From Marinobacter alexandrii (GTDB lineage: Bacteria; Bacteroidota; Bacteroidia; Cytophagales; Cyclobacteriaceae): 64,000 bases of DNA. The position numbers and the translations under genes are program-made. The notes below the pieces were generated by a model that was not told the origin of the DNA, did no database searches, and worked only from the letters and a program-made list of their open reading frames with translations. The stretch is taken from assembly GCA_039984955.1 (NCBI GenBank), contig JBDWTN010000006.1:186001-250000 (forward strand). The letters are read 5' to 3'. The first letter of the stretch is position 1. Every line of letters begins with the position of its first letter. Of this stretch, positions 1 to 64,000 are shown in pieces.

Positions 1-2
1 TT

Positions 3-1085
3 GAGCATATGGTATTCAAGGGCACTACAAAAAGAAGCTCATATCATATTATCAATCGGTTAGAGTCACTTGGAGGTGAGTTGAACGCATATACCACCAA
101 GGAAAAAATTTGTTTCTACGCCTCATTACTAGACATTCATTTAGATAAGGCCGTAGAGCTTCTTTGTGATATTACGTTCAATTCTACCTTTCCAGAAAAA
201 CAGATTGAAAAGGAACGAACTGTTATCCTTGAAGAGATGAGCATGTATCGTGATACTCCTGAAGATTCCATTCAGGATGAATTTGATGAACAATTATTTC
301 CCAACCATTCACTCGGTAGAAATATTCTTGGAACTGAACAAACAGTCCGATCTTTCCAGCAAGGAGATTTTAGAAGTTTCCTAAATCGCAATCTCAATAC
401 GGAGAAAATTATCCTATCCAGTGTGGGTAATTATTCAGCAAAAAAGATTCAGCGGTTAGCAACCAAGTATTTAAAAGAAATTCCTCATAAAAATCATACA
501 CCAAAACGAAATTGGTTTTCTGGTTATGAGCCATCAAGGAAAGAACTCAAAAAGTCTATTTCTCAAGCTCATATTGCTATGGGTATGCCATCGCTAAGTA
601 TTAAGGATGAAAATCGCATTCCTTTCTTTTTCCTTGTAAACCTACTGGGAGGGCCAAGTATGAGTTCTCGTTTGAACTTGAGTTTAAGAGAAAAACATGG
701 ACTAGTTTATGGGGTGGATGCCAGCTATGCACCATACTTAGAGATCGGTCAATTTGCTATTTACTTCGCTACAGATCCTAAAAACCTGAAGAAAAGTCAA
801 CGAATAATCTTAAAAGAAATAGAGACGCTCAAGCACAAACCATTGGGTAATATGCAGCTGCACAAGGCAAAAAATCAGATAAAAGGTCAAATGGCGCTCT
901 CCGAAGAAAACAAAAATGCGATCATGCTGATGATGGCCAAAAGCCAGTTAGACCTCAATAAGGTGCCGGATATCAATAGTGTATTTGATAAGATCGATGG
1001 CATTACTTCATCAGGTATTCAGGACTTGGCCAAGCGCTATTTACCTACAGAAGAGATGAGCGCATTGACTTATCTGCCAGAATAA
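3..1085 (+). CDS. M16 (insulinase-type) zinc peptidase, 5'-truncated by the window edge
   Basis: This is the C-terminal bulk of a pitrilysin/insulinase-family zinc metallopeptidase. The frame is open from base 3 and reads E-H-M-V-F-K-G-T, the second half of the HxxEH zinc motif, so the ATG at base 9 is internal and the true start lies before the window. The downstream glutamate region (ILEEM, encoded near 229-243) matches the third metal ligand of the family. The M16 C-terminal half is recognisable from GGPSMSSRLNLSLREKHGLV. About 360 residues are visible of the roughly 410 usual for one-chain bacterial M16B proteins, so probably about 50 residues are missing. It heads a same-strand run (M16, small ORF, nucleotidyltransferase, methyltransferase, transglycosylase) with gaps of about 20 bp or overlaps. 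Family assignment is firm; the substrate is unknown. Confidence 0.9.
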   Translation, partial: EHMVFKGTTKRSSYHIINRLESLGGELNAYTTKEKICFYASLLDIHLDKAVELLCDITFNSTFPEKQIEKERTVILEEMSMYRDTPEDSIQDEFDEQLFPNHSLGRNILGTEQTVRSFQQGDFRSFLNRNLNTEKIILSSVGNYSAKKIQRLATKYLKEIPHKNHTPKRNWFSGYEPSRKELKKSISQAHIAMGMPSLSIKDENRIPFFFLVNLLGGPSMSSRLNLSLREKHGLVYGVDASYAPYLEIGQFAIYFATDPKNLKKSQRIILKEIETLKHKPLGNMQLHKAKNQIKGQMALSEENKNAIMLMMAKSQLDLNKVPDINSVFDKIDGITSSGIQDLAKRYLPTEEMSALTYLPE

Positions 1086-1106
1086 TTTCTATCTTTATTA
1101 TCCATT

Positions 1107-1307
1107 ATGAATACTCGAACTATAGACTACATAGATGAACAAGAGGATTTAATGGAGCTTGAGCTGGATCAAGCTTTGAGTAATACAATGGAACAAAACC
1201 TGAAGTTATACTTTGCATCAATTGCGGCACAATGTGCTATAATGGGAGTCGATATTAGAAAACCTTCAAATTCTAGAAAAATCTACTTTATAGATGAGCT
1301 CGAATAA
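1107..1307 (+). CDS. Small acidic hypothetical protein (66 aa) overlapping a nucleotidyltransferase gene
   Basis: No family is recognised. The protein is acidic at its N terminus (IDEQEDLMELELDQAL) and predicted mostly helical, with no signal peptide or membrane segment. It starts 21 bp after the M16 gene, and its last 14 bases overlap the start of the next gene, which suggests translational coupling. A short acidic protein coupled to a minimal nucleotidyltransferase resembles the layout of antitoxin plus nucleotidyltransferase pairs, but this is inference from arrangement only. It could equally be a regulatory subunit of the enzyme. I consider it real because the overlap and short spacing fit the operon. 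Confidence 0.6.
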   Translation: MNTRTIDYIDEQEDLMELELDQALSNTMEQNLKLYFASIAAQCAIMGVDIRKPSNSRKIYFIDELE

Positions 1308-1782
1308 TCAATTCCCTTCACACTACAAGGATTTTATTGTCGCATTAAACAATCACAACGTTGAGTATCTCTTGATTGGTGGGTATGCTATGGGAGCTTA
1401 CGGACACATAAGGGGTACGAACGATTTAGACATTTTCATCAATGCAAATGAATTGAATGCAGGAAAAATGCTCAACGTCTGTGAAGAATATGGCATTCCA
1501 AAAGAAGCAATTCAAAAGGAAATGTTTTTAGTTCAGAAAATGATTGGAATTGGAGATCCTCCATTGAGGATAGAAATCTTAAAATCTGTTGGGAGTTTTG
1601 ATTTTGAATATGCTTTTCAAAGACGTGTTGTTAGGAAAGTAGATAATGTAGATATTAATGTTGTTGACCTTGATGATCTAATTATTCTTAAGAAATCAGC
1701 TATAAAGGATCGTAAAAAAGCACGAGATGAAGAAGATCTAACTTTCTTAGAGCGTCTTAAATCAAGGCTTTCCAAAAAGTAA
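1294..1782 (+). CDS. Minimal nucleotidyltransferase-fold protein (DUF6036/AbiEii-like)
   Basis: The 162-aa protein shows the nucleotidyltransferase signature near residues 27-48: GGYAMGAYGHIRGTNDLDIF, that is the GG...G...R.T.DLD pattern in which the paired aspartates bind metal and NTP. The third acidic position is probably in RIEILKSV (about residues 88-95). The lysine/arginine-rich C terminus (LKKSAIKDRKKARDEEDL) matches the end of DUF6036/AbiEii-type nucleotidyltransferases, which include toxins of abortive-infection and toxin-antitoxin systems as well as uncharacterised housekeeping proteins. It overlaps the preceding 66-aa ORF by 14 nt and is followed by the methyltransferase after 17 bp. 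The fold is clear; target and biological role are not. Confidence 0.75.
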   Translation: MSSNNQFPSHYKDFIVALNNHNVEYLLIGGYAMGAYGHIRGTNDLDIFINANELNAGKMLNVCEEYGIPKEAIQKEMFLVQKMIGIGDPPLRIEILKSVGSFDFEYAFQRRVVRKVDNVDINVVDLDDLIILKKSAIKDRKKARDEEDLTFLERLKSRLSKK

Positions 1783-1799
1783 ATCATATCTTTACATAC

Positions 1800-2438
1800 A
1801 TGGAATTTCTGACTGAAGATCTCCAGCAATACGTAGAAGATCACTCCGAGCCTGAATCCGATTTGCTTCAACAAATCAATAGGGAAACTCACCTCCATGT
1901 ATTGAAGCCGCGCATGCTCTCCGGCCATCTTCAAGGGCGTGTCTTATCAATGTTATCTCATATGATCAAACCAAAAAACATCCTGGAGATTGGTACATAT
2001 ACTGGCTATGCTGCATTATCTATGGCTGAAGGTATGCAGTCTGATGGGAAACTTGTCACTATTGATAATAATGCAGAACTCTCCATTCGTACAAAAGAAT
2101 ATTTTTCTAAATCTAACTACGCAAATCAGCTAGAAATGATCTTAGGAAATGCTTTAGAGGTAATTCCTTCCTTAGATAAGAAATGGGATCTTGTCTTCAT
2201 TGATGCTGACAAAGAAAATTACACCAACTACTTTGACTTGATAATTGATCAAGTAAATGTTGGAGGATTCATTATTGCGGATAATGTGCTTTGGAGTGGC
2301 AAAGTATTTGACGAAACAAAAAGCGATAAGGACACGGAGGCCATCAGAGATTTCAATCATAAGATGCATACTGATTCTAGAATACAGAACGTTTTATTTC
2401 CCATCCGTGATGGGTTGATGATATTAAGAAAATTATGA
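1800..2438 (+). CDS. SAM-dependent O-methyltransferase (caffeoyl-CoA / catechol OMT family)
   Basis: A 212-aa cytosolic class I methyltransferase of the Mg2+-dependent O-methyltransferase family (Methyltransf_3). The SAM-binding glycine motif ILEIGTYTGYAALSMAE lies around residues 61-77, the acidic residue that binds the ribose is in LVTIDNN, and the metal/catalytic aspartates are in VFIDADKENY and IIADNVLWSG. Length is normal for the family (about 210-220). The real acceptor is unknown in bacteria of this kind; catechol-like or tRNA targets (TrmR) are both possible. It is co-directional with its neighbours, and its stop overlaps the start of the transglycosylase gene by 4 nt (ATGA), so the two are translationally coupled. 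Confidence 0.9.
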   Translation: MEFLTEDLQQYVEDHSEPESDLLQQINRETHLHVLKPRMLSGHLQGRVLSMLSHMIKPKNILEIGTYTGYAALSMAEGMQSDGKLVTIDNNAELSIRTKEYFSKSNYANQLEMILGNALEVIPSLDKKWDLVFIDADKENYTNYFDLIIDQVNVGGFIIADNVLWSGKVFDETKSDKDTEAIRDFNHKMHTDSRIQNVLFPIRDGLMILRKL

Positions 2439-4237
2439 AGTTGAGAGTTTCGAGTTTAAAGTTTCGAGTTTTGAGTTGGTTATTTTTTGCAATTATCCTC
2501 TCAAACAGCTTCGCGCAAACTGTTCCTAGCAAGATGATGATTGGGGATGTTCATCTAAGCATCAATGAATCGGCCAGAAAACAAATACAGAAAGATGTAG
2601 ATCGCTTGACAAAAAGTGAAACGTACTATGGCATTCTAGTAGATCGAATGAACCTATACTTCCCCTACATTGAACGGGAACATAAAAAAGCAGGCATTCC
2701 TGATGAAATCAAATTCTTAGCAATACAGGAAAGTGCACTGATATCTGATGCTGTCTCCTCGGCTAATGCTGTAGGTTTTTGGCAGTTTAAAGATTTTACT
2801 GGTCGCGAAGTTGGACTAACTGTCGATCGAAAAGTAGATGAACGACTAAATATAGTTTCCGCATCGCGAGGGTCTGCTAAATACTTTAAAACCAATAATT
2901 TCTACTTTGACAATTGGGCATATGCCGTAATAGCCTATCAAGCTGGTGCTGGAGGAGCAAAAAAACATACGGATAAATCAAATTATGGAAAAACGAAATT
3001 GAATATCACGACCAACACTTATTGGTACCTAAAGAAGTTTATTGCTTATGTCGTGGCATTTTCACCAACAGTAGGTAGACCTCACTCCGAAGGAATCTGG
3101 TTGGATGAGATTACCAATGTAGGAGGTAAAACACTGGAACAAATAGCTCGGCAAGAAAAGATAGATGTAGAAGAATTAAAAAAATATAACAAATGGTTGA
3201 TGCGAGGGTCTGTCCCAACCGATCGGGCTTACTCCATCATGATACCTAAAAAAGGCACTCCTCCTAAAAACCTGGTAGTTGAAAAGTCAACTAAGACCAA
3301 CAAGATTTCAGAACCACAAACCAAAATTTATCCTACTGAGCTAAAGCCAGGGATCACAGAAGCAAATAAATCAACCATTATTCCTTTGAATGGAATCCCA
3401 TCCATTTTAGCCAGAGCATATGATGATGTACACAGCATATCTGCCAGAGCAGGTATTTCTGAGAAACAGTTTAGAAAGTACAACGATATGGGATTGGATG
3501 ATTCTGTCATTTCCAATGAATTCTATTATGTCAAAAAGAAAAAAGGAAAGGCAAAAGTTGGATTTCATGTAGCAAAATCTAAAGAATCTCTATGGGGAAT
3601 TTCGCAACAATATGGAATCAAAGTCTCGAAGCTTGCCAGTAGAAATAGAATGAGCGTTATCGATGAGTTAAAACCTGGAAGAGTTCTTTGGATGGATAAA
3701 ACTCGCCCATCAAGCGAGCCAGTAGCCTATCATGAAATCAAAACATTGGCTCTCACAAAACCATTGACAAAACCAACAGCATCTACCAAAGAAGTTGAAG
3801 ACGCTATACTAACGAAAGAGTCTGTTGAAGAACCACTAGATGAAGAAGTCATTGAAGAGGAAGTACCGAGCATTGAAGTTCCTGTCGTTGATACCAAAGA
3901 AGAGCGTCTAAGAAAAGTTAAAATTCATACAGTTGCACCTGGAGAATCTCTTTGGAGTATCTCCCAACTCTATGAAGTAAAACTCGATGATTTATTGAGA
4001 TGGAATGAGCTTCCAAACCCTGATGCCATCAAGGTTAATCAAAACATTCAAGTCAAAGCGCCTATTGAAGAAGCCTCTGAAGGAAAAAATATTATCAAGC
4101 ACACCGTACAGCCGGGTGAAACACTTTATGCTATTTCAAGAAAATACGACATGACTGTTGATGAAGTTATGGATCTCAATGAGATGACCACATTTGATTT
4201 AGATGTAGGACGAGATTTGAAGGTTTATGGAGAGTAA
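2435..4237 (+). CDS. MltD-like membrane-bound lytic murein transglycosylase with LysM repeats
   Basis: A 600-aa secreted peptidoglycan enzyme. A signal peptide occupies residues 1-28 (LFFAIILSNSFAQ). The SLT/goose-lysozyme-like domain follows at about 65-200, with the catalytic glutamate in FLAIQESALISD and the conserved AVGFWQF segment. At least three clear LysM domains bind glycan: VGFHVAKSKESLWGISQQYG (about 368), IHTVAPGESLWSISQLYEVK (about 500) and IKHTVQPGETLYAISRKYDM (about 554). Two weaker LysM-like stretches sit between them. The domain order matches MltD (SLT then LysM). The region between 430 and 495 is Glu/Pro-rich linker. The start overlaps the methyltransferase stop. The first codons contain repeats of a GAGTTT(C/A) 7-mer type that encode RVSSLKFRVLS, so the extreme N terminus may be variable between strains. 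Confidence 0.9.
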   Translation: MKLRVSSLKFRVLSWLFFAIILSNSFAQTVPSKMMIGDVHLSINESARKQIQKDVDRLTKSETYYGILVDRMNLYFPYIEREHKKAGIPDEIKFLAIQESALISDAVSSANAVGFWQFKDFTGREVGLTVDRKVDERLNIVSASRGSAKYFKTNNFYFDNWAYAVIAYQAGAGGAKKHTDKSNYGKTKLNITTNTYWYLKKFIAYVVAFSPTVGRPHSEGIWLDEITNVGGKTLEQIARQEKIDVEELKKYNKWLMRGSVPTDRAYSIMIPKKGTPPKNLVVEKSTKTNKISEPQTKIYPTELKPGITEANKSTIIPLNGIPSILARAYDDVHSISARAGISEKQFRKYNDMGLDDSVISNEFYYVKKKKGKAKVGFHVAKSKESLWGISQQYGIKVSKLASRNRMSVIDELKPGRVLWMDKTRPSSEPVAYHEIKTLALTKPLTKPTASTKEVEDAILTKESVEEPLDEEVIEEEVPSIEVPVVDTKEERLRKVKIHTVAPGESLWSISQLYEVKLDDLLRWNELPNPDAIKVNQNIQVKAPIEEASEGKNIIKHTVQPGETLYAISRKYDMTVDEVMDLNEMTTFDLDVGRDLKVYGE

Positions 4238-4269
4238 GAATTTAGAATTTAGAATTTAGAATTTAGAAT
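4238..4269. repeat. Tandem 7-bp AT-rich repeat (AATTTAG x4)
   Basis: Directly after the transglycosylase stop, the unit AATTTAG is repeated four times with a partial fifth copy. It lies between convergent genes, so it may sit in both 3' ends. Similar 7-mers occur in the first codons of the same gene (2441-2475). Such short arrays change copy number easily by slippage. Confidence 0.75.
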
Positions 4270-4286
4270 AATTAAAAATTTAACAT

Positions 4287-4736
4287 CTAATCATAATTCT
4301 GCTGAAAAGGCACATTTAGATCTTCAGCGATTTTTTTAATCGCCTCCATATCTCGCTGGTCGTTTCTATTGCAGGATATCAATGCCCGGTTATCTCCATC
4401 TTGAATATATGCTTTGTAGAAATACATTTTCACATTGGTAGAGCTTCCTCTCGAATTTACCGTCTGAGAAACTCGCACCTCATTCATGAAAACTATGGAT
4501 GGCTCTACTAATTGAATGATGTCTTTTCCAGATTTGACCAGTTTGTTTCCTGTATCGACCGTAATTCTTTTTCCTCTCAACTGAAACCAAACCAGGAATG
4601 AACCAATAGTGATAAAAAAAATAGCTCCCGGTATAGGCCCTACAAAAAGAACAACTACACCAATGATGATAAATATCCATCCGAGAGATGAAACAATCTG
4701 CATATTGTTTTCAAAATGTCTTAAGCGATAAATCAT
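4287..4736 (-). CDS. Conserved-looking membrane protein, unknown function (149 aa)
   Basis: Two closely spaced hydrophobic segments are visible at about residues 16-33 (LGWIFIIIGVVVLFVGPI) and 36-52 (AIFFITIGSFLVWF), joined by a tight turn. A soluble C-terminal domain of about 95 residues follows, rich in beta-strand patterns (RITVDTGNKLVKSG, VKMYFYKAYIQDGDNRALIS), resembling small PH-like or DUF-type domains of bacterial membrane proteins. No catalytic motif is seen and I do not recognise the family. It begins 20 bp after the dnaX stop on the same strand, so it is probably cotranscribed with dnaX. The final residues are polar and no sorting signal is visible. Confidence 0.7.
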   Translation of the reverse strand: MIYRLRHFENNMQIVSSLGWIFIIIGVVVLFVGPIPGAIFFITIGSFLVWFQLRGKRITVDTGNKLVKSGKDIIQLVEPSIVFMNEVRVSQTVNSRGSSTNVKMYFYKAYIQDGDNRALISCNRNDQRDMEAIKKIAEDLNVPFQQNYD

Positions 4737-4756
4737 ATGAATGAATATATGAGGCT

Positions 4757-6561
4757 TTAATAATCAAAATCTAATCCTAATCGATCTTTGAGATCTTTCA
4801 GATCAGGATTCTGTTTCACCATGTAATCGAAGATATCTGTGCTGGTGTAGAGTTTCTTTTCATCTTCAATTTCAGCAATCTCTGTTCGGATAACTACATG
4901 ATCATTTTGTAGATCTGTCCGTAAGAATTGAACCAATTCTGTATCAAACTTCTCTAGGAAGCTCACTTCCAATTGGCTTCCTAACATAATGATTACACTG
5001 TGGTCATCTCCTTTCTTCACAGACTTGCTCAACACCAATCTATCTGTGTCTCCAGCGTTCGTTTTTTGATCAGCGAACGCCTTCCATGCTTCTTGTAAAT
5101 CTGTTTCCGAGAATTCGGTCTCTTTCTTTTCAATAGCTGCAGAAGAGTCCTCCGCTGCTTCTTTCTGTTTTTTCTTCCCAAAAATACTTGGTGTCTCCTT
5201 CGGTTTATCAGAGGTTGAAGGTTTAAGAACAGGACTGGTCTTAGGCTTTACAGGCTCTGGTGGTGGATCATTAACTTCATTTATTGAAGGCTGTGGTTCC
5301 TCTGTTGGTGGAGGCGGAGCATCATCCTGAACAGGAATTATTTCCTTTTTTGACTCTTCTATTATTGGAGTATTATCTGTCGGCTTTACTGAATTCTCTG
5401 GTTCCTCTATTGGTGGATTTGAACCTTCGTCGCTAGTCTCTTTTTCTATGCTGTCGTCAGGTCTTTTTTTTTTGCCCCAGTTTCAGTGGAGCTAAGCGAA
5501 AGCGCGCTGGTTAAGTGAGCAAGCTTCATTAAGCATAGCTCAACATGTAATCGTTGATTCTTACTTTGCTTGAAACTTAACTCAAACTGATTGGAGATAT
5601 TCAAAGCTGACAGCAAAAAGGAAGGACTGCACTTCGCAGCTTGTTCTCCATATTTTTCTTTGAGGTTATCGGTGACTTCTAATAATGTAATGGTCTTCCC
5701 ATCTTTAGAAATCAATAGGTTCCTCAGGTGCTGTTGAAACCCATTGAGGAAATTATTGCCATCAAACCCATTCCTGAGAATCTCATCGAACAATATCAGA
5801 GCCCCTGACATATTCTGAGCCAATAGATCATCTACAAGTTTGAAGTAGTAATCATAGTCAAGAATATGCAGATTCTTAATCGTATCCTGATAGGTAATCT
5901 TACCGTCGGAAGAAAATGTGGTGATCAAATCAAAAATAGAAAGTGCATCTCTTAATGCACCATCTGCCTTTTGCGCGATGAGGTGAAGTGCCTCGTTCTC
6001 TGCATCTACTTTTTCGCTAGTAGCGATCTTTTCTAGCTGTTTTACAATATCGCTAACCTCAATACGATTGAAATCATAAATCTGACACCTAGATAGGATA
6101 GTTGGAATTACTTTATGTTTTTCTGTTGTTGCCAGAATAAAGATGGCATAATCAGGTGGTTCCTCAAGAGTCTTCAAAAAAGCGTTGAATGCCTGAGTCG
6201 AAAGCATGTGAACCTCATCAATGATGTAGACCTTATACTTTCCTTGCTGTGGTGGATATCTTACCTGATCGATCAGGTTTCGAATGTCTTCTACTGAGTT
6301 ATTGGACGCAGCATCCAATTCGAAGATATTGAAGTTATTCGTGCTATCCCCTGATTCGCTCTCAAATTCATTAATGGTTTTAGCAAGTATTCTAGCACAT
6401 GTGGTTTTTCCTACTCCTCTAGGTCCACAGAACAAAAGTGCTTGTCCGAGGTGATTAGAATTGATGGCATTTTCCAACGTTGTAGTAATATGCTCCTGCC
6501 CCACTACCTCCTCGAAACCGAGAGGTCTGTACTTCCGTGCCGATACCACAAAATTTTCCAT
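4757..6561 (-). CDS. dnaX: DNA polymerase III tau subunit, produced by a -1 frameshift at an A10 tract
   Basis: The long product of dnaX (about 601 aa if the ribosome or polymerase slips -1 at 5464-5473). The N-terminal 371 residues are the clamp-loader ATPase. After the slip the frame stays open without a stop: a Pro/Glu/Lys-rich linker of about 110 residues (beginning RPDDSIEKETSDEG), then a conserved-looking C-terminal domain (TDLQEAWKAFADQK ... DLKDRLGLDFDY). That layout matches the flexible domain IV and polymerase-binding domain V of tau. An uninterrupted open -1 frame of nearly 700 nt argues that this is a coding extension and not a decayed gene. The alternative is a homopolymer length error, since A11 or A8 would give one continuous ORF. 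Confidence 0.75.
5446..6561 (-). CDS. dnaX: DNA polymerase III gamma/tau subunit, in-frame short (gamma) form
   Basis: The 371-aa in-frame product is the clamp-loader AAA+ ATPase. The Walker A motif GPRGVGKT is at residues 46-53, Walker B with the DEVH box (YIIDEVHML) at 112-120, sensor 1 at ILATTE (142-147) and the SRC motif (LSRC) at 156-159. Domain III (collar) runs to about 355. The usual zinc module between Walker A and Walker B (four cysteines) is absent: the loop reads KTINEFESESGDSTNNFNIF. The frame stops six codons after the A10 run (K-K-K-D-L-T-T-A-stop), just where a gamma product would end. The start MENFVVSARKYRP is the canonical dnaX start. It is followed by the tau extension and a membrane protein gene. 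Confidence 0.92.
   Translation of the reverse strand: MENFVVSARKYRPLGFEEVVGQEHITTTLENAINSNHLGQALLFCGPRGVGKTTCARILAKTINEFESESGDSTNNFNIFELDAASNNSVEDIRNLIDQVRYPPQQGKYKVYIIDEVHMLSTQAFNAFLKTLEEPPDYAIFILATTEKHKVIPTILSRCQIYDFNRIEVSDIVKQLEKIATSEKVDAENEALHLIAQKADGALRDALSIFDLITTFSSDGKITYQDTIKNLHILDYDYYFKLVDDLLAQNMSGALILFDEILRNGFDGNNFLNGFQQHLRNLLISKDGKTITLLEVTDNLKEKYGEQAAKCSPSFLLSALNISNQFELSFKQSKNQRLHVELCLMKLAHLTSALSLSSTETGAKKKDLTTA
5464..5473 (-). promoter_or_regulatory. A10 slippery tract of dnaX (programmed frameshift or transcriptional slippage site)
   Basis: On the coding strand the codons GCA-AAA-AAA-AAA-GAC form ten consecutive adenines. The tract contains A-AAA-AAG-like slip options for ribosomes and is long enough for RNA polymerase slippage, as known for Thermus dnaX. 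A zero-frame stop follows 15 nt later, and the -1 frame is open for nearly 700 nt. An upstream AGCG/CGCT mini-stem is visible; no strong downstream stem-loop is obvious. Confidence 0.7.
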
Positions 6562-6642
6562 CAGAGAGGCAAGTTAACATGCTCGACTTTTCTTAAAAAA
6601 TCTACCGCACTTTTAATAACATAATTTTCTAAAACAAGAAGG

Positions 6643-7539
6643 TTAATTCTTTTTCTTCAACTCAAAAACATCTGGTCGCGCATAATGACCCGTCACATCA
6701 AAATCCAGTTTGCTCTTGATTACAAGGTTCATGTCCAGTTCCGCATGCAGAATACCTGACTTATCCCATAGAGGACCTTCCACTGTATTTCCAAAAGGAT
6801 CCACAATAACACTTCCTCCTTTGCTCATCACATGATCCTGCCCGCTTAATTCATCCAACAAGTCTTTTGGGTAGTCTTCTTTGGTTACGTACTGATTGCA
6901 TCCGATTACAAAACATCTTCCCTCACAAGCTATATGTTTCATGGTTGCCTGCCAGCTATCTCGTTGGTCGGCGGTAGGAGCGATATAGATATCTATTCCA
7001 GATTCGTACAAGTACGCTCTTGGTAGTGGCATATAATTCTCCCAGCAGATAAGCCCACCTATTTTACCAAAAAGTGTTTTGTAAGTGGTCAGGTCACTTC
7101 CATCCCCTTCTCCCCAAATGACACGCTCTGTACCTGTAGGTTTTAACTTTCGATGTTTTCCCAACAGCTTACCCTGTTTATCAAAGTAAAGCACAGAGCA
7201 ATACAGTGTTCCTGATTCACTCTTTTCAATCACCCCAATAATTAAGTAAGTATCGAATTCTTTAGCTATCTCTCCTAAAATATTGGTTTCAGCACTTGGA
7301 ATCATGAGGCTATTTTCCGCATACTTTAGCCATAGTTCTCGGCCTTCATCAGACCTACTTCCTACTGACGTTCCAAAGGATAACCCTCTTGGATAACCAG
7401 GAATAAATGCTTCTGGAAAAATTAATATGTCAGGATTGCCAATACTAGCTGCTTTTGCAAGCTGATGAATTTTAGTCAAGCTTTTCTTCAAATCGAACAA
7501 CACAGGAGCATCCTGAATTACTGCCACATTTACTTTCAT
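6643..7539 (-). CDS. Nitrilase (C-N hydrolase superfamily, branch 1)
   Basis: A 298-aa carbon-nitrogen hydrolase that converts nitriles to carboxylic acids and ammonia through a thioester intermediate. The catalytic triad is visible: Glu43 in IFPEAFIPGYP, Lys131 in GKHRKLKPT and Cys165 in GGLICWENYMPLPRAYLY. The CWEN/PLPRAY context and the FIPGYPRG segment are typical of true nitrilases as opposed to amidases or carbamoylases. The length is slightly short, since many nitrilases are 310-350 aa with a C-terminal tail. It starts 29 bp after the TetR gene on the same strand, so the pair is likely one operon controlled by the twin operators at 8196-8242. The physiological nitrile (plant-type, cyano or aldoxime-derived) cannot be told from sequence. 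Confidence 0.9.
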   Translation of the reverse strand: MKVNVAVIQDAPVLFDLKKSLTKIHQLAKAASIGNPDILIFPEAFIPGYPRGLSFGTSVGSRSDEGRELWLKYAENSLMIPSAETNILGEIAKEFDTYLIIGVIEKSESGTLYCSVLYFDKQGKLLGKHRKLKPTGTERVIWGEGDGSDLTTYKTLFGKIGGLICWENYMPLPRAYLYESGIDIYIAPTADQRDSWQATMKHIACEGRCFVIGCNQYVTKEDYPKDLLDELSGQDHVMSKGGSVIVDPFGNTVEGPLWDKSGILHAELDMNLVIKSKLDFDVTGHYARPDVFELKKKN

Positions 7540-7568
7540 CTCTACAATTTACTTTGATGGAATTGATT

Positions 7569-8186
7569 CTAATGAGAAATTACACCACTTTTCAAACGAT
7601 CAAATTCTGATTGGCCAACCTCTGTTAAATATGGATACCATAAGTTAAAAGCTTCAAGTGAGAAAAAATCGATGACGTTAGCATTCGGGAATAAATAAGC
7701 AGCAGAAAGCCACGAATTGATCATAATTTGATAAGCATTAATAAAGCTTTGAATCTGATTATCATTAATATCCGATCTAAATACATTATTCAATTGAAGT
7801 ACTCGAATAGCCTCTTTTAGCTGCCTGCTTTTAATAATTATTAATGCCTGGGTCTCCCTTTTAATTATGGGAATCCTACGCCAAACAATTTCTCTATCAA
7901 CAAATAAGAACTTATAGTCATACATCCAACCAAAGTTTCGCCTTAGAGAGGCGTAGATCTCTTGCAACCCAAAGGCTCCGCTCTGATAGCCAGCCAAAGA
8001 TGCCAGGCCCTTTTTAAAATCCTCATACAGATACTCTATTAACTCATTTTTGTTCGGAAAATGATAATGAAGATTCCCTTGACTGATCTTAAGGTGTGAT
8101 GCAATATGTCTAGTCGTAACATTTTCTACTCCTCCTTCATTAAAAAGAAGTTTTGCAGCATTCAGAATTTTATCTCTAGTCTTCAC
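7569..8186 (-). CDS. TetR-family transcriptional regulator
   Basis: The 205-aa protein has a TetR_N helix-turn-helix at about residues 5-50. The recognition region NVTTRHIASHLKISQGNLHY and the downstream HFPNKNELIEYLY are the standard TetR signature. The C-terminal ligand domain (about 60-200) is rich in aromatic residues and carries the YDYKFLFVDREIVW segment seen in a Bacteroidota TetR subgroup. It is divergent from the amidohydrolase gene and upstream of the nitrilase. The 58-bp intergenic region holds two 18-bp palindromes with the same arms, so autorepression and repression of the divergent gene are likely. The inducing ligand is unknown; a nitrile, amide or aromatic compound would fit the neighbours. 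Confidence 0.92.
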   Translation of the reverse strand: MKTRDKILNAAKLLFNEGGVENVTTRHIASHLKISQGNLHYHFPNKNELIEYLYEDFKKGLASLAGYQSGAFGLQEIYASLRRNFGWMYDYKFLFVDREIVWRRIPIIKRETQALIIIKSRQLKEAIRVLQLNNVFRSDINDNQIQSFINAYQIMINSWLSAAYLFPNANVIDFFSLEAFNLWYPYLTEVGQSEFDRLKSGVISH

Positions 8187-8195
8187 AAGATAAAA

Positions 8196-8213
8196 TTAGT
8201 TCTTATGAACTAA
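8196..8213. promoter_or_regulatory. TetR operator O1 (perfect palindrome)
   Basis: The 18-bp palindrome TTAGTTC-TTAT-GAACTAA lies 10 bp upstream of the TetR start codon, so it would overlap the ribosome-binding and probably the promoter region of the TetR/nitrilase operon. It shares both 7-bp arms with O2; only the 4-bp centre differs. Confidence 0.85.
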
Positions 8214-8224
8214 TTTGTTTATTT

Positions 8225-8242
8225 TTAGTTCAAATGAACTAA
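8225..8242. promoter_or_regulatory. TetR operator O2 (perfect palindrome)
   Basis: The 18-bp palindrome TTAGTTC-AAAT-GAACTAA ends one base before the ATG of the amidohydrolase gene. Its centre is 29 bp from the centre of O1, close to three helical turns, so two dimers could bind on one face of the DNA. Confidence 0.85.
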
Positions 8243-8243
8243 A

Positions 8244-9638
8244 ATGAAAATCAATCATCTGATCCTACTCGCTTTACTATCATCTTGCTTCGGGAAAAAA
8301 GCTCAATACGAGCCTCTAATTAAAACCATTGATAGTCCTGATGAATTGCTTATATCTAACATTAATATTTTCAATGGAATTGACTCTACCCTATTGGTAG
8401 AGTATGATGTTTGGATAACAAACGGTGAAATCACTAATATATACCCGCACAGTACAGAAAAGTCTGTTGATGTGCACGTGATAGATGGTACTAACAAATA
8501 CTTAATTCCGGGTTTAATAGATACACATGTTCATAGCATGGCCAGTGGATCTGCTCCATGGAGTATGGTCAGACCAAATGCTGAAAAAAATATGGAGGCT
8601 TGGTTAGCTGCTGGAATCACAACAGTGTATGACCTTGGCGGTATCCCATCTCAGTCTAAGAAACTAAGAAACAAAATAGAAAACAAAGAAATAATAGGCC
8701 CTGACATCTATTTCACGGGTTCTCCAATCACCGCTCCAGGTGGACACCCCATTAAAGCATCTAAATCTATGCTTCCTTTTCCTCTTTCGCTATTGGTTAA
8801 TTTCATTATCCAATCTGCAGATCATAAAACCAATATCCCAAAACTTATTGATGGATATGTGTCTGATGAAGTAGACTATATAAAGATCATCAACGATCAG
8901 TTACCTGAAGGATCGCCACAAATTGATCAAAATGTCATGAAATCAATTATTGATGAGTCCCATAAAAGAGGTTTAAAAACCTTCGTCCATATTGGCAATG
9001 AGAAAGATTTGATGACTGCTTTAGAGGCAAATGCTGACATAATTGCTCATTTTCCATATAGGAGTTCTCTATCATCCGATAGTAATGGGCACAACCTTCT
9101 TTCATCGGAAACCAAAATCATACATACCTTCACTGGTTTTGAGAATACGCTTAAAATCAGTCGAGGGATATACGAACCTACAGAGCTCGATAAAAGGATG
9201 CACCCTTCCGAATTTACCATACCTGTAACTGGAAAAAATGGTTTAGAAATTAACGAGACTGATATTTTGGATGAGTTTAGCCAAACTTTATCCAACAACC
9301 AGATTAATTGGGAGAAATCATTACGAATACTTAGGGAGAAAAGCGTCTCCTTCACCATAGGAACAGACAGCCCACTTCCAGGAGCATACCCGGGAAGTAG
9401 CTTTCATCAAGAATTGCAGAGACTGAATCAGGAGGGTTACAATACATTCGAATTATTAAGAGCCTCCACCTATGAAGCAGCAAATCTCTTTCTTGAGCGT
9501 CCAAATTTTGGAACCATTGATGTTGGAAAGATCGCCAACTTATTAATAGTGAATCGAAATCCAATTGAACAGATTGAGCACACTTCTGATATTCATCTTA
9601 TTATAAAGAGAGGCACCATCCATGAGCCATTGTATTGA
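8244..9638 (+). CDS. Amidohydrolase-family lipoprotein (imidazolonepropionase-like)
   Basis: A 464-aa envelope lipoprotein. The lipobox LLSSC places the lipidated cysteine at residue 15. The metal-dependent amidohydrolase fold follows: the first metal motif PGLIDTHVHS has its HxH at 95-97, further histidines are in KTFVHIGN and DIIAHFPY, and the conserved aspartate is in TIGTDSPLPGAYPG (about 374). The C-terminal small beta-domain ends with GTIDVGKIANLLIVNRNPI, typical of the imidazolonepropionase/prolidase-like subgroup. It is transcribed divergently from TetR/nitrilase, and the ATG sits directly behind operator O2. It probably hydrolyses an amide or cyclic amide in the same pathway as the nitrilase; this is inferred from shared regulation only. 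Confidence 0.88.
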   Translation: MKINHLILLALLSSCFGKKAQYEPLIKTIDSPDELLISNINIFNGIDSTLLVEYDVWITNGEITNIYPHSTEKSVDVHVIDGTNKYLIPGLIDTHVHSMASGSAPWSMVRPNAEKNMEAWLAAGITTVYDLGGIPSQSKKLRNKIENKEIIGPDIYFTGSPITAPGGHPIKASKSMLPFPLSLLVNFIIQSADHKTNIPKLIDGYVSDEVDYIKIINDQLPEGSPQIDQNVMKSIIDESHKRGLKTFVHIGNEKDLMTALEANADIIAHFPYRSSLSSDSNGHNLLSSETKIIHTFTGFENTLKISRGIYEPTELDKRMHPSEFTIPVTGKNGLEINETDILDEFSQTLSNNQINWEKSLRILREKSVSFTIGTDSPLPGAYPGSSFHQELQRLNQEGYNTFELLRASTYEAANLFLERPNFGTIDVGKIANLLIVNRNPIEQIEHTSDIHLIIKRGTIHEPLY

Positions 9639-9712
9639 TACTCGGACCAGGGTTGACTTCTCGATAGGAATCTATTCGATGAATTAAATGTTAGCATTTG
9701 GGAGACAAATGA

Positions 9713-9720
9713 TAACTTTG
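9713..9720 (+). promoter_or_regulatory. Candidate -7 element of the ssrA promoter
   Basis: TAACTTTG matches the Bacteroidota sigma-ABfr -7 consensus TAnnTTTG. It sits 22 bp before the mature tmRNA 5' end, leaving a short leader for RNase P to remove. A good -33 TTTG at the usual distance is not evident, so this is tentative. Confidence 0.4.
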
Positions 9721-9742
9721 CCTTTTTGTTCATTGAAAGTAT

Positions 9743-10138
9743 GGGGTCGACCGGAATCGACAGGAAGTGCAAAGCATACGCTAGCATGCAGGGTGTTGAA
9801 TGAGCACGCTTAATCAATTCGTTCACAATTGTAATTGGCGAGTCTAACTACGCTATGGCAGCATAATTTCGAATAAAGTAGAAATTACTAAGGGTTGAAC
9901 CATATAGGTTCCCCCTGTCACATCCTACCATGCCTCTGTCCTTTAGGCAGGAATATAGGGTGTCGAAATTTAGGAATAGTGCAGACGGTTGTTGCAACGT
10001 CTACATGAAATAAAGCAACTGACTTTTGGAGTGGGCTGTTATTCGCCAGCTTCATTAGCGAGAATTAATGAATAACTAAGCATGTAGAAGGTTTATGGTT
10101 TCCTTAGCTGGACGAGGGTTCGAATCCCTCCGACTCCA
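9743..10138 (+). ncRNA. ssrA: Transfer-messenger RNA (tmRNA)
   Basis: The one-piece tmRNA rescues stalled ribosomes. The 5' end GGGGTCG pairs with the 3' CGACTCC through a G3-U wobble, the alanine identity element. The T-arm GAGGGTTCGAATCCCTC is intact and the discriminator A is at 10138; the CCA is not encoded. The tag reading frame starts at GGC (9837) and reads G-E-S-N-Y-A-M-A-A before TAA at 9864-9866, a normal degradation tag for the phylum. The GACGGTTG...CAACGTC-type pairing near 9983-10003 probably belongs to a pseudoknot. The 3' end is the attachment site of the island that follows. The gene remains complete because the element supplies an identical 3' end, but its native terminator has been moved to 32604. 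Confidence 0.96.
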
Positions 10139-10142
10139 CTTT
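10127..10142. other. attL core repeat of the ssrA-integrated island
   Basis: CCTCCGACTCCACTTT, the last bases of ssrA plus four flanking bases, recurs exactly at 32588-32603. It is the only long exact repeat shared by the two borders and therefore the likely strand-exchange region. Confidence 0.85.
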
Positions 10143-10160
10143 TTACAAATCAAATTGTTT

Positions 10161-10195
10161 AAAACCCTCCATAAGAAATGTATGGAGGGTTTTTT
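10161..10195 (+). terminator. Rho-independent terminator after ssrA, supplied by the island
   Basis: The 12-bp stem AAAACCCTCCAT / ATGGAGGGTTTT with a 9-nt loop is followed by a T run. It lies inside the island end and replaces the ssrA terminator displaced to 32604. Confidence 0.85.
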
Positions 10196-10247
10196 GTTTC
10201 TACACCTATCCAAATTATCTAGATATTTTCATATAATTGGTTACTTA

Positions 10248-10276
10248 TTCGGTTACCGATAAAATAGGTAACCGAA
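10248..10276. repeat. Left-end inverted repeat with CGGTTACC, candidate integrase arm sites
   Basis: TTCGGTTACC and GGTAACCGAA form a perfect 10-bp inverted repeat around a 9-bp centre, and a further GGTTAC lies at 10239. The CGGTTACC core recurs twice at the right end (32508 and 32520). Repeats shared between both island ends next to the integrase are the pattern of arm-type binding sites; no binding data can be given. Confidence 0.6.
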
Positions 10277-10331
10277 TCTATCAAAATATCATAAATAGAG
10301 GTTATTTGATGTTTTTTGAGTGTATTTAAGT

Positions 10332-10351
10332 AGGGATTTGAACCCTCATCC
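10332..10351 (-). repeat. Inverted degenerate copy of the tmRNA T-arm inside the island
   Basis: On the minus strand it reads GGATGAGGGTTCAAATCCCT, differing from the tmRNA T-arm GGACGAGGGTTCGAATCCCT (10110-10129) at only two positions. It is not part of a complete tRNA or tmRNA. It may be a secondary attachment-like site or a relic of an earlier insertion. Confidence 0.6.
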
Positions 10352-10395
10352 CAATCAAAATGACTTAAAAAAGCACCATTTAAAGCACTTTTGAA

Positions 10396-11640
10396 ATGAA
10401 ACACACTTACAGCGTCCTATTCTGGCTTCAAAACCACAAAATCAGTAAGAAAACAGGTGAAGTTCCTATCTCAGCCAGGATCACTGTAGATGGTAAAAGA
10501 TCAGAACTTTCTACAGGAAAGAAAATCTTACCTGAGAAATGGAATGTGAATGCTGGAAAGATGAAAGGCAGTAGTGAGGAGGCCAGACTCATCAATAACC
10601 ATTTAATGAAGCTGAAATTGAGATTGGATAAAATTTATGATCGATTAGATGAGGAAGATAAATTCATTTCAGCTTCAGCTATAAAGAGTGTATACCAGGG
10701 TAAGGAGACAAAACAGCATTTATTACTAAAGCTATTTGAATATCATGTTCAGCAAATAAAAGATCAGATAGGAAAGGGCTATGCAAAAGGAACTTATCTG
10801 AGATTTCAAACTACTTATCAACACACCTCTGATTTTGTCAAACACCAATACGAAAAGGAAGATATCAATTTCAACGAGTTGAAGTATGAGTTCATTACTG
10901 AATTCGAATTTTACCTAAAATCAAAGAAAGGAATTGGGCACAATACGGTGATGAGATATTTGAAAATCTTCAAAAAGATTGTCTTAATTGCTCTGAAAAA
11001 TGAGTGGATAATGAGAGATCCTTTTAAAGGTTATACCATGACCATGAAAGAAGTGAAACGAGGATTCCTAACGAAGGAGGAACTCAAGACATTGTATCAG
11101 AAAGAATTTGAAATCGAACGGCTAGAGCAAGTGCGAGACATCTTTTTGTTTTGCTGTTACACAGGACTAGCTTATGCCGATGTTCGAAAACTTACACCAG
11201 ATCATATTTCAAAGGGATTAGATGGTGAATATTGGATTTCCGTTGATCGAACTAAGACAGGCTCCCCTTCTAATATCCCACTTTTACCTGTTGCCGATGA
11301 AATCAAGACAAAGTATGAGAATCATCCTGACGTAATGAATTCGGGCCATTTATTACCAGTCATTTCTAACCAAAAAATGAATGCTTACTTAAAGGAGATA
11401 GCAATCATTTGCGACATCAAAAAGCACATTACCTTTCACATGGCTAGGCACACGTTCGCCACAACCATCACTTTGTCTAATGGAGTGCCAATCGAATCGG
11501 TTGGCGATATGTTAGGTCAGAAGAACCTTAAAACAACTCAGATATATGCCAAAGTCGTGAGGGAAAAAGTAAGCCATGATATGAAAGCACTAAAAGAAAA
11601 ATTAAGTGGGGCTGAGCTTGGAAATGCAATCAATCAATAA
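10396..11640 (+). CDS. Tyrosine recombinase / integrase (Bacteroidota type)
   Basis: A 414-aa site-specific recombinase with the layout of Bacteroidota integrases: an N-terminal arm-binding region (LFWLQNHKISKKTGEVPISARI), a SAM-like core-binding domain at about 110-215, and the catalytic domain from about 220. Visible catalytic residues are Lys287 (RTKTG), His348 and Arg351 (FHMARHTFATT) and the nucleophile Tyr384 (TTQIYAKV). The first catalytic arginine position reads alanine in YTGLAYADVRKL, a substitution tolerated in IntDOT-like enzymes of this phylum, and the LGH histidine is a glutamine (LGQ). It lies 250 bp from ssrA and reads into the island. It is the obvious enzyme for insertion at the tmRNA 3' end. 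Confidence 0.95.
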   Translation: MKHTYSVLFWLQNHKISKKTGEVPISARITVDGKRSELSTGKKILPEKWNVNAGKMKGSSEEARLINNHLMKLKLRLDKIYDRLDEEDKFISASAIKSVYQGKETKQHLLLKLFEYHVQQIKDQIGKGYAKGTYLRFQTTYQHTSDFVKHQYEKEDINFNELKYEFITEFEFYLKSKKGIGHNTVMRYLKIFKKIVLIALKNEWIMRDPFKGYTMTMKEVKRGFLTKEELKTLYQKEFEIERLEQVRDIFLFCCYTGLAYADVRKLTPDHISKGLDGEYWISVDRTKTGSPSNIPLLPVADEIKTKYENHPDVMNSGHLLPVISNQKMNAYLKEIAIICDIKKHITFHMARHTFATTITLSNGVPIESVGDMLGQKNLKTTQIYAKVVREKVSHDMKALKEKLSGAELGNAINQ

Positions 11641-12020
11641 ATTCCTCCACGACTTCCTGAGAGATCCCTGAATAATTGCAGAACTCTTGGACCGTTACCA
11701 GCTGGTGATCGTCTTTTTTTAGTTCTTCTTTAATTCGCTGGATCACAAGCCTTCCGTATCGCTCACTTTTACCTGTGATACGCTGAATATCCTTCGGGTA
11801 TATTATGGCTCGTTTACTTTCTTGTTTAAATCGGTTATATTTTTCAACAGTATCGAATGAAAAAATACATACTACAACTCCCCCTCTTCTTTTCTACTTG
11901 AAAGGAGCCATAAAAAACTCCATCGAAATCATGAATTAGCTCTGCGAATCTTTCCAGATACTTATTAAAGTATGATTTTTTAGATGGATCAATGCTATAT
12001 TGGATTCTGCAGATTGGCAT
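11630..12020 (-). pseudogene. Frameshifted island gene with a helical DNA-binding-like C-terminal domain
   Basis: Two minus-strand frames join at a G5 run near 11883-11887. Frame 1 starts with ATG at 12020 (MPICRIQYSIDPSKKSYF) and ends after 58 codons. Frame 2 continues with VVVCIFSFDTVEKYNRFKQE and then RAIIYPKDIQRITGKSERYG through EEFID and a stop at 11630. Removing one G would give one coherent protein of about 129 aa. The second half resembles small proteins common next to integrases in Bacteroidota (YPKDIQRITGKSERYGR ... VQEFCNYSGI). Frame 2 has no start codon of its own, which supports a broken gene and argues against two separate genes. Its end overlaps the integrase 3' end by 11 nt, convergently. 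A sequencing error in the G run is the alternative. Confidence 0.65.
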
Positions 12021-12021
12021 A

Positions 12022-12717
12022 CTAAAAACCAGTGAAGTTTATTCCTATGGTGGTCATTTGTGGATTCACGTTGGTATCATCGATACCTGAGTTAAACATC
12101 TCTGATAAATATTGCTTAAAGAAAAAATGAGTGCCTTTAAAGCCTGCTCTAATTTGAAATCCGTACCTAAAAGGATTGAGATCATAAGCTCCTCTTGTTT
12201 TTAGCACCACATCTTCACCATCTTCCGGATATTTCCATTTCATATGTGAGCTTAGCCTTAAACCGACTATCGCACCAACACCTATAAAGAGACCTTCTCC
12301 ATCTTCTGTTCCCTTTGGATGAAATCGGAAATCTATTGGAATATCTATATAGGTTATTGCAAGTCTGTTTTTACTAATTGGTGATTCACTAATATCGAAA
12401 GGAAAATCATCAATTGAAACGTCATCATTCTGACTAAATAACGTGTTGTTTTCACCGAGATCTATTTTCTCTAAGCCTAAGCCTAGTCCATAATTGAATG
12501 ATAGCTTGCTTCCGAAAATCTTTCTTTTAGAATAATAAAGTCCGACAGATTTAGAGGGCCAACCTCTTTGGTTTAAATCCTCAGGTGTTTCATTCCAGTA
12601 GTTAAGACCAATATCAATCATTAATTCTCCAGGAATATCTGGTCTGTTCAAAGTTGACTCCTGGCTATTGGCTATTGTGGAGTATATCACACAAAATGCA
12701 AAAACTATTTTTCTCAT
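12022..12717 (-). CDS. Outer-membrane beta-barrel-like protein, unknown function
   Basis: The 231-aa protein has a signal peptide (MRKIVFAFCVIYSTIANSQ) and alternating hydrophobic/polar strands (YSKRKIFGSKLSFNYGLGLG, LFIGVGAIVGLRLSSHMKWK, RYGFQIRAGFKGTHFFFKQY) ending in a hydrophobic strand with terminal phenylalanine (TTIGINFTGF), the usual signature for insertion by the BAM machinery. This looks like an 8-10-strand barrel of the OmpW/PorT-like size class. It follows the 402-aa outer-membrane gene on the same strand after about 150 bp containing a possible terminator, so it may be its own unit. No functional assignment is possible. Confidence 0.75.
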   Translation of the reverse strand: MRKIVFAFCVIYSTIANSQESTLNRPDIPGELMIDIGLNYWNETPEDLNQRGWPSKSVGLYYSKRKIFGSKLSFNYGLGLGLEKIDLGENNTLFSQNDDVSIDDFPFDISESPISKNRLAITYIDIPIDFRFHPKGTEDGEGLFIGVGAIVGLRLSSHMKWKYPEDGEDVVLKTRGAYDLNPFRYGFQIRAGFKGTHFFFKQYLSEMFNSGIDDTNVNPQMTTIGINFTGF

Positions 12718-12750
12718 CTATTCTTTTTTCTAAATCTTCTTTTTATAAAA

Positions 12751-12772
12751 CTTCCCTCTGCTAAGAGGGAAG
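12751..12772 (-). terminator. Possible terminator after the 402-aa outer-membrane protein gene
   Basis: The 8-bp stem CTTCCCTC / GAGGGAAG with a 6-nt loop is followed on the minus strand by TTTTATAAAAAG. The T run is short, so strength is uncertain. Confidence 0.45.
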
Positions 12773-12781
12773 CTGTTCAAA

Positions 12782-12798
12782 TTGGTCACCTTGACCAA
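12782..12798. promoter_or_regulatory. Palindrome TTGGTCA-CCT-TGACCAA upstream of the 231-aa barrel gene
   Basis: A perfect 7-bp inverted repeat with a 3-bp spacer lies 65-81 bp before the start at 12717. It could bind a dimeric regulator or form a small hairpin. No matching copy was seen elsewhere in the window. Confidence 0.35.
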
Positions 12799-12869
12799 CT
12801 ACCTACCTGATCCTATTTTAAAAAGTCACCTCCCCATATAAAGAGAAGGTGCTCTCCATACTCAACTGC

Positions 12870-14078
12870 CTACTCGCCACTTCTCAAATTCATATAATTA
12901 TAAAAAAGCTTCTTCCTTCCGGTGAATCGAAAGTTAAATCCTACCGAAAGAGACAAATTATTGAAGTAGGGTTCTGCTACTTCTGTAATATTCTTCAGGT
13001 CATTACTCCACCTAAGACCAGTTTCAATCATCAACCTTGGACTCATATTATACTGGAGTCCAGAAGAGATACCAATGGTGGGACTCCTTATCGATTCAAA
13101 ATCCTCAGGGCTAAAACTGTCAGGCCGTTCAAATCCTCCGCTGGAAATATCTCCAGGATCAACTTCGATGGTAGTTTCAGTAGCGTCGATTGAAGATACG
13201 CCCAAGCGAATACCTACATAGGGGTTTAATTTTCTATTCTCAGGCAGAAATAAGTACCTGGTCTCCAGACCAGCTGATGCCAGCACATGTGCTTGTATAG
13301 TTATCTCTACTTCATCATCGGAGAATCCTACCGATTGAATTTCTCTCTGTATTTTGTTTTGACTTGGTAGATTTAAGCCAATAGTCGCGTCTAGATTGGT
13401 TTGCCATCTTCTACTCCATCTGTGATAAATATTCAAAGAAAAAGTTCTAAAAAAGGGCTTAATGTTTGTTTCTATGCCATCATAGAAAGGCCTTACCCCA
13501 CTCACTCTTATACCCATTCCCGTCTCAATCGCATTCTGGTTTAAGTCACTTACATTTTCCTCCTCTATTTGCTCAAGCCTTATTTGCCACAAGTAGTTTT
13601 GTTTCAAGTCTGCTATTACCTTACTGACTTTTACAGTGCCCAATCCACCTACCATGAAATTAGGTGCTGCTACGCTTTGACCATCTGTCAAGAAATATCT
13701 ACTCGAGAATAAAAGAGAGTTTCCTAACCTATGATATTTATCGAATAGTTGCTGATCCCCGATGAGCAGTAAGTAACATCTTTGAAGATCAATCCTATCA
13801 GTATAGTTTAATCTATTGTTGATGGTGTCTTTCAGAGATTCTATTGATTGGTTGGCGACCTTAATAAGCAGAAAAGAACTTGCTTTATATTCTCGGATAT
13901 TGTCATCAACAAAATCCGTCTGCTCATTGTCATAAATAACAACTACGAAGGGAGTCATTCTCTTTGGTTGATTTACAATTTCAACCTCTTGGCCGACTCC
14001 CTTAGTTGTAGTTACAAACAACATAATCACTAACCCCACTTTCTTAAGTAATGGTACAACCACATTACTCTCTGTCAT
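12870..14078 (-). CDS. Outer-membrane protein with N-terminal domain and C-terminal beta-barrel, unknown function
   Basis: The 402-aa protein has an N-terminal hydrophobic segment at about residues 13-30 (VGLVIMLFVTTTKGVGQ) that looks like a signal peptide. An alpha/beta region of about 130 residues follows (VVIYDNEQTDFVDDNIREYK ... YLLLIGDQQLFDKY), then barrel-like strands from about 190 to the end (GIRVSGVRPFYDGIETNIKP, LMIETGLRWSNDLKNITEV, LSLSVGFNFRFTGRKKLFYN). No family is recognised. It is the first gene after repeat site A (14164-14189), so it is a likely member of the island's LytTR regulon. The barrel half resembles porin-like proteins of the PorT/OmpW type in general layout only. 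Confidence 0.72.
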   Translation of the reverse strand: MTESNVVVPLLKKVGLVIMLFVTTTKGVGQEVEIVNQPKRMTPFVVVIYDNEQTDFVDDNIREYKASSFLLIKVANQSIESLKDTINNRLNYTDRIDLQRCYLLLIGDQQLFDKYHRLGNSLLFSSRYFLTDGQSVAAPNFMVGGLGTVKVSKVIADLKQNYLWQIRLEQIEEENVSDLNQNAIETGMGIRVSGVRPFYDGIETNIKPFFRTFSLNIYHRWSRRWQTNLDATIGLNLPSQNKIQREIQSVGFSDDEVEITIQAHVLASAGLETRYLFLPENRKLNPYVGIRLGVSSIDATETTIEVDPGDISSGGFERPDSFSPEDFESIRSPTIGISSGLQYNMSPRLMIETGLRWSNDLKNITEVAEPYFNNLSLSVGFNFRFTGRKKLFYNYMNLRSGE

Positions 14079-14163
14079 GAAAAAGTTATCTTATATGAAA
14101 AAATATTACTTTTTCGAAAGTCATCAATAGCACTTAAAATCTATCTCTTTGATCTTCTGAAAC

Positions 14164-14189
14164 GGACAAATGAAGCTGCGAAACGGACA
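14164..14189 (-). promoter_or_regulatory. LytTR-type direct repeat, site A
   Basis: GGACA at 14164-14168 and 14185-14189 (period exactly 21 bp), each preceded by AAAC. On the transcribed side this reads TGTCCGTTT twice. It lies about 86-111 bp upstream of the 14078 start codon. Confidence 0.6.
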
Positions 14190-14207
14190 TCAAATTGTAG
14201 ATTATGT

Positions 14208-15452
14208 CTAGTCATACGCCCTTTTCCTGAACCAAACATCTCTTATAATCACACTGAAACTTAATGTCGATGCTGTCTCCCTTATTAAATTAGACGAGGT
14301 AGTTCCAGTTGAGTAAAATTGATAGCTAAGATTTAGTGAAGCTGCACTGCGATTGATTGGAATACCTATGCCAGCCGTATAGTACTGGCTAATGAAATCC
14401 TCATTATCAATCGACACGTAGTTAGAGTGAATACCTCCACCAAATCGAAATGCTATTCTTTCTATGAGCTTTTCTGAAAATCGATCTTTGATGAATTGAG
14501 CACCTACTGATGTAATAAACCGATCTCTGTAAGTATATCCATCCTGTGACTTGTTTGACCCCCAATTTTCAAATTCATAATCCAGGTTCACATTCCAAGA
14601 CTTAATATTAACTCCAAGGCCTAATCCTAATTTTTGAGGTATATATACATCAGAATCATCCTGAGACGATAGCGTATCAGTCGTTATACCAGAATCACTT
14701 ATGATCAACTCTTCTTGGTTTACTGTAGCACTTCCACCTGTTCTAAAAGTGGAACCTAACACAATGCTTTTAGCTTCACCCAATTGGTATTCATATTGAA
14801 GCCCTGCTTCCAAAAGTGCTTTTACAAAACTCTTTTCATTGATGATTTGGAGGTTGGTTCTAGGCTGTGATACGGAGAGCACTTCATCTTTATCCTGACT
14901 GCCAAATAGAAAATGGGTTTTAAGACCTAAATGAAAATTCTTATGGATGGAATAACTTCCTGCGAGATACACTTCTGAACTTCCTCCTTCTCCAATATGC
15001 CTGGAGTCTGATCTTCCCGAACTATTGCTGCCCGATTGTGAATCCAGAATATCGTATGAAGCATCGCTGAACTTAGCTATCCCCAATGAAAGAGCAGTTC
15101 TTGGACTAGCTCTAAACCAATAATTTAAATCATGTATTCCGCCAAATGAACTATTAAATGAATCATCATTAGCACTTTGAGTAAGATTAGAAAATGTCAC
15201 ACCTACATCAAATATTTGTGTAAAGCCCCTTATTGAATTTAGTGCTGCTGGGTTTTTCAGATTCACCATATCCATTGGACGCGAACCTAGTGCGGCATAT
15301 CCCATTGCCTCATACGGAACTAAGCCTGTTTGTTCCAGTGTGCCAATTCCAAACACATTATATGCTGAATTACCAATCGACTGGGAGGTACTCGCAAAAG
15401 TCAAAAAAATGAAAAAAGAGGCTAAGAGAGACCTCTCAATCAAATTCTTCAT
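14208..15452 (-). CDS. Outer-membrane beta-barrel protein, third gene of the DUF4270/kelch operon
   Basis: The 414-aa protein starts at MKNLIERSLLASFFIFLTFA, a good signal peptide ending near STSQS. An upstream ATG at 15503 would add 17 residues that lie inside the previous gene, so I prefer 15452, which overlaps the kelch gene by 17 nt. The rest is a run of amphipathic strands with Tyr/Trp/Phe girdles (YWFRASPRTALSLGIAKFSD, NFHLGLKTHFLFGSQ, WNVNLDYEFENWGSNK) as in FadL- or PorV-like barrels. It ends with a C-terminal aromatic-rich strand. In Bacteroidota, DUF4270 genes are often followed by a kelch lipoprotein and an outer-membrane barrel, as here. Function is unknown; export or uptake of a surface compound is a guess. 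Confidence 0.75.
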   Translation of the reverse strand: MKNLIERSLLASFFIFLTFASTSQSIGNSAYNVFGIGTLEQTGLVPYEAMGYAALGSRPMDMVNLKNPAALNSIRGFTQIFDVGVTFSNLTQSANDDSFNSSFGGIHDLNYWFRASPRTALSLGIAKFSDASYDILDSQSGSNSSGRSDSRHIGEGGSSEVYLAGSYSIHKNFHLGLKTHFLFGSQDKDEVLSVSQPRTNLQIINEKSFVKALLEAGLQYEYQLGEAKSIVLGSTFRTGGSATVNQEELIISDSGITTDTLSSQDDSDVYIPQKLGLGLGVNIKSWNVNLDYEFENWGSNKSQDGYTYRDRFITSVGAQFIKDRFSEKLIERIAFRFGGGIHSNYVSIDNEDFISQYYTAGIGIPINRSAASLNLSYQFYSTGTTSSNLIRETASTLSFSVIIRDVWFRKRAYD

Positions 15453-16449
15453 ATTCCTCGTTTGGTCTCCAAGCCCAAATATCATCGTGTCTCTGCGATG
15501 CACTTCTGCCTGTAGTCACATAACCTTGCCCGTCAATCACAAAGGAGATAGCCCCACCTCTGGCCCTGCCTTCAAATTCTGTGTAATCTTCATCCCAGAT
15601 TTGTGAGAATGGATCAAAAGAAATTACATCTGATAGATAAGAACCATTTTCACCTGTAGTAATATATGCGATATCGTCCATGACAAATGCAACTGCATCA
15701 AAACGCTCCATTGCATCAATAAACTCATCGAAGTAATCATTGTCGTCATCCTCTATAGAAAAGTCCAACCATGTATCAGCTTCAGGGTCATACGCCCAGA
15801 AGTCGTAAAGAAATTGATTATTGTTTAATCCGGATCCGACAAACGCCTTACCGTCCAAAACAAAAGCAAATGCACTTTCTCTCTTAGATCCAAACAAACT
15901 CAATGATTGTGTCCATGTATCAGTTGCTGGATCATATCTCCAAAAGTCTTTGAGAAAGCTACCGTCAAAGCCTGTTCCAACATAACCTTGGCCATTTAAT
16001 GAAAATGCTACAGCTGAATACCTTGCTGTACCTTCAAATGATGCTACTTCTGTCCATGCATTTGAATTAGGGTCGTATTCCCAGAAATCAGCTAGTTCTT
16101 CAGTTTCTAATTCATCATTGAAACCGGTACCAACATAGCCTTTTCCACCGGTACTAAATGCTACTGCGGATATCCTACCAACACCCGGAAACGGAGCTAC
16201 CTCTTCCCAAAAATTTCTACCAGCATCATACCTCCAAAAATCCTGAAGGTAATCATCCCCATCAGAGCCCAGGCCTACATAAGCTAACCCGTCAATCACA
16301 AAGCTGACTGCACCTGTACGTGTGTCACCTTCATAGTCGGATAACTTGACCCAATTTCCATCCTCATCCGAATCATCCGAATCATCTGGCGTACAGGAAA
16401 TAAGCCCTATCATCAGCGACGATATAAACAACAATATGATTTTTTTCAT
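15436..16449 (-). CDS. Kelch-repeat beta-propeller lipoprotein
   Basis: A 337-aa lipoprotein with lipobox LISC (cysteine at residue 19), followed by an acidic linker (DDSDDSDEDG). It then carries six kelch motifs of about 47-50 residues, each with the pattern A.AFV..G.AYVG.G.....DFW.YDP....W. The first begins near residue 43 (TRTGAVSFVIDGLAYVGLGS) and the last near 290 (RARGGAISFVIDGQGYVTTG). Six blades fit a closed propeller, likely a cell-surface binding module. It lies 10 bp after the DUF4270 gene and overlaps the barrel gene, so the three proteins probably act together at the outer membrane. No enzymatic residues (galactose-oxidase type) are visible. Confidence 0.9.
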   Translation of the reverse strand: MKKIILLFISSLMIGLISCTPDDSDDSDEDGNWVKLSDYEGDTRTGAVSFVIDGLAYVGLGSDGDDYLQDFWRYDAGRNFWEEVAPFPGVGRISAVAFSTGGKGYVGTGFNDELETEELADFWEYDPNSNAWTEVASFEGTARYSAVAFSLNGQGYVGTGFDGSFLKDFWRYDPATDTWTQSLSLFGSKRESAFAFVLDGKAFVGSGLNNNQFLYDFWAYDPEADTWLDFSIEDDDNDYFDEFIDAMERFDAVAFVMDDIAYITTGENGSYLSDVISFDPFSQIWDEDYTEFEGRARGGAISFVIDGQGYVTTGRSASQRHDDIWAWRPNEEYEEFD

Positions 16450-16459
16450 CTTTTGACTT

Positions 16460-17731
16460 TTAGTTTTTGATTGTATAAATATTTATTTCACTATCACTCG
16501 ATCGATCTCCAAGAATTACATGGGTAGGCGAGGTATTGAAATCACTTGCAGTAAGTAGTAGATAATATTCGCCCCCAAATGGCTGATTGAGTATGAATTC
16601 GACAATTTGGGTAGCATCCATCAGATAATAGTTATCCCTACCGTATTCATCATCGAATACCTGATTTAATGTGAATGTCTGACCACCTGTAACGTCAGCA
16701 AAATCTTCGTTTATGAGACTCACAGTTAAAGTCTGTGGATACTTCTCCTGCTCATGCTCAAACCACCTTATTTTCAGTTCTGCATCAGCCAGGATAAACT
16801 CCTCGCCATCTAGTAAAAGATCTCTTACACCTGTTATGTCAATCTTGGTAGCATACCCCAGACCTCCAATGATATATGCATTGTCATCCAGATTATCAGA
16901 AGCTATTTCATCATCTAGCTCTTCCACCACTAGGGCATCCGGAATATTGGTATGTGAAAATTTTGAATACTGAGGTTGTAAACCAATGAAAAAGTCAAAA
17001 TCTATGTTCGATAGCGATGTGGAGCTTATATCGGTTGTATGTATGGTGAGTTTCAAACTGTCTCTTGACAGTCCTACTATGAAAGCCGGATCTTTTAGAT
17101 AGAGCCTGAATCCTTTCAAATACTCATTTGCTTCTTCCTGGTCAGAAAATATATCATCATCATTTTCTAAGCGATTGAAAAGATCCTCACCAAATAAATC
17201 AGGAAGCCTCATTTCTAAATCTCTGATACGATCGGTCGCCCAAAGAAATTCTCTTTCTGCTAGGATAGTACCGGGTACGTCAGTTGCCCCCTCAATATCT
17301 GAGTAATTGTAAAGAGCTGCTTCATCTTCCAGGTACTCCAGCTCTCCTACTAGTTGTTCTAAAACGACGGTTTGACGTATAGTAACGTCATCCAGGTAAA
17401 GCGAGTACCCATCCATCGGGATAGTCAATGTGATGCTATCGTATTGAAGATTATCGGTAGACTCTGATTCAATCAGGTCTAAAAGAAAATAGGTTTCTAT
17501 ATTGAGATCGCCGAATGATGTATCATTTTGTCCGCCGATCAATAACCGATCTGATTGACTTGTAATCAATGAGTCGAAACGAACGGTTGTAAATTCTATC
17601 GGAATGGAGTTGTTGAGCGTGATCTGATAATCCGTACTCTCAATAAAGTCTTCTCCTATCACAGAAGATTCTGAACAAGATAAAATCCCCACACATAGGA
17701 CTAAAACGCCTATGACTCTTTCTTTTCTCAT
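16460..17731 (-). CDS. DUF4270 lipoprotein
   Basis: The 423-aa protein has a lipoprotein signal peptide (lipobox GILSC, cysteine about residue 19). The body matches the DUF4270 pattern: SVIGEDF, then FTTVRFDSLITSQSDRLLIG, GDLNIETYFLLDL, and a C-terminal segment with strands ending in SEINIYTIKN. DUF4270 proteins are a Bacteroidota family of large surface lipoproteins of unknown function, often paired with kelch proteins, as is the case here with 10 bp spacing. It is the first gene of the operon, and repeat site B lies 58-83 bp upstream of its ATG. Its acidic composition suits a surface-exposed beta-rich protein. Confidence 0.88.
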   Translation of the reverse strand: MRKERVIGVLVLCVGILSCSESSVIGEDFIESTDYQITLNNSIPIEFTTVRFDSLITSQSDRLLIGGQNDTSFGDLNIETYFLLDLIESESTDNLQYDSITLTIPMDGYSLYLDDVTIRQTVVLEQLVGELEYLEDEAALYNYSDIEGATDVPGTILAEREFLWATDRIRDLEMRLPDLFGEDLFNRLENDDDIFSDQEEANEYLKGFRLYLKDPAFIVGLSRDSLKLTIHTTDISSTSLSNIDFDFFIGLQPQYSKFSHTNIPDALVVEELDDEIASDNLDDNAYIIGGLGYATKIDITGVRDLLLDGEEFILADAELKIRWFEHEQEKYPQTLTVSLINEDFADVTGGQTFTLNQVFDDEYGRDNYYLMDATQIVEFILNQPFGGEYYLLLTASDFNTSPTHVILGDRSSDSEINIYTIKN

Positions 17732-17788
17732 AAGTGCTGCAAATAGAATACTTCAGTTTTCGACTAGTAAGTCAGAAGATCCTAGAAC

Positions 17789-17814
17789 GGACAAATTGAA
17801 GCTTGAAGTGGACA
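17789..17814 (-). promoter_or_regulatory. LytTR-type direct repeat, site B
   Basis: GGACA at 17789-17793 and 17810-17814, period 21 bp, with the shared centre AAATTGAAG (site A: AAATGAAG). It lies just upstream of the DUF4270/kelch/barrel operon. Confidence 0.6.
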
Positions 17815-17822
17815 ACAAGATA

Positions 17823-18269
17823 TTACCCATTGTCCTTTTTCTTTTTTCCTTTCTTTTTCTTCTTAGCCTTCTTAGCGACTTTCTCTGCCTCTATTTGTTC
17901 TTCTGTTTTCTTGCGGTTTGCAGACCAATTCATTGACCTTCCACTCATGGGACCACTTGAAAAAGAAGATGTACCTGACATTCTGTTTTCATTCGAGATC
18001 TTGCCTTTAAAGCTGGCAGCCATCGCCCCCATTGGTGTTGTGATGTTTCGATCCCAGCTCACATTTTGGCCATCGATTGTCATCACATATTCTCCTTCAT
18101 TTGACCAGACTGTTGCTTTGCTTCCATCTTGTTTGATGCTTATATCAGAAGATCTTTTCCCTCTTGGTGTATCTTGGGTAATCGTCCAGTCTCCAGAGAT
18201 ATCTATTTCTTGTGCTTGGACAGTCAGGATTAACAAAGTGATAAAAATTGATAGAATTGCTTTTTTCAT
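17823..18269 (-). CDS. Small secreted protein, paralogue of the 131-aa protein at 21587
   Basis: The 148-aa protein has a signal peptide (MKKAILSIFITLLILTVQAQ). A lipocalin-like small beta domain follows at about 22-115 with GDWTITQDTPRGKRSSDISI, MTIDGQNVSWDR, FKGKISNENRMSG and SGRSMNWSANR. These key positions (G.W, ID.N.V.W, F.G.I.N, GR...W.A.R) are shared with the protein at 21587-21982, so the two are paralogues. The C terminus is a lysine-rich tail (KKAKKKKKGKKKKDNG) absent from the paralogue. It has its own upstream repeat (site C). Function is unknown; a periplasmic or surface ligand-binding role would fit the fold. Confidence 0.75.
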   Translation of the reverse strand: MKKAILSIFITLLILTVQAQEIDISGDWTITQDTPRGKRSSDISIKQDGSKATVWSNEGEYVMTIDGQNVSWDRNITTPMGAMAASFKGKISNENRMSGTSSFSSGPMSGRSMNWSANRKKTEEQIEAEKVAKKAKKKKKGKKKKDNG

Positions 18270-18342
18270 TTTAATAAGTTTTTTAATGACTGAAATAAAG
18301 ACGCTCTGTTGGGAGGTCTAGTTTGTCGTAAACGGCCTAAAC

Positions 18343-18368
18343 GGGCAAAATCGATGTTCAGGCAGACA
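18343..18368 (-). promoter_or_regulatory. LytTR-type direct repeat, site C
   Basis: GGGCA at 18343-18347 and AGACA at 18364-18368, period 21 bp, 74-99 bp before the start at 18269. An extra CCGTTT-like copy lies at 18331-18336. Confidence 0.5.
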
Positions 18369-18384
18369 GTATTAAACTTGAGCT

Positions 18385-21099
18385 TTACCCTTTCTTGAAG
18401 TTCCTAATGGTATACATGAAGGATAACATGAAATACTGATTTAATACTAGTGATTCTTGCTCTTCAAAGTAAGCTGCAGTCACATTTTGGGTTACGCTCT
18501 GGTTCTGGTTCAACAGATCATAGACACTTAAGGATACTTCTCCTGCATTATCCTTTAGGAATTTTTTTGCAATACTTCCATTCAACAATGCATAGCTGGT
18601 ATCAAATTCGTCTGAGATCCCATCATACATCTGATACTGAATGTCACTTCTCAGAACAAATCCTTTCCAAAAAATAAGATTGAGATTACCACCCACGGTG
18701 TGGGTACTGTATTGGTTATTTTGATTCTCCTGAGTAGAGTTTTCTACCTGGTTTCCATTCCATGTGTATGATACATTGAAATCAACTTTTTCACTGATAT
18801 TGCTCGCGAAGGTAAGCCTGGAATTTAAGTTGAATGTTTCTGAGATATTTTCTATCCCATTCACAAGACCAGGATTTCGGATGTAGGAAACACCTGCTGT
18901 AGCATTTACGTTTAGCTTGAACGCTTCCAGTACGAAACTGTAGGTGGTGTTATTCCTCACATTCCAATATCCATCAATATTAACTGGTGAAGCAAGCTGA
19001 GCTCCACGCTCTAAAACTATCCCAGGAGCCAGCGTAGAATCCTGGGGTGTTATAAATGTGCCATTTGTAATGAAATTGGATGTGGTATTGATAATCGAGA
19101 AATTAGATATAGAAGTATTCTTTTCCACGTTCGTTTTAGCTATCCTCATAAAAAGCTGATGGGTATAGCTTTGGTCCAGGTTCGAATTTCCAACGGACAA
19201 GAATAATGGGTTACTATTATCTATTACTTCCTGAAGTTGACTAGTGCTTGGGGCTGAAGTACTGGTACTATACCTCATAAACATGTCTACTTTATTAGTA
19301 ATTGGAATCCTACCAAAGAAAGTAGGAAGCAACACATTGAATGAACGATTGTCCAGGCTCGTATTTACCCCTTCGTTTGCATTATCAAATTGAGAATGCT
19401 GAAAAGCCAGACCTGCTGAAAAGAAATTTGAAAATGACCTGACGCTATAGTTCACTGAAGGTCTATGGTAAGTTAATTCACTGTTGAGATTTCCGGAGAG
19501 CGCATCATTCACTGAAGCCGCACCTCGGTTAGTTTCATCAAATTCAATTGTATTAATGATTCTTTCCCGATCTTCTTGCCTCAACTCATAGCCTATTTGT
19601 ACTTGGCCACTTTTGCCCACTGGCTCTATGTAACCGACCTCAGCAGCGTAGGTATTGTTTAGTCGCTCGTTTTGATAAATGGTAGTAGAGTCGTTTTCAA
19701 AGTCACGAAAGGTATCTTCCCCTTCAGAGTTAAATGTGTTGAAGTTTAACTCTGTAAACATGGACCTCCCTTGTTTCCCAAATTTATGCCTGTAGATCAG
19801 GTTATTATTAACATCGTAAGCATTACTGACCGTTGTAAAATCATTTTCAGTAGCATTCAAGCTTTCTTCACGAAAAACCGTATTTGCACTGGTACGATCT
19901 ACTGAACTGAAATCTTGAATTGTAACTGACGGGGTATAGATAATCGTGTTTTTATCATTTATCTGGTACTCCCCTCTTGCATTGAGCCGATGATTGGTAT
20001 TATCCGAATCAGAGGCTCTTTGCTCGTTGTAAACTTGTCCTTGTTGTTCTCCAAAAAATGTACGTTGGGTTTCCTCGATATTGTCCAATCTGGATCTATC
20101 ATAAAAATAGCTCGACTCCAATCGCCATTTATTTTCTTCCCCTTCATTGGAGTAATTAAAACCAAACGTTTGTGTATTGGTAATTCCTGTTGGAGCCTGG
20201 GCAGCTCCTCCTCCAAAAAACCGGTTACCTCCTCTTTGGCCCCCACGACCTCCCGAAGCATCTGAATTGGAAAAATCACTCTTATTGATATCATTTGTAA
20301 GGCCTAGTAGGGTGAGTTGTCTTCTGTTTTTGAAACTATTAAGATTCCCTTCAATCCAGTGACGTTCATCTGTACCTACCCCTGCTCTAATCCTTCCAAA
20401 TTCACCCTGTCGTTTACCTTCTTTGGTTACCACGTTCATGGTTTTTATGGTATTCCCATCGTCAAAACCTGTGGCTCTCGCTCGTTCGCTCTGCTGATCA
20501 AAAACTTCTATCTGATTGACCACCTCTGCAGGTATGGTATTGAGTGCCAATAAAGGATCTTGTCCAAAAAATTGTTTCCCATCGACTAATACCTGTCTCA
20601 CACTCTCTCCATTTGATTCCACCGTGCCATCACCCACTACCATTCCAGGCATCTTAGATACTAAATCGGCAGCAGTAGCATCAGGATTAACCGTATATGC
20701 ACCTGCTTTGTAAAGTACAGTATCGCCTTTTTTCTGCACAGCAATTTCTTCCGCCTCTACCACCACCTCATCCAGCTCTGTGGCTATTGACTCTAACAGA
20801 ATTGGATTAATAGTCATATCTTGAGTCACTCGTATGTATTGCCTGAATGTACGGTACCCTAAGCTTTGTATTCTGATTTGATAAAAAGCTTGATTTAGAT
20901 TTTTTACAGTAAAGCTGCCGTCTGTATTCACTGAAGTAAACGCTGATTTAAGGGAATCTTTGACATTTACAAATAGGACGGTGGAACCGATCATTGACTC
21001 CCCAGACCCGTCTTCTAATACTCTGCCTGAAACGTTAAATTGTTGACTATTTACGATCGTACTGACACAAAGCGTCATTAATATGATAAAGTTTTTCAT
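18385..21099 (-). CDS. TonB-receptor-like outer-membrane beta-barrel protein (OMP_b-brl_3 type)
   Basis: The 904-aa protein has a signal peptide (residues 1-18). A carboxypeptidase-regulatory-like domain (about 20-105: FNVSGRVLEDGSGESMIGST) is followed by a plug-like domain (about 130-225: DLVSKMPGMVVGDGTV, RQVLVDGKQFFGQDP, IEVFDQQSERARATGF) and a large barrel to the end with a terminal aromatic strand (YFMLSFMYTIRNFKKG). A Gly-rich loop (GGRGGQRGGNRFFGGGAAQA, 282-301) is probably external. No clear TonB box is seen. The family (outer membrane beta-barrel protein 3) transports or binds unknown ligands. It follows the small Spy-like gene by 12 bp, so both are probably one unit behind the weaker repeat site D. 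Confidence 0.88.
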   Translation of the reverse strand: MKNFIILMTLCVSTIVNSQQFNVSGRVLEDGSGESMIGSTVLFVNVKDSLKSAFTSVNTDGSFTVKNLNQAFYQIRIQSLGYRTFRQYIRVTQDMTINPILLESIATELDEVVVEAEEIAVQKKGDTVLYKAGAYTVNPDATAADLVSKMPGMVVGDGTVESNGESVRQVLVDGKQFFGQDPLLALNTIPAEVVNQIEVFDQQSERARATGFDDGNTIKTMNVVTKEGKRQGEFGRIRAGVGTDERHWIEGNLNSFKNRRQLTLLGLTNDINKSDFSNSDASGGRGGQRGGNRFFGGGAAQAPTGITNTQTFGFNYSNEGEENKWRLESSYFYDRSRLDNIEETQRTFFGEQQGQVYNEQRASDSDNTNHRLNARGEYQINDKNTIIYTPSVTIQDFSSVDRTSANTVFREESLNATENDFTTVSNAYDVNNNLIYRHKFGKQGRSMFTELNFNTFNSEGEDTFRDFENDSTTIYQNERLNNTYAAEVGYIEPVGKSGQVQIGYELRQEDRERIINTIEFDETNRGAASVNDALSGNLNSELTYHRPSVNYSVRSFSNFFSAGLAFQHSQFDNANEGVNTSLDNRSFNVLLPTFFGRIPITNKVDMFMRYSTSTSAPSTSQLQEVIDNSNPLFLSVGNSNLDQSYTHQLFMRIAKTNVEKNTSISNFSIINTTSNFITNGTFITPQDSTLAPGIVLERGAQLASPVNIDGYWNVRNNTTYSFVLEAFKLNVNATAGVSYIRNPGLVNGIENISETFNLNSRLTFASNISEKVDFNVSYTWNGNQVENSTQENQNNQYSTHTVGGNLNLIFWKGFVLRSDIQYQMYDGISDEFDTSYALLNGSIAKKFLKDNAGEVSLSVYDLLNQNQSVTQNVTAAYFEEQESLVLNQYFMLSFMYTIRNFKKG

Positions 21100-21111
21100 T
21101 AAATGATTGGG

Positions 21112-21486
21112 TTAATCCTGACCGTCGGGTTGATTTTGACGACCTCTTGGATTTCTTCCGGCTATAGCCATGTATTTTTGATATTGATCGTTATTCAAAA
21201 CGTCTTTGACCAGAAGGTTTTTTTCTTCTTGCAGAGAAGACATTTTAGTACGCATCTCTCCAAAGTTTCTGGTCTTTCGTATCTCTTCAAAGGTCTCTTT
21301 AATTGTCTGGCCGTACTCTTTGTAAATACCTTCGAGCAGTTCTTCCTGCATCCAATTAATCCCTTCAATCTTCATCACATTCTCTTGCTCTCTTAGTACC
21401 ATTTCGTTAAAATTGAGGCCTACTGGAGGTTGAGCCATTATACTAAGGCTTGATAAGGCTAAAATTCCTATTAGTAATTTCTTCAT
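21112..21486 (-). CDS. Small periplasmic helical protein (Spy/CpxP-like), operon partner of the OMP
   Basis: I prefer the start MKKLLIGILALSSLSIMAQ at 21486, a proper signal peptide; the longer reading from 21546 adds 20 residues that look non-coding. The mature part (about 105 aa) is helical and charged (WMQEELLEGIYKEYGQTIKE, MRTKMSSLQEEKNLLVKDVL) and ends NNDQYQKYMAIAGRNPRGR. This recalls LTxxQ-type Spy/CpxP periplasmic chaperones (the QYQKY motif near the end), but the similarity is general. It lies 12 bp before the TonB-receptor-like gene and probably shares its promoter. It may help that barrel fold or sense its misfolding; this is inference. Confidence 0.7.
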   Translation of the reverse strand: MKKLLIGILALSSLSIMAQPPVGLNFNEMVLREQENVMKIEGINWMQEELLEGIYKEYGQTIKETFEEIRKTRNFGEMRTKMSSLQEEKNLLVKDVLNNDQYQKYMAIAGRNPRGRQNQPDGQD

Positions 21487-21547
21487 TGCATTTAAGGTTT
21501 GAGAAGTAGACGGTTCACCTGGTTGAATGTTTATAAAGAAACTCATG

Positions 21548-21577
21548 AGACAGGCGAATAAAACGCTAAAGCGGACA
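21548..21577 (-). promoter_or_regulatory. Degenerate LytTR-type repeat, site D
   Basis: GGACA at 21573-21577 is present, but the partner 21 bp away is poor (AGGCG at 21552); an AGACA lies 25 bp away at 21548. An adjacent GCTTTAGCGTTTTA stretch resembles site C. It lies 62-91 bp before the Spy-like gene. Confidence 0.35.
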
Positions 21578-21586
21578 GAATGCAGT

Positions 21587-21982
21587 CTATTCTATTTCCG
21601 AATCCTTGGAAATACGATGCGCCCTCCATTTAACTGCCCGTCCGCTGTAAATCCCATGGTGTACAAGCAAAACGCCCTTGAGGTAATCACTGTTTTTAAT
21701 TACACCATTAAAAGTGGCTAGTTCTTTACCTCTTCTAAAATTTAGCGGATATGACCAAGCAACTTGATTATGATCAATCCTAATTTCAAACTTCCCTATG
21801 GAAGACGTAGCTTTTGCTAAGGTATCTGTGCTTTCAACATATAGCGTTAGCAATTCCTTACCGTCAGGCATTTTATAAGATAGTTCCCATTTCCCTGATA
21901 GATCGGTCTGCTGAGTGAAAGCGTTAAAGCCTAAGATGAGAGAGATTCCAAAAATCAATTTTCTAAAGATCACTTGCATCAA
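21587..21982 (-). CDS. Small secreted lipocalin-like protein, paralogue of the 148-aa protein
   Basis: The 131-aa protein has a signal peptide (FRKLIFGISLILGFNAFTQ). The domain repeats the landmarks of the protein at 17823: GKWELSYKMPDGKELLTLYV, IRIDHNQVAWSY, FNGVIKNSDYLKG and SGRAVKWRAHRI. It lacks the lysine-rich tail. It is a separate unit behind repeat site E and ends about 100 bp before the Spy-like gene. Having two copies under the same candidate regulatory sequence suggests a duplicated role in the response controlled by the island's two-component pair. The biochemical function is unknown. Confidence 0.75.
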   Translation of the reverse strand: MMQVIFRKLIFGISLILGFNAFTQQTDLSGKWELSYKMPDGKELLTLYVESTDTLAKATSSIGKFEIRIDHNQVAWSYPLNFRRGKELATFNGVIKNSDYLKGVLLVHHGIYSGRAVKWRAHRISKDSEIE

Positions 21983-22032
21983 GCAAATGACGGAATGCCG
22001 ATAGTGTATTCCCAGTATTTTTGTATTGAGGT

Positions 22033-22058
22033 GGACAAAATGAAGGAAGAGGTGGACA
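22033..22058 (-). promoter_or_regulatory. LytTR-type direct repeat, site E
   Basis: GGTGGACAAAA occurs twice with an exact 21-bp period (GGACA at 22033-22037 and 22054-22058); the centre AAAATGAAG matches sites A and B. It lies 51-76 bp upstream of the 21982 start. Confidence 0.65.
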
Positions 22059-22095
22059 AAACTCTATGCTTGCTTTTACTATGATTCAGAAAACA

Positions 22096-23400
22096 TCAAT
22101 CTAAAAGCAAGCCTGCCAGCTGTCTAAGATTCACCTCCGCCACTTTGAGATCGTATTTTGCACGGGTATAATTATTTCGGGCATTAAACAGATTGATTTG
22201 GGCTTGCCGAAACTCAATGGAAGTGACCTGACCTAAACTGTATTGCTTCTCGGTGCGTCTGAAGTTTAGCTCGTTGGTTTCTATATTTTTTGCTTCTGCT
22301 TCAAAGGTCTTTGCTGCTATTCTGTAGGTTTCAACTGCGTTTAACAATTCGGTGTTGACCTCACGCTTAATTTTTTCCCGCTCCAACCTCCGGTTTTCCT
22401 GAGTGATCCTGCTGGTCTGCGTTTGTGTCACATTCCGTCCATCAAACAATGCCCAGCTCAAAGAAAGCCCTAGATTGATTCCGCTAGTCTCGGTAGCTAG
22501 TGCGAATGAGGTGGGTGGGTTTTGGCTTTCATTCCAACGATAAGCACCGCTTCCACTGATCTTCGGTAGGAATTTTGCCTTGCTAATGTTAATATCCAAA
22601 TCACTCAGGTAGAGGTTTTGCCTGGCCAACTCCATTTGAATGTTGTTTTGCTGCGCCTCGTTAATCAGCTCCGTCATGTTTTCAATCGGTGAAAAACGAA
22701 TAGCTGTGTCAGTCTTAAAACTGGTTTCTATTGCTCTACCTAAAATAAGATTGAGGTTTCTTTTAAGGTTATTTAGGTCTCTAACCGCTTCGAAATAAGC
22801 GATGCTATCATTGTTGAGATCAACCTGTGCATTAGAAACATCCAATGAGGTACCTTGACCGTACTTAATGTTTTTTTGAGCACGTAGAAACCTGATCCTC
22901 GAGTTTTCGATGGTTAGCTCCAGGTTCTCTACTACTTGCTTTTGAAACGCCACATTGAAGAAGCTTTGATAGACAGAGATGATCGTATTCTCAATTTGTT
23001 GTCTTTCTTGTAGAGTGGAAAGCTTAACGTTCTCCTCTCGTTTATCCTGATTGAATTTTCGTTCCATTCCATCAAATAGGACGTATTCTGCAGTTACGGA
23101 TGCATTGTACGATTCCGTTACCGCACCATCAATAGAAGTGCTGTTCCCATCTGCGAAGGTTACACTTTGATTTTCTTCAGCGTAATTAATCCCGCCACTT
23201 GCTCGAAGGGTTGGCAAATAGCCGCTGTTCAGCGTCCCGGCTTGCTTCTCAGCAATAACTGTATTGTTCCCTGCAATTTTAAGGTCGTAATTGTTCTTCA
23301 CCGCAATAGCTAATGCATCTTCTAGTGACAGAAGCTCTTGCGTAGCTCCCGAGCGGACAATAAAGCAGGTGAAAATTAGTATCCAATTAAATCGTCTCAT
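22096..23400 (-). CDS. TolC-family outer-membrane efflux channel
   Basis: A 434-aa outer-membrane factor with a signal peptide (residues 1-20). Two OEP repeats are dominated by long helices that build the periplasmic tunnel: LLSLEDALAIAVKNNYDLKI starts repeat 1, and LDINISKAKFLPKISGSGAY with the following strands starts repeat 2. The end KVAEVNLRQLAGLLLD is typical. Its start overlaps the RND pump stop by 14 nt, and it is the last gene of the DUF6268/adaptor/pump/channel operon, so it is the dedicated exit duct. Length is normal for Bacteroidota TolC proteins. Confidence 0.93.
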   Translation of the reverse strand: MRRFNWILIFTCFIVRSGATQELLSLEDALAIAVKNNYDLKIAGNNTVIAEKQAGTLNSGYLPTLRASGGINYAEENQSVTFADGNSTSIDGAVTESYNASVTAEYVLFDGMERKFNQDKREENVKLSTLQERQQIENTIISVYQSFFNVAFQKQVVENLELTIENSRIRFLRAQKNIKYGQGTSLDVSNAQVDLNNDSIAYFEAVRDLNNLKRNLNLILGRAIETSFKTDTAIRFSPIENMTELINEAQQNNIQMELARQNLYLSDLDINISKAKFLPKISGSGAYRWNESQNPPTSFALATETSGINLGLSLSWALFDGRNVTQTQTSRITQENRRLEREKIKREVNTELLNAVETYRIAAKTFEAEAKNIETNELNFRRTEKQYSLGQVTSIEFRQAQINLFNARNNYTRAKYDLKVAEVNLRQLAGLLLD

Positions 23401-26400
23401 GCTCTGCTTTTAGTTCTTTGATTGCACGTTCTACTTGCTCCCTTTCAGGCTTAGTGCCGGTTATTAGTTGCTTAAATCTTACTTTGACACTGTTGGCCAC
23501 TGAGAGGAAAATGGGCAGCATAAAGAGTGTAAGTAATGTAGCTACCGCGATTCCATAAGAAATAGAAATAGCCATTGGGATGAGAAACTGAGCCTGTAAA
23601 CTCTTTTCCAACATCAAAGGTGCAAGACCTGCTATGGTAGTAATGGAGGTAAGGAAAATAGCGCGAAATCTTGCACGACCAGTTTCATACAAAGCTTCAG
23701 TGAATGGCAAACCTTCCTTAAGAAATGCATTAAATCTCCCGATGAATACAAGACCATCGTTGACCACAATGCCGATCAGACCAATGATTCCCAAAAAGGA
23801 CAGCACATTGATAGAGAAACCATGTATGTAATGACCCCATCCCACACCTATAATCGAAAAGGGCACCAACGCAATCAGAATGAACGGTTGGCTATACGAC
23901 CGAAAGGCAAAAACAATCACGATGTAAATGAGGAAAATGACGGCAGGCATGACTACTGCTGCAGAATTGATGATCTTATTCGTCTCCCTATTCTGACCTT
24001 CTGCGCTTGCTGTGATTCCTGGATATTCCTTCTCAATTTCTTCAGCAACCGGGCCAGTCAGCATTGACATGATATCTGCCGCATTTGTGTTACCAATTAC
24101 ATCAGCTTCTACGGTTACTTCTCTCACACCATCTGTGTGGTTGATAGCAACTTCTCCTCGTTGAATAGTGTATTCCGCAATCTCACCTAGAGCAACCCTG
24201 CCTTCTTGTGTGCTGATCTCAATGTCTCGGATACTTGATAGAGATGACCGGTCTTCACGTGCATACCTTACCCATACTTTTACCTCATCTTCATCTCGCT
24301 GTACGCGCTGCACCTCATTGCCAAAAAAGGCATTCCGAACCTGCCCCATCACGTCATTGAGGGTCAATCCTAAAAGCTCTGCGTTAGGTTTCAGACTCAG
24401 GTTGATTTCTTTCGTTCCATCAGGACTGGTATCCACAATGTCTTTGACACCTGGTGTATTTTCTAGGACTTCATAGACTTTTTGTTTGGCTGCATCAAGT
24501 TTTTGAGGGTCTTTTCCTCGCAGGGAAAGCGATATCGGGCTTCCTCCCACGTTTGCCCCAGAGTTAAAGCTGAGCTTCTCAAGCTGAGAAATGGAGCTCA
24601 CCGTGCTTCGAATGTTATCTGCAATCTCCGGGGAGCCAAAAGCCCTTGTTTCGCTAGGTGAGAGATTAACAGTGATAGACGCAGTAGAACTTCCGCGTCC
24701 AATTTGCTTCACTACATTTTGCACATGATTTTCACCTTCCAGGTTTTCGCCTAAACCTTCATTGACCTGCCAAACGGACTGCTCCACGTATGTAGCAATA
24801 GAATCTGTGATTTGCTCTGCCGTTCCTTGTGGAGTGTTCATGGAGATACGAATCTGATCACTTGCGTTACTGGGAAAAAAGGAAAAGGTGATGATCTTTC
24901 CGGCAAAGGCACCCATCGTGAGCATGAAGAAGAAAATGATCACTGCTAACGAGAGGAACTGATGTTTCAAGCTAAATCGATACAGCGGGCTGTATAGCTT
25001 GTCACGCATAAAAGCCATTACCTGATCACCGTATTTATTTAGCTTATACGTTTTTGACTGATCTGCCAGATCTTTGGAATGGGCCAAATGTGCCGGAAGT
25101 ATGAGCAATGCCTCGATTAAAGAAACAGCCAGTGTAAGAATCACAACTACAGCAATATCTTTGAAGAAAGCACCTATAGCTCCATCAAGGAAGAAAAAAA
25201 TGGAAAAGGCCAAAACAGTAGTAGCAATTGCCGATAAAATAGGTACAATCACTTCCATCGTTCCATTTATTGCTGCTTTGATTCGCGAATCTCCTTTCTC
25301 CGCTCTGCTGTAGATATTTTCTGCAATCACAATCCCATCATCAACTAAAATTCCGATAACAAGGATCATACCAAACATACTGAGCATATTAAGTGTGACC
25401 CCAACCTGTGGCAAAATGATAAACATGCCGAAAAAAGAAATAGGTAAGCCAAAGGCTACCCACATAGCAACTCCCGGGCGTAGGAAAAATGACAAGAGAA
25501 TAAGCACCAATACCATCCCAATAATGGCATTTTCTAACAATAAGTCTATTCTGCTTTTGATAGCTTCAGATGAGTCAGAGGTAACAATTAAGTTGACATT
25601 GCTATGTGTTTCATTGAATGTTTTGATATATTCTTTCACCATGTCGGCACTCCCGATAAGGTCTTCTGTATTCGTATTGGTGATCGAAACGTTGATAGCT
25701 CGTTTGCCATTGACGGAAAGCTGATCGGTCGTCTCGCTAAATGTATTGGAAATAGTGGCGATTTCTTTGAGTAATACCTTGCCACCCGAAGGGTCTGTTT
25801 TTACTACAATACCTCTTAATCCTTTGGCATAATATGCTTTGTTATCTGCTCGTATCAGGTACTCTTCTTTACCTGTTTTTATGGATCCCCCCGTGATCTG
25901 GATATTAGCGTTTGCTACAGCACGGGAGACCTCTTCAAATGTGAGGTTGTAGCTTCTTAATTTTTCCTCAGTTACCGCTATTTCGACCTCTTCCTCAGGA
26001 AATCCGGATAGGGTTACTTGTGAAATCCCTTTAATAAGCATGAGTTCATCTTCGATATCTTGCGCGGTTTCTTTGAGCAGGTTGAGTGGTATGTTATCCC
26101 CCGTTACCACGAAGACTATGGACTCCCGCGTAGGGTCCACTTTCTCTACTACGGGTGGTTCAATCCCTCTTGGAAAAGAGGGTATTTTATCTACTGCATT
26201 TTTGACATCTTCAAGCAAGAGGTTGATGTCATAGTCCGTCACCATTTCTACAGAAATAGTACCTGCATTTTCATTTGAAATAGAGGTCACACGATCAATC
26301 CCCTGGATGCCCTTCAGGTTTCGCTCTATTTTTTCAATAACGCCTTCCTCCACTTCTTCCGGAGATGCTCCGGGGTAGGTCACCGATATCCTGACAAGTG

Positions 26401-26530
26401 TAGGGTCTGCCAACGGAAAGAATGAGGAGTTCATTCGTTGATAGCCCAGGTAGCCGAAAATCAAAAAGCCTATAATGAAAATATTGACTGCTACCGGATA
26501 TTTGATGAAATAGCTAATGAATGATCTCAT
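23387..26530 (-). CDS. RND-family efflux permease (AcrB/CusA-like)
   Basis: A 1047-aa inner-membrane proton antiporter. Residues 1-30 hold TM1 (FIIGFLIFGYLGYQRM). Two large periplasmic porter regions lie at about 35-330 and 550-840, with two sets of membrane helices. The proton-relay motif is in TM4: ILVIGILVDDGIVIAENIY, with the paired aspartates. The first porter region begins with YPGASPEEVEEGVIEKIE, the pattern of this superfamily. The sequence is closer to the broad RND group of Bacteroidota than to specific metal pumps: no methionine clusters typical of CusA are evident. It is coupled to the adaptor (4-nt overlap) and the channel (14-nt overlap). The substrate is not predictable. Confidence 0.95.
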   Translation of the reverse strand: MRSFISYFIKYPVAVNIFIIGFLIFGYLGYQRMNSSFFPLADPTLVRISVTYPGASPEEVEEGVIEKIERNLKGIQGIDRVTSISNENAGTISVEMVTDYDINLLLEDVKNAVDKIPSFPRGIEPPVVEKVDPTRESIVFVVTGDNIPLNLLKETAQDIEDELMLIKGISQVTLSGFPEEEVEIAVTEEKLRSYNLTFEEVSRAVANANIQITGGSIKTGKEEYLIRADNKAYYAKGLRGIVVKTDPSGGKVLLKEIATISNTFSETTDQLSVNGKRAINVSITNTNTEDLIGSADMVKEYIKTFNETHSNVNLIVTSDSSEAIKSRIDLLLENAIIGMVLVLILLSFFLRPGVAMWVAFGLPISFFGMFIILPQVGVTLNMLSMFGMILVIGILVDDGIVIAENIYSRAEKGDSRIKAAINGTMEVIVPILSAIATTVLAFSIFFFLDGAIGAFFKDIAVVVILTLAVSLIEALLILPAHLAHSKDLADQSKTYKLNKYGDQVMAFMRDKLYSPLYRFSLKHQFLSLAVIIFFFMLTMGAFAGKIITFSFFPSNASDQIRISMNTPQGTAEQITDSIATYVEQSVWQVNEGLGENLEGENHVQNVVKQIGRGSSTASITVNLSPSETRAFGSPEIADNIRSTVSSISQLEKLSFNSGANVGGSPISLSLRGKDPQKLDAAKQKVYEVLENTPGVKDIVDTSPDGTKEINLSLKPNAELLGLTLNDVMGQVRNAFFGNEVQRVQRDEDEVKVWVRYAREDRSSLSSIRDIEISTQEGRVALGEIAEYTIQRGEVAINHTDGVREVTVEADVIGNTNAADIMSMLTGPVAEEIEKEYPGITASAEGQNRETNKIINSAAVVMPAVIFLIYIVIVFAFRSYSQPFILIALVPFSIIGVGWGHYIHGFSINVLSFLGIIGLIGIVVNDGLVFIGRFNAFLKEGLPFTEALYETGRARFRAIFLTSITTIAGLAPLMLEKSLQAQFLIPMAISISYGIAVATLLTLFMLPIFLSVANSVKVRFKQLITGTKPEREQVERAIKELKAEHETI

Positions 26531-27654
26531 AGACCTGCTGTACTTTTCTTAACCTCCACTTTCATTCCAGGATACGCACTGGCAATGGCTTGCTTCACCA
26601 ACCATGTTCCTGGTTTTAATCCACGAACAACGAGGCTATCCTCAACGTAATTGATTGGCTCAACTTTTTGTAATTCGAGCTGCTCGTTCCGTACTACATA
26701 CACACTTTCATTCGCAGTAAGTAAGTTGCTGGTGATCGGGACTACATCGAATATCTTTTCACCCCGAATCTTTGCATTGAGGTACTGGCCTTCTTTTAGA
26801 TCAGGATGTGAGACTTCCACATACACTTCTATGGTTTGTGTTTGCTGGTTGATTTTAGGATTTATACGACTGATCTTTCCTGAATACTCGGATCTTCCTT
26901 CTACAGTTTTAAGCGTAGCACTGGACCCCATTTTTAAGTATTCATTTTGACTCGCAGGTACCATGATCTTTAATTCGAATACGGAAGGATCGATCAATTC
27001 CCCGAGCTTCTGTCCATTCCTCACCAATGCACCAGGGTTTACGTTGGCTTCCGTAAGTACTCCACTGAAAGGAGCGTAAATGGTGTATTTACCCAACCGT
27101 TCTTCCTGGTTCTTCACATTGTAATAGGATTGAATGATGTTTCTTCCCGTGATGAAAAATTTTACTTCATCGCTCTCCACTTTTGGTAAAGGCCTCAGCG
27201 GTTGGTCGACATCAAATTCTCGTAAGTACTTCTCCCATTTCTGCGCTGCTTTTGGAAATTCAATCTCCATGTCTGGGAGTATAGCAGCTATTTGACTCAT
27301 GAAATTACTCTTGCTGGATTTTAATTGTGCCAGGTATTCAGCGTCATTAATCTTGATAACCGGCCTACCTTTTTGAAAGATATTACCTTCTTTGAAAGCA
27401 GGGTTATTAGGAAGCAATAGCCCTTGCACTTCGCTGAAAATCTCGATTTTTTCCTTTGCTCTTAAAGTCCCTGTAGCTGAAATTAAAAACGATCTGGAGG
27501 AAGGGTTCACTTCAATAACCTCTACCAAAGGTGCCTTGGTATTAGTGGTTTCTGCTATGGCTTCTTTAGTGCCTTGCTCTCCTAGCACCCTGAATAGTAA
27601 AAAGGCTATGACTAAAACCGCTATTCCGATAAGTACGCTATAAATTCTTTTCAT
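26527..27654 (-). CDS. RND efflux periplasmic adaptor (membrane fusion protein)
   Basis: A 375-aa HlyD/AcrA-type adaptor. I choose the start MKRIYSVLIGIAVLVIAFLL at 27654; the ATG at 27672 would overlap the upstream gene. An N-terminal membrane anchor is followed by a lipoyl/barrel-sandwich half (SATGTLRAKEKIEIFSEVQG), a short helical hairpin (NFMSQIAAILPDMEIEFPKA), the second lipoyl half (YTIYAPFSGVLTEANVNPGA), beta-barrel and membrane-proximal domains. The hairpin is short, as in adaptors of small Bacteroidota pumps. It lies between the DUF6268 gene (7-bp gap) and the pump (4-nt overlap). Confidence 0.92.
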   Translation of the reverse strand: MKRIYSVLIGIAVLVIAFLLFRVLGEQGTKEAIAETTNTKAPLVEVIEVNPSSRSFLISATGTLRAKEKIEIFSEVQGLLLPNNPAFKEGNIFQKGRPVIKINDAEYLAQLKSSKSNFMSQIAAILPDMEIEFPKAAQKWEKYLREFDVDQPLRPLPKVESDEVKFFITGRNIIQSYYNVKNQEERLGKYTIYAPFSGVLTEANVNPGALVRNGQKLGELIDPSVFELKIMVPASQNEYLKMGSSATLKTVEGRSEYSGKISRINPKINQQTQTIEVYVEVSHPDLKEGQYLNAKIRGEKIFDVVPITSNLLTANESVYVVRNEQLELQKVEPINYVEDSLVVRGLKPGTWLVKQAIASAYPGMKVEVKKSTAGL

Positions 27655-27661
27655 TTTGTTT

Positions 27662-28582
27662 TCAATTTCCAAAACCCATTTTTGGACTCACACTAAACCT
27701 TAATCCTATCCTAAAAAAAGCACCTGCATCAGCGTTGAGGTCAAGCAGTTCATTATTGGCACTATCTTCTATTGTGAGAATTGGAGCAGGGACAAATCCT
27801 CCTGCTGCTACCGCAGAAATATTTTTGGATAGCTTTCGGCGATATGATAGCTCTGCATTAAATCCATTGAACCTCAACTTGGTGTTTTCCAGCACTTCAC
27901 CATTCTCTACCAAGACAGGATTTGGATTATTAGCATATACTCCTTGTGGTCGCATGCTTAAGGAAAGTCTGTTTTTATCATCGATCCGATAATCGATCCC
28001 AGTCATGGGGATTCCGATAGAGAAGCTCAGCTTTTCATTAACTTTCCTTCTTAGGTTGATAGTAGGGATGATTGTTGGTCGCCCAAGCTGTGAGCCATAC
28101 AATACTCCAATCATAAGTGTCGTATTTTTATTGAAGTCACCCCATCTCTTTGATACTGCTCCCAACGTATTGACAATGATGTCTTCAGATCCAATACCGT
28201 CATCGAGGGTAGACATTAAATTCGGTCCAACTGATATCATGATTGACCAATTATTCTTTAATGGCTTTCTAATGAAGAAGTTTGTCCTAATGCTATGGAT
28301 CTGCTCATAGGTGGATAGATCCGTATTGATATCACTTTCATCAAAATCGAACTGCAAATACTCATAATTCACTCCAAAGCCTATCATCCATGTAGAGAGA
28401 GGTTTCATGAAGTTAAGATTCGCTCCATAGTTTGTAACTGAATGTCCGCCAATATCCGGCAAATATCCCGCATCCAGACCAGCTATATCAATGCCATCTC
28501 GTGGATCGAATGACATCATTTGAGCTGTTGAGTAGCTAAAGCACGCGATTAGAATAATCCCTGAAATAAGAGGTCTCGACAT
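27662..28582 (-). CDS. DUF6268-family outer-membrane beta-barrel protein
   Basis: The 306-aa protein has a signal peptide (MSRPLISGIILIACFSYSTA). The body is a series of barrel strands (YGANLNFMKPLSTWMIGFGV, FFIRKPLKNNWSIMISVGPN, NKNTTLMIGVLYGSQLG, LSFSIGIPMTGIDYRID) matching the DUF6268 pattern of Bacteroidota outer-membrane proteins. It ends FFRIGLRFSVSPKMGFGN. It is the first gene of the RND efflux operon, about 95-120 bp downstream of repeat site F, so the whole pump operon is probably controlled from that site. Function is unknown; as the first gene it may sense or assist the efflux complex. Confidence 0.82.
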   Translation of the reverse strand: MSRPLISGIILIACFSYSTAQMMSFDPRDGIDIAGLDAGYLPDIGGHSVTNYGANLNFMKPLSTWMIGFGVNYEYLQFDFDESDINTDLSTYEQIHSIRTNFFIRKPLKNNWSIMISVGPNLMSTLDDGIGSEDIIVNTLGAVSKRWGDFNKNTTLMIGVLYGSQLGRPTIIPTINLRRKVNEKLSFSIGIPMTGIDYRIDDKNRLSLSMRPQGVYANNPNPVLVENGEVLENTKLRFNGFNAELSYRRKLSKNISAVAAGGFVPAPILTIEDSANNELLDLNADAGAFFRIGLRFSVSPKMGFGN

Positions 28583-28675
28583 AAGTGTTTTATTAAAAAA
28601 TCAGGATTAAGTGATAGTTTTAGCCACAAAAAACGAGGATGAAAAAGGGAATGTTAGCTCTATTAGCGATCTATC

Positions 28676-28701
28676 GGGCAATATCCTTTATGAAATGGGC
28701 A
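28676..28701 (-). promoter_or_regulatory. LytTR-type direct repeat, site F
   Basis: GGGCA at 28676-28680 and 28697-28701, period 21 bp, about 94-119 bp before the start of the DUF6268/RND operon. The rest of the 28583-28764 gap shows no gene. Confidence 0.55.
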
Positions 28702-28764
28702 AAAGGATGTTTGAATCTAAGAGGGGCTTAGGTGTTCAACTGATTAACTTACTTGAAGGATATA

Positions 28765-29517
28765 CTACGACTCAAGCCACTTTAGAAAATTACTCGCATT
28801 GGCTTTGCTTACAATGACTCGCTCATCAAAAGGAATTTTAATCTCGACAAGGAGTTTTCGTGCAAAGTATTGTGAGACATGTATGATTGCTTCCCTATGA
28901 ATAATAATCTGTCGATTGGCTCGGTAGAAATCCTTTCCAAGAATGTCATCCAGCGCATCCAAACTGTAATTTACTATATGCTTTTTATGATCTTTCGTGA
29001 TGATGGAAGTGATGCCGTTGTTTAAATAAGCTAGCCGAACATCTGCATTTTTTATCGGAAATATTTTGGAACCACGATGTACCAATAATGAATTCTTCTG
29101 ACTAATCTCATTGTTCAGCGTTTGAAATAGACTTCTGAGTTCACCGGATAAATCCTTAGGCTTTGTAAGCTTTTTATATTTCGCAATCGTTCTTGAAATA
29201 GCTTCATTATCAAATGGCTTAAGTAGGTAATCAATCCCATTGGCGTTGAAAGCCTCAAGTGCATACTCATTAAACGCTGTGCAAAAAATTATTGGGATCG
29301 AATTGTCAATTTCCTGAAATATTTCGAAGCTCAAACCATCTGAAAGCTGTATGTCAGAAAAGAACAGGTCTGGCAATTCATTTTTAGTCAAGTAAGTGAG
29401 TGAATCCTTAACGGATTCAAACTTCCCAAGAATCTCAATGCTATCGTCAACCTTGAGTATTTCATTTTCCAATTCTTGAGCCATCAATGGCTCGTCTTCT
29501 ATTATGACAACTCTCAT
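28765..29517 (-). CDS. LytTR-family response regulator
   Basis: The 250-aa protein has a receiver domain at residues 1-120 with the acidic pocket IIEDEP, the phospho-acceptor Asp55 (FFSDIQL), the conserved threonine/alanine (FCTAFNEYA) and lysine (YLLKPFD). A LytTR DNA-binding domain runs from about 140 to 248 (LLVHRGSKIFPIKNADVRLA, SLDALDDILGKDFYRANRQI). LytTR proteins bind direct repeats spaced about two helical turns apart. Six such 21-bp-period repeats precede the island's cargo units, making this the prime candidate regulator. Its start overlaps the sensor kinase stop (ATGA), so the two are coupled. No such repeat is evident upstream of its own operon. Confidence 0.94.
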   Translation of the reverse strand: MRVVIIEDEPLMAQELENEILKVDDSIEILGKFESVKDSLTYLTKNELPDLFFSDIQLSDGLSFEIFQEIDNSIPIIFCTAFNEYALEAFNANGIDYLLKPFDNEAISRTIAKYKKLTKPKDLSGELRSLFQTLNNEISQKNSLLVHRGSKIFPIKNADVRLAYLNNGITSIITKDHKKHIVNYSLDALDDILGKDFYRANRQIIIHREAIIHVSQYFARKLLVEIKIPFDERVIVSKANASNFLKWLES

Positions 29518-30569
29518 TTTCTTGTATTATCTATCACTTTAAAAGATACCTTGAATTGATTATCCTGCTTTTCTACAGCAATATCAGATCCAGACAGTAT
29601 TTGAAATCGCTCTGACAAGTTATTCAGGCCAATTCCAGTAGACTCAGGCTCCTTCCGCTTCGGATTAATATTGTTCGAAAATATTATAGACTCATTCTTG
29701 TACTTAATTGAAATCTTTAAGGGGTGCTGTTTACTCATGCTGTTATGCTTCGTAGCGTTTTCGGCTAAAATTTGTAGTGTGAAAGCAGGTAAATAATTTG
29801 TTTCCTGAACCTTTAATGGTATGTCGCATGCATAATTTAATGCATCAGGAAATCTTACCTGTTGTAGTTGCATGAAATCTTCAAATATCTCAAAATCCTT
29901 TTTGATAAGCATTATCTCAGTGCTTTGGTCTGTTAGTGTAGATCTTAAGAAGTTGGATAAGTTAATCACGAAATTTTCTGCATTTTCCGTTTTATTCTTT
30001 ACGAGTAATTTGAGTGTATTTAATGCATTAAATAAGAAATGAGGTTTGATTTGTTGCTTCAGTTGATTGTACCTGGATTTTTCATTCAACACTTCTAACT
30101 GAGCCTTTTCCAGCTCAAGCTGAGCCTTCCTGCTTCTTGTCAACATTAATTCAATGAGAATCAAAATAATCGTGTTGTTGACCATTGCACCTATAAAAGG
30201 GAAATACCGCATATTTCCTATCTCTATAGGAATTGGTCGTACTTTATTCATTGTTTGTTGAATCAAAAGCAGTAGTAAAAAAACAAAGGCGTAGGATAGT
30301 AGATACCTCAGATTCCCTTTTATAGTTATTTTCTCTCTTTGGAACCAAGAGACCAACCATATGTTAATCCCCCACAGCATTAGCGCATTCACCGTTATGA
30401 AACTAGCTGGCAGCAAGAACCCAAATGGATTATCAAAAAAAGGTGCCTGGAGGTTTGAGATAACAAGGTCTGAACTTAGCAATAATGAAATAGGTGTGAC
30501 ATTATAAATGCCCAATAATGGCGATGTGATTAACGCCATAATAAATAGTCTTTTGTATTTGCTAAACAA
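29514..30569 (-). CDS. LytS/YehU-type sensor histidine kinase
   Basis: A 351-aa inner-membrane kinase. About four membrane segments fill residues 1-140 (LFIMALITSPLLGIYNV, LLPASFITVNALMLWGINIW, LLSYAFVFLLLLLIQQTM, MVNNTIILILIELM). A short coiled coil and the His_kinase box follow: LKQQIKPHFLFNALNTLKLL with phospho-His at about 177. A degenerate HATPase_c ends the protein (ILAENATKHNS, STGIGLNNLSERFQILSG). There is no extracytoplasmic sensor domain, so it probably senses a membrane-borne or membrane-stress signal. It is the first gene of the kinase/regulator pair. In Bacteroidota such pairs usually control neighbouring genes, consistent with the repeats at sites A-F. Confidence 0.93.
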   Translation of the reverse strand: MFSKYKRLFIMALITSPLLGIYNVTPISLLLSSDLVISNLQAPFFDNPFGFLLPASFITVNALMLWGINIWLVSWFQREKITIKGNLRYLLSYAFVFLLLLLIQQTMNKVRPIPIEIGNMRYFPFIGAMVNNTIILILIELMLTRSRKAQLELEKAQLEVLNEKSRYNQLKQQIKPHFLFNALNTLKLLVKNKTENAENFVINLSNFLRSTLTDQSTEIMLIKKDFEIFEDFMQLQQVRFPDALNYACDIPLKVQETNYLPAFTLQILAENATKHNSMSKQHPLKISIKYKNESIIFSNNINPKRKEPESTGIGLNNLSERFQILSGSDIAVEKQDNQFKVSFKVIDNTRK

Positions 30570-30754
30570 TGGGGTCTGCTTTGTTACTAGCGACCAAGTT
30601 CATCATATGAGTGAACTAGTGCAATTCTTTAAGATATTTTAACTATTTTGGTCAAATCATAAAGTATTAAACAAAATCGAAAGAATCGGTGACCATAAAA
30701 TCTTAAGTAACTGATAATCAATCATTTAATTATAATAGGTCAGTGCCTCCGCTG

Positions 30755-31294
30755 CTAGACTTTTAATACTTGATAGGTCAACTCAACCATGCCATCATTG
30801 AAAGCAGTCGTATCTTTTAAATGCAACTTGATCTCTGATCCGATGTAGTCAAAGAATAGCTTTCCTCCACCTAGTAGGATTGGCATAAAAGTCACTACAA
30901 TTTCATCGACCAACTTGTGCTTCAAAAAGTCTTTAGTTGTCTCAGAACCACCAACCATCCAAATATTTTGAAACTTTGATCTGAGTTGGCTAGCAAGATT
31001 GCGAGGATCACCTGAGTAAAACTCGACGCTTTCTTTGAAAGCTTTTAAATCTCTGTTAGTCAATACCACAACTGGAGTATCACCATAGGCCCAACCCAGC
31101 TCTACCGCATGTTCATAGGTTTTGGATCCCATAACATAGCAATCGATAGACTTAAGGAATTCATTGATGTAATCTTCAGTAAGCGCAACCCCCTCTTCAT
31201 AAGAATCGGTTGAACGCATCCAATCAATGGTACCCTCTTCATTAGCGATAAAGCCGTCAAGACTTGATACCATGTGTATTGTTACTTTCGACAT
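30755..31294 (-). CDS. Dihydrofolate reductase-family (RibD C-terminal-like) protein
   Basis: The 179-aa protein starts at MSKVTIHMVSSLDGFIANEE; the ATG 12 nt upstream adds four unlikely residues. The nucleotide-binding fold of the RibD_C/DHFR-like family is shown by VSSLDGFIANEEGTIDWM, YVMGSKTYEHAVELGW, PVVVLTNRDLK, IWMVGGSETTKDFLKHKLVD and LGGGKLFFD. These small cytosolic proteins reduce pteridine- or pyrimidine-like compounds with NADPH and are widespread, often with no known substrate. It lies near the right end of the island, between the kinase operon and the excisionase-like gene, with no obvious operon partner. True folA is excluded by the RibD_C-type motifs. Confidence 0.88.
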   Translation of the reverse strand: MSKVTIHMVSSLDGFIANEEGTIDWMRSTDSYEEGVALTEDYINEFLKSIDCYVMGSKTYEHAVELGWAYGDTPVVVLTNRDLKAFKESVEFYSGDPRNLASQLRSKFQNIWMVGGSETTKDFLKHKLVDEIVVTFMPILLGGGKLFFDYIGSEIKLHLKDTTAFNDGMVELTYQVLKV

Positions 31295-31374
31295 ATAGAT
31301 TATCAATAAGTCCGAATAAAGTTATTTGATCTGTTTCACTTTGTACATCAAGCACTTGATTTCAAAAAATAAAC

Positions 31375-31710
31375 ATGACTATGGCAAACGAAAAAGCCTA
31401 TAATCCTTTTGAGGTTATTAACAATCAACTTGATAGAATTGAGACCCTTCTTTCCGATATTGACCAAAGAATCGTCAAATTGGAAAATAACCAGGTTGAG
31501 AATGATAGATTCATGGATATTAATGAAGCGTCTGAATTTTTGGGTGATGCAAAAGCCACCTTATATGGAAGGACAAGCAAGAATGAAATTCAATTCTACA
31601 AACGTGGTAAGAAGGTATATTTCAAGAAATCTGATTTAGTCAAGTGGATTGAAGGGGGTAGGATGAGAACCATCGATGAGATAAAGGATGATGTCAGAAA
31701 GAGACTCTAA
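31375..31710 (+). CDS. Excisionase-like helix-turn-helix protein
   Basis: The 111-aa protein has an N-terminal coiled-coil region (NQLDRIETLLSDIDQRIVKL, residues 15-35), then a MerR/excisionase-type winged HTH (HTH_17) at about 48-95: MDINEASEFLGDAKATLYGR, IQFYKRGKKVYFKKSDLVKW. This layout is common for Bacteroidota excisionase-family proteins. Its location near the right border, opposite the integrase, fits a recombination directionality factor for the island. An alternative start is the second ATG two codons in. It could also be a plain transcriptional regulator; excision activity is inferred from family and position. Confidence 0.8.
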   Translation: MTMANEKAYNPFEVINNQLDRIETLLSDIDQRIVKLENNQVENDRFMDINEASEFLGDAKATLYGRTSKNEIQFYKRGKKVYFKKSDLVKWIEGGRMRTIDEIKDDVRKRL

Positions 31711-31827
31711 GCATAAGTCGAATAAATTACCTTTTGCTTATTCTATCCCGCTTTGATCGGATAGCGATATGGTGAGTGTGGTAGGGTTCGGTAAGGATCA
31801 TTAAATTAAGTATCAAAAAAAGCTATT

Positions 31828-32457
31828 ATGGATTATTGGATAGGAAAACTTGATGAGTTGATCTGGTTTATGATTTTTTCGACTGTTTGGTATGTTGTGT
31901 TCAGGTACAGAAACCTTATCAAGGATTATTTTATCACTACTTATAGTAAGGCAAGATTGCCTCTTCCTGAAGGGATTCAGCCTAAAAATCAAAAGATTAG
32001 AATTCTAATGTTTTGGTTTATCGGGTTCGTGGTGATGCTACCAATTGTATCATTTGCAAGTGGAGGAATAAATGCAAAGAGTACCTGGAATGATCTCGCC
32101 TGGATTGGCCAATGGTTACCAGATGTTCCACTTCGAAGTGAAGACTATCTAGTTAGTTGGTCAATAATACTTTTTTCGCTAATCTATGCTTCACTTCTTT
32201 ACACAACTTCGCATTTATTTGCATTGGGTATTGCAAGAATTTGGAGGAATCAAATAAGTAATGAAAATGCCTGGAATATACTACATGTATGTACATCAGT
32301 TTTGTGGGGAATTCCTTTGTTAGCGATGTTTTGTATTCCTCTGTTCGGAACTAGTTTCATTCATAACCTTCAAATGATTTTCTCAATCTTGATTCTTCTT
32401 ACAATGCTGGCTGTGGCAGGTAATCATCAAGCCAAGAAGCAAGGCAATTTAGGATGA
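31828..32457 (+). CDS. Multi-pass membrane protein, unknown function (209 aa)
   Basis: Hydrophobic segments are visible at about 11-25 (LIWFMIFSTVWYVVF), 56-76 (ILMFWFIGFVVMLPIVSFAS), 111-133 (WSIILFSLIYASLLYTTSHL), 148-170 (ILHVCTSVLWGIPLLAMFCI) and 178-198 (LQMIFSILILLTMLAVAGN), giving about five membrane helices and no signal peptidase site. A conserved catalytic pattern is not visible and I do not recognise the family. It is the last gene of the island and ends only 130 bp before the attR core; its stop is followed directly by a fragment of tmRNA sequence. The tail after the last helix is short. Confidence 0.7.
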   Translation: MDYWIGKLDELIWFMIFSTVWYVVFRYRNLIKDYFITTYSKARLPLPEGIQPKNQKIRILMFWFIGFVVMLPIVSFASGGINAKSTWNDLAWIGQWLPDVPLRSEDYLVSWSIILFSLIYASLLYTTSHLFALGIARIWRNQISNENAWNILHVCTSVLWGIPLLAMFCIPLFGTSFIHNLQMIFSILILLTMLAVAGNHQAKKQGNLG

Positions 32458-32458
32458 T

Positions 32459-32473
32459 CTGGACGAGGGTTCG
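32459..32473 (+). repeat. tmRNA 3'-end fragment inside the right end of the island
   Basis: CTGGACGAGGGTTCG is identical to 10108-10122 of ssrA and then diverges (GGAGTC instead of AATCCC). It is a second partial ssrA copy 115 bp inside attR, perhaps a secondary attachment site or scar. Confidence 0.7.
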
Positions 32474-32507
32474 GGAGTCAATTACGACCAAAAAAGTGCA
32501 AAATGCG

Positions 32508-32527
32508 CGGTTACCAAGTCGGTTACC
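32508..32527. repeat. Right-end CGGTTACC direct repeats, candidate integrase arm sites
   Basis: CGGTTACC at 32508-32515 and 32520-32527 matches the core of the inverted repeat at the left end (10248-10276). Confidence 0.55.
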
Positions 32528-32587
32528 TGTATGAAAATAAATTCTTAACTATTTGATTATCAATGCATAATTTTATAGGTGTGAGCT

Positions 32588-32603
32588 CCTCCGACTCCAC
32601 TTT
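32588..32603. other. attR core repeat
   Basis: CCTCCGACTCCACTTT, identical to attL at 10127-10142. The base before it differs (T versus C), which marks the border of the repeat. Confidence 0.85.
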
Positions 32604-32629
32604 AAAGCTGCCCCGTGCAGCTTTTTTTT
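32604..32629 (+). terminator. Displaced native ssrA terminator
   Basis: The 8-bp stem AAAGCTGC / GCAGCTTT with loop CCCGT, followed by a T run. It directly follows the attR core with no gene reading into it, so before integration it would have ended the tmRNA transcript. It may still terminate the island's last transcript. Confidence 0.85.
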
Positions 32630-32652
32630 GGTTTTATCGAACTGAGATGGAA

Positions 32653-34488
32653 TTAATTTTTAAAGCAAGGACCTAGAATCGGGACTTTTGCAGTTTCGTT
32701 AATCGGCGTATTAATGCTAACAAATTTGAAACAGTCGGTTACATTGCTGGTATCCCACCCGCTTAGATCTTGATCAAAAGCAATAGCGTCCTCAAACATT
32801 CTGGAAATAACAGTAACGCTACTCACATCCCAAGCACTGATGTCTTGATTAAAAGCGAACGCATTCCAGAACATCCCAGTCATCTGTGTTACATTGCTTA
32901 CATCCCAATCGCCAATATCCTGATTAAAACTGTTCGCTCCATAGAACATGAAACCTGTTGATGTTGCACTGCTCAAGTTCCAGGTGCCTATATCCTGGTT
33001 AAAAACACTTGCTCCAGTGAACATGCCAGAAATGTCTGTTACACTACTTACATCCCAACTGCCGATATTCTGATTAAAAGAAGAAGCATTGTTAAACATC
33101 TGACTGATATCTGTTACACTACTTACATCCCAGCTGCCAATATCCTGGTTAAACGCATAAGAACCATTTTCATCCGGGTCTAAAAACATAGACCTCATGC
33201 TGGTCACATTACTAACATCCCAGCTCCCTATATCCTGATTAAAAACATTCGCACGCCTAAACATTTCACTCATATCTGTAACGCTACTCACATCCCAATT
33301 CCCAATGTCCTGATTGAATTCACGAGCTTGATCGAACATCCCACTCATAATGCTCACACTACTTACGTTCCAGTGACCAATTTCACCATTGAATAATGAC
33401 GCATTCTGAAAAAAGCCTCTCATGTTGGTTACGCCAGTTAAGTCAGGTGCATCTGTTGCAGAAAATTTTTCTAAAAAGCGACAGCTGAAAAAAGTACCTC
33501 GATCATTTCCTAGTTTAACACCTCCCCACTGAATCACATCCCTAATAAGGTTCTTCGATGTACTATTCTGAAAAAAATTAAAACCTACCAAAGTCCCCGA
33601 AATAACAACCGTGTAGTCAGCTATTTTATCATACGTATGGCTGGCATCTGGATCATTGAAGCTAGTTATCTCTCCGGTGGTACCATCCCCCCAATCCACA
33701 GTAAAATCATAATTTGTTGCAGTCGCTGTTGTGGGCAAATAAAGTGGTAGTTGCACTGTTTCTTCTGACCTCCACACAGTGATGAACACGTCACTGTCAA
33801 CTTCAATTACTTCAATAGTAATCTCACTAGATGCGCTTGCTTTTCCATCAGACACCTGTACTGTAATGGTATGAGAGGAAGCCATTTCAAAGTCCAAGCG
33901 CTTCCCTTCTTGCAGGGTGATAATTCCCTGATCAGCAGAAATCTCAAACAAATTACTCACATCTTGAGTAATGCTGTAGCTAAGTACATCATCATCAGGA
34001 TCACTTGCCTGTACAGTCCCAACTTCATTCACTAAGATGATTTCTGATGCACTGAACGACTGACTTGCAGGTATCACGGGAGGAATGTTTTCGTCTACAT
34101 CTGTGACCGAAATTGTAATAATTGCATCAGATTGCTCACTACCATCACTTACCTCAACTGTCAATTGATGACTCGTCTCCATTTCAAAATCCAACGACTC
34201 TCCACTCGCCAAAGTAATCTCCCCTTCTTTAGTGATCTCGAATAGGCTACCACTGTTTACTGAAATAGAAAAAGATAGTGCATCCCCATTCGGATCACTA
34301 GCTCGTACCTCTCCAATACCAGTTGCATCATCTACATCCTCGCCAACTGTGAATGTCTGGTTGCTAATCACGGGAGCTTTATTTGTCTCCTCCGGTTCTG
34401 GGTCAGGAGACATACCATCATCTTCAACGCAGGCTGCCATTAATAGTGTGGCAAAAACAAAAACGAGATGTTGAATTTTTTTCGTCAT
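32653..34488 (-). CDS. BspA/DUF285-repeat surface lipoprotein with cadherin-like domains
   Basis: A 611-aa lipoprotein with lipobox LLMAAC and an acidic linker ([12 protein letters not shown]). Two cadherin-like domains follow at about 38-130 and 135-225 ([20 protein letters not shown]; calcium-type motifs such as DPNGD and DPDDD), then a PKD-like domain with DWGDGTTGE at about 270. Nine BspA repeats close the protein, each about 25 residues of the type [19 protein letters not shown]. There is no T9SS sorting domain, unlike the other BspA proteins here, so it reaches the surface by lipidation. It is divergent from the hybrid sensor gene (271-bp shared gap), and its 3' end lies 24 bp from the displaced ssrA terminator, just outside the island. 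Confidence 0.88.
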
Positions 34489-34758
34489 TACTTTAATAAT
34501 TGGAGAGTGAAATGTTTGTAAAATCTATCTGTTAGTTTCGAGAATCTGCAATCAATGAATGATCCCCTCAAAGTAATTAAAACAGCTCTGCAAACGTAGG
34601 GTGGTTTGGAGACCAGTCACTATCTAAAAACTGACAAAAATGATCTGTTTTTGGACATTTCTATTTTTCAAAACTAAAATTTGAAATGTTTGTCATTCTC
34701 TTAGATAATAAAGTGAGAATTTTGGTGATCAGAATCTGCTTGAATTATTAAAATACAG

Positions 34759-37700
34759 ATGAGCGAAGTAAAAAGAATTAGCATCGTTTTCCTTATCCTA
34801 ACATTTGGATCACTGCATGCGATAAGTAAACAGACTCAGATTGATAGTTTACAAAACTTGCTCACGGTACATACTAAACCTGATACAACGAGAGCTAAGT
34901 TATTAACGTCGTTAAGTTTTCGTTTTCGGCATATCGCTCCAGATAAAGGTTTGGCATATGGAAGAGAATCCTTGTCTATTGCTAAAACGATAGGTGATAG
35001 CGCATACCAAGCGCTTGCTCTTAAAAACATTGGATACAACCACTATTATCTCAATGATTATGATAGCGCTATTGAGTACTATTCAAGATCCCTGGTAATT
35101 AACGAGGCATTGGCTAATAAAAATCAGATTGCTAGTCTTTTGAATGCAATGGGAATCGTGTTAAATACTCAAGGAAATATCCCGGAAGCCTTGGCATACC
35201 ATAAAAAAGCGCTTGCTATAAATGAGGAACTGGAAAATAAACTCGGAATTGCCAGTAACCGAATAAATATGGGCAATCTGTATTTCTCAGAAGCAAATTT
35301 TGCCAGTGCTTTGGAATACTATTTAATCGCATTAGCCATTTATGAAGAAATGGGAGATGCTCGCAGAACTGCCAATGTACTTAACAATATCAGCACTGTG
35401 TATTTAAATCAGAAAAACTATCCATTAGCCTTAGAAGGCTATAACAAGGCACTGGCAATCAATCAAAAGAGCGACAACAAACATCGTGTTACAAGTAACT
35501 TATTCAATATTGGCTTAGCTCATAAGTTTCAAAATGAATATGATTCAGCATTGGAATATTTCACAAAGGCACACACGCTGGCTTCTGAGCTAGAAAATCG
35601 GTCTTTGATGGCCTCAACCAAAGATGAAATCGGCATGACCTACCTGCTATTGGACCAGTATCAGCTGGCACTTGCAAATGCAAAAGAAGGCTTGAAAATA
35701 CGGAAAGAATTGGGGGAGACCTCCATGGTTCTTGCTTCTAATTACACGATAGCCTATATCTATCACAAAATGGAACGGCCACATTTAGCATTAAAGTATG
35801 CAAAAATGGCTCTTTCTATTAGCGAGGAGACTAACAACTTATCAAATGTTAAAGACGCCTCTGAAATCATGTACAAGTCAAGTAAGTCAATTAGAGATCA
35901 TGAAGCAGCGTTAAAATACCTGGAGAAGTATATGACAGCCAAAGATTCATTATTCAGCATCTCAAAAACTAAAGAAATAGCAAAGCTTAGTGCTGTGCAT
36001 GAGTTGAAACAAAAGGAAGCAGAGAACACGCTTCTCCAAAAAGAAAGGGAAGTCATCCAATCCAATATAAAAGTACGAGATGCTTTGATAAACAAACAAC
36101 AACTTTGGATAGCGATTGTGCTTTCTATTCTCATTTTACTCGTACTGTTTGCGGCTTTTATGTATCGGAGCTGGCAAGCTAAAAAACGGATGTCCAATTC
36201 CATTAAAGAATTGAATCAAAGCCAATCTCGATGGTTTACGAATATTGCGCATGAGTTTCGTACACCCCTTACCTTAGTTACAGGCCCACTAAGCAATATT
36301 TTGAGCCGGGAAGGACACCAATTAAACACCAAGACTCTAGAAGAAATCAAACTCATCAAAAGAAATGGTGATCACCTCACTAAACTAGTGAACGAAATTC
36401 TGGACATTTCAAAACTGGAAGCAGGTGTTTCGAGTATAACTGTTAGCGAAACCGACATGAGTCTGTTAGTACATAATATACTCACAACTTTTCAACTGCA
36501 AACGCTGGAGAAAGACATTAACATTGAGACGAATGTTCCAGAGTCTTTGTTTCTGGGTATTGATAGAGAAAAAATAACGACTGTAATCAATAACCTTATT
36601 TCCAATGCCTTGAAATTTACAGACCCGGGTGGTAAAATCACCATAAATCTGACCAAAAACGAATCCATTGAAAAGGTAGTTCTAACGGTTGGTGATACTG
36701 GGGTTGGTATTGCTCCCGAACATCAACCGTTGGTGTTTGATAGATATTTTCAAGCAGTTAACTCAATTTCAGAAAAAACAAACATGAGTCAAGGAGGATC
36801 TGGTCTGGGGCTGGCACTGTCTTATGAAATAGTTAATCTACTAGATGGAGAAATTTCAGTAGAAAGTAAACTAGGAGAAGGCTCTGAATTTACTGTGTCA
36901 TTACCTATGAATACAGTTGCTGAGACAATGAGTAGCGAATCCCCACTTTCTTCAGCAAGTGACGATATCATATCTATGGAGCGAGAGACAGTGACTTTGA
37001 CAGAAATAACAACTGTACTTTTGGTTGAAGATCATACGGAAATGCGTAAATACATCAAAGACCTCCTAACTGACAGATATCAGGTCATAGAAGCTAGAGA
37101 TGGCATAGAGGCTTTTGAATATCTTACTGACAAATCTTCAAAGAGCGTCGATCTAGTATTGTCTGACATAATGATGCCTGGAATGAATGGCCTGGAATTA
37201 GTTAAAAAAATAAAGTCAGAGCTTCCAGAAAAAATACTACCTATCATCTTGATTACTGCCCGCGCAGGTGAGCAGGATAAGCTGAGGGGTTTACGAGTTG
37301 GGGTAGATGATTATGTAGTAAAACCCTTTCAGGCAGAGGAGCTACTTGCACGGATTGAAAACATTGTAGTTAATACCATTAGTCGCAAGAATGCCGCTAT
37401 CGAAATTGCTGCTGACAGTGGTCTAGATGAAATCTCAAGTTCATATACAGAAAAACTATTGCTACGACTTGAAAATGAAGTCATTGATCAGGTGTCTAAT
37501 TCGCAATTGTCGGTGGAGTACCTCGCAGATTTTGCTTCCATGCACTCAAGAACATTATCGAGGTACCTGAAAAAAACAACAGGGCTCACTCCAGGGAAGT
37601 TTATCAGAGATATTCGATTACAACTCGCCTTACAATTTCTTGAAACCAAAAAGTATAACACCGTTCATGAGATCGCGAACGCTGTGGGTTTTGAAAGCCC

Positions 37701-37764
37701 GGCTCATTTTACGCAAGCTTTTATCAAACGCTATGGCAAAAGGCCTTCTGAATATTTATCATAA
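34759..37764 (+). CDS. Hybrid two-component sensor/regulator: TPR, histidine kinase, receiver, AraC HTH
   Basis: The 1001-aa one-protein signalling system has a signal peptide (about 1-24), TPR repeats across about 30-390 in the periplasm (SAIEYYSRSLVINEALANKN and similar), a coiled coil and a membrane helix at about 449-470 (LWIAIVLSILILLVLFAAFM). HisKA follows with phospho-His498 (IAHEFRTPLTLVTGPLSNIL), HATPase_c with N/G boxes (NNLISNALKFTDPGGK, GSGLGLALSYEI), a receiver with Asp803 (VLSDIMMPGMNGLEL) and an AraC-type HTH_18 at about 895-1000 (ADFASMHSRTLSRYLKKTTG). Such hybrids usually control genes next to them. It is divergent from the BspA lipoprotein gene, the likely target. TPR in place of a Y_Y_Y or propeller sensor implies protein or peptide sensing. 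Confidence 0.95.
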   Translation: MSEVKRISIVFLILTFGSLHAISKQTQIDSLQNLLTVHTKPDTTRAKLLTSLSFRFRHIAPDKGLAYGRESLSIAKTIGDSAYQALALKNIGYNHYYLNDYDSAIEYYSRSLVINEALANKNQIASLLNAMGIVLNTQGNIPEALAYHKKALAINEELENKLGIASNRINMGNLYFSEANFASALEYYLIALAIYEEMGDARRTANVLNNISTVYLNQKNYPLALEGYNKALAINQKSDNKHRVTSNLFNIGLAHKFQNEYDSALEYFTKAHTLASELENRSLMASTKDEIGMTYLLLDQYQLALANAKEGLKIRKELGETSMVLASNYTIAYIYHKMERPHLALKYAKMALSISEETNNLSNVKDASEIMYKSSKSIRDHEAALKYLEKYMTAKDSLFSISKTKEIAKLSAVHELKQKEAENTLLQKEREVIQSNIKVRDALINKQQLWIAIVLSILILLVLFAAFMYRSWQAKKRMSNSIKELNQSQSRWFTNIAHEFRTPLTLVTGPLSNILSREGHQLNTKTLEEIKLIKRNGDHLTKLVNEILDISKLEAGVSSITVSETDMSLLVHNILTTFQLQTLEKDINIETNVPESLFLGIDREKITTVINNLISNALKFTDPGGKITINLTKNESIEKVVLTVGDTGVGIAPEHQPLVFDRYFQAVNSISEKTNMSQGGSGLGLALSYEIVNLLDGEISVESKLGEGSEFTVSLPMNTVAETMSSESPLSSASDDIISMERETVTLTEITTVLLVEDHTEMRKYIKDLLTDRYQVIEARDGIEAFEYLTDKSSKSVDLVLSDIMMPGMNGLELVKKIKSELPEKILPIILITARAGEQDKLRGLRVGVDDYVVKPFQAEELLARIENIVVNTISRKNAAIEIAADSGLDEISSSYTEKLLLRLENEVIDQVSNSQLSVEYLADFASMHSRTLSRYLKKTTGLTPGKFIRDIRLQLALQFLETKKYNTVHEIANAVGFESPAHFTQAFIKRYGKRPSEYLS

Positions 37765-38046
37765 CTCATCGTTATCTAGTTTTGTAATTAAGCCGGACGG
37801 GATTTATCCGTGGCGACCGCAGTAAATCTCTCAAAGCTGCTTGTAGATCTTCTAAACGCAGAAATATTTAGATTTTAAAGGGATTCAGGTTATTAGGCAC
37901 TCATGCTCCCTGCACTGCCATTCCCTACGGTTTTGCGAAGCTCCCTCAGAAAAACTCCGGCCTCAACTCTTAGATCTAAGTGTCTGATTACCTCCACTCT
38001 TCCAGCTGTTCTTTAATCAGGTTTGTGGAGACACAAACCTAGGCTT

Positions 38047-38076
38047 GAACGAGCCTGCCTGCGGCAAGGCAGGTTC
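38047..38076. repeat. REP-like GC-rich palindrome
   Basis: GAAC..GCCTGCC and GGCAGGTTC arms surround TGCGGCAA, in an otherwise AT-rich gap. Palindromes of the CCTGCCTGCGGCAGGCAGG type are dispersed intergenic repeats in many Bacteroidota; this match to that type is from memory, not a search. Confidence 0.5.
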
Positions 38077-38228
38077 AGCATAGCGTTCTCCACTGATCTA
38101 GTCGTTCTTTTGCTTGATGGTCATCCTAACATTTATTTCAAGGGTCTAACTTAAAAACGCAGGAGTAAGAGCTCATCGCTATCTACAGAAACCAACATGC
38201 AAAATATGGCGAGAACGAAGGATCTAAA

Positions 38229-38384
38229 TCAGATTCCTTCTTGGTGATTCCTGAACGTCTCGCATTTTTCTTTTGTGCCAATGTAAAGAATAGATGTGCC
38301 TTTATGAACCATCCATTCGTCGGATTCAGTCTTTTTTAACCGCAAGCTATCCTTGTCTAATCTTTTCAAGAGTTTTCTTAACAT
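38229..38384 (-). CDS. Candidate 51-aa small protein
   Basis: A short ORF starting ATG at 38384: MLRKLLKRLDKDSLRLKKTE, then SDEWMVHKGTSILYIGTKEK and a stop at 38229. The first 20 residues form a basic amphipathic helix and the rest suggests two short strands. It lies downstream of the 1789-aa BspA gene on the same strand but beyond that gene's terminator, so it would need its own promoter, which I cannot identify. No Shine-Dalgarno is evident, though many Bacteroidota genes lack one. Composition looks coding rather than random, but without homologues the call is tentative. Confidence 0.4.
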   Translation of the reverse strand: MLRKLLKRLDKDSLRLKKTESDEWMVHKGTSILYIGTKEKCETFRNHQEGI

Positions 38385-38414
38385 GATTGAAATAGTTGAT
38401 AACTATTAAATGAA

Positions 38415-38436
38415 GGCGGCCCCTTTTGGAGCCGCC
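38415..38436 (-). terminator. Terminator-like hairpin after the 1789-aa BspA gene
   Basis: GGCGGC / GCCGCC stem with a 10-nt loop, followed on the minus strand by TTCATTT, 40-60 bp after the stop codon. The T run is imperfect. Confidence 0.55.
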
Positions 38437-38475
38437 ATGTAAAGCCTTAGGTTTCGCGTCCTTAGTGTTGCGAGC

Positions 38476-41400
38476 CTATTCAGGTTTAATGATTCTCTTA
38501 ACTCGTAGCTCTGCACCATCTTGAATGTAGAGCAGGTACGTTCCTGACTTGACAGTGCTCATGTCTAGCTTTAGGTTCTTACCTGTTACTTCTGAAATAA
38601 TGGTCTTACCCGCAAGGTCTGTGAGATAAATGCTCACCGCTTCGGCGGATTGGATTGACAAAACATCTGATGTTGGGTTTGGATATATCAATAGGCTTGC
38701 CTCAGCTAATTCATCTTCCACTTCGAGGGTCTCTTCTGTAGCTGTCTCTTCTGCTGTTCTTGCACTAGCATTTTGGGTTTCTGAAGATCTACTGGAATTG
38801 CATGATCCCCTACGTCCTCCATCGTCAATGATCCACCCATATTCGCTGATCAATTGCTCACGTGCATCAGCTCCTGAGCAGAACTCAACTGTTCTAGCTC
38901 CCAGAAGCACCCCTGCATTCAGATTTTCTTGTGCAGCCCAACCGATCAGCAGTTTATCATAATTGGTTCTGCTGATATTAGAGAAATTAAATGCCTCGTC
39001 GGCTCCTGTGCCAGCTCCTGCTTCTAAACCGCTTACATCCCAGTTGCTAAGGTCTTGATCAAATACATCCAAGTCGTAGATGTTTGCAACAAATGTAGTA
39101 CCATGAAATATTCGACTCATATTTTTCAAACTGCTTACTTCCCAATTTCTTACGTCTGTTTTATGACGAATTTCAACCCCTTCAAACATGCTACGCATAT
39201 TGGTCACGTTGCGTACGTCCCATTCGTCAATTCTCATTGACATAACTCCAATGGATCGAAACATATCACTCATGTCCGTCACATTACTCACATCCCAATC
39301 GTTTAGATCACTAGAGAAATTATCAGCGTTTCTGAACATACCACTCATATTGGTCACATTACTTACGTCCCAGAGTTTTATATTCCTGTTGAAACTAATG
39401 ATACCTCGAAACATGTGACTCATATCCGTTACCTTATTTACATCCCACGCTTTCAATTTTTCATTAAATGAAGTTGCATTTTCAAACATGCTACTCATGT
39501 TGGTCACCTTACTTACATCCCACGCATTTATTTCTTGGTCAAATGAAGTTGCATTTTTAAACATGCTGCTCATATTGGTCACGCTGCTCACATCCCAGTC
39601 ATTTAGATTATCAAAGTTGCCATTGAAATCAGAAGCACCTTCAAACATGCTACTCATATTGGTGACTTTCCTTACGTTCCATTTTTTGAGACTTCTATTG
39701 AAAGTGGTGGCTCCAGCAAACATGTGACTCATATCTGTGACTTTGCTCACATCCCATTTCTTAACTTTGACATTAAAGGAAGTAGCACCAAAGAACATCC
39801 TACTCATATTGGTGACCTTACTTACATTCCAGTCCGTTAATTCGAGACTATTATTATTGAAGGACCTGGCTCCTTCAAACATACTGCTCATGTCAGTAAC
39901 CTTTGCTGCATTCCAGCTGTCAACGTTTCTGTTGAATTTGGATGCACCAGCAAACATGCTACTCATATCTTGGACATTGCTTACATTCCATTGATCCACT
40001 CGTCTGTTGAAAGAGGTCGCGTCTTTAAACATGCTGCCCATATCTGTCACGTTGCTCACATTCCATGGTCTTAGATCAATACCATCATTATTATATGCAG
40101 TGGCACCTTCAAACATGCTACTCATATTGGTGACATTGCTCACCTCCCACGCGTCTATTCTTCTGTTGAATGAGGATGCTCCTGCAAATAGGGAGCTCAT
40201 GTTTGTTACGTTGCTCACATCCCATGAGTGTAGGTCCTTACCATTATTATTATACGATGTGGCATCTCCAAATGTGCCAGACATGTTGGTGATATTACTG
40301 ACATCCCAATTGCTCAAGTCGCCATTAAAGTTGGTCGCGCCAGCAAATGTCAAAAACAAATTTGTTGTCCTACTTAGGTCAGGCACATCTGTAGCACTAA
40401 ATGATTCTCCTGACCATAAATAGAAACTACCTGCAAAATTTTCCCATGGGATGTCTCCCCAGTTCAGTACATCTACTAGATCCTGGTTGTTAGCGTGATC
40501 ATACCTGAAGTGAGGGAAAGCTCCTCTGATTGCTAACGTGTAGCTACCGGCAGCTGAAAAAGCAGTGGTAAAATCACCGTCTGATAACTTATGCGCACCC
40601 GATGCGGTAGTGATGCCGCTAGCATCTTTCCATTCATATTCAAAGTCATAGTCAAATGCTGAGTTGATTTCAATGGTGATTTCCTGCTCTCTCGATATAG
40701 ACCATTCGGTAATGAACTCATTGCAGAACGGAAACTTCCCTGCATCAGTGATACTCCATCCAAAATTATCGTCAAGCACTGTTCTAGCAGCACCAGCTTC
40801 ACAGTATGAGCGTCCGGAAGCACCAAATATTACTCCAGAACGAACTTCTTGTTGTGACCAGCCAATTAGAATTTTATCATAGGTATCCGTTGTAATTCCT
40901 GATCCATTCAACATGTTACTCATGTTGCCAACACTGCTGATATCCCATCCACTAATATCTTGATTGAAAACATTTGCATTTACAAACATCCGATTCATGG
41001 TTGTAACATTAGTGGTGTTCCAGCCACTGATATCTTGATTGAAAGCTAAAGCAAACCGGAACGTACGTTCCATATTAGTTACGTTACTTACATCCCAGCC
41101 AGAAAGGTCCCCATTGAAAGATGACGCGCCCTGAAATAACCCGAAGAAATCGGTTACTTGATTCAAATCAGGGACATCTTTTGCAGTAAATTTTTCACCT
41201 CCCCATGATCGAAAACTTTCTTTAAAACTTTCCCATACGACATCTCCCCATTGCTTCACATCTAGCAGTTGATCTTTGGGGTAGTCTTGGAAGTGTGGGA
41301 AAGCGCCTTCGACTTCTAAAGTAAACTCACCTGTTTCAATAAAATCCGTAACAAAAGCTCCATCTGCTGAAGTATGCGTGCCCGAGGTTAACTCCGCTCC

Positions 41401-43845
41401 TTCCACATTTTTCCACGTATAGGTGAAGTCATAACTAAGGTTTCCATTGAGGCCAATAGTAATACTTTCTCCGGCAGTTGCTGACCATGAAGTGATGAAA
41501 GACTTGAAATTGTCTACACGTACAGTCCATGCTTGAGAAGCGCCATCTGCAGCTGTCACTGTATAGGTAACCGGGTTTACGAAAGACTGTGACTCTTCAC
41601 TCGCTGGGACACTGGTGGAACCGTCAAATAGTATGAAAAATGGAGTAAGTGCTGAACGATCCGCTCCTTTAGGTAGTAATACGTCAATTTCAAAATTGGC
41701 GGCATTAATAACCGTTGATCCAAATTGTCCAGCAATGGTGAAGTTCCGAATATCTATAGTACAAAACCTTTCATCTCCGGTAATGATCCAATTTTTATCA
41801 TTGGTTAACACATTTTTTGCTTCCTCTCCTTCACAGAAAAACAGGCTACTTGCTCCCAGGTTTACACCTTCCTGAACATCTTGCTGTGACCATGCGATTA
41901 ATAGAGCATCGTAATTCTCTATAGATAAGCCTGAGTTTTCCAGCATCCTTGACATGTTGGTGACATTGCTCACATTCCACCCGCTGAGATCTCCATTAAA
42001 ATTGGTCGCATCCGTAAACATTCGGTTCATATTAGTGACACTACTTACATTCCATCCACTTATATCACTATTGAATAGTGATGCCCGTTGAAACATTGAA
42101 ACCATATTCGTGACATTACTGACGTCCCACAAACTCAGATCTGGGCTATAAGTGATCTCAACAAACATTTGATTCATGTCTGTGACATTACTGACGTCCC
42201 ATGCACTAAGGTCGGAATTAAATGATACAGATTGAAAGAACATAAACGCCATGTTGGTGGCACTACTGACATTCCAGCCACTCAAGTCTGAGTTGAATAG
42301 TGGTGCCCGTGAAAACATGCCAGACATGTTCTGAACGTTGCTCACATCCCATCTACTGAGGTCTGTACTAAAATTGACTGCATCTCTAAATGCAACGAAC
42401 ATATTGGTGACTTGTGTTAAGTTAGGAACATCCGTAGCACTGAAACCTGTACCTGGCCAACCTTCAAAACTTTCTTCAAAGCTTCCCCAAACAATATTCC
42501 CCCACTGTACTACGTCCAGTAATTGATCTTTTGGATAGTCTCTGAAGTGAGGAAAAGCTCCGCTGATCGATAAGGTATACGTACCTGCGGCTGAAAAAAC
42601 AGTGGTAAAATCACCATCTAATGATGTGTGTGTACCTGATGCTGTAATTCTTCCATTGACATCTCGCCATTCATAGTTAAAGTTGTACGCAAAGTCAGGG
42701 TTTAGTGGGATAATGAGCGCTTGTCCTGCTATAAGAGACCACTCCGTGACAAACTCATCGCAGAACGGGATCTTCCCTGCATCGTTAATGATCCAGCCAT
42801 GGTCATTGATCAATCGCTCTCTTGCTTCTGCCCCTGAGCAAAACTTAATATCTGGAGCCTCTAAAAGAACATTTTCTTGAAGGATCTCTAATGCAGCCCA
42901 ACCGATTAGTATCTGGTCATAGTTTGCGGAAGAAAGTCCGGAATTACTAAAAAGTCCTTTCATCAATTCCACATTGCTGACTTTCCAGTTGCTAAGGTTC
43001 TGATTAAAGCTACTCGCTCCGGAAAACAAACCACCCATGCTAGTAACATTTTCAACATTCCAGTTGCTGATGGCTCCATTGAAATTGCCTGTATTTCTAA
43101 AAACTCGTCTCATGTCGGTGACGCTACTGACATCCCAGTTGCTAAGATCTTGATTGAAAGTACCTGCTCCCTCAAACATACGAAGCAAGGTGGTCACATT
43201 TTTGACATTCCAGTCATTGATAGGGGTATTAAAGGAGCTGGTATTTTCGAACATCTGTGACATGTCCGTCACTCTGCTTACATCCCAGGAGCTTATGTTT
43301 TGATTGAATTTGGACGCTTTTCTGAACATACTGTTCATGTCGGCGACATTCTTTACATCCCAATCACTTAGGTCACTATTGAATGAAGTGGCGTTTGCAA
43401 ACATGCTGCTCATATCCGTTACTTGCGTTAGGTCCGGAGCATCTGTTGCACTAAACATTTCTCCAGGCCATTCACTAAAACTTCCCTCAAAGCTTTCCCA
43501 TTGGATGTCTCCCCAATTGAGTACATCTAGTAATTGATTTTTGGGATAGTTGAACAGATGTGAAAAAATACCACTGATCGAAAGGGTGTAAGTACCAGCC
43601 GTTGACAGTGTTGTGGTGAAATCCCCGTCTAATTTGGTGTGCACCCCAGATGCAACGGTGGAATCATTGGCATCTTTCCATTCGAAGGTAAAGTCATATC
43701 TGCGAGTCCTATTGAGTTGGATGGTTATATCCTGTCCATCAGATGAGGTGGACCACTCGGTGATAAAAGGGTTTGATTCTTGTGCACGCAGTGGCAACAA
43801 CGAAATGCAACCCAAGAAAAAAATGAATAGATATTTCTTATTCAT
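38476..43845 (-). CDS. Giant BspA/DUF285-repeat surface protein with T9SS sorting domain (1789 aa)
   Basis: Signal peptide MNKKYLFIFFLGCISLLPLRA. Four modules follow. Each has a PKD-like domain of about 100 aa (pattern FITEWS, YDF.Y.WKD, HTS.DGDFTT, YTL.I.G.FPHF, LLDV..WGDI.W.SF), then BspA repeats ([16 protein letters not shown]), then a cap (YDKILIGWA, FC.G..AR..L, GW.I.D.G). I count about 6, 6, 3 and 17 repeats. One DUF5018-like domain (IRNFTIAGQFGSTVINAANF) sits between modules 2 and 3. The C terminus is a type-A T9SS sorting domain (LLIYPNPTSDVLSIQS ... RVKRIIKPE). The protein is exported and attached or released by type IX secretion. BspA-like proteins commonly bind host or matrix proteins; the partner here is unknown. 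Module 4 closely resembles the 806-aa neighbour. Confidence 0.93.
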   Translation of the reverse strand: MNKKYLFIFFLGCISLLPLRAQESNPFITEWSTSSDGQDITIQLNRTRRYDFTFEWKDANDSTVASGVHTKLDGDFTTTLSTAGTYTLSISGIFSHLFNYPKNQLLDVLNWGDIQWESFEGSFSEWPGEMFSATDAPDLTQVTDMSSMFANATSFNSDLSDWDVKNVADMNSMFRKASKFNQNISSWDVSRVTDMSQMFENTSSFNTPINDWNVKNVTTLLRMFEGAGTFNQDLSNWDVSSVTDMRRVFRNTGNFNGAISNWNVENVTSMGGLFSGASSFNQNLSNWKVSNVELMKGLFSNSGLSSANYDQILIGWAALEILQENVLLEAPDIKFCSGAEARERLINDHGWIINDAGKIPFCDEFVTEWSLIAGQALIIPLNPDFAYNFNYEWRDVNGRITASGTHTSLDGDFTTVFSAAGTYTLSISGAFPHFRDYPKDQLLDVVQWGNIVWGSFEESFEGWPGTGFSATDVPNLTQVTNMFVAFRDAVNFSTDLSRWDVSNVQNMSGMFSRAPLFNSDLSGWNVSSATNMAFMFFQSVSFNSDLSAWDVSNVTDMNQMFVEITYSPDLSLWDVSNVTNMVSMFQRASLFNSDISGWNVSSVTNMNRMFTDATNFNGDLSGWNVSNVTNMSRMLENSGLSIENYDALLIAWSQQDVQEGVNLGASSLFFCEGEEAKNVLTNDKNWIITGDERFCTIDIRNFTIAGQFGSTVINAANFEIDVLLPKGADRSALTPFFILFDGSTSVPASEESQSFVNPVTYTVTAADGASQAWTVRVDNFKSFITSWSATAGESITIGLNGNLSYDFTYTWKNVEGAELTSGTHTSADGAFVTDFIETGEFTLEVEGAFPHFQDYPKDQLLDVKQWGDVVWESFKESFRSWGGEKFTAKDVPDLNQVTDFFGLFQGASSFNGDLSGWDVSNVTNMERTFRFALAFNQDISGWNTTNVTTMNRMFVNANVFNQDISGWDISSVGNMSNMLNGSGITTDTYDKILIGWSQQEVRSGVIFGASGRSYCEAGAARTVLDDNFGWSITDAGKFPFCNEFITEWSISREQEITIEINSAFDYDFEYEWKDASGITTASGAHKLSDGDFTTAFSAAGSYTLAIRGAFPHFRYDHANNQDLVDVLNWGDIPWENFAGSFYLWSGESFSATDVPDLSRTTNLFLTFAGATNFNGDLSNWDVSNITNMSGTFGDATSYNNNGKDLHSWDVSNVTNMSSLFAGASSFNRRIDAWEVSNVTNMSSMFEGATAYNNDGIDLRPWNVSNVTDMGSMFKDATSFNRRVDQWNVSNVQDMSSMFAGASKFNRNVDSWNAAKVTDMSSMFEGARSFNNNSLELTDWNVSKVTNMSRMFFGATSFNVKVKKWDVSKVTDMSHMFAGATTFNRSLKKWNVRKVTNMSSMFEGASDFNGNFDNLNDWDVSSVTNMSSMFKNATSFDQEINAWDVSKVTNMSSMFENATSFNEKLKAWDVNKVTDMSHMFRGIISFNRNIKLWDVSNVTNMSGMFRNADNFSSDLNDWDVSNVTDMSDMFRSIGVMSMRIDEWDVRNVTNMRSMFEGVEIRHKTDVRNWEVSSLKNMSRIFHGTTFVANIYDLDVFDQDLSNWDVSGLEAGAGTGADEAFNFSNISRTNYDKLLIGWAAQENLNAGVLLGARTVEFCSGADAREQLISEYGWIIDDGGRRGSCNSSRSSETQNASARTAEETATEETLEVEDELAEASLLIYPNPTSDVLSIQSAEAVSIYLTDLAGKTIISEVTGKNLKLDMSTVKSGTYLLYIQDGAELRVKRIIKPE

Positions 43846-43945
43846 CGCTGATAATATTTAGTTTAAAAAATAATTGAGATATAAGGTGAATAAATCCACC
43901 TGCCCTGAAGGGTGACATGCACCTTTCAGGGGTAGATAAATAGTT
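43846..43945 (-). repeat. Duplicated BspA upstream region, copy 1
   Basis: The sequence upstream of the 1789-aa gene (GCTGATAATATTTAGTTTAA, then GAGATATAAGGTGAATAAAT and CCACCTGC) recurs at 46382-46460 upstream of the 806-aa gene, nearly unchanged. A hairpin CCCTGAAGGGTG / CACCTTTCAGGG lies at about 43908-43937, so the copy may also terminate the 806-aa transcript. Confidence 0.8.
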
Positions 43946-43960
43946 TGATAGATGATTCGC

Positions 43961-46381
43961 CTATTCAGGTTTAATGATTCTCTTAACTCGTAGCTCTGCT
44001 CCGTCTTGAATGTAGAGCAGGTACGTTCCTGATTTGGTAGTGCTCATGTCTAGCTTCAGGTTCTTGCCTTTTACTTCTGAAATGATGGTCTTACCCGCAA
44101 GGTCTGTGAGGTAAATACTGACTTTTTCGGATGATCGAACGGACAAGACATCTGTGGTAGGGTTTGGATACACCAATAAGTATGCTGCATCGGCTACTTC
44201 ATCTTCTACCTCAAGGGTCTTCTCCACCTTATCTGTCTCTTCTGTTATTCTTGCGCTAGCATTTTGGGTTTCAGAAGATCTGCTGGAATTGCATGACCCC
44301 TTGATCCCCCCATCCGTAATGATCCAACCATATTCATTGACCAATTTCTCTCGCGCATCAGCTCCAGAGCAGTAGGTTAGATCTTTAGCTCCTAGAGGTA
44401 CACCTTCGTTTAGGTTTTTGAGGGATGCCCAGGCAATTAGCAGGTTGTTGTATTTGATATCGTCCAGGTCAGAATCATCAAACATATTACTCATGTCTGC
44501 CACGTTACGCACGTCCCATTTAGTCAAGTCTCTGCTGAATCGTACAGCACCGTTAAACGTGTTGCTCATATCTGTTACATTACTAACATCCCAATCGTTT
44601 ACTTTAACATTAAACTGGGTAATGGAAAACATAAAACTCATATTGGTGACCTTACTTACATTCCAGTCATTCAAATTATTGCCTATATGAATTCCCTGTA
44701 CTATGGTCCCGCCATTAAGGAACTTTTGGGCAAATAAAAACATCCCGCTCATGTCTCTTACTTGACTTACATTCCAGGCACTTAGGTCTTTATTGAATCT
44801 CTCAGTCAAAGCAAACATGTTACTCATGTCCGTAACATTACGCACGTTCCAATCTTTTATCTTTTTATTGAAAAGGCTAGCTGATTCGAACATGCTACTC
44901 ATGTTGGTCACTTTGCTTACGTTCCATGTGTTTAGGTTAGAACCGCCACCGTTGAATTCGGATGCGCCCTTAAACATGGCACTCATATTGGTGACTTTGC
45001 TTACATTCCAGTTTTTGAGATTGCGATCGAAAGAGAAGGCTCCAGCAAACATGTTACTCATATCGGTAACCTTACCGACATTCCAATTCTTCACTTTCTG
45101 ATTGAATGAGGAGGCTCCAGCAAACATGCGACTCATATTGGTAACCTTACTTACATTCCAGTCCTTTAAGTTGCCGTTATCATTATTACTATACGGGTTA
45201 TCCTCATTATTGAACGAAGTAGCTCCTTCAAACATACTGCTCATATCGGTGACTTTTGCCGCATTCCAGGAGCCAATATTTCTGTTGAATTTGGATGCCC
45301 CAGCAAACATGCTACTCATATCTTTGACATTGCTCACATTCCACGTGTTTATCTTTCTGTTGAACGAGGACGCCCCTGCAAACATATGACTCATGTCCGT
45401 TACACTGCTTACATTCCATGATTTCAGGTCATGACCATCATTATTATATGCAGTAGCCTCTTCAAACATGCTACTCATGTTGACGACATTACTGACTTTC
45501 CATTCACTTATATCTTGATTGAAAGAAGTGGCTCCCTCAAACATGCTACTCATATCAGTGACGTTATGGACATTCCATTTATTTAGGTTGTAGTCGTTAT
45601 TATTAAATGCAGTGGCTCCTTTGAACATCTTATTCATGCTGGTGACTTGACTTACATCCCAGTCACCTAGCAGACGATTGAAAGAAGTTGCTTCTTCAAA
45701 CATGCTACTCATATCCTTGACATTGCTCACGTCCCAGGTGTCTATCCTTCTATTGAACGAGAACGCTCCAGCAAATAGGTAGCTCATGTTTGTTACGTTG
45801 CTTACGTCCCATGTGAATAGGTCAGCCCCGTTATTATCGTATGACTCGGCACCTATAAATGTGCCATACATGTTGGTGATGTTACTAACGTCCCAATGAC
45901 TTAAGTCGCCATTAAAGTTGGTAGCGTCAGCAAATGTCAAAAACATATCTGTCGTCATACTTAGGTCAGGTGCATCCGTGGCACTAAATGATTCTCCTTT
46001 CCATAAAAAGAAGCTTAGTGCAAAATTCTTCCATTCAATATCTCCCCAATTGAGTACATCTACTAATTGTTTTTTATTGTGATCGCATCTAAAGTATGGG
46101 AAAATTCCACTGATAGCTAACGTGTACGTGTCAGCTGTTGGAAGTGTCGTGGTAAAATCTCCTCCTGCCGAGGTGTGTACACCAGATGTTAAGATGGAAT
46201 CATTGGCACCTTTCCATTCATAACTGAAGTCATAGTCATAATCTGTAAACAGTTGGATGGTGACCTCTTCTCCATCAGATAAAGTGATCCACTCGGTGAT
46301 AAAAGGGTTTGATTCTTGTGCACGCAGGGGCAGCAACGAAATGCAACCCAAGAAAAAAGTGAATAGATATTTCTTATCCAT
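43961..46381 (-). CDS. BspA/DUF285-repeat surface protein with T9SS sorting domain (806 aa)
   Basis: The signal peptide is almost identical to that of the 1789-aa protein (MDKKYLFTFFLGCISLLPLR). One PKD-like domain (about 25-140) is followed by about 18 BspA repeats of 21-35 residues, with several repeats lengthened by Asn/Asp/Gly insertions such as NNEDNPYSNNDNGNLKDWNV. A cap (YNNLLIAWASLKNLNEGVPL, YCSGADAREKLVNEYGWIIT), a Ser/Glu linker and the T9SS sorting domain (LLVYPNPTTDVLSVRS ... RVKRIIKPE) end it. The last about 75 codons are nearly the same at DNA level as in the 1789-aa gene. It is a recent paralogue with its own copy of the upstream region. Surface adhesion is the likely role. Confidence 0.93.
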   Translation of the reverse strand: MDKKYLFTFFLGCISLLPLRAQESNPFITEWITLSDGEEVTIQLFTDYDYDFSYEWKGANDSILTSGVHTSAGGDFTTTLPTADTYTLAISGIFPYFRCDHNKKQLVDVLNWGDIEWKNFALSFFLWKGESFSATDAPDLSMTTDMFLTFADATNFNGDLSHWDVSNITNMYGTFIGAESYDNNGADLFTWDVSNVTNMSYLFAGAFSFNRRIDTWDVSNVKDMSSMFEEATSFNRLLGDWDVSQVTSMNKMFKGATAFNNNDYNLNKWNVHNVTDMSSMFEGATSFNQDISEWKVSNVVNMSSMFEEATAYNNDGHDLKSWNVSSVTDMSHMFAGASSFNRKINTWNVSNVKDMSSMFAGASKFNRNIGSWNAAKVTDMSSMFEGATSFNNEDNPYSNNDNGNLKDWNVSKVTNMSRMFAGASSFNQKVKNWNVGKVTDMSNMFAGAFSFDRNLKNWNVSKVTNMSAMFKGASEFNGGGSNLNTWNVSKVTNMSSMFESASLFNKKIKDWNVRNVTDMSNMFALTERFNKDLSAWNVSQVRDMSGMFLFAQKFLNGGTIVQGIHIGNNLNDWNVSKVTNMSFMFSITQFNVKVNDWDVSNVTDMSNTFNGAVRFSRDLTKWDVRNVADMSNMFDDSDLDDIKYNNLLIAWASLKNLNEGVPLGAKDLTYCSGADAREKLVNEYGWIITDGGIKGSCNSSRSSETQNASARITEETDKVEKTLEVEDEVADAAYLLVYPNPTTDVLSVRSSEKVSIYLTDLAGKTIISEVKGKNLKLDMSTTKSGTYLLYIQDGAELRVKRIIKPE

Positions 46382-46460
46382 AGCTGATAATATTTAGTTT
46401 AAAAAAAGTTGAGATATAAGGTGAATAAATCCACCTGCTCTGGAGGGTGACATGCACCAT
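46382..46460 (-). repeat. Duplicated BspA upstream region, copy 2
   Basis: It matches 43846-43930 (see that entry) and lies directly upstream of the 806-aa gene. The remainder of the 46382-46736 gap holds the inverted-repeat element at 46513-46722 and no gene. Confidence 0.8.
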
Positions 46461-46512
46461 GGGGCAGATGGATTTTAACCCGGATAATGTGGGTTTATTA
46501 AAAAAATCTGGT

Positions 46513-46722
46513 AACCTGAAACTCGATTTTAAAACTTATTAAAACCCTCCAAATTCTTGTCTTTTCGACGTTAGGAGAAATATTTATATTGTTTTAGCTG
46601 ATACTTAAATGTTTAAATCGGTTCTTACATGAAAAAAGAAATCTCAATTCTTCGATTTGACCGGGTCACGTTGACAAAAATTTGGAGGTCTGTTTTCAAA
46701 AAAATAAATCGAGTTTCAGGTT
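46513..46722. repeat. 210-bp element with long interrupted terminal inverted repeats (MITE-like)
   Basis: AACCTGAAACTCGATTT at 46513-46529 is the exact inverse of 46706-46722. A second inner pair, CCTCCAAATTCTTGTC (46546-46561) and GACAAAAATTTGGAGG (46673-46688), matches at 15 of 16 positions. No coding capacity and no clear target-site duplication are seen. It could be a miniature transposable element or a large cruciform/regulatory structure between two BspA genes. Confidence 0.6.
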
Positions 46723-46736
46723 TGTAGGCTACTTGC

Positions 46737-49040
46737 CTATTCTGGTTTAATGATTCTTCTCACCTCTACCTCTGCATCGTCTTGAATGTAGAGCAGATAC
46801 GTTCCTGATTTGACAGTGCTCATGTCTAGGGTTAGGTTCTTGCCTTTTACTTCTGAAATAATGGTCTTACCCGCAAGATCTGTGAGATAAATACTCACCG
46901 CTTCGGCAGATTGGACTGACAAAACATCTGAGGTAGGGTTTGGATACACCAATAAGTATGCTGCATCAGCAACTTCACCTTCTACCTCGAGGGTCTCTAC
47001 CGTATCTGTCTCTTCTGCTATTCTTGCGTTAGTGCTGGAATTGCATGACCCGCTGATTCCTCCATCGTCAATCCTCCAACCAAACTCATTGATGAGCTTG
47101 CTACGGGCTTCAGCTCCTGCACAAAACTTATGCTCTGTAGGGCCAAAGCTCACACCATTTTGTAAGACATCTAATTCTGCCCAGCCAATGAGTAACTGAT
47201 TATAAAACTGGAAATCTTCAGTTTGTTCAAGCATCTGGGACATATTTGTAACACTACTCACGTCCCATTTACTTATGTTATTGTTAAATTTTCTGGCGCC
47301 AAAAAACATACTGCTCATGTCACTTACTTTACTGACATCCCAGTTTTTCAGACTTTCATCTTTTCCTTTAAAGTCAACTGCCTGAGCAAACATGCTTCGC
47401 ATATTTATAACACTTCTTACTTCCCATTCGCTTAGATTCTTATTAAAATCAGTCGCTAACTCAAACATGCCTCCCATGTCTGTTACATTACTTACATCCC
47501 AGTCTTCTATTTTGGCATTAAAATCAGTGGATCTGAACATATTAGACATATCGGTTACATTACTGACATCCCATTCATTCAGGCTATTGGGGTTAATATC
47601 TATGATCCCAAGTCCAGTATCCCCTGTATTGAAAAAGAAGGCCTCTCTGAACATACTGGACATATTGGTAACATTACTTACATCCCAACGTGCTAAATTA
47701 CGATTGAAGTTTCTTGCCAAATAGAACATACCGCTCATATTGGTCACACGGCCAACATCCCAATCATTTAATTTTTGATTGAATTTGGAGGCAAGAGCAA
47801 ACATATTACTCATATTAGTTACTTTACTTACGTCCCACCTATTGAGCTTTTTGCCAGTACCTCTGAACTCTCCTGTGCCACCGGCGTTGAATTTGGATGC
47901 ACCGAAGAACATGTGGTTCATATCTATCACATTTCCCACATCCCAACCTTTTATTCTTCTATTGAAACTCGTTGCATGTTCGAACATATGACTCATATCT
48001 GTGACTTTGCTCACATCCCAATTGTTCAGATTGTCACCGCCCCCATTGAAATCATAGGCGTTATAAAACATGTTATTCATATTTGTGACCTTGCCAACAT
48101 CCCAGTTACTGATGTCTTGATCGAATTTTTGAGCGTTTCTAAACATGCGACTCATATCTGTGACTCTATCTACATCCCAGCCCTTTACTTTTTGGTCAAA
48201 TGAAGTGGCTCCTTCAAACATGCTACTCATATTCCTGACCCTACTTACATTCCAGTCATTGAGGTCGTTACCGTATCCATCGAAATTAGAAGCACCTTCA
48301 AACATGCTACTCATATCTGTAACCCTGCTGACATCCCAGTCGGTTAGATTTCCATCAAAAGCTGTAGCGCCTTTGAACATGCTACTCATATCGGTGACCC
48401 TTCGCACATCCCAACCAGACAAGCGTTTTGCAAAAGAGGTGGCATCTTCAAACATGTGACTCATATTCGTCACCCTACCTACATCCCAAACGACCATGTT
48501 TTGGTTGAATTTGGCCGCTTCCTTGAACATACTGTTCATATTTCTAACATTACTAAAGTCCCAGTGGCTTAAATCACCATTAAAATTCCTTGCAGACTCA
48601 AACATGCTACTCATATCTGTAGCTTGTGAGAGATTGGGAGCATCTTGAGCGCTAAAGGTTGCTCCATTCCACCCTCTGAAACTACCAGCGAAACTCTCCC
48701 AAGCGATATCTCCCCAGTTTATCACATCCAATAATGCAATTTCTCGGTAGTCAAACAAGTGAGGGAAAGCCCCACTGATCAATAAGGTGTGAGAGCCTCC
48801 TCTTGATACTCTTGTGATAAAATCCCCATCTGATGAGGTGTGCCTACCCGATTCAACCACATCACCATTCTCATTTTTCCACACATAACTAAAGTTGTAA
48901 TTGAGGTTTGGGTTTAGTTCAATCGTCAAGCTGCTTATTATTCTCCATTCGGTAATAAAAGGGTTTGATTCTTGTGCATAAATCAGTGTACTACCCAAAA
49001 GTATGAGGGAATACAAAATAATCGTTAGGTAATTTTTCAT
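46737..49040 (-). CDS. BspA/DUF285-repeat surface protein with T9SS sorting domain (767 aa)
   Basis: The signal peptide (MKNYLTIILYSLILLGSTLIYA) differs from the other paralogues. One PKD-like domain (NPFITEWRIISSLTIELNPN to about residue 130) is followed by about 17 BspA repeats (FN.NL..WDVSNVTNMSSMF), a cap (YNQLLIGWAELDVLQNGVSF, FCAGAEARSKLINEFGW) and the T9SS domain (LLVYPNPTSDVLSVQS ... VEVRRIIKPE). The repeats prefer DVGRVT/DVSRVT forms, so they diverged from the 806-aa copy, while the sorting domain is nearly identical, suggesting gene conversion of the 3' end. It is probably transcribed on its own: 355 bp follow, with the inverted-repeat element, and about 600 bp precede it. Confidence 0.93.
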   Translation of the reverse strand: MKNYLTIILYSLILLGSTLIYAQESNPFITEWRIISSLTIELNPNLNYNFSYVWKNENGDVVESGRHTSSDGDFITRVSRGGSHTLLISGAFPHLFDYREIALLDVINWGDIAWESFAGSFRGWNGATFSAQDAPNLSQATDMSSMFESARNFNGDLSHWDFSNVRNMNSMFKEAAKFNQNMVVWDVGRVTNMSHMFEDATSFAKRLSGWDVRRVTDMSSMFKGATAFDGNLTDWDVSRVTDMSSMFEGASNFDGYGNDLNDWNVSRVRNMSSMFEGATSFDQKVKGWDVDRVTDMSRMFRNAQKFDQDISNWDVGKVTNMNNMFYNAYDFNGGGDNLNNWDVSKVTDMSHMFEHATSFNRRIKGWDVGNVIDMNHMFFGASKFNAGGTGEFRGTGKKLNRWDVSKVTNMSNMFALASKFNQKLNDWDVGRVTNMSGMFYLARNFNRNLARWDVSNVTNMSSMFREAFFFNTGDTGLGIIDINPNSLNEWDVSNVTDMSNMFRSTDFNAKIEDWDVSNVTDMGGMFELATDFNKNLSEWEVRSVINMRSMFAQAVDFKGKDESLKNWDVSKVSDMSSMFFGARKFNNNISKWDVSSVTNMSQMLEQTEDFQFYNQLLIGWAELDVLQNGVSFGPTEHKFCAGAEARSKLINEFGWRIDDGGISGSCNSSTNARIAEETDTVETLEVEGEVADAAYLLVYPNPTSDVLSVQSAEAVSIYLTDLAGKTIISEVKGKNLTLDMSTVKSGTYLLYIQDDAEVEVRRIIKPE

Positions 49041-49635
49041 AATTATAATTTGTCCATAGTTGTAAATTCTTAAGTCGTCATCGTTTCCGATTTAAGTCCC
49101 TAAAAGGGGTTGTTTTATGATCAAGGAATGACCTTATTTGAGTTCCAAATTATTGGCATCCAAGTAAAATTTTAACACAGTAATTATGTTCGGTTTTGAC
49201 TCTCTGAAGACTTTTTTGTAGCAAATCAAAAAGTGTCTTCTCCCCAAGTAGACTGCATTTCATTGCCATTTCAGCCTTCCTTTTTTTCTTGACAAAAAAA
49301 GGAATCGCAACGGCGAACCGTCAAAAAACTCAACAGGAACGCCTGCCCGGAAATTTGAAAGCTGCCTCCACAGTAGCCTTCCCGCGCCCGCCAAACTTTC
49401 ATTCCCGCCCTCCTACATGCAATAAGGTCGGAGATATTTAGTTGGATTTTAATCATTTTCATATAGGTAATTGCCAAGATCAAAAAGTGTGTCTGTCGTC
49501 CTTTGTTATCACTTTTGACAATAAGGGACAATGAAAGGGGACTGATAACAGCCCCCTAGCTGCATTCCGCCTTAGTGAAATGCTTCCTTAGTTGCTTTTT
49601 AGCTGTTGGCAATTGGCCTTTGGCTATTTTGCTTT
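49041..49635. other. Intergenic region with a strong T/A hairpin; no convincing gene
   Basis: This 595-bp gap separates the 767- and 1710-aa genes. A perfect 11-bp hairpin TTCCTTTTTTT / AAAAAAAGGAA lies at 49277-49304, followed by a GC-richer block (49305-49440). An 86-codon reading frame on the minus strand (49271-49531) is rich in Cys/Arg and looks non-coding. The block may be a dispersed repeat. A terminator-like hairpin is at 49536-49557. Confidence 0.5.
49536..49557 (-). terminator. Terminator-like hairpin after the 1710-aa gene
   Basis: AGGGG / CCCCT arms around ACTGATAACAGC, followed on the minus strand by TTTCATTG, about 80-100 bp after the stop at 49636. The stem is short, so this is tentative. 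Confidence 0.35.
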
Positions 49636-52600
49636 TTAGTTGGTTTTGATTATTCTGTGTGAGCTAACTTGACCATCAGATTTTATCATGAGGAGATACG
49701 TTCCGTTTCGCAGTTGGCTCAAGTCCATCTGGAACAGGCTTCCTTGTTTCTCCCCAATGATCACTCGCCCATTCAAATCTGTCAGACTGATGGATACTTC
49801 TTCCTTCGTTTTCACTTGAAGTACATCGCTCACTGGATTGGGATATATTCTGAGATCTATCTCATTATCCAGCCCTAAAGGACTGTCAACCACCGTGACT
49901 GTCACTGTCCAATCTTGTGTGGTAACTCCATCTTCTGCTGTAACGACGTAGGTCACTGGATCGGTAAAATCTTGTGCTACACCGCTTACTGGATTGCTCG
50001 TCGCGCCTTCCGACAAAGTGATCGTCGGAATAAGCGAACTTACTTCTGTGCCAAACTCCACTTCGATAGCCACCGTGTGGTCTATGGTATTGATCGCTGC
50101 ATCTTCGGCTCTCTCTGCAAGTATGAATGTCAGGATATCCGTATCGGTATCTGGTTCCTCGCTATCTATGGTTACTGTAACTGTCCAGTCTTGGGTGGTC
50201 ACTCCATCCTCTGCCATAACGACATAGGTCACCGGATTAGTAAAGTCTTGTGCTACACCGCTTGCTGGATTGCTCGTCGCGCCTTCCGATAAAGTAATCG
50301 TCGGAACAAGCGAACTTACCTCTGTGCCAAACTCCACTTCGATAGCCACCGTATGGTCTGTGGTGTTGATCACTGCATCACCAGTTCGTTCTGCGAGTAT
50401 GAATGTCAGGATATCTGTATCGGTATCTAGATCCTCACTACCGATGGTTACCGTAACTGTCCATTCTTGTGAGGTAGTGCCGTCTTCTGCTGTAACGACA
50501 TAGGTCACTGGGCTGGTAAAGTCTTGTGCTACACGGCTTGCCGGGTTGCTGGTAGCGCCTTCCGATAAGGTGATCGTCGGAACAAGCGAACTTACCTCTG
50601 TGCCAAACTCCACTTCGATAGCCACCGTATGGTCTGTGGTATTGATCGCTGCATCTTCGGTTCTCTCTGCAAGTATGAATGTCAGGATATCCGTATCGGT
50701 ATCTGGTTCCTCGCTATCTATGGTTACTGTAACTGTCCAGTCTTGGGTGGTCACTCCATCCTCTGCCATAACGACATAGGTCACCGGATTGGTAAAGTCT
50801 TGTGCTACACCGCTTGCTGGGTCGCTGGTTGCCCCTTCCGATAAAGTAATCGTCGGAACAAGCGAACTTACATCTGTGCCAAACTCCACTTCGATAGCCA
50901 CCGTATGGTCTGTGGTGTTGATCACTGCATCTTCGGTTCTCTCTGCAAGTATGAATGTCAAGATATCCGTATCGGTATCTAGCTCCTCACTATCAACGGT
51001 TACCATAACTGTCCAATCTTGTGTGGTAACGTCATCCTCTGCCGTAACGACATAGGTCACTGGACTGGTAAAGTCTTGTGCTACACCGCTTGCTGGATTG
51101 CTCGTCGCACCTTCTGATAAGGTGAACGTAGGAGTAAGGGCACTTACATCCGTACCGAAAGCTACTTCGATAGTCACTTCGTGATCGATTATGTTGATCA
51201 TCGCAGCATCTGTTTGTTCTGCGAGTGTAAATGTCAGGATATCGGTATCGGTATCTGGTTCCTCACTATCTATGGTTACCATAACTGCCCAATCTTGTGT
51301 AGTAACTCCATCTTCTGCTGTAACAACATAGGTCACCGGACTGGTAAAGTCTTGTGCTACACCACTTGCCGGGTTGCTTGTTGCGCCTTCCGATAAAGTG
51401 ATCGTCGGTGCCAATGCGGTTACATCTGTACCAAATTCTACTTCGATTGCTATCGTGTGATCTACTACATTAATTAAAGTAGCGCCTGTTTGTTCGGATA
51501 GTTCAAACGTTAAAATATTTGTCTCCATATTTGGAGCTACTGCTACTTCAACCGTCCATTCTTGTGTGGCAATACCATCTTGTGCTGTAATGGTGTAGAC
51601 TACAGCATCGCTAAAGTCTGCTTCTTCACCACTTACTGGATTACTGGTAGCACCCAGCGATAAAATAAATGTCGGTACGAGCGCTGAGACATTTGTTCCG
51701 AATCCTACTTCGATAGCGATGGTGTTATCGACTGTGTTGATCACCGCAGCACCTGTCTGTTCTGCGAATTCAAAAGATAATATATCTGTTTCCTCACTAG
51801 GTGGAGCCACGCTAACAGAAATGATCCAATCTTGTGTGGTAGTACCATCTTCTGCGGTAACGATGTAAGTTACCGGACTGGTAAAATCCACTTCCTCACC
51901 GCTAGCTGGATCAATTGTAGCTCCTGGCGATAAGGTAATGATCGAGGTAAGGGTATCCAGTACATTCGTAAAAAGTACTTCGATGGATATGGTATGATCA
52001 TCCGTATTGATCACCGCATCTCCTGTTTGATTCGTCAAAACAAATGAGAGGATGTCCGTCTCATCAGAGCAAGATTCATCTGCGTCAGTGATGCTCCACC
52101 CAAAATCATTAGAAAGCACTGACCTTGCAGCGGCAGCCTTGCAAAACGTAATGCCTCCTGCTCCTAAACTGACACCCTCTTGCAGGCTGGGTAAAGCTGC
52201 CCAGCCGATTAATATCTTATCGTAATTCTGTGAGGTAAGTGAAGTTCCATTAAACATGTTGTCCATCCTAGTTACTTTACTCACATCCCAAGTGCTTAAA
52301 TCATCATTAAAATTGGTCGCACCTCGAAACATATCTCGCATTAACGTGACATTACTCACATTCCAGGAACTTAGACCACTATTGAAACTACTAGCGCCAT
52401 TGAACATGCTAGTCATAGTGGTTACACTACTCACATCCCAAGAGCTAATATCAGAGGTAAAGCTTACAGCCCCAGAAAACATAAATCCCATAAGTTGTGC
52501 ATTACTCGTATTCCACCGGCTCAGATCGGCATTAAAACTGCTTGCACTCCGAAACATTTCAATCATATCCGTTACATTACCAACGTCCCAAGAGCCTAAA

Positions 52601-54768
52601 TCAGCATCAAAATTACTTGCACTCTGAAACATACTTCGCATAGACGTGACATTACTCACGTTCCAGGAACTCAGATCAGCATCAAAATTGCTTGCACCCC
52701 GAAACATATTTTGCATAGACGTGACGTCTGTGAGGTTAGGTGAATCGGGTGCGCTAAAACTTTCACCCGGCCAGTCCCGAAAACTTTCTCCAAAGCTTCC
52801 CCAGACTATATCTCCCCACTGCTGTACATCTAGCAGTTGATCTTTCGGGTAGTTTCTGAAATGCGGGTAGGTACCTGTGATTTCCAGTGTATAATTACCT
52901 GTTGTTGGCAATTCCGTATCGAACGAGCCATCGCTTGTCGTATGAGTACCCGATGTCACTTCATTCGCTAATTCGTCTTTCCATACGTAATTGAAATCGT
53001 ACGTAAAACCTCCATTCAATGCAATGGAAATGGTCTCCTCATCTATGGTCGTGGACCAGGAGGTGATGAAAGGACGTTGATCGGATAGATTTACATTGAT
53101 GGTCCAGTCTTGTTCGGTAATTCCATTCTCAGCTACTACTGTGTAGATTACCTCATTGGTAAAGTCTTGCTCCACGCCACTTTCTGGACTGATCGTGGCC
53201 CCTTCCGACACGGTCAGCGTTGGCACAAGGGATGTCACATCTGTATTTTCAGTTACAAGCAAGTCTACCGTATGATTGTCTGTATCTATGGTTGAAACTC
53301 CCACTTGCCCTGGTACACTAAAACTTAAAATATCTGTTTCGACGGGCTCTACAACTACCGTCACTTCCCAGTCTTGCACGGTAATCCCGTCTTGGGCTGT
53401 TACTGTATAAACAACCGGACTGGTTTCCGACTCGCTAAAGTCAACAGCATCACCACTGACAGGCGAAATAGTTGCCAATTCCGACACAGTGATCATCGGC
53501 ACCAATGATTCAATGGGTGCATCAAAAGCTACTTCCGCACGTATCGTATGGTTTTCTTTATCAATCTCTGGGGTACTTATCTGCTCTTCTAAGGCAAAGG
53601 ATAAAATATCTGTTTCATCATTGGCTTGTGCTTGAGCGGATACCGTCACTTCCCAGTCTTGAACGACCGTAGTTTCTGCACCGTCTACTTGGTAAGTGAC
53701 CGTATAAGTAACAGCACCTGAAGAAAAGTCTACTTCTTCACCATCTGCTGGTGAACTAATAGCCCCAGCAGCTAGCTCAATAGCCGGAGAAAGTGCTGTA
53801 AGATCCGTACCAAGAAGCACCGTGGCAGCCACAGTAAAATCGTCCGAATCGATGGTAGTTTCGCCTACTTGCTCTTCGAGACTAAAGGATAAAATTCTGG
53901 TGAATTCTTCACAGGATTGACCTGCATCTGTGATCGTCCAGCCTAAGCCTTCCAATATATTTTTTGCTTCAGTTGCTATGCAAAAAGTGATGTCACTTGC
54001 TCCAAAGCTTACGTTTTCTTGCAAGCCTTCCAACGCAGACCAACTGATTAATATCTTGTCATAGTTAGCCGTAGACAGATTCGAAGCGTTAAGCATGTTA
54101 CGCATACTTGTTGCCTGCCTAACATCCCAACCACTTATATCTTGATTAAAGGCCAATGTACTTTCAAATACACGCTCCATGTTGGTGACATTTTCCACAT
54201 TCCAGTTACTAACATCACCGTTAAATAAATCCGCTTGTCTGAAAAGGGCCTGCATATTGGTGATATTGCTCACATCCCAGGAATTCAGGTCCTGATTGAA
54301 ATTATCGGCATCACGAAACATTACAGACATATTTTTAACTTGACTCAAATCAGGTACATCTGTCGCACTAAAGCCTGTACCTGTCCAGTCTTGAAAACTT
54401 GCACTCATACTTCCCCAGACGATGTCTCCCCATTGCCGCACATCTAGCAGTTGATCTTTTGGGTAGCCTTGAAAATGTGGGAAGGCACCTGTGATTTCCA
54501 GCGTAACTGTACCTGTTAGACTAAATGGCTGTACTATATCTCCGGTCACTTCTATAGCGGAAGCGATCTCCGCCCCGGTATCGTCTTTCCAGACATAGCT
54601 AAAGTCGTAAGTGAGACTGTTATTTACTGGTATGGTAATTTCATCACCGTCAGTCACCGACCAGGAAGTGATGAACGGGCTTTGCGCCATGCCCTGAAAG
54701 GCTAGCATAACCATGAAAGATATGGTAAAGTAAAATTTTTTCACAGTGCTAAGGTTGAATTGACTCAT
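49636..54768 (-). CDS. Giant mosaic surface protein: BspA modules plus 11 DUF5018-like repeats, T9SS-sorted (1710 aa)
   Basis: A signal peptide (FYFTISFMVMLAFQGMAQ) is followed by module 1 (PKD-like domain plus about four BspA repeats, to about residue 285). Three DUF5018-like domains come next (ILSFSLEEQVGETTIDSDDF; ILSFALEEQISTPEIDKENH; ILSFSVPGQVGVSTIDTDNH), then module 2 (PKD-like plus about seven BspA repeats, about 565-900). Eight more DUF5018-like domains of about 85-92 aa follow (TDILTF.LAE.T..AVINT.DHT.AIEV.FGT.VS.L.PTITL...TYVVTAEDG.TTQDW). The protein ends with a T9SS sorting domain (LRIYPNPVSDVLQVKT ... SSHRIIKTN). The last domains are encoded by nearly identical 276-bp units. The long beta stalk would hold the BspA modules away from the cell. 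The gene is divergent from the TPR/HTH regulator at 55084. Confidence 0.93.
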   Translation of the reverse strand: MSQFNLSTVKKFYFTISFMVMLAFQGMAQSPFITSWSVTDGDEITIPVNNSLTYDFSYVWKDDTGAEIASAIEVTGDIVQPFSLTGTVTLEITGAFPHFQGYPKDQLLDVRQWGDIVWGSMSASFQDWTGTGFSATDVPDLSQVKNMSVMFRDADNFNQDLNSWDVSNITNMQALFRQADLFNGDVSNWNVENVTNMERVFESTLAFNQDISGWDVRQATSMRNMLNASNLSTANYDKILISWSALEGLQENVSFGASDITFCIATEAKNILEGLGWTITDAGQSCEEFTRILSFSLEEQVGETTIDSDDFTVAATVLLGTDLTALSPAIELAAGAISSPADGEEVDFSSGAVTYTVTYQVDGAETTVVQDWEVTVSAQAQANDETDILSFALEEQISTPEIDKENHTIRAEVAFDAPIESLVPMITVSELATISPVSGDAVDFSESETSPVVYTVTAQDGITVQDWEVTVVVEPVETDILSFSVPGQVGVSTIDTDNHTVDLLVTENTDVTSLVPTLTVSEGATISPESGVEQDFTNEVIYTVVAENGITEQDWTINVNLSDQRPFITSWSTTIDEETISIALNGGFTYDFNYVWKDELANEVTSGTHTTSDGSFDTELPTTGNYTLEITGTYPHFRNYPKDQLLDVQQWGDIVWGSFGESFRDWPGESFSAPDSPNLTDVTSMQNMFRGASNFDADLSSWNVSNVTSMRSMFQSASNFDADLGSWDVGNVTDMIEMFRSASSFNADLSRWNTSNAQLMGFMFSGAVSFTSDISSWDVSSVTTMTSMFNGASSFNSGLSSWNVSNVTLMRDMFRGATNFNDDLSTWDVSKVTRMDNMFNGTSLTSQNYDKILIGWAALPSLQEGVSLGAGGITFCKAAAARSVLSNDFGWSITDADESCSDETDILSFVLTNQTGDAVINTDDHTISIEVLFTNVLDTLTSIITLSPGATIDPASGEEVDFTSPVTYIVTAEDGTTTQDWIISVSVAPPSEETDILSFEFAEQTGAAVINTVDNTIAIEVGFGTNVSALVPTFILSLGATSNPVSGEEADFSDAVVYTITAQDGIATQEWTVEVAVAPNMETNILTFELSEQTGATLINVVDHTIAIEVEFGTDVTALAPTITLSEGATSNPASGVAQDFTSPVTYVVTAEDGVTTQDWAVMVTIDSEEPDTDTDILTFTLAEQTDAAMINIIDHEVTIEVAFGTDVSALTPTFTLSEGATSNPASGVAQDFTSPVTYVVTAEDDVTTQDWTVMVTVDSEELDTDTDILTFILAERTEDAVINTTDHTVAIEVEFGTDVSSLVPTITLSEGATSDPASGVAQDFTNPVTYVVMAEDGVTTQDWTVTVTIDSEEPDTDTDILTFILAERTEDAAINTTDHTVAIEVEFGTEVSSLVPTITLSEGATSNPASRVAQDFTSPVTYVVTAEDGTTSQEWTVTVTIGSEDLDTDTDILTFILAERTGDAVINTTDHTVAIEVEFGTEVSSLVPTITLSEGATSNPASGVAQDFTNPVTYVVMAEDGVTTQDWTVTVTIDSEEPDTDTDILTFILAERAEDAAINTIDHTVAIEVEFGTEVSSLIPTITLSEGATSNPVSGVAQDFTDPVTYVVTAEDGVTTQDWTVTVTVVDSPLGLDNEIDLRIYPNPVSDVLQVKTKEEVSISLTDLNGRVIIGEKQGSLFQMDLSQLRNGTYLLMIKSDGQVSSHRIIKTN
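49890..51420 (-). repeat. Tandem 276-bp coding repeat (about 5.5 copies)
   Basis: Identical landmarks recur at 49994, 50270 and 50546 (276-bp steps), with near-identical sequence through to about 51400. Each unit encodes one 92-aa DUF5018-like domain of the 1710-aa protein. High identity at silent positions implies recent expansion or homogenisation. Confidence 0.85.
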
Positions 54769-54889
54769 CGTTGACTTAAATCTTTTTACAAAGGATTTTG
54801 AGATAACATCATCCGCACAATCACGGATTAGTTTAATTTATTCTGCAAATAAGTATATTTATGGACTGTAAAATGACAGGGTGGCTACC

Positions 54890-54927
54890 TACATATGCCC
54901 TACATGGCTATATACATATGCCCTACA
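54890..54927. promoter_or_regulatory. Direct repeat TACATATGCCCTACA x2 between the 1710-aa gene and the TPR regulator
   Basis: Two exact 15-bp copies at 54890-54904 and 54913-54927 (23-bp period) lie in the 315-bp divergent gap, 122 bp from the BspA start and about 157 bp from the regulator start. It is a plausible binding site for the neighbouring HTH regulator. The rest of the gap shows no gene. Confidence 0.5.
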
Positions 54928-55083
54928 AAAAGAACACTGCTTAATAAAAAAGCGTGGAATAGACCTGACTTAAGCATGTAAATGTTTTGTATTGTGGAGA
55001 GGGGAATAATCACATTATCTCTACTCTAAAAACAACCGTCAATTGAAATAATACGATTCTTAAGCTTGAAATGAGAAGACACC

Positions 55084-57027
55084 ATGAAAAACCCATCTAT
55101 TAATCTATTGTTATTGAGCTTAATCTTTTCTTTTGGGAATCTATATTCTCAAGAAAAGAACAAGATTGATGAATATAAGACACAGTTGTTATCTTCAAAC
55201 GACTCTGTCAGGTATCATGCGCTAGTCAACCTAATCCAGAATTTTAATGGTAAAAATGTCGATGATACAACTGCAATGTATCTATCGGAACTAAAAAGAC
55301 ATATTGAGAAAACGAGCAATGATGAATATCGTGCTACGATGCACAAACTATATGGCTCCTTGTATGCCAGACTTAAGGAATTTGACTCAGCTAACTATCA
55401 TTTTAGGAAGTCCATCGATTATGGTTTAATAACGAATAATGATATCAGTCTTGCAAATACCTATTCATCTATGGGTAATATGTTTTTACATTATGCAAGA
55501 AACAAAGATTCCGCACTACACTATTACCAAAAAGCAGAATTACTGTATCTCGGTAAAAATGATTCTTCCCTTTTGGATGGGATCTATAACAACCTGGGCA
55601 CACTGTATTGCGACTACTTCGGTGATTATCCAAAAGCACTGGAATATTATAGACTAGCACTGAAATATCATAAAGAAGATATTGAAACTCGTTCCATACT
55701 CATTACAAATATTGCAAGTGTCTTACTTGACGTAGGACAACCAGAAGAAGCAGAAAAAGAGTTGATCAAAGCAATTGAACTACAAAAACAAACTGAATCA
55801 TGGAGAATGCTAGCCAAAAACTACAAACGTTTAGCAAGGATCTACCAGATTTTTGGTGATACGAAAAAAGTTATTGAATCTTCAGAGCTAAGTTTCTCTT
55901 ATAGTACAAAGATCGGCAGTATTGAGCAAAATTTTCAAGCAAGACAAAGCCTGGCATTAGCTTATGTTGCTTATGGTTACCTAGATAAAGCGATTTTACT
56001 ACTTGAAGAAAATCTTCAATCTTTTGACCAAATTTCATTTAACGAAGCGAGAAAAATCTATCTAGGTAGGTATTTACACTTACTACTGGCTCTGTGTTAC
56101 CATAAAACAAATAAACCAGCTACAGCAGCAGACCAGGTAAAGGTTGCAGATAGCTATGATATCTTTAACGCTACCCTCACTTCGATTGAATCTAACAACC
56201 TTATAACCATAAGCTATGAGGTATTTGAAGAGATGGGGCTGTATGAAAAGGCTGTTTTCTACTACAAAAAAAAGCTTGAATTGCAAGATAGCTTGTTTAG
56301 TAAGCAGAACAGGCGAATGATTTCTGAGTTGGAAACCAAATACAAAACAGAAAAGAAAGAACAGGAAATTTTAAACTTACAGCAAGCTGCAGAGATCCAG
56401 GCCTTAGCGATCACACGAAAAAACTACCAAATCATTTTAGCATTTTTAGTCATTCTCCTATCCATTGGAGCGGTGTATTACTACAAAAAACGTTTGAAAT
56501 TCCAAAAGGAAAAGCTCAGGCTGGTAGAGGACAAGAAAGAAATTCTTGAAAAAGAACTAAATGAAAAAGCTCGGTTGCTTACCACTTCTTCGGTCCAGTG
56601 GATTAATATGACCGAAAACCTTGATAACTTAAAACGTGACTTAAAAGACGAGCTTGCGGAAATAGATCAAAAAAAGAAGAAGAGTCTTCTTAGACATGTT
56701 GATAAGGTTAAAGGCTTTGAAAGTCATTGGCAATCCTTCAAAGTACATTTTGAGAGTGTACATCCTGATTTTTTTGAAAAGCTGGAAAATGAATTTCCCG
56801 ACCTGACTATGAAGGATCTAAAGATTTGTGCGTTTTTAAGAATGAAAATGCATAATGCAGAAATGGCTCAAATCATGGATGTCGCAAAATCTTCCATCCA
56901 ACAAACCAAAAGGCGTATAAAAAAGAAAATGAATCTAGGCCCATATGCAGATCTGCATGTGTTTCTAGATGCATTTAGCAAAGGTGAAGCATATAAACCT
57001 GCCTTATCAGTAAATACGATTTCATAA
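55084..57027 (+). CDS. TPR membrane regulator with LuxR-type HTH
   Basis: The 647-aa protein has a signal peptide (INLLLLSLIFSFGNLYSQ). Periplasmic TPR repeats run from about 30 to 400 (YRATMHKLYGSLYARLKEFD, SALHYYQKAELLYLGKNDSS, KALEYYRLALKYHKEDIETR), followed by a membrane helix at about 449-466 (IILAFLVILLSIGAVYYY), a cytoplasmic coiled coil (LRLVEDKKEILEKELNEKAR) and a C-terminal HTH at about 565-630 (FPDLTMKDLKICAFLRMKMH, AEMAQIMDVAKSSIQQTKRR). This is a common Bacteroidota one-component transmembrane regulator without a kinase. It is divergent from the 1710-aa BspA gene, its likely target. Together with the hybrid sensor at 34759 it brackets the BspA locus. Confidence 0.9.
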   Translation: MKNPSINLLLLSLIFSFGNLYSQEKNKIDEYKTQLLSSNDSVRYHALVNLIQNFNGKNVDDTTAMYLSELKRHIEKTSNDEYRATMHKLYGSLYARLKEFDSANYHFRKSIDYGLITNNDISLANTYSSMGNMFLHYARNKDSALHYYQKAELLYLGKNDSSLLDGIYNNLGTLYCDYFGDYPKALEYYRLALKYHKEDIETRSILITNIASVLLDVGQPEEAEKELIKAIELQKQTESWRMLAKNYKRLARIYQIFGDTKKVIESSELSFSYSTKIGSIEQNFQARQSLALAYVAYGYLDKAILLLEENLQSFDQISFNEARKIYLGRYLHLLLALCYHKTNKPATAADQVKVADSYDIFNATLTSIESNNLITISYEVFEEMGLYEKAVFYYKKKLELQDSLFSKQNRRMISELETKYKTEKKEQEILNLQQAAEIQALAITRKNYQIILAFLVILLSIGAVYYYKKRLKFQKEKLRLVEDKKEILEKELNEKARLLTTSSVQWINMTENLDNLKRDLKDELAEIDQKKKKSLLRHVDKVKGFESHWQSFKVHFESVHPDFFEKLENEFPDLTMKDLKICAFLRMKMHNAEMAQIMDVAKSSIQQTKRRIKKKMNLGPYADLHVFLDAFSKGEAYKPALSVNTIS

Positions 57028-57045
57028 GGTGAGTCGACTCACCTT
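57026..57045 (+). terminator. Hairpin at the stop of the TPR regulator gene
   Basis: A perfect palindrome AAGGTGAG-TCGA-CTCACCTT begins within the stop codon (TAA at 57025-57027) and is followed by TATAAAAG. It is a likely terminator with a very tight loop. The rest of the gap to 57427 holds only the 33-aa ORF. Confidence 0.5.
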
Positions 57046-57289
57046 TATAAAAGAATTTCAAACGGTGATTGGTGGTTGACGATATCAGTCATCTTCTTAA
57101 GGGTCTCCTCAGTGATACTTATGTCTAAATCTTTTAATACTCATTCAATCATTTCGTTAACAAAAAGAGGTTTAAAATGCATTTACGAGTAATGAGTCAT
57201 TCACAAGAATGCAAATTGAATTAATATCACATTATTCATAAAGATGTTAAAAGATTACAGGCTAGCCGCATTAAAAGTTCAGCCTCTTT

Positions 57290-57391
57290 CTAAAGAAACA
57301 AATAACAAGCGATCATTACTCCCAGGAGAAGGGCCATAAATACATAAATAAAAAGATTACTTTCCTGATTTGATTTTTTGCTATTTTCCAT
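57290..57391 (-). CDS. 33-aa single-helix membrane miniprotein
   Basis: The ORF reads MENSKKSNQESN followed by a hydrophobic stretch LFIYVFMALLLGVMIACYLF and ends in leucine. It is a textbook single transmembrane helix with a positively charged, hydrophilic N terminus. It starts 36 bp after the aldehyde dehydrogenase stop on the same strand and may be the last cistron of that operon. No homologue is recognised. The clean helix and position make it more credible than a chance ORF of this length, but translation is unproven. Confidence 0.5.
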   Translation of the reverse strand: MENSKKSNQESNLFIYVFMALLLGVMIACYLFL

Positions 57392-57427
57392 TAGATATGT
57401 ATCAATAAATACTCATTTCCTTTAAAC

Positions 57428-58819
57428 TTAAAGAGCTGCACTCTTAATCACCATTAGCTTTTGTCTGGAAACATCGTGCATGGTATCCGGAATACTCCCA
57501 ATTCCCAATCCGCTCTCGTCTCTTCCCGCAAAAGGCATCCAATCTACCCTAAATGCGGTGTGGTCGTTGACCATCACAGCTGCAGCATTCAATCGATGCA
57601 CGGCATCTAGTGCCTGATCAATGTTCTTGGTAAAGACAGAAGCTTGAAAATGATAGGGTATATCATTGGCTCGCTTAATGGCCTCTTGCATGTCTGAATA
57701 GCTATATATACAAACTACCGGACCAAAAATTTCTTGTTGTGAAACTTTGGTATCTGTTGGTGGATTTAAAATCAACGTTGGCTCATAACACGTATCAGAG
57801 ATTCGCTTGCCTCCACATAGCAGCTTAGCGCCTTTTTTAACTGCCTCATTTACCCACTCCTCTACCCGATCTACTTCTTTAGGTAAGATCAATGGGCCTG
57901 CTTCTGTATCTTCATTCAATGGATCGCCTGTCTTCACTTCTTTGACCTGCTTTGTCATTTCTTCGGTGAATTGATCCAAGATAGATTCATGTACAAATAC
58001 ACGCTGAACGGAAACACAAACCTGACCTGCATGATAATACCCTCCTTTTACTAAGGCAGGCATCATACTTTCAAAATCTGCATCGGGCTCTACGATTACT
58101 GGAGCAGCACCGCCATGCTCCAATGCACACCGGGTGCCGGGCGCAAGTTTCGACCTCAAATACCAACCCACCTTTGAAGAACCTATAAAAGAGAAAAAGT
58201 TGACTTTTGGATCTGTTACCAGTTCTTGTGCAACTTCATTGTCACAGATTAATGCCTCACACCAGCCCTCTGGCAACCCTGCTTCTTTGAAAATATCTGT
58301 GAGTAAAAGACACGTAAGAGGCGTAGTAGGTGCTGGCTTAATGATCACCGGACTGCCCACAGCAATCGCTGGAATGGTTTGGTGAATAATCAGATTGATG
58401 GGATGATTAAAAGCGCTGATAGAAGCTACTACACCAATAGGCTCACGGAAAGTAAATCCCATTCTACCAACAGAAGCCGCCGTTTGTCCCATGGGTACTT
58501 CTTCCCCCTTATGATGACCTATGTTCTCAATGGCTAATTTCACTCCATTGATCGCTCTGTCCATTTCTGCTTTGGTATCGTTCCAGGGTTTACCACCTTC
58601 TTGTGCTGAGGTCCTGATAATTTCCTCTGATCGCTCTTCCATCAATCTTGCAATCTTTTCTAAAATCGTAATGCGTTCATGCTTTTCGAGCCATTTGGAC
58701 CGATCGAGAAATAGATTGTATGCTTTTTTCAATAATGCATGCATCTCTTCAGAAGATTGAAGTGGCAATTCTTTGATCAGCGATTGATCGTAGGGCGCGT
58801 ATACTTTAAGAGTGCTCAT
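57428..58819 (-). CDS. NAD(P)-dependent aldehyde dehydrogenase
   Basis: A 463-aa cytosolic aldehyde dehydrogenase that oxidises an aldehyde to an acid. Catalytic Cys268 is in HAGQVCVSVQRV and the general base Glu234 in CALEHGGAAPV. The cofactor-binding and oxyanion asparagine segment SAFNHPINL lies near 136, and FIGSSKVG near 212 is the NAD-fold glycine motif. The C-terminal FGPVVCIYSY and MPFAGRDESGLGIGSI are typical of the ALDH superfamily; the latter resembles lactaldehyde/glyceraldehyde-type subfamilies. It lies 82 bp after the acetolactate-synthase-like gene on the same strand, probably as a two-gene operon with the small membrane ORF. The specific aldehyde is not predictable. Confidence 0.93.
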   Translation of the reverse strand: MSTLKVYAPYDQSLIKELPLQSSEEMHALLKKAYNLFLDRSKWLEKHERITILEKIARLMEERSEEIIRTSAQEGGKPWNDTKAEMDRAINGVKLAIENIGHHKGEEVPMGQTAASVGRMGFTFREPIGVVASISAFNHPINLIIHQTIPAIAVGSPVIIKPAPTTPLTCLLLTDIFKEAGLPEGWCEALICDNEVAQELVTDPKVNFFSFIGSSKVGWYLRSKLAPGTRCALEHGGAAPVIVEPDADFESMMPALVKGGYYHAGQVCVSVQRVFVHESILDQFTEEMTKQVKEVKTGDPLNEDTEAGPLILPKEVDRVEEWVNEAVKKGAKLLCGGKRISDTCYEPTLILNPPTDTKVSQQEIFGPVVCIYSYSDMQEAIKRANDIPYHFQASVFTKNIDQALDAVHRLNAAAVMVNDHTAFRVDWMPFAGRDESGLGIGSIPDTMHDVSRQKLMVIKSAAL

Positions 58820-58901
58820 TTTATTTGGTTGAAATTTACAAATGGTTTTGTTTTGATGAAAGAGTGTTTACCAACTAAAGTGCTGTTAACTATCCGTGGC
58901 T

Positions 58902-60557
58902 TTAAGGCATCAATTCTTTGGCTTTTTCTTTAATTCTTACATTAAGTATTTCGTGATTGAGTGAATAATCTACCGGACAATCGATCAGATGTACCCCTTT
59001 AGTAGAGGCCAGGCACTTTTCCAATGTCTCTGTAAAGTCTTGGCAGCTATCGATTCGATAGCCATTTGCACCGTAGCTTTCCGCATATTTTATGAAATCA
59101 GGATTGTTATAATCCAACCCAAAATTATCAAAGCCCATTCCTTCTTGTTTCCATTTGATCATGCCGTACGCATTGTCATTGAGGATGATAACCACCATAT
59201 TCAGATTCATTCTCACAGCAGTTTCCAGTTCTTGGGAATTCATCATAAATCCTCCATCTCCGCAAACGACCACTACTTTTTTATCAGGATTAATTAGCTT
59301 GGCTGCCATACCAGATGGAAGTCCAGCACCCATGGTGGCTAGTGCATTATCCAAAAGCAAGGTATTTATCTGGTGTGCTTTATAATTCCGAGCGAACCAT
59401 ATCTTATAGATTCCATTGTCCAAAGCCACGATACCATCAGAAGGCATAGCTTTTCTTACTTCATTTACCAATCTCTGAGGTAAAAGAGGAAACCTCGTAT
59501 CATCAAAATACTTCGTAATGTGTGTCTCTACTTCTTCTTTCACTCGATGGTAGAAACTAAAATCCCAATGAGATTGAGGCGATATGCTTTCATTGATTGC
59601 CAAGATGGAGGAAGCAATATCCCCTACTACGTTGAGGTCAGGAAAATATACCTCGTCAATTTCTGCTGAGAAGAAATTGACATGAATGACTTTCTTTCCT
59701 CCATGCTCCATGAAAAATGGAGGCTTTTCAATGACATCATGTCCTACATTAATGATCAAATCCGCTTTATCTATGGCGTAATGAATGTAATCGTCACTGG
59801 AAAGTGCTGCGGTACCAAGACATAGCTCATGAGCATCATCTACCACTCCTTTTCCCATTTGCGTATTGAAAAATGGAATTTTCGTTTCATCAATGAATTT
59901 TCTAAGTGCTTCACTTGTCCTGTTTCTATTGGCACCTGCGCCAACGAGAATCAGTGGCATTTTTGCTTCGGAGAGCATGTTCACCGCTTTTTCAATGGAT
60001 CTTTGATCTGGAACAGAACGCCAGTGAGTGTCTACATCAAAAAGATGAGCATCGGTATCTTCAGCAGCAATATCCTCCGGGAGTTCCAGATGTACAGCTC
60101 CCGGTCTTTCCTCTATTGCTAACCTGAAAGACTCTCTGACGAGGGATGGAATATTGTTTCCACTGATAATCTGTTTTGTGAATTTGGTCAGCGATTGGAA
60201 CATATCTACCACATCAATGATCTGAAAACGACCTTGCTTACTTGTTTTAATGGGTTTTTGCCCAGTAATCATCAGCATTGGCATGGCGCCCAGCTGAGCA
60301 TAGGCCGCTGGTGTCACGAGATTCGTTGCTCCTGGCCCAAGTGTACTCAAGCATACGCCAGGTTTGCCGGTAAATCGACCATAAGTTGCTGCCATAAATC
60401 CCGCTCCTTGTTCGTGGCGGGTGATGATGAGCTTAATGCTTGACTTTCTCAATGACTCGAGTAGATCAAGGTTTTCTTCTCCTGGTACTCCAAAGATGTA
60501 TTCTACACCTTCATTTTCCAGGGCTTCTACAAAGAGGTCGGATGCTTTTTTGGACAT
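58902..60557 (-). CDS. Acetolactate-synthase-like thiamine-diphosphate enzyme
   Basis: The 551-aa protein has the three-domain ThDP fold. The N-terminal PYR domain carries catalytic Glu49 (ITRHEQGAGFMAATYG). The central Rossmann-like domain reads LILVGAGANRNRTSEALRKF. The C-terminal PP domain has the GDG...N ThDP motif (VVCGDGGFMMNSQELETAVR) with NDNAYG. The glycine-rich LSTLGPGATNLVTP and the family length point to acetolactate synthase, but no regulatory small subunit and no other ilv genes are adjacent, so a catabolic AlsS-like or related decarboxylase/ligase role is as likely as valine/isoleucine biosynthesis. It shares a unit with the aldehyde dehydrogenase and is divergent from the phosphorelay genes. 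Confidence 0.88.
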   Translation of the reverse strand: MSKKASDLFVEALENEGVEYIFGVPGEENLDLLESLRKSSIKLIITRHEQGAGFMAATYGRFTGKPGVCLSTLGPGATNLVTPAAYAQLGAMPMLMITGQKPIKTSKQGRFQIIDVVDMFQSLTKFTKQIISGNNIPSLVRESFRLAIEERPGAVHLELPEDIAAEDTDAHLFDVDTHWRSVPDQRSIEKAVNMLSEAKMPLILVGAGANRNRTSEALRKFIDETKIPFFNTQMGKGVVDDAHELCLGTAALSSDDYIHYAIDKADLIINVGHDVIEKPPFFMEHGGKKVIHVNFFSAEIDEVYFPDLNVVGDIASSILAINESISPQSHWDFSFYHRVKEEVETHITKYFDDTRFPLLPQRLVNEVRKAMPSDGIVALDNGIYKIWFARNYKAHQINTLLLDNALATMGAGLPSGMAAKLINPDKKVVVVCGDGGFMMNSQELETAVRMNLNMVVIILNDNAYGMIKWKQEGMGFDNFGLDYNNPDFIKYAESYGANGYRIDSCQDFTETLEKCLASTKGVHLIDCPVDYSLNHEILNVRIKEKAKELMP

Positions 60558-60741
60558 TTTTTTCGTTTAAATGAGACAAGAGAATAAGAGATTTAATATT
60601 AAATAAGTTTCAAGAATTCTAATTCTCTTAGTTTGGCACTTTGACATCAAAGTAATATGAAATTGTGGGGAAATAATCACACACTTGACATGTCCCCATC
60701 AATAGTTCTGGTAAATTGTAAAAAAAATAAACCACTTAAGA

Positions 60742-61119
60742 ATGAGTGTTCTGATCGTTGATGATGAAGAAGACATTGGTTTAATGATTTCAGTTTTTCT
60801 CAAGAAACAAGGATTAAAAACCGATTTTTCTGCAAGAATTAATTCCGCGAAGGAAATGATTGAAAAAAATAACTATTCAATATTCTTTCTGGATTTGAAC
60901 TTGCCAGACGGTACTGGATTTGACTTAATTCCATTGATTAAACAAAAAGATCCGAATTCTGGAATTATTGTAATCAGTGCATACGATAGTGCAGATGAAA
61001 TGAAAAGAGCTACGGATTTAGGCTCTGATCTATTTATAAAAAAGCCATTCTCAAGAAATGAAATTATTGGCGCAGTAAACACCTTGTATAAAAAAGATGA
61101 GAAAAATCTTAATCATTGA
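60742..61119 (+). CDS. Stand-alone CheY-like response regulator receiver
   Basis: The 125-aa single receiver domain has the acidic pair in LIVDDEEDIG, phospho-Asp51 in FFLDLNLPDGTG, a serine at the switch position (VIISA... read as IIVISAYDSADE) and a conserved lysine in LFIKKPFSRNE. It has no output domain, so it probably passes phosphate on or competes for it. It overlaps the sigma-54 activator start by 23 nt. The receiver, activator and kinase form one operon, so this protein likely works in the same phosphorelay. Confidence 0.92.
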   Translation: MSVLIVDDEEDIGLMISVFLKKQGLKTDFSARINSAKEMIEKNNYSIFFLDLNLPDGTGFDLIPLIKQKDPNSGIIVISAYDSADEMKRATDLGSDLFIKKPFSRNEIIGAVNTLYKKDEKNLNH

Positions 61120-62458
61120 TGACGAACAAGATATTTGCACTTTACTGAAAAAGTTCTTTAGCAAACATGACTTTGAATCTTTTTCCGCTTCAACAGGGAA
61201 AGAGGGTATTAAGATAATTGAAGGTGATGAGATTGATCTTGCAATTTGTGATTTCAGGCTTCCTGATTATACAGGATTAGAAATTCTTCAAAAAATCAAA
61301 ATAATTAATCCATCTATTCAGGTCATCATTATCACAGGCTATTCAGACGTTCGAATTGCTGTCGAGGCTTTAAAAAAAGGAGCATTCGATTATGTTACTA
61401 AACCAATTTACCCAGAAGAAATTCTTCTAACTGTAAAGCGAGCACTAGAGGTGGAGCATACAGATAAATTAGCCTCTGGCAAAAGAAAAAAGAAACCCTC
61501 TGAAAGAAAATTCATTTCTGGTACAAGTCAGCAATCTCACACTGTCCAAAAACACATTGAATTGATTGCACCTACAGATATGTCTGTGATTATTCTGGGA
61601 GAAACGGGAACGGGTAAGGAGTATGCGGCTAGAGCAATTCATCAAAAGAGCAAGCGAGCAAAAAGTCCTTTTGTAGCAGTCGATTGTGGGGCTTTGCCAA
61701 AAGAATTAGCTGCGAGTGAACTTTTCGGACATGTGAAGGGAGCATTTACCGGAGCATTGAATGACAAGAAAGGATACTTTGAAATAGCTTCTGGAGGAAC
61801 ATTATTTCTGGATGAGGTAGGTAACTTAAGCTATGAAAATCAAATTAAACTTTTGCGAGTGTTACAGGAACGAGTGGTGAAAAAAGTTGGCGGATCTTCA
61901 GACATATCTGTAGATGTGAGAGTAATTGCTGCTACAAATGAAGACCTCAAGAATGCGGTAAGGGAGGGTGATTTCAGGGAGGACCTATACCATCGGGTAA
62001 ATGAATTTAGCATAAAGCTTTCTCCCTTGAGGGAACGTAAAGAGGACATTGTCTTGTTTGCTCGCTATTTCTTACAGGTCGCAAATGAGAAGCTAGAGAA
62101 GAATGTGATAGATTTCGAAAGAGATGCCTTAAACCTCCTAAAGTCCTATCATTGGCATGGAAATCTGCGGGAACTTGGAAATGTGATTAAGCGATCAGTC
62201 TTGTTATCTCAGAATGAAACTGTTTCAATTGGTCAGCTTCCGGAAGAAATCATACATCCTAATTTGCAAGTTACCAGCACTGATATAGATGCTTTATCAG
62301 GCACTTCATTGAAAGAGGTTGCAGAGATGGCTGAGAAACGGGCGATCTTGCAGGCATTAAAGAAAACGAATAACAATAAATCCAAAACAGCAGAAATGCT
62401 TGATGTGGATAGAAAGACATTATACAATAAATTAAAAAGTTACAACATTGATTTCTGA
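61097..62458 (+). CDS. NtrC-family sigma-54-dependent response regulator
   Basis: The 453-aa protein has an N-terminal receiver (IDDEQDIC; phospho-Asp52 in AICDFRLP; Lys in YVTKPI), then a central AAA+ domain: Walker A GETGTGKE at about 168-175, the sigma-54-contacting loop GAFTGA at about 215, Walker [12 protein letters not shown], and the arginine-finger region [22 protein letters not shown]-terminal Fis-type HTH follows ([20 protein letters not shown]). All features needed for sigma-54 activation are intact. Its target promoters cannot be fixed here; no clear -24/-12 sequence (TGGCAC-N5-TTGC) was found in the divergent gap. Overlaps: 23 nt with the receiver and 11 nt with the kinase. Confidence 0.95.
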
Positions 62459-63884
62459 TGGATCTAATGAACATCTTCTGAAGAGCATTTTAGATAGTGC
62501 TTTCAATGGTATCATGACTTTTAAGTCAGTGCGAAGTGAAACCGATGAAATTATAGATTTCGAATGGACTTTTACCAATGATATAGCTAGTGATATGGTG
62601 GGAATTCCATCAGATAAACTTATTGGATCAAGACTTTTGCAATTAATGCCTGGTAATGAAGAGGTAGGCCTGTTTGATAAATACAAAGAAGTAGTGAAAA
62701 CTGGTAAGTTTTCAACTTTTGAGCAGTACTATCCAGGAGAGGAAGTTAACAAATGGTTTCGAGTTTCTGCCGTTAAATTAAACGATGGTTTCACTGTTAC
62801 ATTTCAAGATGTATCTGACCTGAAACAAGCTGTTATGGAAGTAGAAACCAGGGGAAAAAAGTACAGGAAGCTCTTTGAAGAATCTATAGATCCTATTTTC
62901 CTCGCGAACGATCAATTGGTATTTATTGATACTAATTTGGCGTTTCAAAGACTATTTGTCTATGCAGAAGATGAGTTAGTTTGTATGTCATTGGAAGGTT
63001 TGTTTGCTGACAGAGGTCATTTCAATTTATTTCAAAAGAAATTTCTCGAGCAAGGAAAAGTAGAAGAATTCGAAACTATTTTACTAGATAAAGAAGGACG
63101 AAAAAAGGATTGCTTGATCAACTGTGCTCGGCTAGAAGATGAGGAGACTCGTGAGAAATCATTCATAGGAGTAGTAAGAGACCTTACAAAAAGAAAGCGC
63201 GCAGATCGAGAACTCTTGGTTGCTGAAAAATTATCCATGACGGGCAAAATATCACGAACCATCGCTCATGAAGTGAGAAACCCACTCACCAATCTCACAT
63301 TGGCTATGGAACAGCTCAAAGAAGAAATACCTGAAGACGTAGAAGATGCCGAATTGTATTTTGATATCATCAAACGGAATGCAAATCGCATTGGAAAACT
63401 CATTTCCGACTTGCTAGATTCCTCGAAACCCAAAGAACTGAAACTAGAGACACAACCTCTTAATCAAACGGTGAAGGATGCACTTAATCTCGTGAGAGAT
63501 CGCATCAACCTACTCAATATGACTCTTAAAGAGGAGTACGAAGCGGACTTACCAGACATATCTCTCGACGCGGATCAATTAAAAGTAGCACTTCTCAATT
63601 TGATGATTAATGCTATTGAAGCAATGAAAAAGGGTAAGGGAATACTAACTATCAAAACCTATTCAGAGGATGGATATCTGCATCTGGAAATAATTGATAA
63701 TGGAAAGGGCATATCGATAGAAAACCTTGAAAAGCTTTTCGAACCGTTCTATACCTCAAAAGAAGAAGGTACCGGTTTAGGACTTGTAACTGTTCAAAAT
63801 ATCATACAAAGTCACAAAGGGGAGATCAAAGCAGAAAGTGAGGATGGCAAAGGCACTACTTTCAAGATCAACTTTCCTGTATGA
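62448..63884 (+). CDS. PAS-domain sensor histidine kinase
   Basis: A 478-aa soluble kinase with no membrane segment, so it is probably cytoplasmic. I choose the TTG start at 62448, which overlaps the activator stop by 11 nt; no ATG lies in frame until after the first PAS helix. Two PAS domains are visible at about 10-125 (ILDSAFNGIMTF, WFRVSAVKLNDGFTVTFQDV) and 135-250 (KLFEESIDPIFLANDQLVFI, IGVVRDLTKRK). HisKA follows with phospho-His274 (KISRTIAHEVRNPLTNLTLA), and HATPase_c has intact N, G1 and G2 boxes (LLNLMINAIEAMKKG, IDNGKGI, GTGLGLVTVQNI). It likely phosphorylates the NtrC-type activator and the CheY-like protein of the same operon. The signal sensed by the PAS domains is unknown. Confidence 0.94.
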   Translation: MISDGSNEHLLKSILDSAFNGIMTFKSVRSETDEIIDFEWTFTNDIASDMVGIPSDKLIGSRLLQLMPGNEEVGLFDKYKEVVKTGKFSTFEQYYPGEEVNKWFRVSAVKLNDGFTVTFQDVSDLKQAVMEVETRGKKYRKLFEESIDPIFLANDQLVFIDTNLAFQRLFVYAEDELVCMSLEGLFADRGHFNLFQKKFLEQGKVEEFETILLDKEGRKKDCLINCARLEDEETREKSFIGVVRDLTKRKRADRELLVAEKLSMTGKISRTIAHEVRNPLTNLTLAMEQLKEEIPEDVEDAELYFDIIKRNANRIGKLISDLLDSSKPKELKLETQPLNQTVKDALNLVRDRINLLNMTLKEEYEADLPDISLDADQLKVALLNLMINAIEAMKKGKGILTIKTYSEDGYLHLEIIDNGKGISIENLEKLFEPFYTSKEEGTGLGLVTVQNIIQSHKGEIKAESEDGKGTTFKINFPV

Positions 63885-63886
63885 CT

Positions 63887-63911
63887 GGATTACTGAAGAA
63901 TGGAGTAATCC
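63887..63911 (+). terminator. Weak hairpin after the histidine kinase gene
   Basis: GGATTACT / AGTAATCC stem with a 9-nt loop, followed by TGTGTTCAAATTTTT. The T run is distant. Nothing else is recognised up to the window end. Confidence 0.35.
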
Positions 63912-64000
63912 TGTGTTCAAATTTTTAGCAATAGAACCATTGTACATCATATGACCATGCTCTAAGTAATGAGTATAATTCCTCTTATCATTATGAATAA

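Follow-up and report, generated by a model that had tools for sequence, protein, structure and literature searches.

The repeats described here are most likely the binding sites of an island-borne LytTR response regulator, and together with its LytS-type kinase and the units they precede they would form a self-contained envelope regulon, with activation the most likely mode of control; we place the probability of this reading at roughly 0.86. The analysis concerns a window of 64,000 nucleotides (the whole stretch of DNA analysed) from Marinobacter alexandrii, and its basis is the motif, its spacing, its clade-specific co-occurrence with the regulator, the sites before homologous targets and the ends of the island (Table 1). 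Judged from sequence, the co-occurrence, the approximately fixed distance to the -7 box and the sites before homologous targets in other genera favour the LytTR-controlled regulon that a first-pass annotation of this DNA had proposed.

In the proposed mechanism, an island carrying a LytS-type kinase, a LytTR response regulator and several envelope units would switch those units on jointly. The two 10-bp half-sites (TGTCCRYYTC), 21 bp apart, would present one face of the DNA, and with the TTTG of a Bacteroidota -7 box 40 nt downstream they would fall at about -79 to -70 and -58 to -49. Bound at these positions, the phosphorylated LytTR protein, as a dimer, would most likely recruit RNA polymerase from upstream, activating rather than repressing, presumably upon an envelope signal, and would turn on the RND export unit together with the DUF4270/kelch proteins, one outer-membrane barrel, the small secreted proteins and, perhaps, the TonB-like barrel.

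Table 1. Features of the island and its surroundings, in window coordinates.
Feature	Position	Strand	Remarks
ssrA (tmRNA)	9743-10139		
attL-like repeat	10127-10142	+	ssrA 3' end
Tyrosine integrase	10396-11640	+	Pfam; adjoins ssrA
OMP_b-brl_2 barrel	12022-12717	-	without its own site
Opacity-like barrel	12870-14078	-	
Site A	14159-14189	-	TGTCCGTTTC-N11-TGTCCGTTTC; upstream of opacity-like barrel gene
DUF4270-kelch-ORF431 unit	14208-17731	-	DUF4270 16460-17731, kelch 15436-16449, ORF431 14208-15503
Site B	17784-17814	-	upstream of DUF4270-kelch-ORF431 unit; -7-like box 17740-17747
Small protein	17823-18269	-	signal-peptide-like start
Site C	18338-18368	-	upstream of secreted-protein gene 17823-18269; good half-sites with a weak -7 box
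TonB-receptor-like barrel	18385-21099	-	CarbopepD_reg_2 + OMP_b-brl_3
Small protein (ORF144)	21112-21546	-	signal-peptide-like start; no Pfam match
Site D (uncertain)	21547-21577	-	upstream of ORF144 + TonB-receptor-like barrel unit; without good -7 box
Small protein	21587-21982	-	signal-peptide-like start; paralogue of 17823-18269; no Pfam match
Site E	22028-22058	-	upstream of secreted-protein gene 21587-21982; -7-like TTTG ends 21984
OEP outer-membrane efflux protein	22096-23400	-	Pfam
RND (AcrB/ACR_tran) pump	23387-26530	-	Pfam
HlyD-type membrane fusion protein	26527-27672	-	Pfam
DUF6268 protein	27662-28582	-	gene 1 of RND unit; Pfam
Site F	28671-28701	-	upstream of DUF6268-HlyD-RND-OEP unit
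LytTR response regulator (proposed binder)	28765-29517	-	receiver PF00072 1.2e-14, LytTR PF04397 1.1e-10, both over cut-off
LytS-type histidine kinase	29514-30569	-	PF06580 1.1e-20; HFLFN motif
attR-like repeat	32588-32603	+	exact 16-bp repeat of ssrA 3' end

The putative mobile island measures about 22.4 kb and is inserted at the 3' end of ssrA, where an integrase and direct repeats at the tmRNA gene are the marks of an integrative genomic island and support the island claim of the first-pass annotation. Islands integrated at ssrA are a general class, and this one resembles them in the tyrosine integrase beside ssrA and in a second copy of the ssrA 3' end at the opposite boundary. It differs in its cargo, an envelope regulon, and the integrase was the only phage- or conjugation-type gene in Pfam scans of 18 island ORFs. 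As a sign of foreign origin, base composition offers no contrast (37.7% on the left, 39.2% in the island and 40.5% on the right). A search for an empty integration site covered ssrA in ten genomes of the genus and returned seven full loci, including that of this genome, and one short match; none of the tested window-flank or island proteins occurred within the 1.5-kb flanks of the six non-self loci, and no empty site emerged from them. On such an island the envelope units might move together with their regulator.

The proposed binder combines a receiver with a LytTR DNA-binding domain, the architecture of a LytTR-family response regulator, and its gene overlaps by 4 bp that of its LytS-type (PF06580) partner, whose translation contains QIKPHFLFNALNTL (the HFLFN box). 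A matrix scan of the window found no site upstream of either the gene at 12022-12717 or the kinase operon, where the earlier description had likewise seen no repeat. The proteins at 21587-21982 and 17823-18269 share 30% identity over 122 columns, and the real start of ORF144 is likely to be an MKKLL 20 codons into the frame.

On the transcribed strand the motif reads TGTCCRYYTC-N11-TGTCCRYYTC, with a 21-bp period. A (14164), B (17789), E (22033) and F (28676) match the originally noticed GGRCA-N16-GGRCA repeat perfectly, and C (18343) departs from it at one position. The centre AAA(A/T)TGAAG, reported as shared, lacks one base in A, and relatives do not conserve its TGAAG portion. Between the end of the site and the annotated start codon lie 46-89 nt at A, B, C, E and F. 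At D this interval is 1 nt, or 61 nt if the likelier MKKLL start is used. The -7-like box of site A is GACTTTCG (14115-14122), and at site F exactly 40 nt separate the second half-site from TTTG.

A matrix trained only on sites from other genomes (n = 19) gave the window's five best places to A (38.8), E (30.8), B (26.1), F (14.6) and C (11.9), the sixth-best (11.8) being a register that overlaps F. The background consisted of 320,704 bases of this genome's other loci (641,408 positions over both strands), in which the best scores were 16.1, 11.5 and 10.8. The fixed-spacing score of site C (11.9) is below the background best of 16.1; its half-site score (19.9) exceeds every one of the 641,408 background positions, and the same holds with a floating -7 box. 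Two of the 641,408 positions score at or above site F with a floating -7 box and six with the half-sites alone, and the corresponding counts for site D are two for the half-site score (14.2) and eight with the -7 box. Because of these scores against the background, with and without the -7 box, A, B and E are certain occurrences of the motif, C and F are probable and D is uncertain. Site D, originally listed as a weak sixth, is kept as a first half-site, at that grade; the register that makes it the second half of a pair scored -6.5 and was rejected. Left out of training were L141 and L142, which have perfect half-sites without TTTG at the expected place and were taken as probable chance occurrences, together with L036 (the same site as L033), a coding L039 site and a minus-strand L035 site that is a near-copy of that of L034. 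It should be noted that some kept sites lie within predicted frames, real or not (the first L037 site, L038 and L043:17930); the L149 site is also inside a predicted frame, and the L149 LytTR protein, having failed the filter, is absent from the tree of LytTR proteins.

With one mismatch allowed, GGRCA-N16-GGRCA occurs 17 times in the window; shuffled sequence averages 6.82 (sd 2.67), and none of 100 shuffles reached 17. The genome-wide frequency of the repeat had been put forward as a check. Across the genome the short pattern shows no enrichment, having 15 matches, four of them within the 14.5 kb that hold the sites, versus 20 for the reversed control. The extended motif at two mismatches or fewer is found in the 4.88-Mb genome only at A, B and E, all on one island. 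The extended pattern was itself composed from these three sites, with no mismatch in A or E and two in B; the other 13 of its 16 genome matches have three, and the reversed control yields 23. When N40-TTTG is appended, there are exactly three genome matches at up to three mismatches (A, B and E) and none in the control. In 196 genomes of the family the bare motif shows no excess at up to one mismatch (32 matches versus 27 for the reversed pattern). Enrichment of the bare pattern, in genome or family, was rejected as evidence, being at control level, and the case rests on the longer motif, on where it stands and on how far it lies from the -7 box.

LytTR similarity brought together 16 loci (312,534 bases), in which the motif at up to three mismatches occurs 14 times at a lag of 21, versus 0-4 times at each of 21 other lags and never in reversed sequence. 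TTTG, unused in finding these matches, stands exactly 40 nt past the second half-site in nine of the 14, and 18 of the 19 training sites carry the A of TAnnTTTG, for which no selection had been made. Repeats of 10 bp with an 11-bp spacer, 40 nt before TTTG, have the repeat and spacer lengths, and the place ahead of the core promoter, expected of a LytTR binding site. With the -7 position given in PMC9723704, site B would leave a leader of about 4 nt and the transcript from site E would start at the ATG itself; either these mRNAs are (nearly) leaderless or the -7 boxes are misplaced. De novo repeats at this genome's other LytTR loci have other half-sites, and lag 21 is the commonest, with 236 near-matching positions versus 68-194 at each of the 17 remaining lags, counting both strands and positions that overlap. 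No TTTG offset is outstanding among those lag-21 repeats (offsets 34 and 35 have eight each), and the 40-nt rule is therefore without support for other LytTR proteins.

The motif goes with one clade of LytTR proteins. In a tree of 45 LytTR proteins, a site was counted at a score of at least 17 within 9 kb (15.5 kb for the window), a cut-off chosen after the background maximum of 16.1 was known. Such sites accompany 19 of the 21 members of a narrower clade (99/95) and 21 of the 24 in a wider one (95/90), in which L152 has none, and 0 of the 21 tree proteins outside the wider clade, 17 of them paralogues from this genome; the site label changes three times on the tree versus 15.2 times when shuffled. 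The island regulator is the sole clade member among the 18 LytTR proteins of this genome in the tree. The genome holds 34 LytTR domains, and the 29 regions that contain the 33 others have no site scoring as high as A, B or E; 17 of these 33 proteins entered the tree and 16 were left out by a filter. Ten of the tree loci had also contributed training sites. Among the 14 members of the 24-row clade kept out of training, a number that includes the window, 11 score 17 or more, counting L036, which has the site of a training locus, and L032, L041 and L145, which only just do so (18). Ten named-record loci, none in training, have a best score of at least 13 in nine cases and at least 17 in seven, with reversed-sequence maxima of 4.4-15.2.

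Inspection of upstream regions in related loci, much as the first-pass annotation had suggested for homologous islands, places sites before homologues of the island targets in Pontibacter, Dyadobacter and the genomes G072 and G186. In Pontibacter diazotrophicus a site (40.6) precedes DUF4270, kelch, kinase and LytTR genes, followed by a second site (47.7) and a TonB-like barrel. G072 keeps the DUF4270-kelch-ORF431 gene order and has a site of 24.4 (L031:5967, held out of training) before an opacity-like gene, in a promoter homologous to that of A, and one of 15.4, at the edge of the background, before DUF4270. The G186 site (18.4) precedes OEP-HlyD-RND-DUF6268-kinase-LytTR, and at two Dyadobacter loci sites of 24.5 and 23.1 lie 67 nt before an OEP gene, with an RND gene next. 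Candidate sites also precede the kinase gene itself in five relatives (11.5-25.9, the lowest within the background). Other sites in relatives stand before unlike genes (a short-chain dehydrogenase, an ankyrin/PD40 protein, DUF1223, a DoxX-like protein and a guanylate cyclase-like protein), and the targets are therefore only partly shared.

That repeats of a five-base word were picked by eye would agree with the lack of enrichment of the GGRCA pattern in the genome and of the bare motif in the family. Yet five of the six sites took the top five ranks in the window under a matrix from other genomes, and the window shuffles, the extended motif in the genome, lag 21, the TTTG distance, the named loci and the tree all argue against chance, which is close to negligible as an explanation. 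The repeats might otherwise be promoter fragments copied with gene duplication in the island and devoid of regulatory meaning, as the two units of paralogous small proteins and the extra bases common to A, B and E between their half-sites could suggest. This is very improbable: the sites stand before unrelated genes with differing downstream sequences, and the motif, the 21-bp lag and the 40-nt distance recur in other genera.

Another regulator, for instance one of the 33 other LytTR proteins, could bind the sites and leave the neighbouring pair a bystander. Cross-regulation between paralogues is known elsewhere, and with 34 LytTR domains in the genome 16 of the 33 others fall outside the tree; but no paralogue among the 17 in the tree belongs to the motif clade, the 29 regions with the 33 other LytTR genes score below A, B and E, and in other genera the motif accompanies relatives of the island regulator, which makes such a substitution decidedly unlikely. 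The island LytTR could also bind the sites and repress, or activate or repress according to position, for position alone is no proof of activation and CoxC, in the available text of PMC11347149, is a LytTR-domain repressor with repeats overlapping the -35 box. By the -7 rule, the sites of the island would stop at about -49, short of the -33 region and at a roughly constant distance, and HdrR is described in the accessible part of PMC6193735 as activating from repeats just upstream of -35. Repression is unlikely on these grounds, while deserving to be taken seriously, and activation by the island's own pair is the preferred reading.

The regulators CoxC and RcoM1 come from outside the Bacteroidota. 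They share with the island sites direct repeats at a spacing of about two turns (18-21 bp for CoxC, in the available text of PMC11347149) and differ in having three repeats and CO sensing in the same protein, CoxC being a repressor. LytTR sites in general are summarized, in the accessible part of PMC4847170, as pairs of repeats 9-11 nt long, in direct or inverse orientation, with 11-13 nt between them and without a sequence common to the family. The sites here, like those of AgrA and YpdB, have two repeats with that spacing, and YpdA/YpdB is likewise a LytS-type kinase and LytTR pair; the half-site TGTCCRYYTC and the Bacteroidota promoter with a TAnnTTTG -7 box 40 nt downstream set them apart from AgrA/YpdB-type sites. 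For two Bacteroides LRS-like operons (B. thetaiotaomicron and B. ovatus), the available portion of PMC6193735 predicts a site laid out as repeat, 11 bp, repeat, 11 bp, TGTA, 19 bp and TATCTTTG (Table 3 of that paper). By count, 38 nt separate the repeat end from TTTG there, a nearly equal geometry, whereas, so far as that portion describes them, the half-sites are 11 bp long with another sequence and a 22-bp period, the LytTR protein is membrane-bound with an NfeD-like/DUF2154 membrane partner in place of a receiver-LytTR protein and kinase, and operon autoregulation is predicted. An LRS has an inhibitory membrane partner and repeats before its own operon; the partner here is a histidine kinase, and no site precedes the kinase operon.

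The kind of system is already known and the DNA code is newly described; for receiver-LytTR proteins of the phylum, the accessible parts of the literature on Bacteroidota LytTR proteins yielded no binding-site code. We tentatively suggest, as a reading somewhat short of even odds, that the half-site pair and its approximately fixed 40-nt distance to the -7 box may be the portable address of one LytS/LytTR clade across the Bacteroidota, such that shuffled envelope cassettes (RND export, DUF4270-kelch, TonB-like barrels and small secreted proteins) would obey the local sensor pair and the island would be a plug-in programme otherwise unused by its host. The motif, spacing rule and promoter geometry predict regulon members for the whole clade from sequence, and bring the DUF4270, kelch and DUF6268 proteins under a single response.

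The paired GGRCA half-sites that the first-pass annotation placed upstream of the island units are present in the window, and their transcribed-strand form is TGTCCRYYTC-N11-TGTCCRYYTC, an extended motif derived from sites A, B, and E themselves. Across the source genome (4.88 Mb in 8 contigs), this motif had 16 matches at up to three mismatches, compared to 23 for the reversed control (A and E with none, B with two, and the remaining 13 with three each), and at no more than one mismatch it was not enriched across 196 genomes of the family (32 vs. 27, by our own count). In the proposed genome-wide scan, the short spaced repeat was not enriched (15 vs. 20 for the control). With enrichment absent in both genome and family, the short motif alone is therefore no proof. 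Requiring a TTTG 40 nt downstream of the extended motif leaves only A, B, and E in the genome and nothing in the control.

Sixteen loci (312,534 bases) were picked by protein similarity only: 15 contain LytTR relatives from other genomes, and the remaining one contains two paralogues from the source genome. At a half-site period of 21, nine of these loci together hold 14 motif occurrences at up to three mismatches (8 occurrences at up to two), compared to 0–4 (0–2) for each of 21 other periods between 14 and 35 and no matches in the reversed sequence; the loci include near-copies (L033/L036 and L034/L035), the L039 site falls inside a long coding frame, and several further sites fall inside short predicted ones. 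A TTTG falls exactly 40 nt past the second half-site in 9 of the 14, with every other offset occurring at most twice. Motif and TTTG together had 31 matches (control 4) over 16 whole genomes that were selected for LytTR relatives or earlier motif matches.

A matrix built from 19 sites of relatives, none from the source genome, was then run on the window. The TTTG portion is circular for some training sites because TTTG was part of the pattern or filter that found them; the A of the Bacteroidota -7 box (TAnnTTTG) was never selected for and is present in 18 of the 19. The five best scores on both strands were A (38.8), E (30.8), B (26.1), F (14.6), and C (11.9), followed by an overlap with F (11.8), while 320,704 background bases from other loci of the genome reached 16.1, 11.5, and 10.8. 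When the -7 box was allowed to float, C exceeded all 641,408 background positions, and 2 positions scored at or above F (6 on half-sites alone). Site D, originally described as a weak sixth, keeps an uncertain standing, with 8 of the 641,408 positions at or above it (2 on half-sites alone). As had been noted from the sequence, the kinase operon lacks the repeat, with no upstream score above 0; the same applies upstream of the 12022–12717 barrel and the RibD-like gene.

The source genome contains 34 LytTR domains, among which the island regulator has the lowest Pfam-model score. A tree was built from 45 LytTR proteins, including 17 paralogues from this genome (the other 16 failed the filter), and a cutoff of 17 was chosen above the background maximum of 16.1. 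Of the 21 members of one clade (support 99/95), 19 have a site of at least 17 no farther than 9 kb away (15.5 kb for the window), as do 21 of the 24 members of a wider clade (95/90), compared to none of the 21 tree proteins outside it, the 17 paralogues included. Mapped on the tree, the site label requires 3 changes, whereas shuffled labels average 15.2. Training sites came from ten of the tree's loci; of the 14 wider-clade members kept out of training, with the window counted as one, 11 reach 17, although L036 has the same site as a training locus and L032, L041, and L145 score 18. The misses are L147 (13), L148 (15), and L152 (6); in the first two, the half-sites are good and the TTTG lies one base closer. 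L149, absent from the tree, has a site (27.5) within a predicted frame. The island regulator is the sole protein of its genome in the motif clade among those placed in the tree, and the ten LytTR relatives from named records belong to Pontibacter, Dyadobacter, Fibrisoma, a Spirosomataceae bacterium, and uncultured Bacteroidota.

Transferring the position of the Flavobacterium psychrophilum TAnnTTTG box (-12 to -5; PMC9723704) would set the half-sites at about -79 to -70 and -58 to -49 and leave the -33 region free. The predicted location beyond -33 would suit activation from upstream, which is stated for most LytTR regulators in PMC11347149; binding, phosphorylation, direction, and signal of the regulation are what we infer here. 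Counted by hand under the same rule, leaders would be ~32 nt for A, ~40 nt for F, and ~4 nt for B, and for E the transcript would start at an ATG. Either the B and E units are thus transcribed with almost no leader or none at all, or the true -7 boxes of these two sites lie elsewhere.

Features of the island, its surroundings, and other LytTR loci of the genome
Feature	Position	Strand	Remark
tmRNA gene ssrA	9743-10139
Second ssrA piece	10108-10122; 32459-32473		Recurs at second position
Exact repeat of ssrA end	10127-10142; 32588-32603		16 bp; hairpin and T-run after second copy
Tyrosine integrase	10396-11640		After tmRNA gene
Island gene series	30569 down to 12022	minus	LytS-type kinase; LytTR response regulator; DUF6268-HlyD-RND-OEP; small protein; second small protein and TonB-receptor-like barrel; paralogue of first small protein; DUF4270-kelch-ORF431; opacity-like barrel; small barrel
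Site B	17731-17814 (site to start codon)		-7-like box very close to start codon
Site E	21979-22058 (site to start codon)		-7-like box very close to start codon
Large genes just past island	32653-54768	minus	Series with 75-bp-period repeats
First repeat gene	32653-34488	minus	DUF285 repeats (Pfam, this gene alone)
20-21-bp-period repeats	L107:2783; L114:4310-4408; L117:2815; L124:2239 and 4913; L126:6004		Different half-sites

Sites A–F, the regulator, and the kinase all lie between the ssrA end and the far 16-bp repeat. At the far end, the two ssrA 3' pieces occur in order ~114 nt apart, as if insertion had occurred within the repeat or elements were nested. The best LytTR relative in five other genomes of the genus is 43% identical. 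An empty site was not seen in six other same-genus ssrA loci, whose 1.5-kb flanks lack the tested flank and island proteins of the window, and the base composition of the putative island does not contrast with its flanks. The two small-protein paralogues share 30% identity over 122 columns; a 128-aa protein downstream of a site in G136 (L043:17451-17930), weakly DUF2147-like below the Pfam cutoff, is possibly akin to them.

The island targets are partly conserved in relatives. The held-out Pontibacter diazotrophicus locus (L150) has the order site (40.6), DUF4270, kelch (44% identity), kinase, LytTR (49%), site (47.7), and TonB-like barrel (37%). Held-out L031 (G072) carries kinase, LytTR, DUF4270, kelch, ORF431, and opacity-like homologues in island order, with a site (24.4) upstream of the opacity-like gene and a candidate (15.4, within background) upstream of DUF4270. 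A site scoring 18.4 precedes OEP-HlyD-RND-DUF6268-kinase-LytTR in held-out L032 (G186), another site precedes HlyD-RND-OEP-kinase-LytTR in L140 (G113, in training), and in two Dyadobacter loci (L144, L151) an OEP gene begins 67 nt after the site, followed by an RND gene. TonB-receptor-like genes (CarbopepD_reg_2 and Plug) follow sites in L033 (in training) and L148. Sites also precede genes unlike those of the island, encoding a short-chain dehydrogenase, an ankyrin/PD40 protein, DUF1223, alpha/beta hydrolase, DoxX-like, haem-binding/cytochrome P460, and guanylate cyclase-like proteins. Unlike the window, five relatives have a candidate upstream of the kinase gene (L143, 25.9; L144, 23.1; L145, 17.6; L146, 23.3; L151, 11.5, within background), an arrangement suggestive of autoregulation in those relatives. 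DoxX-like, DUF1223, alpha/beta-hydrolase, OsmC-like, and haem-binding/cytochrome P460 genes lie downstream of the motif in G127, G136, and G182 (L045, L135, L136, L137), suggesting that these sister regulators may control a redox-flavoured regulon.

Other LytTR loci of the source genome have repeats with different half-sites: ACCRCTRCTTACCG in L107 (with CACCTTTG downstream), which we take to resemble that of E. coli BtsR, ATGTCTGAAATC in L114, and GTGAACRAC at two places in L124. LytTR sites generally comprise two 9–11-nt repeats with 11–13-nt spacers and no common consensus (PMC4847170), and a promoter predicted for Bacteroides LRS-like systems is laid out almost identically, differing in its half-site and its partner protein (PMC6193735, Table 3). 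The kind of system is therefore already known. The half-site code, the cross-genus promoter distance, and the single-island regulon were not found in the open-licence literature searched, judged mostly from listings.
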